A DNA stretch of 64,000 nt. It comes from Neoarius graeffei (taxonomy: Eukaryota; Chordata; Actinopteri; Siluriformes; Ariidae). Under the pieces are notes generated by a model. The model was given only the letters and a program-made list of their open reading frames with translations. It was not told the DNA's origin and ran no database searches. Shown here one piece after another: positions 1 through 64,000 of this stretch. The stretch spans positions 36,815,654 to 36,879,653 of the forward strand of contig NC_083575.1 in NCBI RefSeq assembly GCF_027579695.1. The letters are read 5' to 3'. Position 1 is the first letter of the stretch. Every line of letters begins with the position of its first letter. A program made the translations under genes and the position numbers.

Positions 1-307
1 GGCATGTCATGGTTTTGGAGGTTTGAACCAGAGGGAAGATACCAAGTGAAGGAGGATCTTTTCAATTTTCCAGCTCCTGGGCAGCATAAAGTGTTGTTAT
101 GTGGAGGTACAGTGACCTGAGCAGACCTCTGACATAGATGTTCCTCATTGCAAACATGCTGCGAATGGAATTACTTTTCTCCTCGTGTAACTAACTGCTC
201 ATGATGTTGTGCTCAGTCAAACATCAGCTTTTTCAGCAATTGGGAAAATAGGAATTAAAGTAATTTCTGGGTCAACAGTATGAAATCTTAGAAGTACAAT
301 AGATTAG

Positions 308-631
<324 letters not shown>

Positions 632-1148
632 CTAATCTATTGTACTTGCCTTTTGTTGACTGTACATTTACCTAATTACCTCAGTTACTGCTTATCTGAA
701 CTGTTTGTTTTAAGCCAAAAGGAGCTATAGATAGTATTCCAAGTTTTGAATTACTACCTACAGGGTCTCCTCATTTACATATAACATGTTTGTACACTGT
801 GGGGCCCAATTAAACCTCAAGCATTCACGATGCAGAAATAACATTTAACTGAGATCTCCACCCATCCCCTAGACACCCCCCTTCTCTCTGACACACATTC
901 AGTGATGTGATATATGATATAATATGAAATATAGGTAATGTGTTTCATTAAATTTCCTTCAAATGAAATGATTTGACACATTAGTTAACATGAACGAACC
1001 AAGAACTCCTGCATTAATACACCATAAATTAACAAAGTAACTAACTTTGTTTGTATTAACATTTTCTTATCATTATGTATTTTTTCCAATAATAAACCAA
1101 ATAATCAATACCTGTATTAATTAATCTTCATGCCATTAATGAGCAAAG

Positions 1149-1508
1149 GGTGGCATGATGGTGTAGTGGTTAGCACTGTTGTCTCACAGCAAGAAGGTTC
1201 TGGGTTCGAGCCCAGTGGCCGACAGTTTGCATGTTCTCCCCATGTCTGCATGGGTTTCTTCTAGGTTCTCTCACAGTCCAAAGGCATGTGGTTAGGTTAA
1301 CATGGGGCAGCCATGGCCTGAAGGTTGTGCTGAAGTGCCCTTGAACAAGGTACCTAACCCACAATTGGTTGCTGTTGCATAGCTGCCCACTGCTCTGGGT
1401 ATGTGTGTGTGCTCACTTGTGTGTGTTCACTGCTTCAGATGGGTTAAATGCAGAGAGGAATTTCACTGTGTGCTTGAGTGTACATGTGACAAATAAAGGC
1501 TTCTTCTT
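1149..1508 (+). mobile_element. SINE, type B tail
   Basis: The tRNA-like head (GTGTAGTGGTTAGCAC, B box GGTTCGAGCCC) is joined to a different 3' half ending ACAAATAAAGGCTTCTTCTT. The sister copy is at 58643-59018. Confidence 0.85.
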
Positions 1509-1539
1509 GGAAATAAAAATAAAACTAAACCCTCAATGA

Positions 1540-1902
1540 GGGTGGCACGGTGGTGTAGTGGTTAGCGCTGTCGCCTCACAGCAAGAAGGTCCGGGTTCGA
1601 GCCCCGTGGCCAGCGAGGGCCTTTCTGTGTGGAATTTGCATGTTCTCCCTGTGTCCGCGTGGGTTTCCTCCGGGTGCTCCGGTTTCCCCCACAGTCCAAA
1701 GACATGCAGGTTAGGTTAACTGGTGACTCTAAATTGACCATAAGTGTGAATGGTTGTCTGTGTCTATGTGTCAGCCCTGTGATGACCTGGCGACTTGTCC
1801 AGGGTGTATCCCGCCTTTCGCCCGTAGTCACCTGGGATAGGCTCCAGCTTGCCTGCGACCCTGTAGAACAGGATAAAGCAGCTAGAGATAATGAGATGAG
1901 AG
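1540..1902 (+). mobile_element. SINE, type A (DANA/mermaid-like)
   Basis: tRNA-derived head with A box (TGGTGTAGTGG) and B box (GGTTCGAGCCCC), and a GAGATGAGA tail. Perfect 13-bp duplication AAACCCTCAATGA at 1527-1539 and 1903-1915. Open frames on both strands of this SINE (for example [13 protein letters not shown]) recur throughout the window and are not genes. Confidence 0.93.
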
Positions 1903-2172
1903 AAACCCTCAATGACCAACCTCACTCAACACCTTAAAGGACATGGGACATGGATTTTTTCTGGGTATAATTATGTATAAAGGACATAAGAAATGCCATC
2001 TAAATCACTGCAGGGCGTCAAAAATGTGAAAATCATCACATTATTCAACTTTTTTATACATCAGCGTAAAACAAGGATTCGTTAATTAGCTAGGTGGTCA
2101 CGTGACCCGTGACATCACAAAAACTTTCCAAGGAGCCAGCGCTTGGGAATCTAATGTAAGCAGGTTACCGAA

Positions 2173-2370
2173 ATGGACACCATTGACAGTGACATTCCCG
2201 ATGTTTCACAGAGATGTGAAGTTAGACCCTATCAATTCGAACCGATAGCTGGAAATTCACATGAACATGGATCTTGTCTTTACTCTGACGGGTCAGATGA
2301 TTCTGAGAGTGAGAGTTCATTCAATCCCCATGAAACTGAAAGCGGTCGGCTGGATAACACTTCCTGGTAA
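2173..2370 (+). pseudogene. P2X7-tail-like protein, first exon inside Kolobok-like element
   Basis: ATG at 2173 opens MDTIDSDIPDVSQRCEVRPY, then QFEPIAG, an acidic/serine tract and GRLDNTSW. It ends at a good donor (cctg|gtaagtt at 2370). The YQFEP...RLxNTxW pattern resembles, from memory, the first exon of the many fish transposon proteins with a P2X7 C-terminal (ballast-like) domain, in which LGNTDWC follows. Here the following exons are missing. Confidence 0.55.
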
Positions 2371-2720
2371 GTTAAAAACAATTCTGCTCAAAGGCTAATG
2401 ATCTGTTGAAAGAAGTATTATTTTTGTATCATACATTGAAAGTTCATCATAGATCTAGCTAAAGTCCGTTGCAAGCTAGTTTTTTTTTGCTGATATTTTT
2501 TGAGATTGATTGAGATACAATGCTTCCAGAGTCCGAGATGAAAACATTCAAAATGGCGAAACGCCATCACACAGCCAACAACACTACGCCATTTGGCGAA
2601 AGAGATGAAAATTAAGAAAAGTTAAACAAACTTACCAACATAACATTTATTTAAATGTCCATTAATGTTACAGGATTTCTTGACTGTCTCTACAGTTGTA
2701 GGAATGTTAGGCCCTGTATA

Positions 2721-3002
2721 TTATGGTGCTACAGTATCACTGCCTTCATGAACCCGGCTATATGGCCTCTTAAATTTGGCTTGGCAATTAATATCGCTCA
2801 GTACCTGAGTATTAATGTTGAAAGAATCCTCAGTGAAATGGTCCGAACACAGTTTGTGGGAAACAGTAGGTGCAAAGTTTTTTCTACGGCAGTAGTGAGC
2901 CCACACTTTCCTCAGCTTCGGGTCCTTGGGGAATGCAAAAAAACTTACTCCAGGGCATTTCCCATTGGAATTATTGCAACCATAAGCAGCACAATACACC
3001 AT
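2721..3002 (-). pseudogene. THAP zinc-finger exon inside Kolobok-like element
   Basis: The ATG on the minus strand at 3002 opens MVYCAAYGCNNSNGKCPGVS. The C-x4-C pair and the later KLCSDHF (C-x2-H) form the C2CH signature of a THAP DNA-binding domain, with the FPKDP loop between them. The frame then runs about 50 residues to a stop. It converges with the + strand exon at 2173. In autonomous relatives the THAP domain belongs to the transposase. Confidence 0.8.
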
Positions 3003-3308
3003 GATGTTCAATGTACGTTAAAGACTATAAAAACAATTTTCTTGTCATTCACTTCTCCATTCATCTACCCGCTTGTGCTGTGCCCGAAAGTTTTTGTGAC
3101 GTATGATCACGTGACAGCGGCTCTTCCGGTTGTAGAAAATGCATATCGGAGCTCGAGCAGAAATGCCATATAATCATCACGAATATAACGATTTTGCTGA
3201 ATTTAATAGATGATTTTGTATTTGTTGATGTAATTAATTCATATTTTTAATGGAAAGAAACTGATATAGCGTGCATTTACGGTATGTTTCATGTCCCATG
3301 TCCTTTAA

Positions 3309-4216
3309 CAAACATGTTTATGTTATTAACAGTCAAAATTCAGAACTGAGGCTGTTTATACCCATAGTCCGGAGTGCAGTAAATGATCAACTTTTCGAAA
3401 ACATCAACTCAACATGGCTGCCACATCATCAAAAGTAAACAAAGTAGCACATCTTATCTTTACATGAGTTATGCCATTTATACAAGTATTATACAAGAAC
3501 AGGAACCTGCTGTAAACCAGTTTTAACTGAGTCAGGCCCGTTTAACTGTAACTGAAACGTTCCTTTTAATCTTTTCCTGTAGAATAAATAAATGAAATGG
3601 AATGAAATTTGCTTTCGATCAAGCAACATACAGACATATTCACTTGTTAAATCTATAACACTGACTGTGTAGTTCACTGATTTGAGGAGGAAAATATTCA
3701 TCAGTAATCACAGTTTGCTGGCCAGCTTGTTGCTAACAAAAGACAAATACGGAGGAGTCCATGTTTTTCCCCACACTTTGGCGCTAAAATGCACAGAGGT
3801 GGAAAATTACATCATTCTGATCACCGTTTTCCCACTTCCAAGGTAAATACTTCTGTAATTAGCTTCAACTATTCCTTGTTTCCATCTATTTAAGGTTGTT
3901 GGGTGCTTTCAAACATTCTTTGGTTTTTTACTTTTTGTCACACAACCATGTTCAAACACCATCTGCGTCATGGGCCACTGGCCGATCTGATCTAATCATT
4001 GGTGATGGGGTCACCTACAGTTCATGTCAGTTATTTCTTTGTCAGTAGAAGCTTCTGTATATAGAGGAGCGTATTTTGGTTACTTTCACAGCTCAAATGA
4101 GAACGTCCATTAATTCCTGGGGTGCTGGTTATGACTTAACAAAGTCTTTTGTGTATGTTTGGGCCCTCAGCAGAACTTAATGTCAGAGAGTCTTTGGCTG
4201 TTCTGTAACACAGACT

Positions 4217-4265
<49 letters not shown>

Positions 4266-5805
4266 CACACGCGCTGCATGTGTATTAATGTGAGGCAATG
4301 GAGCACTATAAAGATGTTAAAAATTAACAGCTCACTGAAGCATTATAACTGGTGCCACTTTAATAAATGACAAAGTTTATTAGTTTATTTGAGTTAATAA
4401 ATCTCATCTGATGGTACACATTACATTACAGTGGTAATGCATTTTAAAAATCTGATGGTCCAATACAGGCAATTTGCGTTCTAGAGTATTTACTTATTCA
4501 TACTGAGAAAACACGGACATTAAGTTCCAGGACCCTCTGAATGAAGGACACCCCAGCCAGTGTGAAATAAATAAACGAATGGATCATATACATTGTGAAT
4601 TAAAAAGCTTTGACTTCACAATAAATAAATATTACAGCTCAGTTTATGGAATGATTAATTTTCCGTGGGAGGTGCTGAATTTTGGTTGATATTAAATGTG
4701 TTTGAAGGAGTTTCACTCCACAGTGAATGCCAGCACATACTTCTGGGTTCTTGTATGCCACATTTTGGAAAACAAAATAAACCTATTGGAAATTATGAAA
4801 GGGAAACAAAAAACAAATTAAAAAAACTTGTAAAAATCTTAAGCAGTTCAAAAACCACAGCCACATGTGCAGCAGCTCTGCCAGACGTTACATGCAAAGA
4901 CAAATAAATCAGTAGCAATTGAACTGCCTTGGTAGAAACATTAAAAAAGAATTCCTAAAAATCCCTACTTTAAAATCCCTACTGTTTTCTCCGGTTTCAC
5001 ATTTATAGCCTACTAGTAAACCTCTCACCACTACATGACCTCTAAAACTATACATTTACAAGACCTGATTTTTGGTGATCTCTCAGTAGACTAGGGTAGA
5101 CGAGCATGTGGGAGTCTGATAGACCAGCACAAAGATTTGTTTTGACAGCATAGGCGAGAATACGACCAATTTAGTTTTCTTGTTTCCCTTTCTCGCATCT
5201 TAGTCCTGTCCTCATGCATAAAGGTTACAAGGACGTGATTGAAGAACGGAGGAACTGACGTCAAATCTATTTGCAAAATGAGACATCCTCAAGTCAGTGA
5301 AGTGTCACATTAAAACAAGGGGACTTATTGATGACTGGTTGCCCATCTGTCTCGCCTATCATGTTTCTCGTACAAGCATGCCTTTTTTCCACTATTAGGT
5401 GATGACAGACTAGAATCTTGGAGAGACTAAAACGTTAACTTTTAAACATGTCACTTTATAGATCATTTTCAGTGTGTAAACTCACTGTATTGTGTAGCTG
5501 GAGACATGTTATGCTGGGAAACAAATCAGAATAAATGGGGTTCATTTAAAGTGATATTTTAAAGCTGCTTTAAAGCATTTTAAAGTGACATTTCATTTGC
5601 AAATGTATTTCTAAGTCCATTTCTTTGTCCTGGTACCCTTTCCTTCTGTCCTCAGAGGGGAGGAGCGAAGGAGTAACGAAGGACACAAAGAATGTAAATG
5701 AGGACAATTAATGAAGTAAAAAGCATCTATTGTTCCTTTAGATCGTGCATGTGCCAAGCTGTGGTTATGAGACACGGTACAGTGAAAATAAAAAGGATAA
5801 ACATA
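3309..5805. other. Intergenic, no gene seen
   Basis: AT-rich, with a (TC)n array at 4219-4263. No coding pattern or terminal repeats are recognised. Confidence 0.6.
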
Positions 5806-5942
5806 TATAAATTAAGGGCACAATTTCCACTTGAGTAAAATATGTAGATTTTACATATTGATATAATGTCTATGTTACCAAAATAAATTGTTTGAACTTA
5901 CATATTTTACTTAAGTGGAAATCCTGCTCTTAATTTAAATAC
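5806..5942. repeat. Small palindromic MITE, about 42-bp arms
   Basis: TTTCCACTTGAGTAAAATAT near 5830 is mirrored by ATATTTTACTTAAGTGGAAA near 5902, and the pairing extends to TAAATTAAGGGCA / TGCTCTTAATTTA at the ends. The loop is about 50 bp and AT-rich. Confidence 0.75.
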
Positions 5943-6048
5943 ATTGTTACATGATTCCCCCCCCCCCCCCCACCCGTGATATTAATTAACTTTCCCCTAG
6001 ATCTTTATTTAATGTTTTCTAATCACACTCTTTACTTTGTTATTTCTT

Positions 6049-6079
<31 letters not shown>

Positions 6080-6370
6080 AAGAATGTAGTAAAAGTTAAG
6101 AATACACATATTTGCTCAAGAAACAGGTCAAGTTTATAATGCTCAGTCTACAGGACAAAAATGTATGAATAGTGGCACAGAAAACAAACAAACAAAAATA
6201 TTTTGAAAGATTTGAACCAAATATTCACTTGTCATCTGTCTGATATTTTAATTCTGGAGTGTACAGCCAGATTTCATAAGACAGCATCTCAAAAAATCAA
6301 TAACTGGTTAGCCGCTATAGTTTTTGTTGTTAATAATAATAATAATAATAATAAGAAGAAGAAGAAGAAG

Positions 6371-6746
6371 ACAGCACAGTGGTGTAGTGGTTAGCACAGT
6401 TGCCTCATAGCAAGAAGGTCCTGGGTTCGAGCCCCGTGGCCGGCGAGGGCCTTTCTGTGTGGAGTTTGCATGTTCTCCCCGTGTCCGCGTGGGTTTCCTC
6501 CGGGTGCTCCGGTTTCCCCCACAGTCCAAAGACATGCAGGTTAGGTTAACTGGTGACTCTAAATTGACCGTAGGTGTGAATGTGAGTGTGAATGGTTGTC
6601 TGTGTCTATGTGTCAGCCCTGTGATGACCTGGCGACTTGTCCAGGGTGTACCCCGCCTTTCGCCCGTAGCCAGCTGGGATAGGCTGCAACTTGCCTGCGA
6701 CATTGTAGAACAGGATAAGCGGCAACGGATAATGGATGGATGGATG
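6371..6746 (+). mobile_element. SINE, type A with GGATGGATGG tail
   Basis: Complete copy after an (AAT)n(AAG)n tract; the tail reads GATAATGGATGGATGGATG instead of GAGATGAG. The target duplication is obscured by the microsatellite. Confidence 0.9.
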
Positions 6747-6928
6747 ATAAAAATAATAACCTCATAATTTCTGTATGTCAATCTAAGCCATGTGTAAACC
6801 TGATCACTTGTTATAGTTGGATGTGTCCCTCCTCCCCCACTTTTTTCCTTTATTTCCCGAATCTTAAAGCATTAGTGGTGTTGTTTGTCTGTCTTTGGTT
6901 TAAAATTGAATCAGTAGAAAATAACTGA

Positions 6929-7340
6929 GAGAGAGAGAGAGAGAGAGAGAGAAATGAATGAAAGAAAGAAAGAAAGAAAGAATGAATAAATATTTTTTTC
7001 AACATGTATAAACTTTAATTTATTGTTCAGTTACACTCAGTTCAGTCTGATATCATAAAAAACTGCAATAATATATAACAAGTATAACAAAAACTATATA
7101 TGATAAGAACTAAACTAAAAAAATATTAAATTAAATTGATAAAAACTACATATTGATAAAAACTAAACTAAAGAATATAGATTAAATTAATAAAAACTAT
7201 ATATAAATAAAAACTAAACTAAAAGAATATAGATTAAACACTTTAAAATGTTTCGATTTATTGTGCCAACTGACGTTTCTAAATCAAAGTCAGTAAATAA
7301 ATAAATGAATAAATTAAATAAATAAGGCAAGATGCAAGCA
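6929..7340. repeat. (GA)n, (GAAA)n and an AT-rich tandem repeat
   Basis: (AG)n at 6927-6952 and (GAAA)n at 6959-6981, then about three diverged copies of a roughly 55-60-bp unit containing ATAAAAACTAAACTAAA (7095-7240). Confidence 0.8.
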
Positions 7341-7364
7341 TGTTGGCTAATAGATTAAATGCTG

Positions 7365-7560
7365 TCCATAGCGATGCACTATACATTACAGGCATTTAGT
7401 AGTCACTCTTATCCAGCACAACATACCCAGAGTAGCCTGGGGAGCAATTGGGGGTTAGGTGCTTTGCTCAAAGGCACTTCAGCCATTCCTGCTGGTTCAG
7501 GGAATCAAACCAGCAACCTTTTGCTCCCAAATCTGCTTCACTAACCATTAATCCATGGCT
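7365..7560 (-). mobile_element. Second SINE-like family, copy 1
   Basis: TTACAGGCATTTAGTAGTCA followed by CTCTTATCCAGCACAACATA and, at the other end, GGAATCAAACCAGCAACCTT and TTCACTAACCATTAATCCATG. This is the reverse strand of a tRNA-like head, common across fish. Confidence 0.65.
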
Positions 7561-7639
7561 TCCACTGTACATGACGTGGTTTAAACTCTATTTTAGACTC
7601 ACTGGTGTCCAACACCATTATAAACCTAAAACTTGATTC

Positions 7640-7896
7640 AGCTCCTTATTAAACCTGTTAGTTGAGTTAGAGGTAATGGAGAGGGTATGATAGATAACTA
7701 GGACATGGTGTCTGGAGACACACCAGCAAATCAGTAAAGTCAGTCCTTGGTGATTGACATGTGTTCAGTCACTGCCTGTGGCTGAGGAACATTCTTACAG
7801 TAATGAAGTGACCCCCTGTGCTCCTAATGAATGTGATCACCTGCGGCGTCTAATTAACGCCCACTGAGGAAAGAATGTGAAAGATTAACCCCCCCG

Positions 7897-7927
<31 letters not shown>

Positions 7928-8760
7928 GCCAGTGTGGTTTAACCAAACACAAAGGCAGGGCCTGAGTTAGTCTGTAGATCCTCTCAGCCACATAATCCTC
8001 CAGTCTCTCCCACTAATGAATTCACATGTTAAACGCGTGCTTCGGTGTGTAAATGGCGACCTGGGGCTCCGCACACACTTAAGAAGATTTCATTGTTTTC
8101 GGTGAAACAGCCCTCCTTCTTTAAACGGGATTAATGCATCGTAGGTTTCCTGCGGTGTTTCACTGAACAATGCTCATGGAGGACAACGGAAATATTAACC
8201 GAGACACAGACCAATAATTATCACCCAATACTGTACCTTTTTATTGACTTTTGTGCTTATTATTATGTCTAGCCACGCCCACACAGGGTGCCTATTTATA
8301 TGTGGGCGTGACTTTGTGCCTAAGCGACCACATCACTTAAAAAAGTAAAACAATGCGACAGTTTTTCAATTTGAGCGTAAAGTGGCTTTAATTCTATTAA
8401 ACAATTGTTTGCTGCAAACTTCAGTCCGTAATGACGAAAAACAAATGAACAGTGAGGAGTTTTAAAGTTAGTCTGAGAAAGAAATGACTATTTTAGATTA
8501 AGAATAAGGGCTTTAGTAGCTCAGACACATTTACATGCAATTTATTGCTCACCTCGGTTGTAATATACTGAAATCTACAGATTATTTTTTTAATGATAGG
8601 CCTGTTAGTCAATCATTATTTGTATGATAGCTCATGATTACAGCTCCCTTGGAGTTCCATTCTAATGATAACATGAGCATTAATCCTGCACACCATCACA
8701 TTAGCAAAACTAACACTCTCACATGGAGGGGGTCACATATGTAAAAGAACATTTAAACAT
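7640..8760. other. Unique intergenic stretch, no gene seen
   Basis: Repeat-poor apart from (CA)n at 7896-7924, with homeodomain-like TAATTA cores (for example CTAATTAACGCCC near 7850). No coding signal. It might be regulatory, but nothing proves it. Confidence 0.35.
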
Positions 8761-8807
8761 GTAAATAAGTTGTTGCTGTTGTTATTATTATTATTATTAT
8801 TATTATT

Positions 8808-9181
8808 GGGCACCACAGTGACAGTGGTTAGCACTGTCGCTTCACAGTAAGAAGGTTCTGGGTTCGAGCCCAGTGGCCGGCGAGGGCCTTTCTATGCGGA
8901 GTTTGCATGTTCTCCCCGTGTCTGCATGGGTTTCCTCCGGGTGCTCCGGTTTCCCCCACAGTCCAAAGACATACAGGTTAGGTTAACTGGTGACTCTAAA
9001 TTGACCGTAGGTGTGAATGTGAGTGTGAATGGTTGTCTGTGTCTATGTGTCAGCTCTGCGATGACCTGGCAACTTGTCCAGGGTGTACCCCGGCTTTCGC
9101 CCATAGTCAGCTGGGATAGGCTCCAGCTTGCCTGCGACCCTGTAGAACAGGATAAAGCGGCTAGAGATAATGAGATGAGAT
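8808..9181 (+). mobile_element. SINE, type A
   Basis: Complete copy between (TTA)n on the left and the start of the (ATAAT)n tract on the right; it ends GAGATAATGAGATGAGA. Confidence 0.92.
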
Positions 9182-9196
9182 AATATAATATAATAT

Positions 9197-9748
9197 TTTT
9201 TTCGCGGTCCAGTTTCCATCAAATCCTGTGCCCTGATTGGCTGGCGAGCCAGTTACGGACCACGGTTACAGACCTCTGGTGACTCGCTCGTTCACAACAA
9301 CAGCAAACATAGTAGCATTTTTATCAACATTTATCTTTTTTTTATAAGATTTATTTATAAGATTATCAAAAATCTTATAAATTTTTGCCAGCATTTCTCA
9401 GGAGAATAGCATTAATTTTACATCATGGATAGCAATAACGACAGTCTTCGCAGCGAAAGTGAGTTTTACTACCCTGAGGAAGAAGAAATAAAATAAAACA
9501 TTTCAGGAGAAAGCTAAAAACCTCTAACTGTTGCTAACGCCGAGCAAAAACATGGCTGAATCCTGAATGACTCAATTTTGTATAAAGAGGGGACTACATA
9601 GGTGGCAAAATGTAGTTTTTTTTCCTGCCGTAGAAGTGCACTTGTATACTGAGGAGGAGGCAATTTGCATTACAGCTGTGAATGAGGATTCAAAATGGCG
9701 GCGCGGCTTGGTTTTCCCTTTCGGGCGCTCTCGTTTTGTGTTAGAATT
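9197..9748. other. Unassigned 0.55-kb segment between two SINEs
   Basis: Starts TTTTTTTCGCGGTCC after the ATAAT repeat. Contains a possible short exon (ATG at 9425, MDSNNDSLRSESEFYYPEEE) and the CAAAATGGCGGCGC motif common near ends of fish THAP or hAT-type elements. I suspect a transposon remnant but see no terminal repeats. Confidence 0.35.
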
Positions 9749-10126
9749 TCTCATCTCATCTCATTATCTCTAGCCGCTTTATCCTGTTCTACAGGGTCGC
9801 AGGCAAGCTGGAGCCTATCCCAGCTGACTATGGGCGAAAGGCAGGGTACACCCTGGACAAGTCGCCAAGTCATCACAGGGCTGACACATAGAGACAGACA
9901 ACCATTCACACTCACATTCACACCTACGGTCAATTTAGAGTCACCAGTTAACCTAACCTGCATGTCTTTGGACTGTGGGGGAAACCGGAGCACCCGGAGG
10001 AAACCCACGCAGACACGGGGAGAACATGCAAACTCCGCACAGAAAGGCCCTCGCCGGCCATGGGGCTCGAACCCGGACCTTCTTGCTGTGAGGCAACAGC
10101 GCTAACCACTACACCACCGTGCCGCC
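9749..10126 (-). mobile_element. SINE, type A
   Basis: Complete minus-strand copy, from tail (TCTCATCTCATC) to head (ACACCACCGTGCCGCC). Its head adjoins the (ATAAT)n tract into which Tc1 A is inserted. Confidence 0.93.
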
Positions 10127-10185
10127 TATAATATAATATAATATAATATAATATAATATAATATAATATAATATAATATAATATA

Positions 10186-11790
10186 CAACCCCAATTCCAA
10201 AAAATTTGGGACAAAGTACAAATTGTAAATAAAAACGGAATGCAATAATTTACAAATCTCAAAAACTGATATTGTATTCACAATAGAACATATACAACAT
10301 ATCAAATGTCAAAAGTGAGACATTTTGAAATTTCATGCCAAATATTGGCTCATTTGAAATTTCATGACAGCAACACATCTCAAAAAAGTTGGGACAGGGG
10401 CAATAAGAGGCTGGAAAAGTTAAAGGTACAAAAAAGGAACAGCTGGAGGACCAAATTGCAACTCATTAGGTCAATTGGCAATAGGTCATTAACATGACTG
10501 GGTATAAAAAGAGCATCTTGGAGTGGCAGCGGCTCTCAGAAGTAAAGCTGGGAAGAGGATCACCAATCCCCCTAATTCTGCGCCGACAAATAGTGGAGCA
10601 ATATCAGAATGGAGTTTGACAGTGTAAAATTGCAAAGAGTCTGAACATATCATCATCTACAGTGCATAATATCATCAAAAGATTCAGAGAACCTGGAAGA
10701 ATCTCTGTGCGTAAGGGTCAAGGCCGGAAAACCATACCGGGTGCCCGTGATCTTCGGGCCCTTAGACGGCACTGCATCACATACAGGCATGCTTCTGTAT
10801 TGGAAATCACAAAATTGGCTCAGGAATATTTCCAGATAACATTATCTGTGAACACAATTCACCGTGCCATCCGCCACTGCCAGCTAAAACTCTATAGTTC
10901 AAAGAAGAAGCCGTATCTAAACATGATCCAGAAGCACAGACGTCTTCTCTGGGCCAAGGCTCATTTAAAATGGACTGTGGCAAAGTGGAAAACTGTTCTG
11001 TGGTCAGACGAATCAAAATTTGAAGTTCTTTATGGAAATCGGGGACGCCGTGTCATTCGGACTAAAGAGGAGAAGGACGACCCAAGTTGTTAGCAGCGCT
11101 CAGTTCAGAAGCCTGCATCTCTGATGGTATGGGGTTGCATTAGTGCGTGTGGCATGGGCAGTTTACACATCTGGAAAGACACCATCAAAGCTGAAAGGTA
11201 TATCCAGGTTCTAGAGCAACATATGCTCCCATCCAGATGATGTCTCTTTCAGGAAAGACCTTGCATTTTCCAACATGACAATGCCAAACCACATACTGCA
11301 TCAATTACAGCATCATGGCTGCGTAGAAGAAGGGTCCGGGTACTGAACTGGCCAGCCTGCAGTCCAGATCTTTCACCCATAGAAAACATTTGCCGCATCA
11401 TAAAACGGAAGATACGACAAAAAAGACCTAAGACAGTTGAGCAACTAGAATCCTACATTAGACAAGAATGGGTTAACATTCCTATCCCTAAACTTGAGCA
11501 ACTTGTCTCCTCAGTCCCCAGATGTTTACAGACTGTTGTAAAGAGAAAAGGGGATGTCTCACAGTGGTAAACATGGCCTTGTCCCAACTTTTTTGAGATG
11601 TGTTGTTGTCATGAAATTTAAAATCACCTAATTTTTCTCTTTAAATGAAACATTTTCTCAGTTCAAACATTTGATATGTCATCTATGTTCTATTCTGAAT
11701 AAAATATGGAATTTTGAAACTTCCACATCATTGCATTCTGTTATTATTTACAATTTGTACTTTGTCCCAACTTTTTTGGAATCGGGGTTA
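10186..11790 (+). mobile_element. Tc1-like transposon A, full length, TA duplication
   Basis: The termini AACCCCAATTCCAAAAAA and the inverted AACCCCGATTCCAAAAAA lie within TA duplications at 10184-10185 and 11791-11792, and a second copy of the TTGGGAC motif lies about 200 bp inside each end. The length of 1605 bp is normal for Tc1. It is inserted in an (ATAAT)n microsatellite. Confidence 0.9.
10548..11570 (+). pseudogene. Tc1 transposase A, inactivated (DD34E)
   Basis: The start is CTG where relatives have ATG (CTGGGAAGAGGATCACC). Stops interrupt the frame near 10616 (CGA to TGA), at the TAG after DDPSC (11091-11093) and at a TGA in CCATCCAGATGA. Recognisable are the helix-turn-helix region, TVLWSDESKFE (first Asp), FQHDNAKPH (second Asp) and SPDLSPIEN (Glu) with 34 residues between Asp 2 and Glu. 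The last stop is TAA at 11568. All catalytic residues are visible but the gene cannot be translated. Confidence 0.9.
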
Positions 11791-11865
11791 TAATATAATA
11801 TAATATAATATAATATAATATAATATAATATAATATAATATAATATAATATAATATAATATAATA

Positions 11866-12233
11866 TCTCATCTCATTATCTCTAGCCGCTTTATCCTTCT
11901 ACAGGGTCACAGGCAAGCTGGAGCCTATCCCAGCTGACTACGGGCGAAAGGCGGGGTACACCCTGGACAAGTCGCCAGGTCATCACAGGGCTGACACATA
12001 GACACAGACAACCATTCACACTCACACCTACGGTCAATTTAGAGTCACCAGTTAACCTAACCTGCATGTCTTTGGACTGTGGGGGAAACCGGAGCACCCA
12101 GAGGAAACCCACGCGGACACGGGGAGAACATGCAAACTCCACACAGAAAGGCCCTCGCCGGCCCCGGGGCTTGAACCCAGGACCTTCTTGCTGTGAGGCG
12201 ACAGCGCTAACCACTACACCACCGTGCCGCCCC
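11866..12233 (-). mobile_element. SINE, type A
   Basis: Minus-strand copy between two (ATAAT)n tracts. It lacks one of the GTGAATGTGA units present in most copies. Confidence 0.92.
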
Positions 12234-12282
12234 ATAATATAATATAATATAATATAATATAATATAATATAATATAATATAA

Positions 12283-12790
12283 TTAACAGTTATTCCATGA
12301 AATCAAGCTGTACATGAGCTGATAGCCAATGAGGCACATAGCGCCATGCATGATGAGATTGAGTGGAATAAGTGTTTTATTCTATCCACAGTCCCTGGAT
12401 TTTGAGAAACAGAGCATTATTATTTTTATTTTTTGCAAATTTGATCAATAAAAACTTTATACCAAACGTCCGACAAAATCATGTCTGCTTAGAATGTAAA
12501 CAAACTGGCAAAAAGAAAGTAGCAATTTGTGAAAAATGCTATAATAATAATAATAATTCTTGATTAAAAAAAGACATGCTCTTACTATCAAATACTTTAA
12601 TTACAAATTTTGTAGCTTTTTTGTATTTTGGGGGGTTTTGTTTTCGAGTAGAGTTTTTATTTCATCCTCGGTTGGTTCAGCAACAGGCTCCGCCATTTTG
12701 TTTTTCTCTACTCATGGTATATGAGCTGATAGCCTATTAGTAGAGTAGCCAATCAGAGCGCGCGGTTGCTCATATCCAGTGAATGTAGAT
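12283..12790. repeat. Dispersed 0.5-kb repeat, copy 1 (Crypton-like exon on minus strand)
   Basis: The whole unit recurs at 24393-25257. On the minus strand, ATG at about 12700 opens [20 protein letters not shown], then a TPQNTKK segment and, after a one-base shift, ATKFVIKVFD before a gtaag donor. The NTKKAT...VF pattern resembles the N-terminus of Crypton/ZMYM-like tyrosine recombinases in fish (from memory). It is flanked by (ATAAT)n on the left and (TCTAA)n on the right. Confidence 0.6.
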
Positions 12791-12839
12791 CTAATCTAAT
12801 CTAATCTAATCTAATATAATATAATATAATATAATATGT

Positions 12840-13200
12840 TCAAAAGAGTGTTATTAGAAGCTTTGTGTAAACCCATAACTGCATGACAAATTGAGAGGAA
12901 CAGACATTAGGAATTTTCTCAACTGCTGAATTTTCCGCGTCTCGTCTAAACTGCCATCAGTTCTGTGAGTGATGTTAATGAGTGTTATAAATAATAGCAA
13001 GGCCATGTGCCACCCCGCTGACCGGCGGCCACTGTGCTCGGTTTTCCTCCTCACTGCTTTGGGTAATTAGTCGTTAACAGAGCAGTAATGCAGGGCTGAT
13101 GGATGGCCGCCGTCACTGGCCTTCAGCTCCAGCTCTATTATAGCGGCTCTGTAACTCCTCATTAGTGCACACACAGGCACAATGCCTTCCTACAGCTGGA
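12840..13200. promoter_or_regulatory. Candidate conserved non-coding segment upstream of pkdcc
   Basis: Unique, mixed-composition sequence without repeats, with several homeodomain-type cores (GGGTAATTAGTCGTTAAC near 13060, CTCATTAGTG near 13160). It is one of the few repeat-free stretches upstream of the promoter. Regulatory function is inference only. Confidence 0.35.
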
Positions 13201-13212
13201 CCGAATGTGCAC

Positions 13213-13213
<1 letters not shown>

Positions 13214-13291
<78 letters not shown>

Positions 13292-13389
13292 GCCTACCTA
13301 CTATCTATCTATCTGCCTACCTACTTCAAAGTCAAAGTGAACTTTACTGTCAATCAGACCATGTAACAGTTAATTACACAGATACTTAC

Positions 13390-13454
<65 letters not shown>

Positions 13455-13519
13455 GATGCTGTATTTTAAAGGTTGCAGGTCCGAGTTAAAGAAAGCTGAA
13501 GCATAAAATACAAGTGCCA

Positions 13520-13562
<43 letters not shown>
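13214..13562. repeat. (CTAT)n, (CTAT)n and (TC)n arrays
   Basis: (CTAT)n at 13214-13314 with CTGCCTAC variants, again at 13391-13454, and (TC)n at 13523-13562. Open frames reading IYLSIYLS are artefacts. Confidence 0.95.
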
Positions 13563-13564
<2 letters not shown>

Positions 13565-14039
13565 CTCGTGTCTGTTTTTAATTTAGACTTTCACTTCTCC
13601 GACCCCAGAGACATAATTATACACATTTTTCCTCTTTCTTTCCAAACAGCAAAAGTGCTCACAAAACTCCAGTCCAAACCGGAACGGACTATTAATTTAG
13701 AATAGCAGCCGAAATTCTGATGCGGTCCAAGGATCAGTCAGAAACAACAAAATTAAAAAGGGGTGGGTGGGGTGGGGGCCCTTTGGGGAGCTGGTTATAT
13801 CACGGGTCAATCACAGTGATTGCTTTAATAGAGCAATTCAGATTAAATACTATCAGACACCATTGTTATGGAAATGATTAAGCACGTGACATCATCTTTT
13901 TTTTTAATGTTTATGCGTTAAAAATGTTGCCTAGAAGTGCGTGGTAGCCTTAGATTTATCATCTTAAAAACCTACCGAGAGTGAAAGATACAGGCTGTGT
14001 GCTTTAAAAAAAAAAAAAGAAAAAAGAAAAAGAAATGTG

Positions 14040-14519
14040 TAGCTCCGCCCACCGCTCTGCAGAAATGCATTGTGGGAATTGTAGTCCGGGGCTGGGACCA
14101 ACGCGAACGGTCACGGCACTGAGCGCGAGCCGGAGTCAGCTGTCAGTCACGCTGACGTCATGTGTGTTTGAGTCGCACCTCGGCGCGCGCGCCCGCACGG
14201 GCTTGTCGTAGCGCGAGGGGAGACCCGAGATGCCGATGGGACTCGAGCGCGCGCGCCGACGAGCCAAGTGTCAGTGCGATCATGCCCGAAACGGGGTGGA
14301 TCTTAAATCATAACCGCGAGATGAAGCCGTGAGAGCGCGCATCGCCTGCGCACTGTATGGATCACCCACCCGCGGATCCTGAGAGCAGCGTCTTAGTGTT
14401 GTCTGCCCTTTCACATCTGCACCATTGAGCCCCGAGCGGCCAGGCTGCCTCGAGCTGCGAGGCTGTTCGGCGGACGCGAGCCCACTTACTTTCTGCTCGT
14501 CATTATAATCACGAACAAG
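14040..14519 (+). promoter_or_regulatory. pkdcc: CpG-rich promoter and 5' UTR of pkdcc
   Basis: The sequence changes abruptly from AT-rich to strongly GC- and CpG-rich (many CGCGCG runs around 14180-14260) just upstream of the pkdcc ATG, and the CpG richness continues through exon 1. This is the usual composition of a TATA-less vertebrate developmental promoter. The segment ACAATGCATTG-like / gcattgtgggaattgtagt near 14065 resembles a ZNF143/Staf-type site often found in such promoters. The transcription start is not determined. Confidence 0.7.
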
Positions 14520-15170
14520 ATGAAGCGGCGGAAAACGGTGCTGGCGGCGGCGTTCTGCTTCTCCTTTTGTCTGGGCACGCTCATGAACGTGCTCTTCGTG
14601 CCGGGCTTCGAACCACACCAGAGCCGCGACGCGGCACCGCAGCGCTCTTTGACAGAAACGCACTCATCTGTCAGTGCGCCTGGAGGAACCGCACCGATCC
14701 CGGGGTCCGGCGGCACCGGAGCGCGCAGCGATCTGCGCTTACAGATACTCCGGAGACTCGGAGAGGTGCTCCGGTACCAGAGTCGGCTCGAAGACGCACG
14801 ATCACTCGAACGCAGACGGCTGATGGATCTGGAACGGGCGAGCAGCTGGGATCAGTACCGAGCCGCGGAGAGAACCGGGGACGATCACGCGCGCGCTGCA
14901 GGCGGGTCAGGCGGTGCGCTCGGGTGCGGGGCCCTGGAGAGACCCAGCAGTGTGCAGTTTGTGGGCTCGGGATACACCAAAGCCGTGTACCGAGCGGAAC
15001 TGAACACCAGCTTCTCCGTGGCCCTCAAATCCGTGGACCTCACCGGACACGACATGGAGAGCTGCGTGAAAAGGTACAGCTCAGCTGAGGACTGTTACCG
15101 GCTCGCTTCATTCAAGATCATCAAAGAGATGACGCTCATGGAGAGACTTCAACATCCCAACATCCTCAAG
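14520..15170 (+). CDS. pkdcc: pkdcc exon 1 (residues 1-217)
   Basis: ATG at 14520 opens [12 protein letters not shown], a basic start followed by a hydrophobic segment, as expected for a signal peptide or anchor. The exon encodes the variable linker, the [10 protein letters not shown] motif, the ATP loop (149-157), K170 and the helix running to HPNILK. It ends AAG|gtactc in phase 0. GC content is very high. Long open frames overlapping it in other frames come from that composition and are not genes. A (TTTC)n array starts 20 nt after the donor. Confidence 0.96.
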
Positions 15171-15188
15171 GTACTCTCCAAATCTGTG

Positions 15189-15235
<47 letters not shown>

Positions 15236-15548
15236 TCCATCCAAACAATGCACCTAAATGCACATTTTCACAATCAGTAACTCCAGGAACCTTCACTCAG
15301 TTAAGTGTAATGGAATATATTTTTTCCTAAATCCACCAGTTGCCTCATATTTATTTAAAATTTCTGATTAAAAGGATGAAAACAAACAATTGATTATTTT
15401 AATTAACTGCGTCATAAATCACTCAGTTTGCTGCGCTTTTGCTGAATAAACACTGGAGGTGCGAATATTTACGCGCGGCGCGTGAAAACCAGGACAGCTT
15501 TATCCTAACCTAACACTTCAGCTAAACGTGTGTATTCAGCTCCTGTGG

Positions 15549-15599
<51 letters not shown>

Positions 15600-16239
15600 C
15601 CATTTGTTCATTGAATAATATTAATAATAGAGCTGTGGGTGAAGGTGGGATCTTTAAAGTGCTATTCTTTCTATATTACAGGATATTATTTATATTTATA
15701 TTTATGTTCTCTCGGCGCAGAACTGGAGAAACTGTTCGGCCTTTTAAACATCAAGATATTAATTCAAGCCTGTTTCGTTGTTGTAAATAATAATAATAAA
15801 AAAAGATTGAGTCTTATTAGGCCTGCTGAATGTACTGTAGATAGATAAACCACGTGAACACTTAGGGGATTAGTATTTTAGCGATGAATTAATCACGTGA
15901 CATCAGTTATTTTGACCAATTCAAGCCAACATCTATTCAATTCTTGGATCACACAGGCCTGTTGTACAGACACACACACACCTGGAAATGATCTAGTAGC
16001 TTCTGCAATAAAGCATTGAATTATTTTTAGGGGTGTTCTTTTTTTCGATTACAAGCATCATCGGAGGTTAGTATCGCGATAACGATAATCAGACGGTTCT
16101 AAGTGAATAACTGGATCCACGGGTTTGGCTACAGATAGTTGAGCTGGTTGCCTGAGTGTTTTGTGTTTTGGAGACTGGTTTGGCTTTGAGTCAGTGAGGC
16201 ATTTAATTAGTGAAACTTCAACAAAATGTGATTAAGTTG

Positions 16240-16283
<44 letters not shown>

Positions 16284-19200
16284 ACCAAACACAGAAGTGA
16301 AAACCTTGTGCTGAATTAAAACCTACAAGAATTATTTGGACACAGATAAACAGCATATAAATGAATGCAACACTACAGGAGATCATTCAGCACCCGGGAT
16401 CTCAATACTTTGCGCTTTATCGTTCCAGCACGAGACCCACAGAGCAGGAAAATCCCCAGACAAAAGAAAGTCCAACTAAATTAAAATCCCCAAACCACAG
16501 CGCTGAGGAGAACAGAGTCACAGATTGGGTTCACCCCACATTCACTCAGATAGAAGCAGATCAGGGAAAGCTGGAGGATTTCTACAAGTGCATTTATTTT
16601 TTTTGCACTGCAGACTTTGAAAATGAAAATGAGACATTTTCAGACTTTGTGCTTGTTTATCAAATCAGTTTAGATTCTGGCACAACAACTTGAAGGGCCA
16701 ACTTGAGTGATAAGTAGATGCTTTTAAATATTTACATGAATTTCAGACCTTCTTAGTATTCACTATGTGTCCCCTTTTTTGCTTTAATAGCAGTGTGTAC
16801 TCGAGCTGAATCAACTCGACAGGTTTGTGCTAAACCTTATGATCCATTTTAGATCAAATCGACCAGTGTACAGAAGAGAAGAGATCAGACATGAGGACAA
16901 TCTGACCTTTTACACAAAGCAATTCACATGGTCACGACATTTGCTTTATTTAAATAAGGACCTAGAAATCGTGCTGAATATTGAATGCTGAAAATATCGA
17001 ACATTTACTTTCTTCCTTTTGCATATTTCAGAATTCTAAAACCTGTTTATTTCCACTTATAAATAAATAAATAAATAAACCCAGCAACTTCTTAATCAAA
17101 AAGTGTGACTGTTATATTCTATAAGATATATACTATATTTCTAAAAGAAGTTCGGTAATTAATTTTGGCTGTAAAGTTCATTAATGTACAATGACGAACT
17201 TTTCCGTGCACGCTTTCTGTTTGCAGCCAAACTCCACTGAACACGTTAAATGCTGAATTTACTTTTACAGTCTTGAATTAACACCCAGTGTAGAATTAAC
17301 ACCTACAGTGTAGAATTAACACCTCTGCGTACTGAGTCAACACCTGCACTGCTGAATTGACACCTTTGTTAAGTAAATTAACTCTCACTGTTGAGAATTT
17401 GCTTTAAGGCTGAAATAAATCCTGGAATTGTGAATTCATCACTTTGGAGGTTACTGTGTTTTTTTTTTTTTTAGGTTAGTTTAGTTTATCACTTAAAAAT
17501 GTATTGTAAATAAGTTTTGGTGAGCATTATTTATAGTCTTAAGCTCTGTTCGTGCCACAGGCTATATGCGCTTCCTCTCATTTCTAATTTTCTTTCAGTG
17601 GATGTGTACTGTTTATACTTTTACACTTATTTCGTAATCGAAGGGTTTTGTTTGATTCAGTAATGATTATACAGATAGGACGTGCTTAGCTGAAACTTCT
17701 GTACCATTAGTCATACTTTCTTTCTTGCCTTTCTTCCAGAGATGGATATAACCAGTTGACTATAGCACGGTTCTGTCAACTGTAACTCTCTTGTTCCTGG
17801 CTGGTTGAAATCAGTGTTTTTAAAATTGTATTTTATTCATTCGATTATAACTGAGACTGTAAACCATTTTTCTGACTGCACACATGCTTATACATTTGTT
17901 TGTTTTGTTTGGAGCTAGTCCTAATATCTCTCTTAATCACACACTGACACATACAGAATGCCAGAAAGATCGACCAGCATGCAGGGATGCGGCTGCGGAA
18001 TAAAGAGTGTGACTTAACTTCACTAAGCACTTCAGTGGCGCTGAATTCAGTGCCACGTCTTTGGGCTGCAAACGTGTGCTTCCAAGCAGAGCAGCGCTTG
18101 TGGCTGCTGACACATCAGCTGAATACGTCAGCAATAGACTGTTTTTCGAATAATGCTCTTACAATTATAAGCAAGTGATTTAAGAGTGTCACCTCCATAA
18201 TACAAAAATTAAGATTCAATTATTATGATCTACATTTAAGCATTAAAATACAGTACTGGATGTATGCTGCCCGAGCTAAAGCCTCACCTCATCAGTCTAA
18301 GGCTCAGAGTGTTGCTTTTCGTTTTCTTTGGCAGGAACATGTCAGACAGAATTGTGCAGTCCGAGGGGTCAGAGGTGAGATCTGATATGATGGCTTGATT
18401 AAAACCAGGCTGGGGTTCAGTCGGAGTGCACGTAGTATGGTTCTGCACTAAACTGGACCTTCTCTTTCTCTGAAATAGGCAGAACAGTTGAGTGTTGTGA
18501 TGTCTGTGGTTAACATCTCGAATGCACATCCGGAAATGAAGTGTCTGTGAGTTTTCTGCTTCGGATGGAAGCGTACACCTGATGTATAAATAGATGCATG
18601 TGTGTGTGGTGTGGGGTGCATGCACAGTAGGGGAGGGGGGTGAGTATTCGGGGGAGATGACGCCTCAGGCAGAGCTGAGTGACTCTCGTGCCCTCTGCCA
18701 TGTTTGTGTGAGTGTGAACAAGACGAATCGCTGGAGATCAGAGATGGAGATAATGCCAGAGGCAGCCAGAGTGTGCTCAGAGAAACCGTGTGTGTGTGAG
18801 AGCATGTTGGAGTGCAAAAGATAAACGAACATCATTGGGTCAATGTGTATGTGTGTGGGGGATAATGGGTTGAGCTTGAGGTGTTTCTCCTTACCTTCTT
18901 GGTGGGCTAATCAGGGCTTTTGTACTGGTTTTTGTACAGAGTTGTTTTCTGTAGGCAGAAGGACGTGAGAGGGGCCAAAGCCAGAGCCTGGGCCCTCTCT
19001 GTAATTAAACACGGGTTAACACTTTAACCTCCCACTTCCACAGGAAGGAAGTGTAAAAAAAAAGAGAAAATCCTCAAAAATGCTAGACCTAGTGTGATTT
19101 GTACTGGAATTTTATGCATTTTGCAATATTAAAATTGTTCACAGACACAACACATTCATTTCCATTAATTTTCTATGAGCGGTGGATCTCACGCACCATT

Positions 19201-19285
19201 TTCTTATGTAAACCACAAATGGAGCAGTGCTCTGGCACAAAGATTTAATAAGAAATAATAATGTACTTCACAGTTACACTAAAAT

Positions 19286-19318
<33 letters not shown>

Positions 19319-21255
19319 GTATAAAGTAACACTTTGTTATTTGACTATTTTAAAGTTCTTGCTGTATCATGTGCCTTTGCCAGAAAATAATTAGAATATA
19401 ATATTATATTTTCATATAATACTGATGCCAAAATGAAAATCTGATTGTACAGAAATAAACTGAGCCCCTATGGTAGAAACACATATCATATATTAAAAAA
19501 AGGTAGTCAATATTTCATTGATATTAATATTAAAACTCTGTACATAAAGTGAATGTTAATGTTATACACCATTAGCACCTACAGTATGAAAAGAGTAAAG
19601 CTCCCCTGTTGCTAAATCTCAATTTAACTCCCATACTTTATTCATCTAATGAACTGATGATACATTTGATGAAATATATCATTGTGACACTACAATTAAA
19701 AACAAACTAAAAATTTTTTTTTTTTTTTAAAGCTTGGACTTTATTTCAGAACATATTTTGCTCCTTTGTAGCCTTTTCCTTCACGTAGCGGATCAAATAG
19801 CATTAATTTCACAGATCTGATTGTGTAATAACTCAGAGGTGGACAGTAACGAAGTACATTTACTTGAGTACTGTACTTGAGGACATTTTTTGAGTATCTG
19901 TACTTTACTTGAGTATTATTCTTTTGGGAAACTTATAACTTTAACTTCACTACATTTGAAAGACAAATATCGTACTTTTCACTCCACTACATTTCTGTCA
20001 AGGTCCTCGTTACTCGTGACTATGAAGCAGCTTTGAAAGTGGATGTTCTTTTCTTTTCTAAAACGTGATTGGCTTTCTCAGTGTCACCTGCGAAAAAACA
20101 GTCAGTAATCACTAGGGTCACGTCACGTCCATAGACTGTATAAAATCAAGTTCAGCAGCATTGTTTGAACACGATCGGTTGATGGCAGAATGGAAGGAGG
20201 CGGTTCTTCTGGGGAATGCACACACCCAGGGCTATACCTAGAACCCATGTTTCAGTTTTCTGAAAGGATTAAAGATTTGTTTCATTTTAAATGTTTACTT
20301 TGTTTGCCGAAAACAAACCACATCATGGCCTACAAAAACTCGCCATCCAACCTGTGGAAGCATATTGACGTCTATAAACGTTTTATTCCAAGAGAAAGCT
20401 TGCAATAAAGTTGTGTGTGCTTTTTGAGCTGGCAATAATGTTGCAATAGCTATACAGTCTGATTAGTCAAATGACTTTCTATGGATTTGCTCATCAAGTT
20501 GCCATCGCCTTGTCCACGGCTAACATTAACACATAGCTAGTTAACTTGGACACTGTTAGTTACGGTAGCATGTAAAAACGGAGTTACGCTAACATGAATA
20601 ACGTTAACTTATCTGAAGTCCTTTCAGGAATATGTTTCAGCATAATCTTGCCAATAAACAGAATGTAGAAATCTGTGTTTATCTGTGTTGAAAGGTGTTT
20701 ATTCTACAGGTTCTACAAGTTAGTCAGTAAATCCAGTCGGTTGCTTCAGAGGCATTAGGTTTTGTAAGCGTTGTGGCAATAACACAACGATGCGTTGACA
20801 GAAAATGTACTTTTAATACTTAAGTATTTTTAAAAGCAAATACTTCACTACTTGAGTAAATATTTGACTGTCCAACTTTCACTTGTATCGGAGTCACATT
20901 TGACCAGTGGGATCTGTACTTTGACTTAAGTAATGAAGTTGGGTACTTTGTCCTCGTCTGGTAATACTGAGAGTCCACACTGCACATTATTATGTATACA
21001 CGTGATGAGTTTGATCCTCGGAGATCCTTGTTGGTGTATATGCTGACTACAGGGCAAGGGAATGTATCTACTAACATCCCTACCAATATGAGGATTTCAC
21101 AGTGAATTATATTTTACATAGAATACTTAAGTTTTTCAGTTCTTCGCTGCTTTAGACCTGGGCACTTTTTACCCCAAACCTGCCTTCATGCTGCTTTTCA
21201 TTCATGTTTTTGTCATCAACAATTTCTGTCAAGAATGTACATCAAGTACTGTATG

Positions 21256-21302
<47 letters not shown>

Positions 21303-24300
21303 CCCCCCCCTTTGAATTTGATACTGATATGTATGTCAAGAAATTTGTAGTTGTTGTAACATTATCTATCTATCTATCTGACTATCTATCTGCCTGTCTG
21401 CTTGCATACCTACCTGCCTGTCTGTCTGCCTATCTATTTTCATTCGGACGTTAGAAAAATTTTTCCCACCGGAATTAGATACACCATAAATCATATTTAA
21501 GTTGCCAGTCTGAATGTAGACAAAACTCTCGACTTTTCTAACTGCATCCATGTTACAATAAGCATTCCCTGATAAGCAAAGATGCACAGAGACTATAGCA
21601 TTGCCCGTTATAAAACCTCCCGGACTTCCCAAATGAAAATGTTCATGGTCCCATGTCTCTGTTCCACTCTTTGTTTTTTTTTTCTTTGTTTTTTTTTTTG
21701 AGCAGACTTTCTGGCTACTTGAGGAGAACATTTCTCTTGCATACAAACTCTTAAAGATCCTTATTATTTTCAGTGCTTCAGTTCACAGCTCAGCTCCAGC
21801 TTCCAAAAAGAGGTGAGGGGTGGGGAGGGGGTGTTGTGCAAATATTTATAGGTGAAGAGATTTCATTGGATGCTGTCATCAGGACGGGTTTAGCTTCGCT
21901 GGATTTTAGTAAGTGGCGCTTGTTGAGAATTTGTCTTTAGGGAGGTTTGTACTAATTAGAAAATCTTGCTGAATCTGGATATAAGGGCGACGTAGAGGGA
22001 AAGCATGATGTGTTTATGTTCATATTTAATACTTTTGCAAGCACTTGCATCCTTCAGCAAATAAGTTTTAATGATTTTTTTTATTTCTCTATTAAAGCAC
22101 AGTAAGTCAGTGATATGTAAAGTTTAGTTTTCCAGTGAGGGAGAACTGACTCAGAGGTTTTTCCAGCGGTGTTCCATCCAAATCCTGATGAAAATAGGGC
22201 ACTAAATTATAGCCTCACACCCACCCTCACATATACACTCTCTCTCTCTCTCTCTTACACATGACACACATAACTTAACCCAGGCTTGAATAGCATCCCA
22301 GCTATAATTCACCACCCACACGGGCTGTACGATTAGGATCACGCTCGCGTCTCTGAGCCGCTCTTGTTCTAGCGGACAGTTGCTCGTTCACTGACCCAGA
22401 GCCGTACACACCTGGCTACTACTGGCCTGTCCCATTACACAAACATCACCATCACTGTGGCTGTTTTGATGCGCTGCCAGAGTGCCCTTGTTAAAAGAGT
22501 GTGACAGAAGCAGACGTGTTTGTGTTTGCACGTGCGCTGAGCCTGTCAGGCCAAGTGTGTATTTACAAATTAATAACACTTCATACAGAAATGCTTTTGT
22601 ACAGGCCCTGGAGCGTTGGCATACAGTCTGGTTTGGTTTGGTCCACTCAGCAGTTGGGTAGACACATGCTTGTAGATACAGTTTGGCTTCTGTCATTTGC
22701 TTTACATGAAGCGAGCTTCTTGTGCACTCTGTACTGTCCATGGTTTTCAGCATTAGCACTTGTACTAAGGATGAATGCGTCTACTGTATTGATCATACGG
22801 CAACAAGACACTATCTGGCTGCGTGCTGTGGAAAATGAGATACAGAAAACTGGAAAAATCTCCAAAGTTGATTTAATGTGTCATAACTTTTTATAAAATA
22901 TAGAAACGTTATAACACACATAATGATCGTAGGTGTTTTTCCAGCCGAGTGTCAGACAAAATTTATAGGAAGTTTAAGAAGTGTGAGCGTGATTGTGTTT
23001 GATTTCTCCCAAATGCATTTGGAAGAAAAGTGCCGAGCACCAACCCTCCATATTTATAAATTTTCCGACCATGGATTTCCTACACATTTACAGTTATGAG
23101 ATGCTGCTTTTGCTCTTAACTTCCTAACACATTATGGATAAAAAGAAAACTTCTAGGCGGCACGGTGGTGTAGTGGTTAGCGCTGTCGCCTCACAGCAAG
23201 AAGGTCCGGGTTCGAGCCCCGTGGCTGGCGAGGGCCTTTCTGTGCGGAGTTTGCATGTTCTCCCCGTGTCCGCGTGGGTTTCCTCCGGGTGCTCCGGTTT
23301 CCCCCACAGTCCAAAGACATGCAGGTTAGGTTAACTGGTGACTCTAAATTGACTGTAGGTGTGAATGTGAGTGTGAATGGTTGTCTGTGTCTATGTGTCA
23401 GCCCTGTGATGACCTGGCGACTTGTCCAGGGTGTACCCCGCCTTTCGCCCGTAGTCAGCTGGGATAGGCTCCAGCTTGCCTGCGACCCTGTAGAACAGGA
23501 TAAAGCGGCTAGAGATAATGAGATGAGATGAGAAAACTTCTAATAAAATGTATATCTACAAAAACACATATTTGATTGAAACAGAATTCACAGCTCAGTC
23601 AATAATACTGAATTAGTTAAGTATGATTAATTTTCTTAAATACTTGATATTGAATGCACTTTTCCGAGTTGAGATTTTCATTCTCACCTTTTCCCGAATA
23701 CTTCTTCGATAAACCAGGGAATTCTTGCTTTTGGGTGAGGAAACAGACAACACTTTGACACTTGTTTACATTAAGTCCTGGACAGACCTAAAATATTAAT
23801 AATGCATTATTTTAACATTCTGAACAGAAATAAAAGTCATTTGCTTTTGCATTTTCTTTCCATGTAATGCTGGTGATTTTATCCAAACAGTGTAAATTGG
23901 ATTAGACCTTTGACTAGGCCTTGTGTTTATTTTAGGACTTTCTGGACCAGAAATGTAAATTAGTTTAAACTCAGGATAGCTTTAGTGAGCAAAAGTCATT
24001 TTGTGTCTTTGGAACAGTTTCCCTGGAGTGCTGCATGTACCAGATTGGAAAAGAAAAAAAAAAGATTTTGAGGAATATTTTCTTGCAGTCTTTTCACAGA
24101 GCAACAAAGATACTGTAAAAAAAAAAAAAAAAAAAGACAGAGCAGGGCTGGAGAAATGTAATGACACTCATAGTAAACAGGCAGGACAGGCAGGTTGACC
24201 TTTGACCCGAGTTCAGACAAAATGGCACCATGTGGTCCAGCAGACAGCCACCGCTCCTGCAGGTTATCTTCCAAAACTGTGGCGTCCCAGCAGCCGAGGA

Positions 24301-24304
24301 GTCT

Positions 24305-24357
<53 letters not shown>

Positions 24358-26566
24358 CTGAAACACGTTGATAATAGTCATTAGAAACTTTCTAATTAAC
24401 AGTTATTCCACGAAATCAAGTCATAGATGATCTGATAACCCTATAAGCCATGTACAACAAGATTGAGTGGAATAATTGTTTTATTCTATCCACATTCACA
24501 GGATTTTGAGAAACGGAGCATTTTTATTTTTATTTTTTGCAAATTCGATCAATAAATCCATCCATCCATCATCTATAGCCGCTTATCCTGTACTGGGTCG
24601 CAGGCAAGCTGGAGCCTATCCCAGCTGACTACGGGCGAAAGGCGGGGTACACCCTGGACAAGTCGCCAGGTCATCACAGGGCTGACACATAGACACAGAC
24701 AACCATTCACACTCACATTCACACCTACGGTCAATTTAGAGTCACCAGTTAACCTAACCTGCATGGACTGTGGGGGAAACCGGAGCACCCGGAGGAAACC
24801 CACGCGGACACGGGGAGAACATGCAAACTCCGCACAGAAAGGCCCTCGCCGGCCACGGGGCTCGAACCCGGACCTTCTTGCTATGAGGCGACAGTGCTAA
24901 CCACTACACCACCGTGCCGCCCGATCAATAAATACTGTATACAAAACGTCCAACAAAATAATTTCCGCTTAGAATGTAAACAAACTGGCGAAATGACAGT
25001 AGCAATTTGTGAAAAATGCGATGATAATAATTCTTGGAAAAAAAAGATACGTTCTTACCATCAAATGCTTTCAATCCATATTTTTTTTTGTATTTTTGGG
25101 GGTTTGTTTTCGAGCAGAGTTTTCATTTCATCCTCGGTTGGTTCAGCAACACGCTCTGCCGTTTTATTTTTCTCTACTCATGGTATATGAGCTGATAGCC
25201 TAGTAGTACAATAGCCAATCAGAGCGAGCGATTGCTCAGTGAATGTGGATAGAATAATCACAAATAGAGCCCTGGTGTCCGGTCCCACATCTGATAGCCT
25301 GTTAGCAGGAGTGGTCTGACCTGAAGCGCTTTCTATATTTATATTAGCGCCTGCCATCATTTTTAGCATGTCACTACTAAACCAAATCAGGTCTGGTAGA
25401 CCATTAAACATCGATCAAAGATCACATCAAGGCAACAATGACAGTATTTGCATATAACAGCTGACTTAAAACTTTTAAATGAGCTGAAGAGAAATGAGCG
25501 AGAAGTTGAGTGCTTCCTCAAGTGCATGCTCTTTCAACACCAAGAGTTGGGTGATGTGACAAGGGCTTTCCATTAGCCTGTGCCCAGAGTGCTTTCCTTT
25601 CAAGCCATATGGCACACACACACACACACACACACCACCACCACCACCTATAACTTCCCCCAGGCTAAAAAATGAGTGTGCCAGGCGGCACACCCAATCC
25701 GTAGCAGTGGATGTCCTTCCAGCGTGTGTTTTTGTGAGTGTGTGTATGGGTGAAGAAGGATGGCCATTGCTAAACAAGACTAAGATACATACAGTAGCAT
25801 TGCCCCTGTCCTTATGAGCATCTTCACAATTGTATTAGACGTAAGTGATGGCAGGCATCGTTCGTGTTTAGAGGAGTGTTTCTCCAGGAATAGATGTTTG
25901 CAGGTGTCAGTACGTTCACAGGCAGAATGTCACAGCCCAGTGTGAGAGTATAGCACTGCGTATGCGTTTCCTCCTAAAATTAGTCTCACACGCCCACACT
26001 CACACGGTGCAAGAGACCTCTATGCTTTAATGGTCTTTCCAGGATTTGATTACAAACCAGTTGAATTGAAACCAGCCACTTAAAAAAAAAAAAAAGAGTG
26101 AGGAAGACGACAAGCTCTGATCTGCTAATAAACATGCTCGGCATTTTCCTCTTTGTACCCAGAGACTCTGGTGGTGGTACGGGTCGTTCACATTGCCACA
26201 GGTTGTTTTTGCTTCCAGATGAAATTTCATGCTGTTTAAGTTTAACTAGCTTCTTTGGCTCAAATTAGCGAAAGAAAATGTTTCTGTAAGCAAAGCGCCA
26301 AACGCAGTGGCATGCACTCATGCCTCAGCAGTATAAGGGGAAAAGGACATTCAGTGACTCTGCGCTTCCCCCCGCACACTCTCCCCCCACCCCATACACT
26401 CGATTTATACACACTCATATGATCTAACTTCCTAATTAAATTTCCATCCCTAATGGTGCCGGCTTATTATACTTCACTCATGCCAGCTGCTGACTCGAAA
26501 GCATGGTACTGATTTATTCTTATCTCTAATCTGATACTTCACTCCTCTGGTCTGCCTTCACCAGGG

Positions 26567-26632
<66 letters not shown>

Positions 26633-29600
26633 CTTCCCCGTCTGAGTCAAAACAGTGAAATTCTACACAGTGCTGTTATCTCGCCAGATTGACAGTCTTG
26701 CACTCTCTTGCTCACTCTCTCACTCTGTGTTCTCTCTATCTCTCTTGCCCACAGCTGTATGGCTACTGCTATCAGGACAGCAATGATATCAAGGACACGG
26801 TGACAGCTATCACAGAACTGGGCAGCCCTCTAGAGATGATCCAGTTGCTGCAGACACCCTGGGAAGAACGGTTTCGAGTGAGTGTGTGTCTGCGTCTGCA
26901 CCATATCACACATTCCATCAAGTGTGCGTCTGCTGTCGGAGGAAGGGTGGGAGGGGATTGATTCAGGGAACTGCTCATACTGTACATACTGAACCATGGG
27001 AACCGAACACGCAATCCGACGCGTTGAAAATGCAAGGTTTCATTCCTTATACGCCGTAGGCAGATGAGGTGCATGCAGACAAATCAATGTTATTAATCTT
27101 AGATTTCGATGCAGATCAAACTGAGTGCAGTTAGAGTATGTGTGCAGTGTGAGACCGAGATATACGGTTTCTGTGCTGTGCTTTCTGCTGAGCTCAGGTC
27201 AGAAGAAGGCGGTGTGGGAGACCGGATGACGTCCAGCATGTGGCATCTTTGCCACTTCCTTTCCCTTCCTGACATGTGGCGTAGCGCTGACCCTACAGCT
27301 TTCTCTCACTACTGCAGCAAGGAAAAATAATTTCCGATTACTTCCTGTGGCCAGTGATGCTCCATAATGGCTCCAGCATACAAGATCACAGTACAGTGCA
27401 TCTCTCTGTACAGCAGTTACGTCTATTTATAAAGCACTATGTCCAATTTAATTTAATTTATCTCTATATTATATATTTATAGTGCTATAAATATATATTG
27501 TGTGAAATCCAATACAAACGCTCACCGGCCAATTTATCAGGAACTTCCATCCACCTACTATTTGATGCAGTTCTCTAATCAGCCAGTCCCTTGACAGCAG
27601 CACAATGCATAAAATCATACAGAGACAAATCAAGCGCTTCAGTTAATGTTCACTTCAAACATCAGAATGGGAAAACTGTGATCTCAAAATGTGACTTTCT
27701 TTCACTGTTGGTTTGAGCCAGATGGACTGGTTTGAGTGTTTCAGAAACTGCTGATCTCCTGGGGTTTTCACACACAACAGTCTCCAGAGTTTACACAGAA
27801 TGGTGCGAAAAACAAAAAACATTGAGTTCTGTGGGTGGAAACATCCTGTTGATAAGAGAGGTCAGAGGAAAATGGCCAGATTGGTTCGAGTTGCCAGGAA
27901 GGATATAGTAGCTCATATAATCACTCTTTACAAGCGTGGTGAGCAGAAAAGCATCTCAGCATGCAACAGCAGAAGATCACATGGGGTTCCACTCCTGCAG
28001 CCAAGAACAGGAATCTTAGAATCAAGAACAAGTTCCTATTAAAGTGGCCAGTGAATGTAAAATCCATATGATAATTTTGGATTCAGCAACGTGGCCATGT
28101 GATGTGGGCTGACATGAAACGGAGTTACTGTTACCTCCCAATAATGGCATGCACCAAACTGCTTTATTCCTCTTATACCACAGCAATTTGCAAAAGAATG
28201 CATCCATCCATCCATCATCTGTAGCCGCTTATCCTGTTTCTACAGGGTCGCAGGCAAGCTGGAGCCTATCCCAGCTGACTATGGGCGAGAGGCGGGGTAC
28301 ACCCTGGACAAGTCGTCAGGTTATCGCCAGGCTGACATACAGAGACAAACAACCATTCACACTCACATTCACACCTACAGTCAATTTAGAGCCACCAATT
28401 AACCTAACCTGCATGTCTTTGGACTGTGGGGGAAACCAGAGCACCCAGAGGAAACCCATGCAGACATGGGGAGAACATGCAAACTCCACAAAGAAAGGCC
28501 CTCGCCGGCCACGGGGCTCAAACCCAGGACCTTCTTGCTGTGAGGCGACAGTGCTAAGCACTACACCACCATGCCGCCCCACAACTTGTCATGTTACCGA
28601 GAAACTTCAAACGCTCTCTGTCCTGAAAGTTAAAGTGAAAGTTGTAACTCTTAAAGTGACACTAAACTGACATTGGAGACTCCTTTCAAAAAAGCTAAAT
28701 AAACATCATCTCACAGAAAACTCCACTATATTAACAAGTACACATATGTCACACATCCTACATACCGTCCAGGTTACTATAGCAACGATAATGTATTGGA
28801 ATGAGCAACTTACCTAGCAGCTGGGACTTTGCTGATAGAGAAATTTTTCGATCAGTCAGAAGGACGTTCAGCCGTGCTGTGGTATGACCACACACTATGG
28901 TATGTATGGAGCACTTGCATGTGACGTCACAGCCGATCCAGATTGTGACAGACGCCATCTTGTCGGTCAAATGCCATATTTCTGTCTTCTACTTCTGGTT
29001 CTACTTCTGCTTTTACTTCTACCTTTTCTTCTGGAAAACCCTACTATATACAATTCTACTACAACGGCTGCGGCTACAAGCTCTCCCTACCTGTGCATGT
29101 TTTTTATGTTTTTTGTGTGTATTTTTGCGTGTTGTTTGTCTGTACCGGACTTCAATATCCACTACAACCGTATGGACTTACTGGACATTGGTTTCCAGCA
29201 GAAAATGACGGTTTGTAGCGATTTCCATCGCATGCACAACATTCCGGACGAGATAGCGAGACCAGCGGGGTCTCCGTGGATTGTTATCGGAAGCAAAGCG
29301 AAGGAGGCGGCGTCGGGAGCAGAAGCAAAAGCCAGGCTGCAGAGCCAGCCTGTTGACTAAGCTCAGAAAACAGCCACTCAAATCTCCACTGCTAAGCCTC
29401 TACCTCTCCAACGCCAGATCCATGGTAAACAAGACGGACGATTTGGAATTACAGCTGGAATTACCTTATTCTATTCTATAATCGGCTGGTCAGTGCTATA
29501 CTCAATACTTAAGTGACTTACCCGTCCAATGAGGATTGTTATTTTCTTGTTTACAAGATGCCACATCTGAGTCGCTGACAAATCCTGAATTTCTGTAAAG

Positions 29601-32600
29601 ATAACTGTCCAGAGATTTATAAGCACGCAGTGCTTCACCACTGAACAGCGAGGGAAAGTTAATGAGGTAATTATACACGTCTGGGTATTCCGCTGGCAGT
29701 TCAATATCCACTGACACGGTCGTGAAAACTACGTCCGGTAAGCCATAAGGGTCACTAATCTGTAGGTCGTTTATTTTAGACATATATCTAGTTATCTGTT
29801 CATTAGAAAAATGAGCCATGTAGTCCGTCGGTTGAAATTGATCCATTCTGTACACGAGTGCAGCAGTATTCAGCGGTGTTTTTTACCGACAAGATGGCGG
29901 CTGTGTACTTTCCGGTCACGTGACTGCAAGATCTCTATAGCCTTTGCAGCGCTCACATTGCAGAATTTTTAAACTATGTTCTGTGGGGATTTGACCAATC
30001 TCAGAGCTTCACAAAATGTGTTGTGGACGGATGAGACCAAAATAGAACTTTTTGGTTTAAATGAGAAGTGTTATGTTTGGAGAAAGGAAAACACTGCATT
30101 CCAGCATAAGAACCTTATCCCATCTGTGAAACATGGTGGTGGTAGTATCATGGTTTGGGCCTGTTTTGCTGCATCTGGGCCAGGACGGCTTGCCATCATT
30201 GATGGAACAATGAATTCTGAATTATACCAGCGAATTCTAAAGGAAAATGTCAGGACTGAACATGAACTGAATCTCAAGAGAAGGTGGGTCATGCAGCAAG
30301 ACAACGACCCTAAGCACACAAGTCGTTCTACCAAAGAATGGTTAAAGAAGAATAAAGTTAATGTTTTGGAATGGCCAAGTCAAAGTCTTGACCTTAATCC
30401 AATCGAAATGTCGTGGAAGGACCTGAAGCGAGCAGTTCATGTGAGGAAACCCACCAACATCCCAGAGTTGAAGCTGTTCTGTATGGAGGAATGGACTAAA
30501 ATTCCTCCAAGCCGGTGTGCAGGACTGATCAACAGTTACCGCAAACGTTTAGTTGCAGTTATTGCTGCACAAGGGGGTCACACCAGATACTGAAAGCAAA
30601 GGTTCACATACTTTTGCCACTCACAGATATGTAATATTGGATCATTTTCGTCCATAAATAAACGACCAAGTATAATATTTTTGTCTCATTTGTTTAACTG
30701 GGTTTTCTTTATCTACTTTTAGGACTTGTGTGAAAATCTGATGATGCTTTAGGTCATATTTATGCAGAAATATAGAAGATTCTAAAGGGTTCACACACTT
30801 TCAAGCACCACTGTATCTCTGTCCATATTGTGCAGCCCTTATGGATATAGAGCTGTAGATTTTTGACTGAAATGCATTTTTGTAGACACATACACCACAC
30901 ACACACACACAGAGCCTGCAGCGGAAGCACGCGGCAGGCATTTCGGTGGAGTGCGCCACACTGATCTATGTGTCATCACAGCAGTATATGACTCAGCACA
31001 GCGATTCACACTGAACTCAACATGGACTCGTCAGCCCCTCAACACTCTGATTGTTTTTCAGGTTCGAGAATGGCTTCGCATTGCCAGTCCTAATGCTTCT
31101 CAAATGAAAGGCCCTGAAACTGGACCTCTGCAACACATAATTCGCTGTTCTGTAAAGTATATTTGCCAGGCTAACTTTCCTGCTCCATTTCCTGACATCT
31201 CAGTAATAGTGACTGAATTTCCAGTAGTCTAAATCATAAAGGCTTTTGGAAAGAATAAATGTGGGATACATTTCAATTTTGATTGGAGTGAGTGTGAAAA
31301 AAAATGCAGCTCTGAATTTGTAATTTGTCATCGGCTCATAAAATCTGTTACTGATGTGGAGTAAAGTAATCTTTAAGAGGTTTTCAAAGTCTTGAACCCA
31401 TGCTCAGGAATTTCAGAAAAGCAAAAAAAGTGGTTAGCACTGCCACCTCACAGCAAGAAGGTTCTGGGTTCGAGCCCCGTGGCTGGCGAGGGCCTTTCTG
31501 TGTGGAGTTTGCATGTTCTCCCCGTGTCCGCGTGGGTTTACTCCAGGTGCTCCGGTTTCCCCCACAGTCCAAAGACATGCAGGTTAGGCTAACTGGTGAC
31601 TCTAAATTGACCGTAGGTGTGAATGTGAGTGTGAATGGTTGTGTATCTCTATTACCCCTTTTCCACCAAATCAGTTCCAGGGCTGGTTCGGGGCCAGGGC
31701 TGGTGCTGGTTCACAACTTGTTCAACTTGCGAACCATCTGAGAACCAGTTTGCTTTTCCATAGCTCGGGGTGCTAAGGGGAGCCACATCATTACGTCACT
31801 GTATACGTCCGTTACGTCGCTGTGTTTGCATAAACCTTGGCGCGAACATCGAAGCAACAACAACACGGAGAAGAAGAAGAAGAAGAAGCAGCAACAACAA
31901 CAACAATAATGGATGACTGCTGCTTTACTGCATCCATGATATCGTCGCTTATTTAAAAATGTCGCCCTCTCGCGGTCTTGCTATTGTTGTTGGTCTTAAC
32001 AACTCCGCCCCCCCCGCTGATGTAAGCAGTTCTTTCCTCTGGCCCAGCAAAGAGCTGGTGCTACCCTGGAACCGTTTTTTCTGGCCCAGAGCCAGTTCTT
32101 TGCCAGTGGAAACAGAAAACCCGGTTACAAACTAAGCACTGGCCCCGAACCAGCCCTGGAACTGATTTGGTGGAAAAGGGGTATAATGCCGCTTTTCCAC
32201 TACAAACGCGGCTGAGCCGTGCCGTGCCGAGTCGAGCTGAGTCGAGCTGAGCGGGGCTGTTGGAGTTGCATTTCGACTACAACCGCGCTGAACCGTGCTG
32301 GCTGGAAGTGGGTGGACACATTGGGTGGAGTTAGCGAAAGTGGGTGGACGTCACGTGATGTCGTTAAGCAGCGCAAACAGTGACATCAGTGACAGTGGCG
32401 GAACAAGTCAGAGCCGGGCCGGGGGCGGGGCAAATGACCGGGCCCTTTATTAAAGCTTATCATAACATCATTTTAGGCTACAAAATGTCCGCAACTGCGG
32501 TGTTTACCAATTTCAACACTACCGGGTGCAACTATGTTATTTAGTACATCAAGTCCTTCAAACGAACATGTAACTCAGAAACAAAAAACATTAGGATACT

Positions 32601-35600
32601 GTACATGGCTCATAATAAAACATCAATAGCCTATACTGCGCACATTATTTGAAGGGCATACGAATGAGCGCTCAGAGTGGTGACAGGAAGAGTCAGAAAT
32701 AAAAGGAGGGCGGTGCAAACCTCACTGAATGCACTGTGTTTACCAATTTCAACACTCCGGGGTGCAACTATGTTATTTTGTACATTAAGTCCTTCAAACG
32801 AACATGTAACTCAGAAACAAAAAAACATTAAGCGACATACTGTACATGGCTCATAATAAAACATCAATAGCCTACTGCGCGCATTATTTGAAGGGCATAC
32901 GACGAGCCTTGCGCTCCGCGAACTCGTCCACGATGCTCTGTATGTCACTGATTCAGTGAGCTTTTAAGCGGTAGTCTCACGACCCGAATAGTAAACAATA
33001 AACATGGAGGACATGGAGTCGTTAGTGTTGCTGGTCTTGGTGCTGTGGCTTGTTGTCACCGACAACGCGGACAGATACTGGCAAGAGCGTATAGATGAGG
33101 CGAGGCGCATAAGGCTTCAGAAATTCTTGTAATTCGTAATTATTCTTCTTCCGGGTTTGCGGTGTTTACAGATCCCAGCGCGCTCGCGGGGCGTGTGTGG
33201 GCATGTGAGGACACTCCTCCTCACCAATCAGTGCACAGGGGAGTGTCTGCTCACGCCCCCAGCCTCACTCGGCACGGCTTGGCTCGCTTCAGCCCCACTC
33301 CAAAACGGTGCGAGTTTTAGGGGCTAAGCAGGGCTGAAACGAGCTGAGTCGTGCTGTTTTTTGGTAGTCGAAACGCGAGCCGTGTCGGGCTGAAGTGAGC
33401 TGAAGCGAGCTGAAGTGAGCTGAAAAAGGGTAGTGGAAAAGGGCCATAAGTGTCAGCCCTGTGATGACCTGGCGACTTGTCCAGGCTGTATCCCGCCTCT
33501 CGCCCATAGTCAGCTGGGATAGACTCCAGCTTGCCCGCGACCCTGTACAGGATAAGCGGTTACAGATAATAGATGCATGGAAAAAAAGTGGGCACTGCAT
33601 TTTTTTAATTACAGATTTTATTTAAAGTGAAGAGTGGTTTTAAAAATGAAACATGTCAGTCACTTTAGAAACTTCATAATGTAGCTTATGCAAAAAACAA
33701 GCTTATGTATGTACAGTATTACATTCTAACAATAAGATGTAGTTAGTTATTCCTCGCAAAATACGTATCTATCACGGGCGATTGCTCTAAGACAACGAGG
33801 GAGGCTCAGCCTCCTCTAAAAATGACGAACATCGTGTAGGATGAATTGCGCTAGGCTTATGTTATAGCCGACCTTATAACATTGCTATTTCAGATCCAGA
33901 ATCATAGAAATATATGTGCTCAACCCACTACAGTGCGAAATCATTCCGTTATAACTTTCCCCAGTTCGCCTAATGTGTGCGTGAGTTTTTCCCCCTCATG
34001 ACAGCGCGATGCAGCCCAGCCTCAGTGGATTGGGAGCTATGTGCTTGTCAATCTCAAAATGCAAGACGATTATTGGACAAATACTGCGAAAACGCCTGCC
34101 CACGGAGTCTCACGGAGTCCCAGCCTCAATGGACTTCAACGGCATTTGGGAGCTCTGCGCTTTTCAATCTCAAAATGCAAGATGGTTATTGGACAAATAC
34201 TGCGAAAATGCCCGCCCACAGACTCCCAGCCTCACATGGGAGGGACATGGCAGTTTCCGCGAGGAGACTGGTGATTGGTGAAAGCGGCCGGATATTTTCT
34301 TTGATTGACAGCTCGTTTCAACTATAGACAGGCAGCGGTACAGTGTTGCCAGATTGGGCAGTTTCCCGCCCAATTGAGCGGTTTTTGAACATATTTTGGG
34401 CTGGATAACGTCAGCAGTATCTGGCAACATCAGTTCAGTCCCATGCGGATTCGCAAGTACTGTGGTGTATTGTAACAGATCGGCTTACATTTCGATTTCA
34501 TTCATTACATACGGTTTCTACCAGCTTTTTTAGTTTGTATATATTTTCATTGTAAATAAAGTGTAAATATAGTGTTGTCAAGTTTGCTATCTTAGTTCCA
34601 GAAATTTCGTTTATTTGAGTGACTGAACTTGAACTTGAGGGGGCTAGTCAGCTAGCAAGAAAGCTGCGCACGGATGCCAAGCATTGCTGATTTAATTTTG
34701 GCGAAGCCATTTGCCAGTCTTCCTTTCGAGGAAAAAATTAAAATTAAAGAGCAGGGTAGACCAACGCCTCAAATTGACTTGGTGAAAAAGGTAGGGAATA
34801 ATACTCGTTCCTTTCAGCTCTCCTGGTACGAGAAAGTGAATTGGGTAACAGCAAGTGACCCACATCAACAACAGTAAATAGGCTACTTTAGTAATATGTC
34901 ATGGATGGACCAAAAATATAGAATCTATTTAAAATGTTTATGCTGAGTATATTATATTGGAATATATATTTTTCTGGATATGAATTAAACACAGCTACAA
35001 TTTGGAAAACATTTTTAAACAAAAACACAGCCGAGGTCAATTTTTAAACAACATGCCACAATTTTAAAATATAAAATGTTAAAATATACCCCCCCCACCA
35101 CCACCATCATGTATATTGGACAGTAGGCTAATGGGCCAAAAGAACCTGTTATTTCACAGTTTGTGACGCTGCCAACAATCAGCCAGATCAGAGGCAAGAG
35201 TATGGGCAAAATTGATGTGTTTTTTCTTTTAAAATCTGGAAATATCGTAACCAACCAGCCTCCCCTGTTTGAAAGACTACCAGCCGCCACTGGTATCTAT
35301 TCATCTATTATGAATATAAATGTATGAACATTTGAGCTGGTCAGTATGATGACTTATTCTATGGCATTCTGGTAAAATCGTGCGTTCTGACTGGTTCCTT
35401 GGTGGGCAGAATTTTTCCGTAATGTGCGCGAGCGATTACAGACTTTCTTTCCAAGACACCAGCTTTCAATGTTGCAAAAAGCAAACAAAAACAAAATGAC
35501 AAAAAAAAAAAGACTCATTGGAAATCAAAACGAAATCAAAAATGGGCAAAAGACAAACAAGAGTCGCTGAGTTATTCAAGAAATGAGCAACGAAGAGCAT

Positions 35601-38600
35601 TCAGAAACTGCTAAGCATGAACTGAAATTCAGTTTTGAAACCGCTAGCCATTTATTCTGTATGCATGACTCAACTATGTTACAAATATGATGTGACTGAA
35701 AGCCATGTCACACCTCATTATAATGACTGTCTATTTTAATCTTAGAAATAAAAAAAAAAGCTATATAATAAACTCTTTATTAAAGGGCTGATGACACGAA
35801 CATGACTCTATGCAATTTCTTAAATAAACTATACAACATGGCAAACATGTTAGATTTCTGTTATAATTACGTGAAAAGAAGCTGTTGTTACGCGAATATA
35901 CAACTTTTAATTGCACAGCGCAAGAAGACTGGGTCCGTGGCTCGCGGCCATGCTGTGACATCAGCGGAAGAACACGCTGCGGTTCACTGGCTGTTCTACG
36001 CTGGTTCTACTCAATGGAAATGGCGCATGAAAACGCCGGTGAACTCTCTAGTGCTAGCTCTTCCTCTTCTGGGAGTCTAGAATTGTGTTGATCTCTTCCG
36101 AATAGAATCTATGATAGCCTACCCTCTTTACCCTTTGCCTCTCGTTGCTAGGCGGCAGTTACATGAAAGCCGCAAGCTTTCACAAGCAAATACATGACTG
36201 ATATCACGCCGACTTTATGATTACATTTATGATTATCATGTAGAATCTATAGCTCTACGTACCTTTATCTTATGTCGTTTCACAACACATGTTCTGACAG
36301 GAGGACTGTCTTTGGATCCGGCATAGCTACTAGTAGACCCCCTCCGGAATACTGGCAGTGTTGCCAGATTGGGAGGTTTCCCGCCCAGTTGGGTGGTTTC
36401 AAGTGCATTTTGGTGGGTTTTGAACATATTTTGGGCTGGAAAACTTCAGCAGTATCTGGCAACAGATACTGCTGACATTTTCCAGCCCAAAATATGTTCA
36501 AAACCCACCAAAATGCACTTGAAACCGCCCAACTGGGCGGGAAACCTCCCAATCTGGCAACACTGTGTAGGCACTGTTGATGGTAGTAACACACGTTTGT
36601 GCTGAACTGAACACCCAAGAGATTCTTTTAAGCTGGGAAGGGTGTCAAAACAATCCAAATCGAAGTGTTCAGAGCACAGGACGGATGTTGGTGAGGGCTC
36701 CCACTTGTCACGAGTGCGCCTGACTTGCTTCACCCACTTCACATGCAGCTCGGGATCTCTGGGAAACTTGAATAAACTTACCCCATCCTTGTGGGTTTTG
36801 GAGCAAAAGCCGGCAACACAACGCGAAGGCATAATAACTATATATATATAATAATGTCTAATAAAAATACTAATAATGATAAACTGAACACCTGTCGCAT
36901 CAACAACAAACTGGTAAGTTAGGAGGAAGGTTCTTTCGCTGACATCATATAGCTCCTCCTCCTCCTTCATCTCCTGGGTGCTGCAGCCCCGTCAAATTTG
37001 CCCAAATAGCCGCGTTTTTTATCATAACTTGTAAAATAGGCGCCTTCGTGAATTAATATATGGATCATCGGGAATTACTTTTTATGTTATAAAACATCGC
37101 CAAAGATGTCAAAAACGTGTCATCAGCACTTTAACCTCGCTTGCTTGGTCTTAACAGGAAAATATCAGGCCTCGGTCTTTTTGTCAAGACCTCGGTCTGA
37201 TATTTTCCCGTAAAGACCTTGCGCTCAGTTAATGAGTAGTGAATAATAACAATATTGTGATCAATTCTACTACAACTCTTAATATAATATGGCATTATAT
37301 AGTCCGTTCTTTTAAATCACTGATTTCTTTTATTATTCACAGTAACAAATAGTTGACTGGGTTATCGATTATATTTTTGCATCAACAGCTGCTTTTCCTT
37401 CCTTTAAATGAAGACTAAATACATCATGTAGTCTATTTTTTTGTTGATCATGAATACAACAATCATTTACACCACAGTTTTAAGTTTTTTAAAAGCATCA
37501 CTGTTTTGTTGGCAGTCTGTTCAGACATACGTTTCCAGTCAAAAGTTTGGACACACTTTCTAATTCAAATGTTTTTTCTTTATCAATTAAGAGTCACTTC
37601 ATGTCATAAAGTAAAGATGGATGTCATTTCTGTTTATTTAGTTGAGCGGTTCTTGACATAATATGGATTACTACAGTTGTCCAATAAGGCTATTTACTGC
37701 ATTTTTATTATTTATTATTTAATGTTTGGTCTCAAACACATTAAAAAGGCAAAAAATTGCACGAATTAACTTTTGACGAGGCACCTGTTAATTGAAAAGC
37801 ATTCCAGGTGACTACCTCATGAAGCTGGTTAAGATAACGCCGATAGTGTGCAAAGCGTCATCAAGTTAAATGGTGGTTACTTTGAAGAATCTAAAATATG
37901 AAACATATTTAGTTTTTTTTAACACATTTTTGTTTTCCACAAAATTACATATGTTTTTTTTTTCCCCATCCATTATCCGTAACTGCTTATCCTGTGCAGG
38001 GTCGCGGGCAAGCTGGAGCCTATCCCAGCTGACTATGGGTGAGAGGCAGGGTACACCCTGGACAAATCGCCAGGTCATCGCAGGTCTGACACATAGAAAC
38101 AGACAACCATTGACACTCACATTCACACGGTCAATTTAGAGTCACCAGTTAACCTAACCTGCATGTCTTTGGACTGTGGGGGAAACCGGAGCACCCGGAG
38201 GAAACCCACGGGGACACGGGGAGAACATGCAAACTCTGCACAGAAAGGCCCTCGCCGGCCGCTGGGCTTGAACCCAGAACCTTCTTGCTGTGAGGCAACA
38301 GTGCTAATCACTACACCACCATTGAACACCGCTGGTTAAGATAATGCTAATAGTGTGCAAAACGTCATCAAGATAAACGCTGGCTAATTTGAAGAATCTA
38401 AAACATGAAACATATTTAGTTTTTCTCTCTCCCATAATCATGGTGGTATAGTGATTAGCACTGTTGCCTCACAGCAAGAAGGTCCTGGGTTCAAGCTCAG
38501 CAGTTGACGAGGGCCTTTCTATGTGGAGTTTGCATGGTGTCTGCGTGGGTTTCCTTCTGGTGCTCCAGTTTCCCCCACAGTCCAAAGGCATGCAGGTTAG

Positions 38601-41600
38601 GTTAATTGGTGGCTTTAAATTGACTGTAGGTGTGAATGGTTGTTTGTCTCCATGTGTCAGCCCTGCGATGACCTGACGACTTGTCCAGGGTAGGGGTCGA
38701 CCAATAATCGGCCTGGCCGATATATCGGGCCAATATTCTGCATTTTTAGGGTTATCGATATCGGCCATAATTTCCACCGATATGCCGATAACATGCCTTT
38801 CTGCAGCCATTTCGTTCCTAACGGGACTGTCACTGCACGTCCTTTCCTGCACTCACCTCTCTGAGTTCAAGAACACGGTCCCGCCCACCACAACATCTGA
38901 TTTGTTGTGAACTGTTTCAAGGCGGCCGTACGGGCACTCGGGCAGAAGCGGCACAAGGGATACAGCCAATCAACATGCGTAGCTAAACGCTGTGAACTGT
39001 TTCAAGGCGGCCGTATGGGCACTTGGGCAGAAGCGGCACAAGGGATACAGCCAATCAACATGCGTAGCTAAACTCTGAACTGTTTCAAGGCGGCCGTATG
39101 GGCACTCGGGCAGAAGCAGATCCCACTTCAAGGTAAGGACATGCTGCTTTTGCCGCAATAAGTCACAAACACACAAGTTGCAAAAGCACAACATTATTAT
39201 ATGTTTACATTCTTCATCTACTACTCATTAAAACTGTCCATTTGCATCTGTGTAGCCAGGCAAACTTAGGTTATGGAAGGAAGCACTTGAATTAGCCTAC
39301 AACCAACTAGTCTCGCTGAAACTACATGTAATGTTGTCCATAGTAAGCAGTCCCCAGCATAACGTAGGCTGCAGTCATTTTTAAATCCCCGTCTGGAAAC
39401 GTTGTGAATGTGTCAGTAGTTCTACTCGAACAGTAGAATGACAGCCATACAGAGAGGTGGTCAAGGGAAGACGAAATAAAACGTAGTGTTTGTGTTCTGT
39501 AGGCTAGCGCAAGCCTACTGGCTATTTGTTATGGTGATGAGTAAACTTCATGACGTGACTCGTGCTCAAAAAGCGCATTGCACTTGTATATGTTAGGTAA
39601 CTTTATAAAGCGCTATTTGAACATTTAAACAAGCCAGGTGTGATATGGTGCTAGTAGGCTGTGTAATACTGTAGGGAGTTTGTCAGGACGCTTGTTGTGG
39701 GCTCAGTAATTAATTGTGTCGTGGATGCACACTTGCTTGGATAAACGGTAATGAACAAAATACATCAATTAAACTCTTGACTTAAATGTTCTTATGCTAC
39801 TTCACATTGCGCTGTAATGTACTCCACTATTTATAATTCTTGCGCAAGTGATTCTCCTCACTAGCGCTTCTGATTCGGAAAGTGATATACTCTTAAAGGA
39901 GCAGAGCCGTAGATGGTTACTTGTTAAGTTGTTACATAATAGGGAGTGATGGCCTACTTTATGTTTGATTTTAATTTTTAAAAAATGCTGCAGGCAGCTC
40001 CCTACACTGGATTTGTTATTTAAAAACTACTTGAAGTTGGTAAGTCTTACTTAGTTCTTAGTGTAAAAGAATCCAGAGTGTATTTTCATTTATTTTCCAC
40101 TGAAAATGGTGAGCTGTAATATAGTAGGGAGTGATTTATTTTTTTATTGGTGAATATTTATTTTATTATTATTTCTCAGGGCGGCACGGTGGTGGTGGTT
40201 AGCACTGTCACCTCACAGCAAGAAGGTCCAGGTTCGAGCCCCGTGGCCGGCGAGGGCCTTTCTGTGCGGAGTTTGCATGTTCTCCCCGTGTCCGCGTGGG
40301 TTTCCTCCGGGTGCTCCGGTTTCCCCCACAGTCCAAAGACATGCAGGTTAGGTTAACTGGTGACTCTAAATTGACCGTAGGTGTGAATGTGAGTGTGAAT
40401 GGTTGTCTGTGTCTATGTGTCAGCCCTGTGATGACCTGGCGACTTGTCCAGGGTGTACCCCGCCTTTCGCCCGTAGTCAGCTGGGATAGGCTCCAGCTTG
40501 CCTGCGACCCTGTAGAACAGGATAAAGTGGCTAGAGATAATGAGATGAGATGAGATTATTTCTCATTTTATTCTAACTAATGTTTGACTTTATTGTACAA
40601 ATGCTGCTGGCATCTCCCTGCACAAAATTTCATGTTCAATTTTACAATTAAACATACATTTCATGGATATGAAGGTCTGTGTCAGTGTGTGCTATGTTTA
40701 ATTTCATGTGAATTATAATGTTTACATTTATCGGTTGCACATATTGGTTATCGGCATCCCAATTCCATAATTATCGGTATTGGCCCTGAAAAAAAACATA
40801 TCGGTCGATCCCTAGTCCAGGGTGTACCCCGCCTCTCACCCATCATCAACTGGGATGGGCTCCAGCTTGCCTGCAACCCTGTAGAACAGGATAAGCGGCT
40901 ACAGATAACGGATGGCTCTCGCCCATAGTCAGCTGGGATAGGCTCCAGCTTTCCCGCAACCCTGCACAGAATAACCACTGCACCACATACATATGTTCCA
41001 GATGTTATTTCATAGTTGTGATGTCTTCAGTATTGTTCTACAGTGTAGAAAATAGTCCAAATACAGAAAAACCTATGAATAAGTAGGGGTGTCCAAACCT
41101 TTGTAAAAAGTAATGACTTGTTGTCAACATGATCTTTTTTTCATATTATTTATTTGTATTGAGTATCCGATGTTTATTTCATAGACAGACAGTAATTGAC
41201 TGTACAAATTATTATTATTTTATTATTATTATGTCTTTCACTGTAGTGCTTTAGTTTTAAAAACCTATTCACACCGAAGCCATATCTGATTCACTGATTC
41301 CGTAATACGACATGAAGCAGCCTTGTTGAAAATATCTTCCACAATTTAACATCTTTTCCTGGAAGCACCGTCCAGCCATGTGCACGTTGTACAAAAGAGA
41401 ACCACCACAGCAAGACTTTAGGAACATTTGAATTGCATATGAGGAACTAATAGGCTCTAGGGACAACGGTGAAACTGCTGCCTACCAAACGGCTCATTTA
41501 CATCCAGAGCCATTTCCTGTGCGCAGTGACGAAGGCTTTCAAAGCCACTGCACTCGACCACGGCCCCTACAGAGTGGCTTTTCAATTAAACCTGCTCTGA

Positions 41601-43917
41601 AAAAAAGCATGCACACATTACACACATGTACAGTACTGCATATACATATTATATATATACTACCGCACTGTTCTTTTCAATGAAGATCACTGTAAACTCA
41701 TCAGAAATACACTCTATAGATAGTTTTCTCTGACGTCACGGCATTCCGGGGAACGCCCTCCAGCCGCCATATTGTGGGGCAAACAAAGGACCATCGCCAT
41801 TACTGGCTACGTTATCTTGGACGAATTTATAAAGTTATATAGTCAGTTTTCTAAAATAAAGATCAATGTCGGCAAAATCAAGCAAACGGAAGTATATAGA
41901 TACATTAGACGACATCTCACGACAACAGTATGCAGCCAAACTGGCCTTGATTGGGGGAATTGACCCCTATGAAGTGGACAAAGATGCATTTTCAAGTGAC
42001 TATGCAGGGCTGCCATCCATATCGTACCCTGATATTGTGAACTATTTCGTGAATAGTAAAAGTGCCTACAGTACACACTTGACGACCTCAAAGCATACAA
42101 GTCGCTGGAGTCATACAATTATTTTGTCTGTGGCTGGGTCCGTGAAGTCCACCATATAAAACCAAGTGACAGTCGTGTCCTAATTACAGCCAAGGTATGC
42201 AAACATTGGAATTTTAGAGCTCTCAACACTGCATATAAATATATGTGTGTGTATAATATCGAGTTGATTTAAGACTATTATGAATACTGTGCAATATTAC
42301 TTTTCATCGGAAAGCTGCGCACATTTGCGTGAAGCTGCGCAAATGTGCGCAGCTTTCCGATTCACTGTTTTTTTCTCATCCTTATACTTCCTATGTTTCA
42401 TGGACTGTAACGGATTTGCTTATTTAGTAATTTTAATACAGAATTTACTTTGAAATTATAATCAGACACTCCAACGCCCCCCCTAAAAAAAAATTGGATC
42501 TGCGTGATTCAGCCGTGAAAAAGGCGGCATCCGCCAAAAGGCGCGCTGTTTGCATCCCTGCATACAGAATAGACCTAAAATGTTTTTCAAAAATGACCCT
42601 TGTGTGGGCGGCATGGTGGTGTAGTGGTTAGCGCTGTTGCCTCACAGCAAGAAGGTCCTGGGTTCGAGCCCCGGGGCCGGCGAGGGCCTTTCTGTGCGGA
42701 GTTTGCATGTTCTCCCCGTGTCCGCGTGGGTTTCCTCCGGGTGCTCCGGTTTCCCCCACAGTCCAAAGACGTGCAGGTTAGGTTAACTGGTGACTCTAAA
42801 TTGACCGTAGGTGTGAATGTGAGTGTGAATGGTTGTCTGTGTCTATGTGTCAGCCCTGTGATGACCTGGCGACTTGTCCAGGGTGTACCCCGCCTTTCGC
42901 CCGTAGTCAGCTGGGATAGGCTCCAGCTTGCCTGCGACCCTGTAGAAGGATAAAGCGGCTAGAGATAATGAGATGAGATGAGACCCTTGCGTGAGTGAAG
43001 TGACAAGTGTCAAATAGAAACGTGACAAATGAGCGATATTGAGTGTACATTACAATGTAAATGTACGGTCAGCGGTTCCAGTTAGGCATTCTCAAGAGAT
43101 TGTTGACACGATGTTTTGGTTTCCAAAAACAAACTTAAACACAATTGATTGTTTATTTAAACAACTTACCACTTATAAAATGATCGGAGCAGACTTTGCT
43201 GTGTTTGGAAGGCTGATAATCCTTGCAGTTGATTCTCGCAAGCCATAGATTTCTCCTTTGTAAGCTGAGTTTCTTTGTTTGCTCGCCTTCGTGCTCCCGT
43301 ACAGTGGGAATTCCATAAAAGCTCCGCTTGACGTCATCATCTGACCTATTACGACAGCCGTGAATACAACAGGTGTGCACCATTGCTAGCTTTAAATAGC
43401 CTGCTTGGGTTCTTTTGAAGACTTTGTACTCGCGTGCTACAATGTGTGCTCAGTCACCCGTACGGTAAGCTTGGCCCGCAAGATGGCCGCCAGTAGGGAA
43501 TTCCCGACTCTGTGACGTCATGTGAAAACTATCTATACATTGCTAATGTGGTAAATGACTATTCTAGCTGCATATGTCTGGTTTTTGGTGCAATATCTCC
43601 ATAGGTGTATAGAGGCCCATTTCCAGCAACTCTCACTCCAGTGTTCTAATGGTACAATGTGTTTGCTCATTGCCTCAGAAGGCTAATGGAGGATTAGAAA
43701 ACCCTTGTACAATCATGTTAGCACAGCTGAAAACAGTTGAGCTCTTTAGAGAAGCTATAAAACTGACCTTCCTTTGAGCAGATTGAGTTTCTGGAGCATC
43801 ACATTTGTGGGGTCGATTAAATGCTCAAAATGGCCAGAAAAATGTCTTGACTATATTTTCTATACTTTTCATGGAAAACACAAAATTGTCTGGGTGACCC
43901 CAAACTTTTGAACGGTA

Positions 43918-43951
<34 letters not shown>

Positions 43952-44326
43952 TCTCTCATCTCATTATCTTAAGCCGCTTTATCCTGTTCTACAGGGTCGC
44001 AGGCAAGCTGGAGCCTATCCCAGTTGACTACGGGCGAAAGGCGGGGTACACCCTGGACAAGTCGCCAGGTCATCACAGGGCTGACACATAGACACAGACA
44101 ACCATTCACACTCACATTCACACCTACGGTCAATTTAGAGTCACCAGTTAACCTAACCTGCATGTCTTTGGACTGTGGGGGAAACCGGAGCACCCGGAGG
44201 AAACCCACGTGGACACGGGGAGAACATGCAAACTCCACACAGAAAGGCCCTTGCTGGCCACGGGGCTCGAACCCAGGACCTTCTTGCTGTGAGGCGACAG
44301 CGCTAACCACTACACCACCGTGCCGC

Positions 44327-44371
<45 letters not shown>

Positions 44372-47300
44372 GATGAACATATGCACAGGGCATTAAAACA
44401 GCCTCATAGTAGATTTTTTCCCATAATCTCCGAATGTTTATCAATATCTGCTGCAACAGATTCGACCATTTGTTTTTGTTTCCAATTACTTTTTTTCCCA
44501 TTCTACCAAACTTTTTCTTGATTACATCAAGAAAAAATACCCATGCACAGTTCACTGGGCAAAGCCTAACCCATTTAAATGCATCCTAATCCTGAGTAGA
44601 TTAAAACCAGGTTTTTTTAGGTGTGTAAAGCAGGCAATGTGTTCACCCACTCCCTTCTCCTTTGCGCTGTTCCTCCTACTCTGTTGGTAGTGGGGATTTG
44701 TGTACAGCTTGTGTGACATGTTTCTTCTTCAAAACCCCAGTCTCACTTACTCTCATCTTACACCTAACACCCTTGGGCACATTAGGAGTGTTAATCGTTG
44801 GGGCACCGAAATTTACATATGATTGCATACACAGACTGAAGTGTTACTTCGATACTTACATGCACTAAGTATTGCAGGGTTTCACGTGACGTCACATCCG
44901 CCTCATTGGTTATTCGAAACTTTAGCTGGTGGTCTACTAAAGCTCAGTTGACAAAGCGTTTGTACGGAGAAGGTGCATTGCTCGCATGAAAAATGCCTCA
45001 CGCTTGCGTTGTTTTAGGTTGCTCGAATCGATCAAACCGTGAAACTGATAAAAGTTTCTTCAGGGTTCCCCGTGAACTAATAAAAAAGGGTGAATGAACA
45101 GGATTTCACAAAAAGACGTCAAGAAAAGTGGCTTTTGAACCTCTCGCTGAAATCGAAGGGAGCCGAGTCGAAGCATGCTCTAGTTTCACTTGGTGAAAGG
45201 TTTGTATTTCCCTTTCAGCCATGTTCTTAGTGTTTTCCGAGTACTTTTCTTGCTATGTGCCGTTATTTTATGGTCCTTTTTTTTGTCACGAAGCGCTAAA
45301 GTCCCCAGCTGTTTCTTTGTTTACTCCTCACAAAGTCCATATGCATAAAGGTCGCGACAAAATTCTTCCCCAGCCGTACAGTGATCACTTCTCCGTCTTG
45401 TTTAACTAAGATCCAGGTCTTTAAAGGGGTTTCTGATGATCTTTGTGAATGATTTAGCTGAGAGATACAGTAAGAGCCAACACAAGTGAGAATCAAGCCA
45501 ACTGTTGTTTGTTTACACTTCAACTTGCAGCTCTTCATTGTAAAGACACGAATGAAAAGCTTAAAAAAAACATACTTACACGGGCAAAAACAATACAGGA
45601 TTCATTCGGCAGCGACTTGATAGCGAGGTCCTTTACCCAGCCACATACAAAAAAGTTGTAAGCCTCCATACTCTTCCACGCTTTCATCTGTTTTGCGGTG
45701 TAGAAGGACGTCTGCAACACCAGATAGTTCGAGATGTCGGGGAACTCGACTGAAGGGTAGTTTTCGAGATCGTATGATAAATCCTTCTTTCCCAGACTGT
45801 AGGGGTCGATTCCATTGCACACAGCAATCTTCTGAATATATCTAAAGCCAGCAGTGGCTTCTACAGTAGATTACGAGAGTACTCTGATAAGTTATCGCTA
45901 GTTGTTTGCACTACGGCAGCCGTTTAGACCACCAGCTATTTCACTTCCGGTAAAACTGCTAAGAAAAATCACGTGACTGAAACCCAGCAATTGAATGTAG
46001 CCCATTTAGAAAGTGACTAAACAAAAAGATTGTGTGTAATAAAAGATGAAGCACTTTGTGATATACTTAAGTCATATGTGATTTAATCTAGACGAGCAAA
46101 ACCGATATTTTCTCTGACACAATGTGATGTAGATCTGCCTGAGCCTGGCACGTCTGCTACACTACCTGGCCCACTCGCCACTCGGCTCCCTCACCCTGCT
46201 GGATTTCAGGCCCAGGCAGTTTGTACTAGTGAACGGAGAGTTAAAGGTGACCGATCTAGACGACGCCAGTGTGGAGGACACGCCCTGTTCAGGCTCTTCA
46301 CCTACTGACTGCCTCTTAGAGTTCCCTGCTCGCAACTTTACCCTCCCGTGCACCAGCGGCTACTGCCAGGGTATTAACGAGAAGAGGAATCTATACAATG
46401 CTTACAGGTAAGCACTGGCCATGGACCGAGAACTGAAGCAATTATGATGCTGCTGTGTTCAGTTAGCTCTATAATTACAGTGCTTCTCAAAACGGGGTTT
46501 GTGAAACTTAGCCAGGAGGTCCATTTTTTTTTTCTTATTTTTTTACTTTGCTACAGTGCTGGAAGTCACAACCTATCATTATCAAAATGATTAAATTTGT
46601 TATTGAATTCTTACAGTTATTAGCATATTTGACTGGTCACTTGAATTGTATAGGTTTCATCCAAACCTCAAAAATTCAAAGAAACTGGCCTGTAAATCAT
46701 TTTAACTTGGATGTAATATATTCTTTTGATGGAAAGTTCAAGAGTAGAAAGCTCTCCAGAAGACTTCAATACATATTGTATTATATGATTGTATCAGTCA
46801 CAATATTTTATTGTACACATTGAAATCATATTCATATAATAAAATGTCCTGAAATCCGTCCATGGAATTTATTTTAGAGTTAAAAAGGTCCTGGGCTACA
46901 AAATTGGACACAGCTTTCTTTATTACAACTGACACAACAATACAAGATAGGCACTACATTTTCACGAGAGCTGTATGAGTATTTATTCTTTGCTGTATTG
47001 TCGCTCTAATTGTTCTTCATGTTGTTGCCAGGTTCTTCTTCACCTACCTGCTTCCTCACAGTGCTCCCTCAGCCCTGAGGCCTCTCCTCGCCAACATCGT
47101 CAACTCGACAGGTCAGTACGTTTTCTCTCACACACTTTGCTGGAGCGAGCTACAATCAGAATCCTGCCTATTTCCCTTTTTTTTCTTCTTTATTTTTCTC
47201 TCGCTCCTCTTGTGTATCTCCACCCATGTTTTGTGTGTGTGTGATATCAGCTTGTTCATCCAGCTGATGGAATGTCACATAGGGTTTGAAATCTGCCTTT

Positions 47301-47530
47301 CTGGTGCGCAGCAGGCCGTTAAGATGCGGGTACTGTGTGTGGGCTTGCTTGGTGCTGATGATATCCGTGTGTTCATAAAGTGCTGAATCATAAAGAGCTC
47401 ATTCTGAACTAATTTACGTTCGGTTTTTTTTGCTTTTGGTGGGGTTTTTTTGTTTGTTTTTTTGGTGCATGTTTATCATGTGATTCATCTTCCACGAACA
47501 GTGAAGCTTTGGAGAATGCAGAAGAATGTT

Positions 47531-47585
<55 letters not shown>

Positions 47586-47721
47586 AGGGGAGCTTCTCTG
47601 GGACACAGATGAGACTCTAGCTCACCTTGAGAAGGTGTTGGAAATGTATAGGAATGGACATTACCTTTTGAATGACACACAGATACACAAAATAAGTAAG
47701 TAACCCCCTCCCCCACCACCA

Positions 47722-47766
<45 letters not shown>

Positions 47767-50147
47767 CACACGTCTGTTTATCTTACTATCCATGTGAGGT
47801 CCCTCCATGGACACACGGTAATTATTAGAAAGAATTCAGAAAGATCTCCGCTTACATGGTCTTTGACACAATATCTGAGGTAATGAGGATAAAAAAAGAC
47901 AATACGCGTCAGTAAGTTATAGAGATTTTAGCTATATTATTGAGATATTTAAATATCTCAGTGTTGCAAAAATGAGGAACAAGTTTTCATTTTTGTTAAG
48001 AATTTTATTGTGCATTTGACTTTTCTGTAATATGTTTTCCTTTTCCATTTCTTTATGTTCTTTTGTTTTCTTTGTGAAGAATAAGGCATGAGCAGAGACT
48101 TGCCGCACTGCATAGAAACATCAGCAGCTGTTCACTTTTGGCTACAAGCATTAGCTGCTGGTCAGTTTAACAGAGTTTACTAACTAACACTGTCACCTCA
48201 CAGCAAGAAAGTTTTGAGTTCGAGCCTCACAGCCGACTCGGACCTTTCTGTGTGGAAATATTCTCGTCATGCCTGTGTGGGTTTCCACTGGGTGCTCCGA
48301 TTTCCTCCCACAGTCCAAAGACATGAGGATTAGGTTAACTGGATCCTCTAAATTGCCCATAGGTGTGAATGAGAGTGTGACAGTTGTTTCTGTGATAGAT
48401 TGGTGACCTGCCCAGGGTGAACCCCGCCTTTCGCCTGAAGTCAGCTGGGATTGGCTCCAGCTTCAAGCTGTGACCCTGACAGATAAGCAGTATTGCTGGG
48501 TTTCACATAACGTCACATCCGCCTCATTAGTTATTCAGAACTTTAGCTGGTGGTCTACCAAAGCTCAATTGACAAAGTGTTTGTACGGAGAAAGTGCATT
48601 GCTCGCATGAAAAATACTTCACGCTTGCGTTGTTTTAGGTTGTTTGAATCGATCAAACCATGAAACGGATAAGTTTCTTCAGGGTTCCCCGTGAACTAAT
48701 AAAAAAGGGTGAACAAACACAGGATTTCACAAAAAGACGTGGAGAAAGATGGCTTTTGAACCTCTAGCTGAAATCGAAGGGAGCCGAGCCGAAGCATGCT
48801 CGAGTTTGAAGTGATCACTTGGTGAAAGGTTTGTATCTCCCTTTCAGCTATGTCCTTAGTGTTTTCCGAGTATTTTTCTTGCTATGTGTCGTTATTTTAC
48901 TGTGCTTTTTTTAGTCACGAAGCGCTAAAGTCCCCAGCTGTTTCTATGTTTACTCCTCACAGTCCATATGCATGAAGGTCACGACAAAATTCTTACCCAG
49001 CCGTACAGTTACAATGCGCCGTGATCACTTCTCCGTCTTGTTTAACTAAGATCCAGGTCTTTAAAGGGGTTTCTGATGATCTTTGTGAATGATTTACTTG
49101 AGATAAGAGCCAACACAAGTGAGAATCAAGTCAACTGTTGTTTGTTTACACTTCAACTTGCAGCGCTTTGTTGTAAAGATGCGAATGAAAAGTAAAAAAA
49201 AAATACTTACACGGGCAAAAACAATACAGGATTCATTCGGGAGAGACTTGATAGCGAGGTCCTTTACCCAGCCACATACAAAAAAGTTGTAAGCCTCCAT
49301 ACTCTTCCATGCTTTCATCTGTTTTGCGGTGTAGAAGGACGTCTGCAACCCCAGATAGTTCGAGATGTCGGGGAACTCGACTGAAGGGTAGTTTTCGAGA
49401 TTGTATGACAAATCCTTCTTTCCGAGACTGTAGGGGTCGATTCCATTGCGCATAGCAATCTTCTGAATATATCTAAAGCCAGCAGTGGCTTCTAGATTAC
49501 GAGCGTACTCTGATAAGTTATCGCTAGTTGTTTGCACTATGGCAGCCGTTTAGACCACCAGCTATTTCATTTCCAGTAAAACCGCTAAGAAAAGTCACGT
49601 GACTGAAACCCAGAAATAAATAATGGATGAATGGAACTGTAAACAAATGTAATATTTAGATGCCTAAAAGTTGATGAACTACACTGTCCATTTGTGACGC
49701 ACACACAAAATGCCTGTTTCTCTGGTCCCACTTCACACCACTTTCCCACATAAAGACGAAATTAATAAAAATGAGAAACACAAAGGGAAATATGTACTGC
49801 AAAAAAAAAAAGATTATTGCTAAAAGAAAAAGGTTTTACAATTCATCAGTTTGGTTTGAAATGTAAATATTTTTGCAACTCACAAAAGTCTCACCTTATA
49901 ATATGTTCTTTCTTGTCACTACTAAAAATCTTACTTGGACTCCATATCTTCCCTGCATGAAATATCTGATAACATTTTAACATGATTACCCACAGCAGGC
50001 CTTCTCCTCCTATGACTGATAAGCAGTCAGGGGTGGTTACATAATCCACTCGTCTCTCCTTCCTGTCCTGTGTTCCTCTAGTTCCTGCTCTGGTTCAGCG
50101 GGATGCATTTCACCCTGCAATATGAATGTGCATCCTAAATTCTGGCA

Positions 50148-50190
<43 letters not shown>

Positions 50191-53100
50191 GCAGCAGACC
50201 ACGGACGAACGAGATATGAAAAAGATTAGAGTTTATGTAACTTTGTTGGAAAAGAAGGTCAATTTTTTTTTTGGCTGTTTCGAGAGAAACAAACGTCACC
50301 ATAGCTATCACACTTCCTCAGCCTCAGTTGTTTTTGTGTAATTTAACCTCCATTCGGTTCCTTTTCCTTTTCTGCACATACTGTACTCACTTGACTTTTC
50401 CTCTTCAAGCTATTCTGCCTGCTCTTGTTCTGCCACTTTCACACTCGCAGTCTGGATCCTGTGCTTCACCCTTTTACATACTCACTATTTGCCTTTCCCC
50501 ATCTCCTCTCCTCGCTCCATTTGCCCTGTAAAGCAGAAAGACAGACGCTCGTTGAGTGACGAGTGCATTAAGAAAGTATCTATATCCAGACAGGTTAACT
50601 CTTTCCAGTCATGACTCAAGACAAAAGCTTTTCCCTGCAGCTAATAAGTTTATTGGTGAAATAAGCATTGCTTTGTCAGTGTTTTACACAAATCTAAAGG
50701 TGATGATACACGGGGCAACTTTTTGGGCAATGTTGCCAGCAATGGGCAACCAGGTGAGACACAGGGTGATTAGGGCAACAGATGATTGGCAACAACCAAT
50801 CAGATAAGAGCAACTCACAAAAAAAAAAAAAAATCATGAGCTGCCCATCACTTTCAACTTGACACAAGAGAGCTAAGGTTACTCCTACATAGCTAGCCAT
50901 CACTTTCAGCTAGCTACAGTGGTGCTTGAAAGTTTGTGAACCCTTTAGAATTTTTATATTTCTGCATAAATATGACCTAAAACATCATCAGATTTTCACA
51001 CAAGTCCTAAAAGTAGATAAAGAGAACCCAGTTAAACAAATGAGACAAAAATATTATACTTGGTCATTTATTTATTGAGGAAAATGATCCAATATTGCAT
51101 ATCTGTGAGTGGCAAAAGTATGTGAACCTCTAGGATTAGCAGTTATCTGAAGGTGAAATTAGAGTCAGGTGTTTTCAATCAATGGGATGACAATCAGGTG
51201 TGAGTGGGCACCCTGTTTTATTTAAAGAACAGGGATCTATCAAAGTCTGATCTTCACAACACATGTTTGTGGAAGTGTATCATGGCACGAACAAAGGAGA
51301 TTTCTGAGGACCTCAGAAAAAGCGTTGTTGATGCTCATCAGGCTGGAAAAGGTTACAAAACCATCTCTAAGGAGTTTGGACTCCACCAATCCACAGTCAG
51401 ACAGATTGTGTACAAATGGAGGAAATTCAAGACCATTGTTACCCTCCCCAGGAGTGGTCGACCAACAAAGATCACTTCAAGAGCAAGGCGTGTAATAGTC
51501 GGCGAGGTCACAGAGGACCCCAGGGTAACTTCTAAGCAACTGAAGGTCTCTCTCGCATTGGCTAATGTTAATGTTCATGAGTCTACCATCAGGAGAACAC
51601 TGAACAACAATGGTGTGCATGGCAGGGTTGCAAGGAGAAAGCCACTGCTCTCCAAAAAGAACATTGCTGCTCGTCTGCAGTTTGCTAAAGATCATGTGGA
51701 CAAGGCAGAAGGCTACTGGAAAAATGTTTTGTGGACGGATGAGACCAAAATACAACTTTTTGGTTTAAATGAAAAGCGTTATGTTTGGAGAAAGGAAAAC
51801 ACTGCATTCTAGCATAAGAACTTTATCCCATCTGTGAAACATGGTGGTGGTAGTATCATGGTTTGGGCCTGTTTTGCTGCATCTGGGCCAGGACGGCTTG
51901 CCATCATTGATGGAACAATGAATTCTGAATTATACCAGTGAATTCTAAAGGAAAATGTCAGGACATCTGTCCATGAACTGAATCTCAAGAGAAGGTGGGT
52001 CATGCAGCAAGACAACAACCCAAAGCACACAAGTCATCCTACCAAAGAATGGTAAAGAAGAATAAAGCTAATGTTTTGGAATGGCCAAGTCAAAGTCCTG
52101 ACCTTAATCCAATCGAAATGTTGTGGAAGGACCTGAAGCGAGCAGTTCATGTGAGGAAACCCACCAACATCCCAGAGTTGAAGCTGTTCTGTATGGAGGA
52201 ATGGGCTAAAATTCCTCCAAGCCGGTGTGCAGGACTGATCAACAGTTACCAGAAACGTTTAGTTGCAGTAATTACTGCACAAGGGGGTCACACCAGATAC
52301 TGAAAGCAAAGGTTCACATACTTTTGCCACTCACAGATATTCTCTTTATCTACTTTTAGGACTTGTGTGAAAATCTGATGATGTTTTAGGTCATGTTTAT
52401 GCAGAAATATAGAAAATTCTAAAGCGTTCACAAACTTTCAAGCACCACTGTATGTTACCTAAAACCATTGCTCATTAGCTAAATCCCATTCAATCTCTAT
52501 GGCGCAGTGGTTAGCTAACAGAAGTTTACACTTAGCTGAAAATAGATGTCTGTTGGTTTTTCTAAGCACTCGATGAGGTAAAGTCACCACTTTGGGTTTA
52601 CACGTAACAACTTACCAGCATAAAAAATTATACAATTTGTCTCTCTTTTTCTTCATTCCACTGCCGTTGAGACGCCACCATCTTTGTTGAAAATTTCAGA
52701 AGCTCTCAGGTGGTCATGTGATTCACTGCTAGCACTCTGATTGGATGATCTTAAAACGTTGCCCAAAATGATCAAAATCATTCAGATAGAAATTATGTTG
52801 CCCATTCTCAATGGGAAAGAGTCGAAGCGCAAGTGCCCCGCAACATTGGCCAAAAAATTGCCCCATGTATTAAGAGTATTATCAGTACAGCAGGTTACAT
52901 CGTAAATATACAGCACTTACAACACGTTTCTTTCAAATATGAGTTCCATAATTTTCCTCAATTTTATGTTGCTTTCACATGTACACACGATTGCAGTGAG
53001 AAAAAGAGTTAACGGGAAGTTGACAGGAAGCTTACCATGAAGTGAACTAAAAATGGGGTGTATTAATGGGTGTAGGCAGATGTATTTATTTATGAGACAT

Positions 53101-56100
53101 GAGCTGCTAAACTTGGCCAGGGAGCCACAAACTGAGACAAAGGACAGTGCTGTAATGCTGCAGAAATGCTATTTGTTCTGGATATCTGAGCAAATAGAGA
53201 AAATACGTAAATAAATGTTATATATAATACACAAAATGTAATCTGGTGATAATAACTATTTCGGTTGGCTGTGTGTTCTGCATGCTTGGGTTATTTTTGT
53301 GCTTGATTTGTGCACTTGGCAAAGGTTTGTTTACCTTTCTTTCCTTCACCGTATTTCTGAGTAATAAATGAGAGAGTTTTAGCAATCCATTTTCAGCTCT
53401 GTATGCCCTTGAGCCAATGGTTCTTGCTTTTCAGTTCAGTTATTTATGTGTGAAAGCAAGCCAAACCAAATACCCAACCAAATGTGTCAATTTCACTCAG
53501 CAAATGGACAAATAGGTGTGAAAGTGCCCTTAGATTAGCAGAACTTTTGTTTCCAAGGACATTCAAGCTGTCAGGTTTTCTGAGTGTTCGGCAAACATTA
53601 ATGTTCAGAAATGTTCCCACAGCATTGCTGCAAAATTGAATTGAAAAATAACGCTATTTTTCATCTAACTGGTAATGGTGTGTGAATAACATTTGAATCA
53701 CATTGTGAAGCAGAACATTATTGCAGCTGATATTTTATGAACATAGCAGAAACATTATTTCTGGAACGTTGCAGATTAACCTTCTCACAACCTGTTGAAT
53801 ATTTACCAAGCGCTCCAGTGATGTTCTCTGTTAGCCGGGATGCACACCAAGGATTAATGAGTGCTTCTTTCCATTCGCAGTTCTTTGTTAAAGAGTCTCG
53901 TAAAGCGTTCGACGTGTTCACAGCTCCACTCAGAGGTTCTGTGTGTGCTACTGAGAGCCTCCATCTCCCCCTTCCTCTGTCCTCAACATCATACAGTACC
54001 TCCAGCATGTAACTGAGCCATTTAGTGAAAGTGAGACCTCCATAAAGCATTCATTAGGCCCATAAATATCCTTTACTTGCTGTTATTTACTGCAGACTGG
54101 TTCTTCCCTGGTCCTCAGGCCACGTGAAAAACGAGTGGTGGTGGTGGTCTGTGACTCCCCTCTTTCTTAAAACCACACAGCCACACACTCCAGACACTAA
54201 ATTCAGACCAACCCACAGCCTAAGACAGAAGCTCCTGTGGCCTTGCTTTAAAAAAAAAAAAAAAGAGCCAATCCCTCTCATTAAGAACAAGTGGATGAGG
54301 CTAGTAAATCCGCCTGCCTCTTGCCATCTGTTCAGCCATGTCCCAGAGCGAGGGATGGAGAAAGGAAGCGAACTTCATGGTTGAGCAGTCGTGAGCTTGA
54401 TGCTTTGAAGGGGCCGTAGTCTACTCATCAAAGGGCGGCACGGTGGTGTAGTGGTTAGCGCTGTCGCCTCACAATAAAAAGATTCTAGGTTTGAACCCAG
54501 TGACCGACGAGGCGCTTCCTGTGTGGAGTTTGCATGTTTTCCCCATGTCTGCATGGGTGTGCTCCGGTTTCCCCCACAGTCCAAAGACATGCAGTTAATT
54601 TAACTGGCTACTCTGAATTGGTCTGAATGGTTGTTTCCTAAGCCCAGAAATGGGAGGGTTGCGACAGGAAGGTGTAATAATTAATATTACATGTGGGTCC
54701 ATGTGGACCTTGACCTGGCAACAGTGCTGATGATGATGTAGTCTACTCATCAGGCCTGCTGTCACAGCATCAGCAAGCTGAACTTCTGGACCAATCTGGA
54801 GACACTGATCCATTCTACATGCCTGAGGTCAGGCCCAGTCCAAATCCACACTGAACAAACAGCCTGAAGAGAGTCTGAACATGGAATCTACTGAGTACTG
54901 AAACAAGAGCCTCGCTTTATGGTCATTAACACACACACATTTAAACATTTCTCTTATTGGATAAAGCATTCACTCTGTACACTGTACCATAAAAATCACA
55001 TAATACATCAGATTGTGTGGTGTGGTCCATCAGCATTGAGGTCCAATCTGCTATGAGAGTCAACAGCATTGAAAAGAGCTTACATTCCTCTGTGGTGTGC
55101 TGAGCTAACCAGTAGTTTGTACTCTTAATGAGAAAATTGCCGAAATGTTTAGTGTGTTGTGAGTTGGATCACAAACCTCGAGCTCAGTTGGAACACTTTG
55201 GTTGAAATGGAGAAATGAGTTGCTGTATGTAAAATACTGTATGTACGTTTTCTACGTTTTATTATATGGACTTTAGCAGCGATGATTTAAAGCACACTAT
55301 AAACTTAATGTTGTGTTACTCTGTATTTGGGAGTCAATGAACAAGTTTTAATGTTCAGTCCATTTTGTGTATGTCACCATATATATATAATACAGATGCC
55401 ACAACTGAGACCATGGCCCCACCATGACAAGAAACAGATAGCTTGTCTGTTGTTTGAGAAAAAACAACAACAATGATTTAACACAGCATCTAGCCATTAA
55501 GAGTTGGCCTGCATGACCAGTTTGATGTGAGTTTTGGCCAAGTTACAGAGGCCTGTTTCTCAGCTATTCATCCTCATTTGATTCTCTCACTTGGTTTATG
55601 TTTCAGAATATTTTCCTTTGGTCAAGATGGGAACAGCAAATGATTATCCTTAAGAGCACTGCCTAATCTTTCTCCACTTTGTTGATTTGACAGATGAGAC
55701 TGCTCGACCACAGTGTATTTGTCACTGGCTGTAAACTAATTCCTTCCTTTGCATGCGAAATCGCACGAAAGAAATAGGTTCAAGTAAATTATTGATCTGT
55801 AATCAGCAGCTGCTGGAAGAATGGGATCCTTAAACAGATATGATCGTTTTAATTGCAGTATAATGAGTATTGAGCTCTCCCAAAGAACTATCTGAACTAT
55901 TAAACAACTACTCTTTTGTGTACTGGGTGTATAGAGGTGTTGTGTTGGGGTAAGTAAGTAAGTGAGACAGTTGAGCAGAAAGAGGGCTGAGACGGGTGAA
56001 GCATGGGAGGGTCATTGTTGGTTTAGTTTTCTTTAGACACACTGTCTTCACATGTCTCTATCTGCCTCTCTCGTTCGCTTTATCTTCCCTCCTGTTCTCT

Positions 56101-58904
56101 GCCTCTTGCTGCAGTTGCCTGGTGACGATGTTCTGTATTGTGACTGGGGTCATGATAACTGGCGTAAATGACTGAGAGAGAGAGAGTGCATGATTGAGTG
56201 AGTGTATGAGTGATTGGATACATGCCCAGCACAGACCTATAAACCAGTACAACCTCCATGTGCTCTTGCACAATGAAACGGCGTGTCCTACATTATATGC
56301 TCTTAAAAATAAAGGTACCAGAAAAGGTTTCTTAGAATGATGTCATCGAATAACCTTCTTTGATTTCCTGAAAAACCTTTCAGTCCATTATATTTAGCCA
56401 TTTTTATGGTTTCCCCAATAACCTGAACAATCACTTTATCGTTTTCCACCACAGAAGCACAGTCTGATTTTATTATTGATTTTATTATAGTTTTCCATTT
56501 ATTACATTACATTATATTACAGGCATTTAGTGGACGCTCTTATCCAGAGCGACGTACAACAAGTGCAAAAATCAGGTATGAGAAGTGGTAAACTTCTTGA
56601 CAAGAAAGTTCTAGTGCCAACTGAACAAGTGACAAAACAACACCTAATGTAATATTCTGTTGAAGTACCAACAATCAGCAAAGAGCCAAGGAAAACAAGC
56701 TCATACAAATGAGCTGATACAGGACAACTAAATCATGAAAAATAAAACTCCAACGACTAGCACTGAGTCATCATGACCAGGCTAGACACTATACAGCCTC
56801 GGTTGGTCAAGACCATTATGTGATTTCACAGTGGGCAGATTTATCTCATATAATCTGTTATTTTCTTATGCAGAATATAAACAGGTGGAGGATGTGTCTA
56901 TACCAGGAGAGAACTACCGCTGCTGGCCATCCTATCAGCACGACAGATGCATGCTGTCTGTCTACAGCGTCGATGAGGCCATTGGTGTGTGTGAAAGCCA
57001 CTCTCAGTGCCGGGCCTTCATCATGACCAATCAGAGCACATGGACAGGTACGACATTTCTCTAACTCATGCTGCCTTCATGTGCTATTCAAACGATCAGA
57101 AATACCAGCTGCACATGAACGTCCATAAAGAAGCAGTTTTTCTGATTCCTAACCTTCACTCTGCCATAGCAGTAGAGGAAAGGACAGATTCAGTGTTCTT
57201 TATTATTGCTTTATTTCTATAAATAAATACAAACTTATTTGGTGCAGTGATTAAAAATATAGGCACTGGCTTACATTTGTAACGATTGGCTGCATTATGT
57301 TCATAATTACAATAAAATGAAAAGTTATGAAGGTACCACCGTAGCTCATACTGGGTGTCTAGATACTGTATTTTGTCAAAATCAAGCAGAGTGTATAAAT
57401 GCAATGCAATGACTTTTTGCAAGTGGAAAATAGGAGCCTCTGTAGTGCATGGCGAGGCAGCATCAGTGCATGTGCATATGAAGAGTTTGGTTCCAAAATG
57501 CGATAAGTACCATTAAAAAAAAACAAACAAAAAAAAAGTTCCTGCCAAAAGAAGTTTGGCATTTGATCGCCATTCAAAGTTCCATAATCAATTTTATGCA
57601 AAATGCAATATCCAATACATTTCTCTGCACTGTATATCCTCTTTCTTTCCAAATCACGACAAATGCCACTACTGATTTTCAACAGAACCTGATATCTCCA
57701 GTCGATCAATCACAGCACACCATTCAAATATGGAAACAGTAATCGCAGCTCCCACTGACTGTCAACATCATGGAAAATCCCCATCTTTTAGTGAGATTTT
57801 GAATGAAATAAATGAATAACTTTGATGGACTCAAACATCCATCCATCCATGCCACTTATGAATTTAACTGTACATGCTGTACAAGGTGTCCAAACTTCTA
57901 AATTTATCTCATCTCATCATCTCTAGCCGCTTTATCCTGTTCTACAGGGTCGCAGGCAAGCTGGAGCCTATCCCAGCTGACTACGGGCGAAAGGCGGGGT
58001 ACACCCTGGACAAGTCACCAGGTCATCACAGGGCTGACACATAGACACAGACAACCATTCACACTCACATTCACACCTACGGTCAATTTAGAGTCACCAG
58101 TTAACCTAACCTGCATGTCTTTGGACTGTGGGGGAAACCGGAGCACCCGGAGGAAACCCACGCGGACACGGGGAGAACATGCAAACTCCACACAGAAAGG
58201 CCCTTGCCGGCCACGGGGCTCGAACCCGGACCTTCTTGCTGTGAGGCGACAGCGCTAACCACTACACCACCGTGCCGCCCTTTCTAAATTTATTGTTCAG
58301 GATAAAAAGTTTGTCCTTTAAAAAAAAAATTCCATGTAAACATCTGACTGGGTCTATTAACATTCCTCAGAGCTTCGTGTGTGAAATAGATTCGGGCTTG
58401 TAGACGAAAAGATGAATGTAATTTGGGAAAATCTGTGGTCCAGTATAAGAGATGGTCTGAGTTCAGAAGCTGTCATATGTGTAGATTAACTTTATTTCTT
58501 GTTTCTCGTTATATTAAACACATCAGCCACTTTATTAGGAACTTGTTCTTGATTCTAAGATTCCTGTTCTTGGCTGACAGGAGTGGAACCCAATGTGATC
58601 TTCTGCTGTTGCATGCTGAGATGCTTTTCTGCTCACCACGGTTGGCACGGTGGTATAGTGGTTAGCGCTGTCGCCTCACAGCAAGAAGGTTCTGAGTTCG
58701 AGCCCAGTGGCTGACGGGGGGGGCTTTCTGTGTGGAGTTTGCATGTTCTCACTATGTCTGCGTGGGTTTCCTCCGGGTGCTCTGGTTTCCCCAAAGACAT
58801 GCAGTTAGGTTAACATGGGGCGGCCTTGGGCTGAAGTGCCCTTGAGCAAAGTACCTAAACCCCAACTGCTCCCTGGGTGCTGTAGTATGGCTGCCCACTG
58901 CTCT

Positions 58905-58937
<33 letters not shown>

Positions 58938-60761
58938 CACTGCTTCAGATGGGCTAAATGCAGAGGAGGAATTTCACTGTGCTTGGGTGTGTATGTGACA
59001 AATAAAGGTTTCTTCTTGTAAAGAGTTCCTATATCCTTCCTGGCAGCTCGAACCAATCTGGCCATTTTCCTCTGACCTCGCTTATCAACAAGACATTTCC
59101 ACCCACAGAACTGTCACTCACTCAGTGTTTTTTGTTTTTCACACCATTCTGTATAAACTCTAGAGACTGTTGTGTGTGAAAACCCCAGGAGATCAGCAGT
59201 TTCTGAAATACTCAAACCAGTCCATCTGGCTCAAACCAACACCCATGCCACAGTGAAAGAAAGTCACACTTTGAGATCACAATTTTTCCTGTTCTGATGT
59301 TTGAAGTGTGGCGGCACGGTGGTGTAGTGGTTAGCGCTGTCGCCTCACAGCAAGAAGGTCCTGGGTTCGAGCCCCGGGGCCGGCGAGGGCCTTTCTGTGT
59401 GGAGTTTGCATGTTCTCCCCGTGTCCGCGTGGGTTTCCTCCGGGTGCTCCGGTTTCCCCCACAGTCCAAAGACATGCAGGTTAGGTTAACTGGTGACTCT
59501 AAACTGACCGTAGGTGTGAATGTGAGTGTGAATGGTTGTCTGTGTCTATGTGTCAGCCCTGTGATGACCTGGCGACTTGTCCAGGGTGTACCCCGCCTTT
59601 CACCCGTAGTCAGCTGGGATAGGCTCCAGCTTGCCTGCGACCCTGTAGAAGGATAAAGCGGCTAGAGATAATGAGATGAGATGAGATGAGATGTTTGAAG
59701 TGAAAATTAACTGAAGCTCTTGATTTGTATCAGTGTGATTTGATGCATCGTGCTGCTGTTACGGGATTGGCTGATTAGAGAACTGCATCAAATAGCAGGT
59801 GGATGGGTGTTCCTAATAAAGTGGCCAGTGAGTGTATATTTTATACACACACACACAAGGAAAAGTTTTATTGATGTAATGGATTTATCGCATTTTGGAA
59901 AAAAATAAGCAGTTTTTTTAAATAAAAATTTCAAAATCTAGATTTGCATTTTTAATGTTATTCCAACCTCATAGTGTGATATTAAAGTTTCAAACAGAAA
60001 ATAGTGGTTTTCATGCTACCGTTTTTTTTTTTGTAAAGAAAATACTTTTTTTTTTTTTCAAGTTTATCACAGTGGGCTTATCACATTTTGGAACCAAACT
60101 CTTCATCTAACTGTGTGTTTGTGTGTAAGAGAGAGTATGTGGGTATCTGAGTAAAGGTTCTGTGCTGACAGATGTTCTCCTGATCAAACAGTACACTGGC
60201 TGCCGTTCCCGCCTCCTCCCTGCACACCTCTTTCATCACTTGTTCGCTCCTTGCGCGCCGCCCCTCCTCTGCTCCCCCTCAGCAGCACACTGCCACTTCA
60301 TTAAAGCGCGGCCTGAAAGGAGCACATCAGCACGTCCATCGCTAATCTCTATTGAACAACCTCAAGCTGACCACTCATGAATTCCTCCTCCCCCTCACCT
60401 CTCCTCTCTCTCTTTCTCTCCTCACTGTCATTTGTCTCATTTGTCTTCCTGACCATGCTTGACTGTGTCTTTGCTTTCTCTCTTCCTTTATTTTTCTGCA
60501 GTCCGTCTTTGTCCAGCTTTGTTTCTCTCCAGTCCCTTTCTTGATTAGCTCGTATGTGCCTTACTCCTACATTGTCCTCATTCCCTTTCATTTAGTGCTT
60601 CAGTTGTATGGAATGTTTCCCGTGTCGTGGACGTCCTCACTGATAGTCCTCTTGTCTTTTTTTTTTTTAACCCAGGCCACCAGCTTGTGCTCTTCAAAGC
60701 AGGTTTGTCCAACATGGCTCCAGATAAAGGAAAGCTAACGTACGTCCGGCTGGACAGCTGA
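14520..60761 (+). CDS. pkdcc: pkdcc (VLK) extracellular tyrosine kinase, seven-exon gene
   Basis: The seven exons listed below join into 1497 nt, 498 aa plus stop. PKDCC/VLK is a Fam20-related kinase of the secretory pathway that phosphorylates tyrosines on secreted and ER/Golgi proteins and is needed for skeletal development (family knowledge). Visible in the product: a short basic start and hydrophobic signal segment at about 7-27; a glycine-rich loop GSGYTKAVY at 149-157; the VALK lysine K170; LLDFRP at 280-285 with candidate catalytic D282; TDLDD at 298-302 in place of DFG, with D299 as candidate metal ligand; and a Cys-rich tail with C429, C438, C452 and C458. N-glycosylation sequons lie at N162, N326, N374, N405 and N465. 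Phases across the six introns are 0,0,2,1,1,1. All kinase landmarks are present, so the gene looks functional. Fish may carry two paralogues (a and b); I cannot say which this is. Confidence 0.96.
15171..19833. other. pkdcc intron 1, first part: arrays and a minisatellite, no gene
   Basis: (TTTC)n at 15189-15237, (CA)n at 15549-15597, (GT)n at 16242-16282 and (AAT)n at 19280-19314. At about 17275-17400 there is a diverged minisatellite with a 20-23-bp period (GAATTAACACC core, five to six units). No coding region is seen. Confidence 0.75.
19834..20960. mobile_element. hAT element of Tol2/Ac type, internally deleted
   Basis: Ends CAGAGGTGGACAGTAACG and inverted CAGACGAGGACAAAGTAC. Flanks GTAATAACT (left) and GTAATACT (20961-20968) look like an 8-bp target duplication with one indel. 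Repeated ACTTGAGTA-type motifs inside the ends resemble the Tol2 subterminal repeats. At 1127 bp it keeps only a zinc-finger exon (20190-20408), so it is non-autonomous. It lies in pkdcc intron 1. Confidence 0.8.
20190..20408 (+). pseudogene. BED-type zinc-finger remnant of hAT transposase
   Basis: ATG at 20190; the key part is [20 protein letters not shown] followed by [16 protein letters not shown]-x2-C with SPSNLxKHI is the usual fish hAT N-terminal zinc finger that binds the transposon ends. A stop follows after RESLQ; the catalytic RNase H-like region is absent. Confidence 0.65.
20969..23144. other. pkdcc intron 1, middle: no gene seen
   Basis: (AAT)n at 21259-21301 and (ATCT)/(CTGC) repeats at 21364-21436. 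Frames at 22388-22896 overlap on both strands without homology I recognise. Confidence 0.6.
23156..23531 (+). mobile_element. SINE, type A, in pkdcc intron 1
   Basis: Duplication GAAAACTTCTA at 23145-23155 and 23532-23542 is perfect. The sequence is close to the consensus of the window's copies, suggesting a young insertion. Confidence 0.94.
24393..25257. repeat. Dispersed 0.5-kb repeat, copy 2, with SINE inside
   Basis: Same unit as 12283-12790, split by a SINE (24558-24922) with a perfect 11-bp duplication GATCAATAAAT. TTATTCTATCCACATTCAC at 24481-24499 is matched perfectly in inverse at 25239-25257, so at least part of the unit has terminal inverted repeats. The minus-strand exon has lost its ATG here (ACGGCAGAG). 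Confidence 0.7.
24558..24922 (-). mobile_element. SINE, type A, inside the dispersed 0.5-kb repeat
   Basis: Duplication GATCAATAAAT at 24547-24557 and 24923-24933. An 8-base loss removes TCTTTGGA-like sequence from the conserved CATGTCTTTGGACTG block. Confidence 0.94.
25258..26754. other. pkdcc intron 1, last part: no gene seen
   Basis: (CA)n at 25615-25634 and (TC)n(CA)n at 26571-26627. The final stretch is pyrimidine-rich up to the exon 2 acceptor. Confidence 0.65.
26755..26877 (+). CDS. pkdcc: pkdcc exon 2 (residues 218-258)
   Basis: Acceptor ...tcttgcccacag precedes CTGTATGGCTAC. The exon encodes [10 protein letters not shown] through WEERFR, 41 codons with phase 0 at both ends, and closes with a strong gtgagt donor. 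The segment contains the hinge-like ITELG motif after the ATP pocket. Its length is a multiple of three, so skipping would keep the frame but remove part of the kinase core. Confidence 0.95.
27515..28057. mobile_element. TA-flanked short repeat (GGCCACTTTATTAGGAAC ends), copy 1
   Basis: The ends CTCACCGGCCAATTTATCAG and inverted CACTGGCCACTTTAATAGG form inverted repeats flanked by TA. The unit recurs in opposite orientation at 58517-59834. An 80-codon frame inside (27800-28042) is not conserved in the second copy and is not a gene by my reading. Confidence 0.75.
28201..28580 (-). mobile_element. SINE, type A with CATC tail
   Basis: The tail is (CATC)n (GGATG on the SINE strand); the head ends CACCATGCCGCCCC. 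Older, with several CpG-to-TpG changes. Confidence 0.9.
28985..29478 (+). pseudogene. LINE 5' fragment (N-terminal endonuclease region, frameshifted)
   Basis: One frame reads [20 protein letters not shown], and after a frameshift near 29300 another reads [20 protein letters not shown], then [20 protein letters not shown]. The NIPD...PGSPW, Arg-rich and LxLxNARSxVNKxDELE motifs are typical of the start of the apurinic endonuclease/RT protein in fish CR1/L2/Rex-like LINEs. Only this 5' part is present, which is unusual because LINE relics are normally 3' fragments. Confidence 0.6.
29555..29846 (-). pseudogene. SWIM/YqaJ-type transposon protein, first exon (copy i)
   Basis: The minus-strand ATG at 29846 opens [20 protein letters not shown]. 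Then come ISDPYGLPD, the [20 protein letters not shown] stretch and [10 protein letters not shown], ending at a gtaaac donor. The DPY...YPDIxNYL...KAYKSLEAYNxFV pattern is the N-terminal exon of fish transposon-derived proteins that later carry SWIM and YqaJ nuclease domains (from memory). Here the usual CGW part of the exon is diverged. Confidence 0.55.
29976..30593 (+). pseudogene. Tc1 transposase B, catalytic half only, otherwise open
   Basis: The homologous part (about 30016 on) reads [20 protein letters not shown], then [36 protein letters not shown] and ends GGHTRY before TGA. The DD34E residues are intact, and the frame has no internal stop in this half. The N-terminal paired-like DNA-binding domain is lost, so it cannot act on its own ends. 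Confidence 0.88.
29990..30813 (+). mobile_element. Tc1-like transposon B, 5'-truncated
   Basis: The 3' inverted repeat (ending TCAAGCACCACTG plus TA) and the catalytic half of the transposase are present; the 5' repeat and DNA-binding half are missing. It is the same family as Tc1 C at 50917-52450, with near-identical sequence over the shared part. It starts just after the right end of the THAP-type element copy i. Confidence 0.85.
31430..31653 (+). mobile_element. SINE, type A, left part (split; continues at 33450)
   Basis: The head and middle run to GTGAATGGTTGTG; the missing part resumes at 33450 with TGTCAGCCCTGTGATGAC. Two DNA transposons lie between the parts. Confidence 0.9.
31654..32182. 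mobile_element. Short MITE with 44-bp perfect terminal inverted repeats
   Basis: ACCCCTTTTCCACCAAATCA starts the left end and is matched, inverted, for about 44 bp at the right end (to 32182). No coding sequence. It lies directly against the Harbinger-like element that follows, and both sit in one SINE. The target duplication is unclear (ATT / ATA). Confidence 0.82.
32187..33446. mobile_element. PIF/Harbinger-like element, TAA duplication, inside a SINE
   Basis: Ends TGCCGCTTTTCCACTAC and inverted TGGCCCTTTTCCACTAC, flanked by TAA at 32184-32186 and 33447-33449 (Harbinger duplications are typically TWA). Inside the ends are runs of GAGCTGA/TCGAGCTGA repeats. A direct duplication (about 32497-32664 and 32733-32903) lies in the middle. 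A 42-codon frame at 33004-33132 ([20 protein letters not shown]) may be the beginning of a lost transposase. Confidence 0.75.
33450..33580 (+). mobile_element. SINE, type A, right part
   Basis: Continues the SINE begun at 31430 and ends GATAATAGATGCATGG. Confidence 0.9.
33773..35292. mobile_element. hAT element with exact 8-bp duplication (GTATCTAT)
   Basis: GTATCTAT flanks both sides (33765-33772 and 35293-35300). Termini CACGGGCGATTG and inverted CAGTGGCGGCTG are short imperfect inverted repeats as in hAT elements. The 1520-bp element holds a tandem duplication (about 34010-34110 and 34125-34230), part of another MITE (about 34344-34431) and a TTF-type zinc-finger exon. It has no catalytic domain. 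Confidence 0.88.
34674..34877 (+). pseudogene. TTF-type zinc-finger N-terminus of hAT/ZMYM-like transposase
   Basis: ATG at 34674 opens [20 protein letters not shown], then [20 protein letters not shown] and [14 protein letters not shown]. GRPTPxIDL...RSFxxSWYEKxxWLT is the familiar start of fish hAT (ZMYM1-like) transposases, in which KLYCWPCLLF follows. Here the frame ends soon after, before the cysteines. Confidence 0.65.
36356..36565. repeat. Fold-back (palindromic) MITE, about 102-bp arms, 6-nt loop
   Basis: CAGTGTTGCCAGATTGGG at the left is mirrored by CCCAATCTGGCAACACTG at the right, and the arms pair almost completely up to CAGCAGTATCT / AGATACTGCTG around the loop ggcaac. Arms of about 102 bp with so few mismatches suggest recent origin or gene conversion. 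Half of the same sequence occurs at about 34344-34431 inside a hAT element. Confidence 0.85.
36560..36832 (-). pseudogene. THAP zinc-finger exon of second Kolobok-like element
   Basis: ATG at 36832 on the minus strand opens [20 protein letters not shown]. The C-x4-C pair, FKFPRDPE, the W of HVKWVKQ and VLCSEHF complete a C2CH THAP domain, and [11 protein letters not shown] resembles the AVPT end of THAP domains. Reading on enters the fold-back repeat at 36565, so the native C-terminal part is lost. Confidence 0.8.
37966..38323 (-). mobile_element. SINE, type A, inside Tc1-like MITE
   Basis: Complete minus-strand copy. It is bracketed by two 94-bp direct copies of the host MITE sequence. Confidence 0.9.
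38440..38690 (+). mobile_element. SINE, type A, left part (split by hAT)
   Basis: Diverged copy running to CGACTTGTCCAGGG; it resumes at 40823 and continues to about 40915. A further partial copy of its 3' part follows to about 40985. Confidence 0.88.
38909..39115. repeat. Tandem repeat, about 2.5 copies of an 83-85-bp unit
   Basis: GAACTGTTTCAAGGCGG recurs at 38909, 38994 and 39077, with near-identical sequence between. The repeat lies near the left end of a hAT element. Confidence 0.9.
40179..40554 (+). mobile_element. SINE, type A, inside the hAT element
   Basis: Perfect duplication ATTATTTCTCA at 40168-40178 and 40555-40565. The sequence is close to consensus, so it is the youngest layer of the nest. 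Confidence 0.94.
40823..40985 (+). mobile_element. SINE right part plus partial repeat of its 3' end
   Basis: TGTACCCCGCCTCTCACCC continues the split SINE to about 40915. A second CGCCCATAGTCAGCTGGG block follows and ends CACTGCACCACAT. Confidence 0.8.
41866..42194 (+). pseudogene. SWIM/YqaJ-type transposon protein, first exon (copy ii), frameshifted
   Basis: ATG at 41866 gives [20 protein letters not shown], then [13 protein letters not shown] and [20 protein letters not shown] two-base insertion near 42072 shifts the frame; the continuation is [20 protein letters not shown], then VLITAK and the donor CAAG|gtatgc. This is the clearest copy of the exon in the window. From memory of the family, a SWIM zinc finger and a YqaJ nuclease domain should follow, but both are deleted. 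Confidence 0.65.
42307..42360. repeat. Perfect 23-bp inverted repeat, 8-nt loop
   Basis: The arm from TCGGAAAGCTGCGCACAT to TTTGCG (42307-42329) is matched exactly in inverse at 42338-42360. Located inside THAP-type element copy ii, downstream of its first exon. Confidence 0.9.
42607..42982 (+). mobile_element. SINE, type A, inside THAP-type element copy ii
   Basis: Duplication ACCCTTGTGTG (42596-42606) / ACCCTTGCGTG (42983-42993), with one CpG-type change. Confidence 0.93.
43170..43383 (-). pseudogene. THAP zinc-finger exon (copy ii)
   Basis: The minus-strand ATG at 43383 opens [20 protein letters not shown], then SFYGIP, a W (RRNLWLARI) and [10 protein letters not shown], ending at the donor agtg|gtaagt (43170). 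The C-x4-C ... C-x2-H spacing fits the THAP zinc finger. The exon is complete and open, so this copy could still be expressed as a short zinc-finger peptide. Confidence 0.8.
43949..44328 (-). mobile_element. SINE, type A, inside a (TA)n array
   Basis: A complete copy; (TA)n lies on both sides (about 43918-43948 and 44329-44366). Confidence 0.92.
44994..45098 (+). pseudogene. THAP zinc-finger start, truncated by stop (copy iii)
   Basis: ATG at 44994 opens [20 protein letters not shown] and continues [14 protein letters not shown] before an in-frame TGA. The C-x4-C pair and FFRVP loop mark a THAP N-terminus. Diverged remnants downstream ([10 protein letters not shown]) follow the stop. In the sister copy iv even the ATG is lost (ATGCC became ATACT). 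Confidence 0.6.
45580..45822 (-). pseudogene. SWIM/YqaJ-type transposon protein, first exon (copy iii)
   Basis: The minus-strand frame reads [20 protein letters not shown], then [34 protein letters not shown] and IVFAR, closing at a gtaagt donor (45580). The upstream part, which encodes [13 protein letters not shown] in copy iv, is frameshifted here. The exon otherwise matches copy iv almost residue for residue. Confidence 0.65.
46133..46407 (+). CDS. pkdcc: pkdcc exon 3 (residues 259-350), catalytic core
   Basis: Begins ATCTGCCTGAGC ([18 protein letters not shown]) after gatgtag and ends TACAG|gtaagc in phase 2. It encodes [12 protein letters not shown], the catalytic-loop region, and LKVTDLDDA, the metal-binding region, then the sequon at N326 and the [10 protein letters not shown] motif. 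The acceptor's pyrimidine tract is poor (ctctgacacaatgtgatgtag). The exon starts about 145 nt after the end of a THAP-type transposon copy (44871-45989). Confidence 0.95.
47032..47111 (+). CDS. pkdcc: pkdcc exon 4 (residues 350-377)
   Basis: Acceptor gttgttgccag, then GTTCTTCTTCACC, giving [19 protein letters not shown] and the NST sequon at N374. Donor gtcagt follows. The exon is 80 nt and changes phase from 2 to 1. The sequence closely matches the [12 protein letters not shown] segment I remember for vertebrate PKDCC. Confidence 0.94.
47534..47582. repeat. (TG)n directly before exon 5
   Basis: About 24 TG units end 5 nt before the exon 5 acceptor, in the place of the pyrimidine tract. A TTAAC branch-like motif sits just upstream (47528-47533). 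Confidence 0.97.
47588..47695 (+). CDS. pkdcc: pkdcc exon 5 (residues 377-413)
   Basis: Acceptor tgtgttttag precedes GGGAGCTTCTCTGG; the exon encodes [20 protein letters not shown] and on to DTQIHKI. Donor is gtaagtaa at 47696; a second GT four bases on (47700) is possible but breaks the frame into exon 6. The exon is 108 nt with phase 1 at both ends, so it can be skipped without a frameshift. A (TG)n array takes the place of the normal pyrimidine tract, and a (CA)n array lies just downstream. Confidence 0.92.
47723..47772. repeat. (CA)n directly after exon 5
   Basis: About 24 CA units with one G interruption begin about 28 nt after the exon 5 donor. Complementary to the (TG)n on the other side of the exon. 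Confidence 0.97.
48183..48491 (+). mobile_element. SINE, type A, old and diverged
   Basis: The head (TAACACTGTCACCTCACAGC) and body are recognisable with many changes. THAP-type element copy iv is inserted in its tail, which resumes at 49618 (ATAATGGATGAATGG). Confidence 0.85.
48493..49615. mobile_element. THAP/YqaJ-type element (copy iv), in intron 5
   Basis: Left end GCTGGGTTTCACATAACGTC; the inverted right end CTGGGTTTCAGTCACGTGAC. It is inserted in the 3' tail of an old SINE whose ataatggatgaatgg end continues after 49615. It has the same order and orientation as copy iii, with small indels and a damaged THAP start. Together the two form direct repeats around pkdcc exons 3-5. Confidence 0.75.
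49211..49537 (-). pseudogene. SWIM/YqaJ-type transposon protein, first exon (copy iv)
   Basis: The open minus-strand frame begins at a GTG (no ATG is visible): [20 protein letters not shown], then [29 protein letters not shown] and [14 protein letters not shown], ending FAR at a gtaagt donor (49211). It is longer and less damaged than copy iii. A start codon further upstream may have been lost. Confidence 0.65.
50917..52450 (+). mobile_element. Tc1-like transposon C, full length, TA duplication
   Basis: Ends CAGTGGTGCTTGAAAG and inverted CTTTCAAGCACCACTG lie between TA at 50915-50916 and 52451-52452; the length is 1534 bp. It lies inside a MITE (50700-52872). It is the full-length relative of Tc1 B. 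Confidence 0.93.
51282..52303 (+). pseudogene. Tc1 transposase C, full length, few lesions
   Basis: ATG at 51282 opens [20 protein letters not shown], with a paired-like helix-turn-helix region, the GRPTK AT-hook-like linker and VLWTDETK (first catalytic Asp). Lesions are TAG at 51810-51812 (Gln codon), TGA at 51939-51941 (Arg codon) and a one-base loss near 52052 after PTKEW. The second Asp (QDNNPKH) and the Glu (NPIEMLW) remain. It ends GGHTRY at 52303. This is a young relic with only a few visible breaks. Confidence 0.92.
52873..56504. other. pkdcc intron 5, last part: no gene apart from the type C SINE
   Basis: Unique, moderately AT-rich sequence. Frames at 53718-54050 lack recognised homology and overlap on opposite strands. 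Confidence 0.6.
54431..54737 (+). mobile_element. SINE, type C tail
   Basis: Perfect 15-bp duplication GTAGTCTACTCATCA (54416-54430 and 54738-54752) defines a complete copy. The same tRNA-like head and first half are followed by an unrelated 3' part ending GCTGATGATGAT. Confidence 0.9.
56505..56570 (-). mobile_element. Second SINE-like family, fragment
   Basis: ATTACAGGCATTTAGTGGAC, then GCTCTTATCCAGAGCGACGT and ACAACAAG match the conserved end of the family at 7365, but the tRNA-like part is absent. It lies 300 bp before pkdcc exon 6. Confidence 0.65.
56874..57047 (+). CDS. pkdcc: pkdcc exon 6 (residues 413-471)
   Basis: Acceptor ttcttatgcag, then AATATAAACAGGTGG. Encodes [20 protein letters not shown], then [20 protein letters not shown] and the [12 protein letters not shown] segment, ending at a gtacga donor. 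This is the cysteine-rich C-terminal part with four Cys (429, 438, 452, 458) and a sequon at N465, very close to the vertebrate RCWPSYHHGGCLLS region. Confidence 0.95.
57907..58280 (-). mobile_element. SINE, type A, in pkdcc intron 6
   Basis: Perfect duplication TTCTAAATTTA at 57896-57906 and 58282-58292. Confidence 0.94.
58643..59018 (+). mobile_element. SINE, type B tail
   Basis: Same tail as 1149-1508 (GACAAATAAAGGTTTCTTCTT-like end). A (TG)n array lies within the 3' half. Inserted in the TA-flanked repeat copy 2. Confidence 0.88.
59309..59689 (+). mobile_element. SINE, type A
   Basis: Perfect 13-bp duplication GATGTTTGAAGTG at 59296-59308 and 59690-59702. Confidence 0.94.
59835..60675. 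other. pkdcc intron 6 end: no gene seen
   Basis: T-rich runs at 60023-60059; pyrimidine-rich from 60370 to the exon 7 acceptor. Confidence 0.65.
60676..60761 (+). CDS. pkdcc: pkdcc exon 7 (residues 471-498) and stop
   Basis: A long pyrimidine tract and cccag precede GCCACCAGCTTG. It encodes [20 protein letters not shown] and LTYVRLDS, then TGA at 60759-60761. It completes the phase-1 codon left by exon 6 and matches the family's VFFKTGW...TYVKAPG ending. No canonical AATAAA signal is obvious in the next few hundred bases, so the 3' UTR end is not placed. Confidence 0.93.
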
Positions 60762-61137
60762 GACGGAGACGGGATGAGGAAGAGCTGTGGTCTCATTGTG
60801 TTCTCACACTGCAGTCATTATGTGGACATTTGGGATGAGTCACCTTCATGGCTCTCCATCCATCCATCCATCCATCCATCCATCCATCCATCTATTCACT
60901 ATTTTTAAAAATTATTTATGCTAAATTCATGAGGACATCGAACACAATGAGACGTAATTTAGTGCAATGGAGTGTCTCGTTTATCTGAGCTCCCTTCTCT
61001 GGTTTGAATGTTGAAAATAATTTCAAAGTTGAAGTTGGGCCTGGTTAGGTCCTGGACCTTCACAAGTCATCCTCAGACACACAGCCATCAGGGATCTATT
61101 CTTCCTCTTTTTCATTTCCCCAAACCACCTATTCTTC
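60762..61137 (+). other. pkdcc: pkdcc 3' UTR / downstream sequence
   Basis: Follows the stop codon directly. Contains (CATC)n at 60856-60891. No AATAAA is evident before the THAP-type element copy v, so the mRNA end is not defined. Confidence 0.5.
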
Positions 61138-61366
61138 GTGTGCAACCACGTGACAAAATAGTTTGACGTATGCATCCGCTGCCATGTTCAATGACATACA
61201 AATCCAGAATGCCGTCTCGTGTGAACAATAACTGTGAAGCATCCCTGACTTTCTCAAAATATTACGATTCTCTGGAGTCCTCTGCCAAGTCAAGCTTCAG
61301 AGAAAAAGTTGAAATTTGTGGTTTTGACCCATATATGTTAAAGTCGTCAGATTATACAGAAGATTT

Positions 61367-61724
61367 CTCATCTCATTATCTCTAGCTGCTTTATCCTGTT
61401 CTACAGGGTCGCAAGCAAGCTGGAGCCTATCCCAGCTGACTACGGGCGAAAGGCGGGGTACACCCTGGACAAGTCGCCAGGTCATCACAGGGCTGACACA
61501 TAGACACAGACAACCATTCACACTCACACCTACGGTCAATTTAAAGTCACCAGTTAACCTAACCTGCATGTCTTTGGACTGTGGGGGAAACCGGAGGAAA
61601 CCCACGCGGACACGGGGAGAACATGCAAACTCCGCACAGAAAGGCCCTCGCCGGCCACGGGGCTCGAACCCGGACCTTCTTGCTGTGAGGCGACAGCGCT
61701 AACCACTACACCACCGTGCCGCCC
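61367..61724 (-). mobile_element. SINE, type A, splitting THAP-type element copy v
   Basis: Duplication TACAGAAGATTT (61355-61366) / TACAGAGGATTT (61725-61736). It interrupts the element's first exon. Internal deletions of 12 and about 10 bp are present. Confidence 0.93.
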
Positions 61725-61785
61725 TACAGAGGATTTAACCTCATTTATTACCACCGATTGAATACCCTGATACTGTGAACTATCT

Positions 61786-61880
61786 CCATCCATCCATTAT
61801 CTGTAGCCGCTTATCCTGTCCTACAGGGTCGCAGGCAAGCTGGAGCCTATCCCAGCTGACTATGGGCGAGAGGCAGGGTG
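61786..61880 (-). mobile_element. SINE 3' fragment
   Basis: Tail plus about 80 bp of the 3' end (CCATCCATTATCTGTAGCCG to GGGCGAGAGGCAGGGT), consistent with 5' truncation at insertion. Confidence 0.85.
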
Positions 61881-62413
61881 AACTCTCTCATTCTACAAAA
61901 AAGTGCATAAGTAAAATGAAGTTACTGGGATGGTATCGCTAATATCTCACCTGGCAAAATTGACCCACATTGTTCTCCTTGTGTATCCAAATTCGCTAAG
62001 GTTTGCGCTGCTTCTAATCTGGCTTTCTTGGCAGATCTTTCATTTATCCTGTTGCTTCTTGATACTGCGAGATGAGTTTTCGTCTTGATCTTATCGTGTC
62101 CTAATTTGAGTCTTGGTACCCAATCTGGATTTGTTTTATTGCATAGGTTTGCCGGTTCTCCTGCAAGGTGAGGAGCAGAGTGTTTGCGCTAAAGCTCAAA
62201 AGTTCAATTTAATCAGCAGCTTCAATTAGTAATGAACTCTTACCAGATATAAAGTGGTCATCACACACGCGGGTGTAATTAGCTTCTTCCTCAGTTATAC
62301 GCTCGGCGTTCCCTGGACAGTTCTTCATCTCTTTTGTCGCCGTTTTTAATTATCTGGGAATTCTGACGAACCATTTCTCTTGGTCACGAGTAGCATTATT
62401 CTGCAATTATATA

Positions 62414-64000
62414 CAGTGCCTTGCAAAAGTATTCATCCCCCTTGGTGTTTGTCCTGTTTTGTTGCATTACAAGCTGGAATTAAAATGGATTTTTGGGGTG
62501 TTAGCACCATTTGATTTACACAACATGCCTACAGCTTTAAAGGTGCACATTTTTTTTTTTTTATTGTGACACAAACAATAATTAAGATGAAAAAATAGAA
62601 ATCTGGAGTTTGCATAAGTATTCACCCCCTTTCGTATGAAACCCCTAAATAAGAGCTGGTCCAACCAATTCACTTCATAAGTCACATAATTGGTTGATTA
62701 AGATCCACCTGTGTGCAATCAAAGTGTCACATGATCTGTCACATGATGTCTGTATAAATCAACCTGTTCTGGAAGGATCCTGACTCTGCAACACTACTAA
62801 GCAAGCAACATGAGAACCAAGGAGCGCTCCAAACAGGTCAGAGACAAAGTTGTGGAGAAGTATAGATCAGGGTTGGGTCATAAAAAATATCCCAAACTTT
62901 GAATATCCCACAGAGCACCATTAAATCCATTATAGCAAAATGGAAAGAATATGGCACCACTACAAACCTGAAAAGAGAAGGCCGCCCACCAAAACTCACA
63001 GACTGGGCAAGGAGGGCATTAATCAGAGATGCAACAAAGACACCAAAGATAAACCATCCCAGTAACTTCTGAAGGAGCTGCAAAGATCCACAGCAGAGAT
63101 GGGAGGATCTGTCCATAGGATCACTTTAAGTCGTACACTCCACAGAGTGGGGCTTTATGGAAGAGTGGCCAGAACAAAGTCATTGCTTTATAAAATCACA
63201 TTTGGAGTTTGCCCAACAGCATATGGCAGACTCCCCAAACACATGGAAGAAGATTCTCTGGTCAAATGAGACAAAAATTGAACTTTTTGTCCATCATGGG
63301 AAATGCCATGTGTGGCGCAAACCCAACACCCTGAGAACACCATTCCTACAGTGAAGCATGGTGGTGGCAGCATCATGCTGTGGGGATGTTTTTCATCTGC
63401 AGGGACAGGAAAGCTGGTCAGGATTGAAGGAAAGATGAATGGCACTAAATACAGGGCAATTCTGGAGGAAAACCTGTTGGAGTCGGCCAGAGGTTTGAGA
63501 CTGGGACGAAGGTTCACGTTCTGGCAGGACAATAACCCTAAACATACTGCTAAAGCTACACTGGAGTGGTTTAAAGGGAAACATTTAAATGTCTTGGAAT
63601 GGCCTCGTCAAAGCCCAGACCTCAATTCAACTGAGAATCTGTGGCATAACTTGAAGATTGCTGTCCACCAACGCAACCCACCTAACTTGAAGGAGTTGGG
63701 AGCAGTTTTGCCTTGAGGAATGGGCAAAAATCCCAGTGGCTAGATGTGCTAAGCTAATAGAGACATACCCCAAGAGACTTGCAGCTGTAATTGTAACTTA
63801 TGCACACTCCAGATTTCTGTTTTTTTTCATCTTAATTATTGTTTGTGTCACAATAAAAAAACAATGTGCACCTTTAAAGTGGTAAGCATGTTGTGTAAAT
63901 CAAATGGTACTAACTCCCCAAAAATCCATTTTAATCCCAGCTTGTAATGCAACAAAACAGGCCAAACACCAAGGGGGATGAATACTTTTGCAAGGCATTG
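62414..64000 (+). mobile_element. Tc1-like transposon D, full length to the window edge
   Basis: CAGTGCCTTGCAAAAGTATT at 62414 follows TA at 62412-62413; the inverted copy CAATGCCTTGCAAAAGTATT ends exactly at base 64000. It is a third Tc1 family, unrelated in its termini to A or to B/C. The flanking TA on the right lies beyond the window. Confidence 0.9.
62811..63770 (+). pseudogene. Tc1 transposase D, heavily broken
   Basis: ATG at 62811 opens MRTKERSKQVRDKVVEKYRS, but a TGA follows soon after (KYPKL). Later segments in shifting frames read STIKSIIAKWKEYGTTTNLK, then [37 protein letters not shown] and [12 protein letters not shown]. The first catalytic Asp of the usual WSDETK is Asn here. 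Several frameshifts separate the pieces. The coding end is approximate. Confidence 0.85.

Follow-up and report, generated by a model that had tools for sequence, protein, structure and literature searches.

The five copies described here are relics of two-gene transposons in which a THAP gene is opposed by a second gene on the other strand, as the sequence-only reading had recognised, and we consider them, with a probability of about 0.75, to be dead ISL2EU-type DNA transposons that were internally deleted or interrupted. ISL2EU, also named IS4EU, belongs to the PHIS superfamily (Harbinger-like). The copies lie in a 64,000-nt stretch of Neoarius graeffei DNA (GCF_027579695.1, NC_083575.1, positions 36,815,654-36,879,653 of the forward strand), which we call the window and in which all positions below are counted. 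In the descriptions cited here, ISL2EU elements have two ORFs, one for a transposase with THAP, HTH and DDE parts and one for a YqaJ exonuclease protein (PMC4482050, PMC9179366), and they occur in teleosts (PMC9179366). The sequence-only reading knew no standard superfamily name for this layout and had set a described superfamily against its own proposal; since ISL2EU, as far as these sources describe it, covers the two-gene layout, the unnamed-superfamily reading loses its ground on its own terms. Judged from sequence, the copies appear to be mostly ordinary genome debris and, as far as the evidence goes, not a new superfamily, which would have mattered; what is left over is a probable name for the relics.

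Exons of the second gene and of the THAP gene

In an intact element, two genes would run inward from opposite ends, the first encoding a cut-and-paste transposase that begins with a THAP DNA-binding domain and the second an accessory protein in which a DPY…FVCGW domain would be followed by a SWIM-type zinc motif and then by a YqaJ exonuclease; we infer the DDE, HTH and YqaJ parts for the intact element. The copies themselves seem to be without exons for DDE and HTH domains, and a six-frame search of 41000-50500, 60901-62500 and copy 1 gave no match to DDE, HTH or YqaJ.

The DPY…YPDxxNYL…FVCGW exon, claimed for five copies, was confirmed at five places when the exon peptides were compared with the window by tblastn, with nothing else in the window at E below 0.02. 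On the minus strand of copy 1 the match (29562-29846) falls in exon 1 of the second (YqaJ/SWIM-type) gene, read as 29522..29846 up to its donor, and on the plus strand of copy 2 two matches (41866-42144 and 42078-42197), with one frameshift, cover exon 1 at 41866..42194. Copies 3 and 4 carry exon 1 on the minus strand, at 45580..45864 (match 45577-45864; a frameshift lies upstream of the stretch) and at 49211..49540 (match 49208-49495; the start codon position reads ATA), while in copy 5 the plus-strand exon (61191..61786; matches 61191-61382 and 61742-61786) is split by a SINE at 61366-61725. E is 5.6e-60 between copies 3 and 4 and 1e-10 to 0.005 for the remaining pairs among copies 1-4; copy 5 matches copies 2-4 with 4e-8 to 2e-6 and copy 1 with 0.028. 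The alignment of the exon has invariant columns (n = 5), and no Pfam match above the cut-off was found for it. That these exons end at splice donors appears to hold for most of them: by sequence reading, copy 2 has GTATGC as its second-gene donor and copies 1, 3 and 4 have GTAAGT, whereas the SINE-broken exon of copy 5 has no donor left.

A second exon of this gene can be followed in two copies on the minus strand. Copy 3 has it at 45336..45457 (the end at 45336 is approximate), with a 13-bp deletion where HCxC sits, and copy 4 at 48997..49095, where sequence reading gives 33 residues ending in …AHCNCTAG before GTAAGA. HCxC is the first half of a SWIM-like motif, so that the window itself holds evidence that the accessory gene continues into such a motif; Pfam gave no SWIM match to the partial stretch with its half motif. 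The expected SWIM part of the second gene is thus supported by the residues of copy 4 and not by the domain search. The acceptor of copy 4 also differs from that of copy 3 on sequence reading (CAAG|T instead of CAG|CT), and exon 2 would therefore not splice in frame. The DPY…FVCGW exon probably belongs to the YqaJ protein, an assignment based on this SWIM-like continuation and on likeness to what we take to be YqaJ proteins of fishes. A SWIM motif is absent from the ISL2EU descriptions cited, whereas exon 2 of copy 4 has a SWIM-like half. Contrary to the sequence-only reading, the middle of the elements is not always deleted: copy 4 retains exon 2 as far as HCxC, and copy 5 retains a second exon of the THAP gene (61951-62160).

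An opposite-strand THAP exon had been reported for four copies, and it stands most firmly in copy 2, where exon 1 (43170..43383, minus strand, GTAAGT donor) matches Pfam THAP above the cut-off (E 1.4e-9). The other three are weaker. What remains of exon 1 in copy 5 (62244..62413, minus strand, GTAAGA donor) reaches Pfam THAP at 0.02, below the cut-off, and 0.002 by tblastn, and the plus-strand exons of copies 3 (44993..45199; 1.1e-5) and 4 (48614..48831; 8.5e-7 and 0.003) were found by tblastn only, both degraded by stops and frameshifts; in copy 3, which is broken by a stop, the tblastn match spans 44993-45100 and the remainder follows from alignment with copy 4. By sequence reading, copies 3 and 4 share the donor GTTTGT, and every THAP donor sits at the HFISG/HLVKG position. 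No THAP was seen in copy 1 by tblastn and six-frame search. Overlooked by the sequence-only reading, exon 2 of the THAP gene in copy 5 (GEPANLCNKTNPDWVPRLKLGHDK…; 61951..62160, minus strand) runs from an AG acceptor to a GTGAGA donor; it has no Pfam match, and a PDB search returned 0 matches.

Extents, flanks and affiliation of the copies

Copy 1 (28913..29931) is bounded by terminal inverted repeats (TIRs; score 49, reached by 0/1000 shuffles) and keeps only the second-gene exon of the two genes; an ORF inside it reads as LINE-like. Copy 2 (41722..43530; TIR score 55, 0/1000 shuffles) has AT at 41720-41721 and 43531-43532 and a SINE inside at 42602-42983. Copy 3 (44873..45989), a deletion derivative whose TIR score was reached by 1/1000 shuffles, has AT at 44871-44872 and 45990-45991, and its sister, copy 4 (48494..49615; TIRs 0/1000 shuffles), has AT at 48492-48493 and 49616-49617. 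Copy 4 sits in a SINE: with the copy taken out and its two flanks joined, the sequence aligns through the junction with other SINE copies of the window. The left end of copy 5 (61141..62413) is present, its right part breaks off at a Tc1-type insertion, and no TIR pair was found inside 61141..62413; position 62411, previously taken as its right terminus, is where a Tc1/Sleeping Beauty-type element (62414-64000) inserted.

From one tip to the other, copy 3 resembles copy 4 at 90.9%; their flanks differ and the internal junction is the same in both, which points to one deletion followed by transposition. The claim that several lineages lost their centres independently has to be corrected for this pair, which is one deletion derivative, so that at most four events of centre loss are needed, not five. 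Both copies would owe their mobilisation to intact relatives that acted in trans by binding the preserved ends.

Of the four copies whose two ends both lie in the window, three (copies 2, 3 and 4) are flanked by AT left and right; copy 1 has AT on the right side only, and the right end of copy 5 lies outside the window. AT target duplications are described for ISL2EU (PMC4482050), and AT duplications for teleost elements (PMC9179366). AT is its own reverse complement, so the AT beside copies 2-4 may or may not be a duplication. Of the SINE copies listed, five have a score against the empty site of copy 4 both with one AT and with two. One AT scores higher at 2/5 (24557-24679, 100 v 99.1 bits; 28203-28325, 76.0 v 74.4) and two AT, meaning no duplication, at 3/5 (33459, 83.7 v 85.2; 37941-38083, 82.2 v 83.7; 6619, 72.9 v 74.4); leaving AT out gave a lower or equal score at the four SINE copies shown. 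ISL2EU families conserve an A before and a T after the duplication, from which a target A|AT|T was inferred, and their first bases are usually GG (PMC4482050). Copies 2, 3 and 4 do not match that context, with G-AT-C, T-AT-T and T-AT-A, respectively, nor do their tips match the GG start, which the source calls usual rather than strictly defining: copy 2 begins AGTTTTC, and copies 3 and 4 begin TGC[A/T]GGG or TTCTGGG. The gapped inverted repeats of copies 1-4, about 60-100 bp long, fall inside the ISL2EU range of 6-259 bp; a full-length element has about 4.8 kb with both ORFs.

These tips, a target other than A|AT|T, the 2/5 against 3/5 split of the SINE comparison and a second-gene exon that no Pfam family covers above the cut-off would fit an undescribed two-gene superfamily tied to ISL2EU by the THAP exon alone. 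We regard this as very improbable, as the THAP gene, the second gene and the AT flanks agree with the teleost group as published. The P-element superfamily (THAP9, Galileo) also has a THAP-bearing transposase; its target duplications are of 8 bp, whereas copies 2-4 share just AT, and no direct repeat beyond AT, and no 8-bp duplication, was found in their flanks.

A sixth two-gene relic (2096..3116; TIR score 45, 0/1000 shuffles), which lies outside the range of the sequence-only reading and whose TIRs contain CACGTGA, has one inward exon per end: a first exon (2173..2367, plus strand; RPYQFEP…NTSW, then GTAAGT) that we take to be of a KolX-like gene and for which no Pfam match was found, and a THAP exon (2721..3017, minus strand; Pfam THAP 1.2e-14). 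This relic is perhaps of the Kolobok type, and its tips resemble those of the five copies. Kolobok elements, which place an accessory protein beside a DDE transposase, include two-gene (Kol0/KolX) and exonuclease-bearing (KolobokE) lineages and duplicate TTAA at the target. On these grounds the five copies might themselves be Kolobok elements with KolX or the lambda-exonuclease-like nuclease of KolobokE as the accessory protein, which we hold to be unlikely: no TTAA was found at the tips of copies 2, 3 and 4, and in KolobokE the nuclease follows downstream after the transposase domain instead of occupying the opposite strand. The KolobokP paper does not use the word THAP anywhere in its main text, whereas ISL2EU is described with THAP (PMC4482050). 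We keep to ISL2EU, which the copies resemble, as far as it is described in these sources, in two ORFs, a THAP-bearing transposase gene with a second gene, TIRs, AT at the target and occurrence in teleosts; unlike intact ISL2EU they hold first exons and second-exon pieces only, and their tips are not GG.

Palindromic motifs at the termini

The palindromes TGACGTCA and CACGTGAC, noted earlier at the ends, were confirmed there; the window has 7 positions of TGACGTCA (mean 0.5 in 60 dinucleotide shuffles) and 13 of CACGTGAC at 10 places (mean 0.9 in 60 dinucleotide shuffles; any GTCACGTGAC counts twice). One or the other lies within 25 bp of the tip at 10/12 inspected ends, or 8/9 if just the true ends of the five copies are counted, and in the 10 cases the distance to the tip is 4-15 bp. 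Copies 1 and 2 have in addition a YY1-like CCATNTTG 35-46 bp in from the tip.

We take TGACGTCA and CACGTGAC to be exact sites of common host factors, CREB/ATF (CRE) and USF/MITF (E-box), and, from sequence, the terminal CRE/E-box and YY1-like sites may be promoters of the inward genes, the termini being used as such by host factors. Alternatively, the motifs might be bound for excision by the element's own THAP or SWIM protein, a reading that we consider possible though the less probable outcome. Their place 4-15 bp from the tip at 10 ends is where transposase sites are expected, and THAP domains reportedly bind the long TIRs of Galileo. Against it, the sixth relic, which has a different second gene, carries identical palindromes at its ends; the motifs match what we presume to be host-factor sites exactly, with a YY1-like site following in copies 1 and 2; and a YY1 site in the TIRs of lancelet ProtoRAG is reported to matter for transcription of both genes. 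The two readings are compatible and can both be true.

If the termini do serve as promoters, then promoter, first exon and transposase-binding end would overlap within a few hundred bases per side; a deletion derivative that still moves would then tend to keep both first exons, and two-ended stubs would result. More speculatively, and with some doubt, two-gene transposons of different superfamilies (ISL2EU, the Kolobok-like relic and ProtoRAG) may have converged on one terminal grammar, in which a CRE/E-box stands 4-15 bp from the tip, some elements add a YY1 site at 35-46 bp, and the terminus is both transposase site and host-driven promoter. Such a convergent grammar would explain the retention of both first exons in deletion derivatives and could link element transcription to excision control; should CRE/E-box and YY1 sites recur in intact copies, they would show how small two-gene transposons express both genes from their tips. 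The copies offer a testable rule for transposon ends. ProtoRAG, as described, is likewise a two-gene transposon with a YY1 site in its TIRs, and differs in its RAG1/RAG2-like genes and unrelated transposase.

Exons of the two genes and what remains of the centre

The exon that opens the second, YqaJ/SWIM-type gene of these transposon relics (DPY…YPDxxNYL…KAYKSLEAYNxFVCGW) was recovered by tblastn at the five places in the window where the sequence-only reading had put it, in copies 1 (28913..29931), 2 (41722..43530), 3 (44873..45989), 4 (48494..49615) and 5 (61141..62413), and nowhere else in the 64 kb at E <0.02. It is diverged in copy 1, carries one frameshift in copy 2, is near-identical in copies 3 and 4, and is split by a SINE in copy 5. 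A THAP exon lies on the opposite strand in four copies, as had also been claimed, namely copies 2, 3, 4 and 5. That of copy 2 is the sole clear Pfam match (1.4e-9); the copy 5 exon is sub-threshold (0.02), those of copies 3 and 4 are degraded and were found by tblastn, and copy 1 has no trace of THAP by tblastn or Pfam. By reading, the THAP exon ends after HFISG at GTAAGT/GTAAGA in copies 2 and 5 and after HLVKG at GTTTGT in copies 3 and 4, and this equivalent position in copies 2-5 speaks for common descent. A self-complementary stretch of 56 bp (about 90%) was also seen at 42306-42361, in the first intron of the copy 2 second gene.

The middle had been described as deleted in every copy, which does not hold, since second exons are kept in copies 4 and 5. 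The second-gene exon 2 of copy 4 (48997-49095) contains HCxC and ends at GTAAGA. SWIM zinc motifs follow the pattern CxC…CxH, and on its sequence this HCxC may be the start of a putative SWIM zinc motif, a label of our own; the half motif gave no Pfam score for SWIM. In the equivalent stretch of copy 3 a 13-bp deletion falls exactly at the place of HCxC, and the acceptor of copy 4 is altered (CAAG|T vs CAG|CT in copy 3), so that a working protein would come from neither. The THAP-gene exon 2 of copy 5 (61951-62160) reads GEPANLCNKTNPDWVPRLKLGHDK…; by reading, an 83-bp intron separates it from HFISG, and the phases agree. In fish ISL2EU-type THAP transposases, a probably similar stretch follows THAP.

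Copy 5 had been taken to end at 62411, but what sits there is a Tc1/Sleeping Beauty-type element, inserted in the copy 5 THAP exon and running from 62414 to the window end at 64000. Its arms occupy 62414-62619 and 63796-64000, with Pfam matches to DDE_3 (5.9e-10, above cut-off) and HTH_SB (5.4e-8, below cut-off). The THAP start and the right end of copy 5 would lie past the window edge.

Intact relatives were also sought in viral and prokaryote contigs. In viral contigs, the copy 4 exon protein gave three pattern matches, none a relative, and three DNA patterns gave 0, 2 and 7 stretches, while one scan of prokaryote contigs gave 2. With tblastn, the first four loci (L001-L004) reached best E values of 0.001-0.006, on the 9-residue motif that had retrieved them, and the best value over all 11 loci (7.6e-4) extended the motif match of L003, on a Streptosporangium contig; all 11 were rejected as relatives and taken for chance. 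The copy 4 exon had no tblastn match in phages, and the alignment of the five exon sequences proved too divergent to seed a search for related loci. An AlphaFold model of copy 4 exon 1 together with four relatives (mean pLDDT 48) was too poor for fold comparison, and PDB sequence searches returned 0 matches in one case and a single match at E 0.49 in another. Several sub-threshold Pfam matches, HpcH_HpaI and BCL_N among them, were rejected.

Inverted repeats, flanks and assignment to ISL2EU

The two-gene relics themselves stand, at least in part, as the sequence-only reading observed them, and its interpretation is partly supported. The idea of an undescribed superfamily does not stand, because the published ISL2EU group covers the two-gene structure, an outcome that the sequence-only reading had itself named as refuting. 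Most autonomous ISL2EU candidates are described as combining an ORF that carries DDE, HTH and THAP domains with a second ORF that carries a YqaJ exonuclease domain; the group shows AT duplications, terminal inverted repeats (TIRs) of 6-259 bp that usually start with GG, a mean length of about 4.8 kb and a distribution restricted to animals (Han et al. 2015, PMC4482050). A second paper (PMC9179366) likewise describes two-ORF ISL2EU elements, with a THAP/HTH/DDE transposase and a YqaJ protein, and reports ISL2EU in teleosts. The repeats of the window, together with this range, suggest a fish host. The kind of element is already described, and copies 1-5 are probably ISL2EU relics.

Compared with shuffled ends, the TIR scores of copies 1, 2, 3 and 4 were reached by 0, 0, 1 and 0 of 1000 shuffles, respectively, whereas no TIR is shown for copy 5 in the window (356/1000). 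With random window pairs (n = 2000) as the control, the score was reached 14-23 times for each of copies 1-4 and for a sixth relic, putatively owing to the SINEs and simple repeats common in the window, and 649 times for copy 5. An AT flanks copies 2, 3 and 4 on both sides and copy 1 on the right side only; such flanks alone are weak evidence, as AT is identical on both strands. Copy 4 interrupts a SINE: once joined, its flanks match other SINE copies of the window across the junction, which establishes the insertion but not a duplication. Among the five SINE copies listed for both versions of the empty site, one AT scored higher at two and two ATs (that is, no duplication) at three, with gaps of 0.9-1.6 bits in either direction. 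The best match (24557-24679) favours one AT (100 v 99.1 bits), and leaving the AT out lowered the score or left it equal at all four SINE copies shown.

The copies could instead be Kolobok or P elements, but the target duplications of these (TTAA for Kolobok, 8 bp for the P element) fit the copy flanks less well than AT does. The assignment to ISL2EU is nevertheless probable rather than proven, because the remaining parts of the copies gave no match to DDE or YqaJ (Pfam, six frames), the SINE copies speak both for and against an AT duplication, and, in contrast to ISL2EU, the tips are without an initial GG and the bases flanking the AT differ from A|AT|T.

Over their whole length, internal junction included, copies 3 and 4 are 90.9% alike, so we read them as a single deletion derivative with at least one later transposition. 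They differ by 63 substitutions at 1099 aligned sites, with 13/411 in the second-gene exons and 50/688 elsewhere (Fisher 0.0046; both copies are broken), and in exon 1 pN is lower than pS (5/228 vs 5/60; Fisher 0.036). We build no claim of selection on these values, as the tests were chosen post hoc on a single pair of broken copies.

A sixth relic, perhaps of Kolobok type

Outside copies 1-5, a sixth two-gene relic spans 2096-3116. Its inverted repeats (reached by 0/1000 shuffles) carry CACGTGA and CRE-like sites, and its tips resemble those of copies 1-5. The left inward exon reads …RCEVRPYQFEP…NTSW, followed by GTAAGT, and faces a THAP exon (Pfam 1.2e-14). This left exon has no Pfam match; we take it to be similar to KolX, a P2X7-like partner of Kolobok transposases. 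The Kolobok target duplication is TTAA; one TTAA stands about 11 bp beyond the left tip, and the right tip has none as near. If the relic is of Kolobok type, the same kind of tips would be common to two superfamilies. A further THAP exon was seen at 36566-36832 (Pfam 4.8e-14), with no second-gene exon adjoining.

Motifs at the ends

The point of interest is the grammar of the ends rather than the elements themselves. As had been proposed, the ends carry TGACGTCA or CACGTGAC, with an exact match at most 25 bp from the tip in 10 of the 12 ends examined; the two others are the left end of copy 4, which reads CACATAACGTCA, and the 'right' end of copy 5, which is no true tip. Of randomly drawn 25-bp stretches of the window, 0.47% contain either motif. 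The whole window has TGACGTCA at 7 positions and CACGTGAC at 13 (in 10 places); the means over 60 shuffles were 0.5 and 0.9, respectively. These motifs partly guided the placing of the tips in copies 1 and 5 and in the sixth relic. A fairer count therefore takes copies 2 and 3, where inverted repeats, AT and resemblance to copy 4 defined the ends, and there the motif is present at 4/4 ends (binomial 5e-10).

Further in, all four ends of copies 1 and 2, which have no blastn match to each other, carry the YY1-like CCATNTTG at +35 to +46 in the same inward orientation. The exact sequence is absent from the first 100 bp in copies 3, 4 and 5 and in the sixth relic; copy 5 has GCCATGTT at +41. On its own CCATNTTG shows no enrichment in the window (18 vs 13.8 in shuffles), and CGCCATNTTG does (6 vs 0.4). 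The end sites would presumably be read by CREB/ATF, USF/MITF and YY1, and the ends may act as promoters of the inward genes. Lancelet ProtoRAG, another two-gene transposon, offers a precedent for the YY1-like sites proposed here for copies 1 and 2: a YY1 site in its TIR is reported to matter for the transcription of both genes, which YY1 represses (PMC7481187). Among open PMC papers we found none that deals with sites of this kind at the termini of ISL2EU or Kolobok.

Two CACGTGACATCA sites (an E-box overlapping a CRE-like site), at 13883 and 15894, resemble the left end of copy 3 and are perhaps solo transposon ends. They bracket an apparent host-gene first exon (14397-15257; Pfam kinase 0.029, below cut-off), which we assume to be PKDCC-like, and TGACGTCA occurs at 14153, some 0.25 kb upstream of where the ORF of that exon begins.
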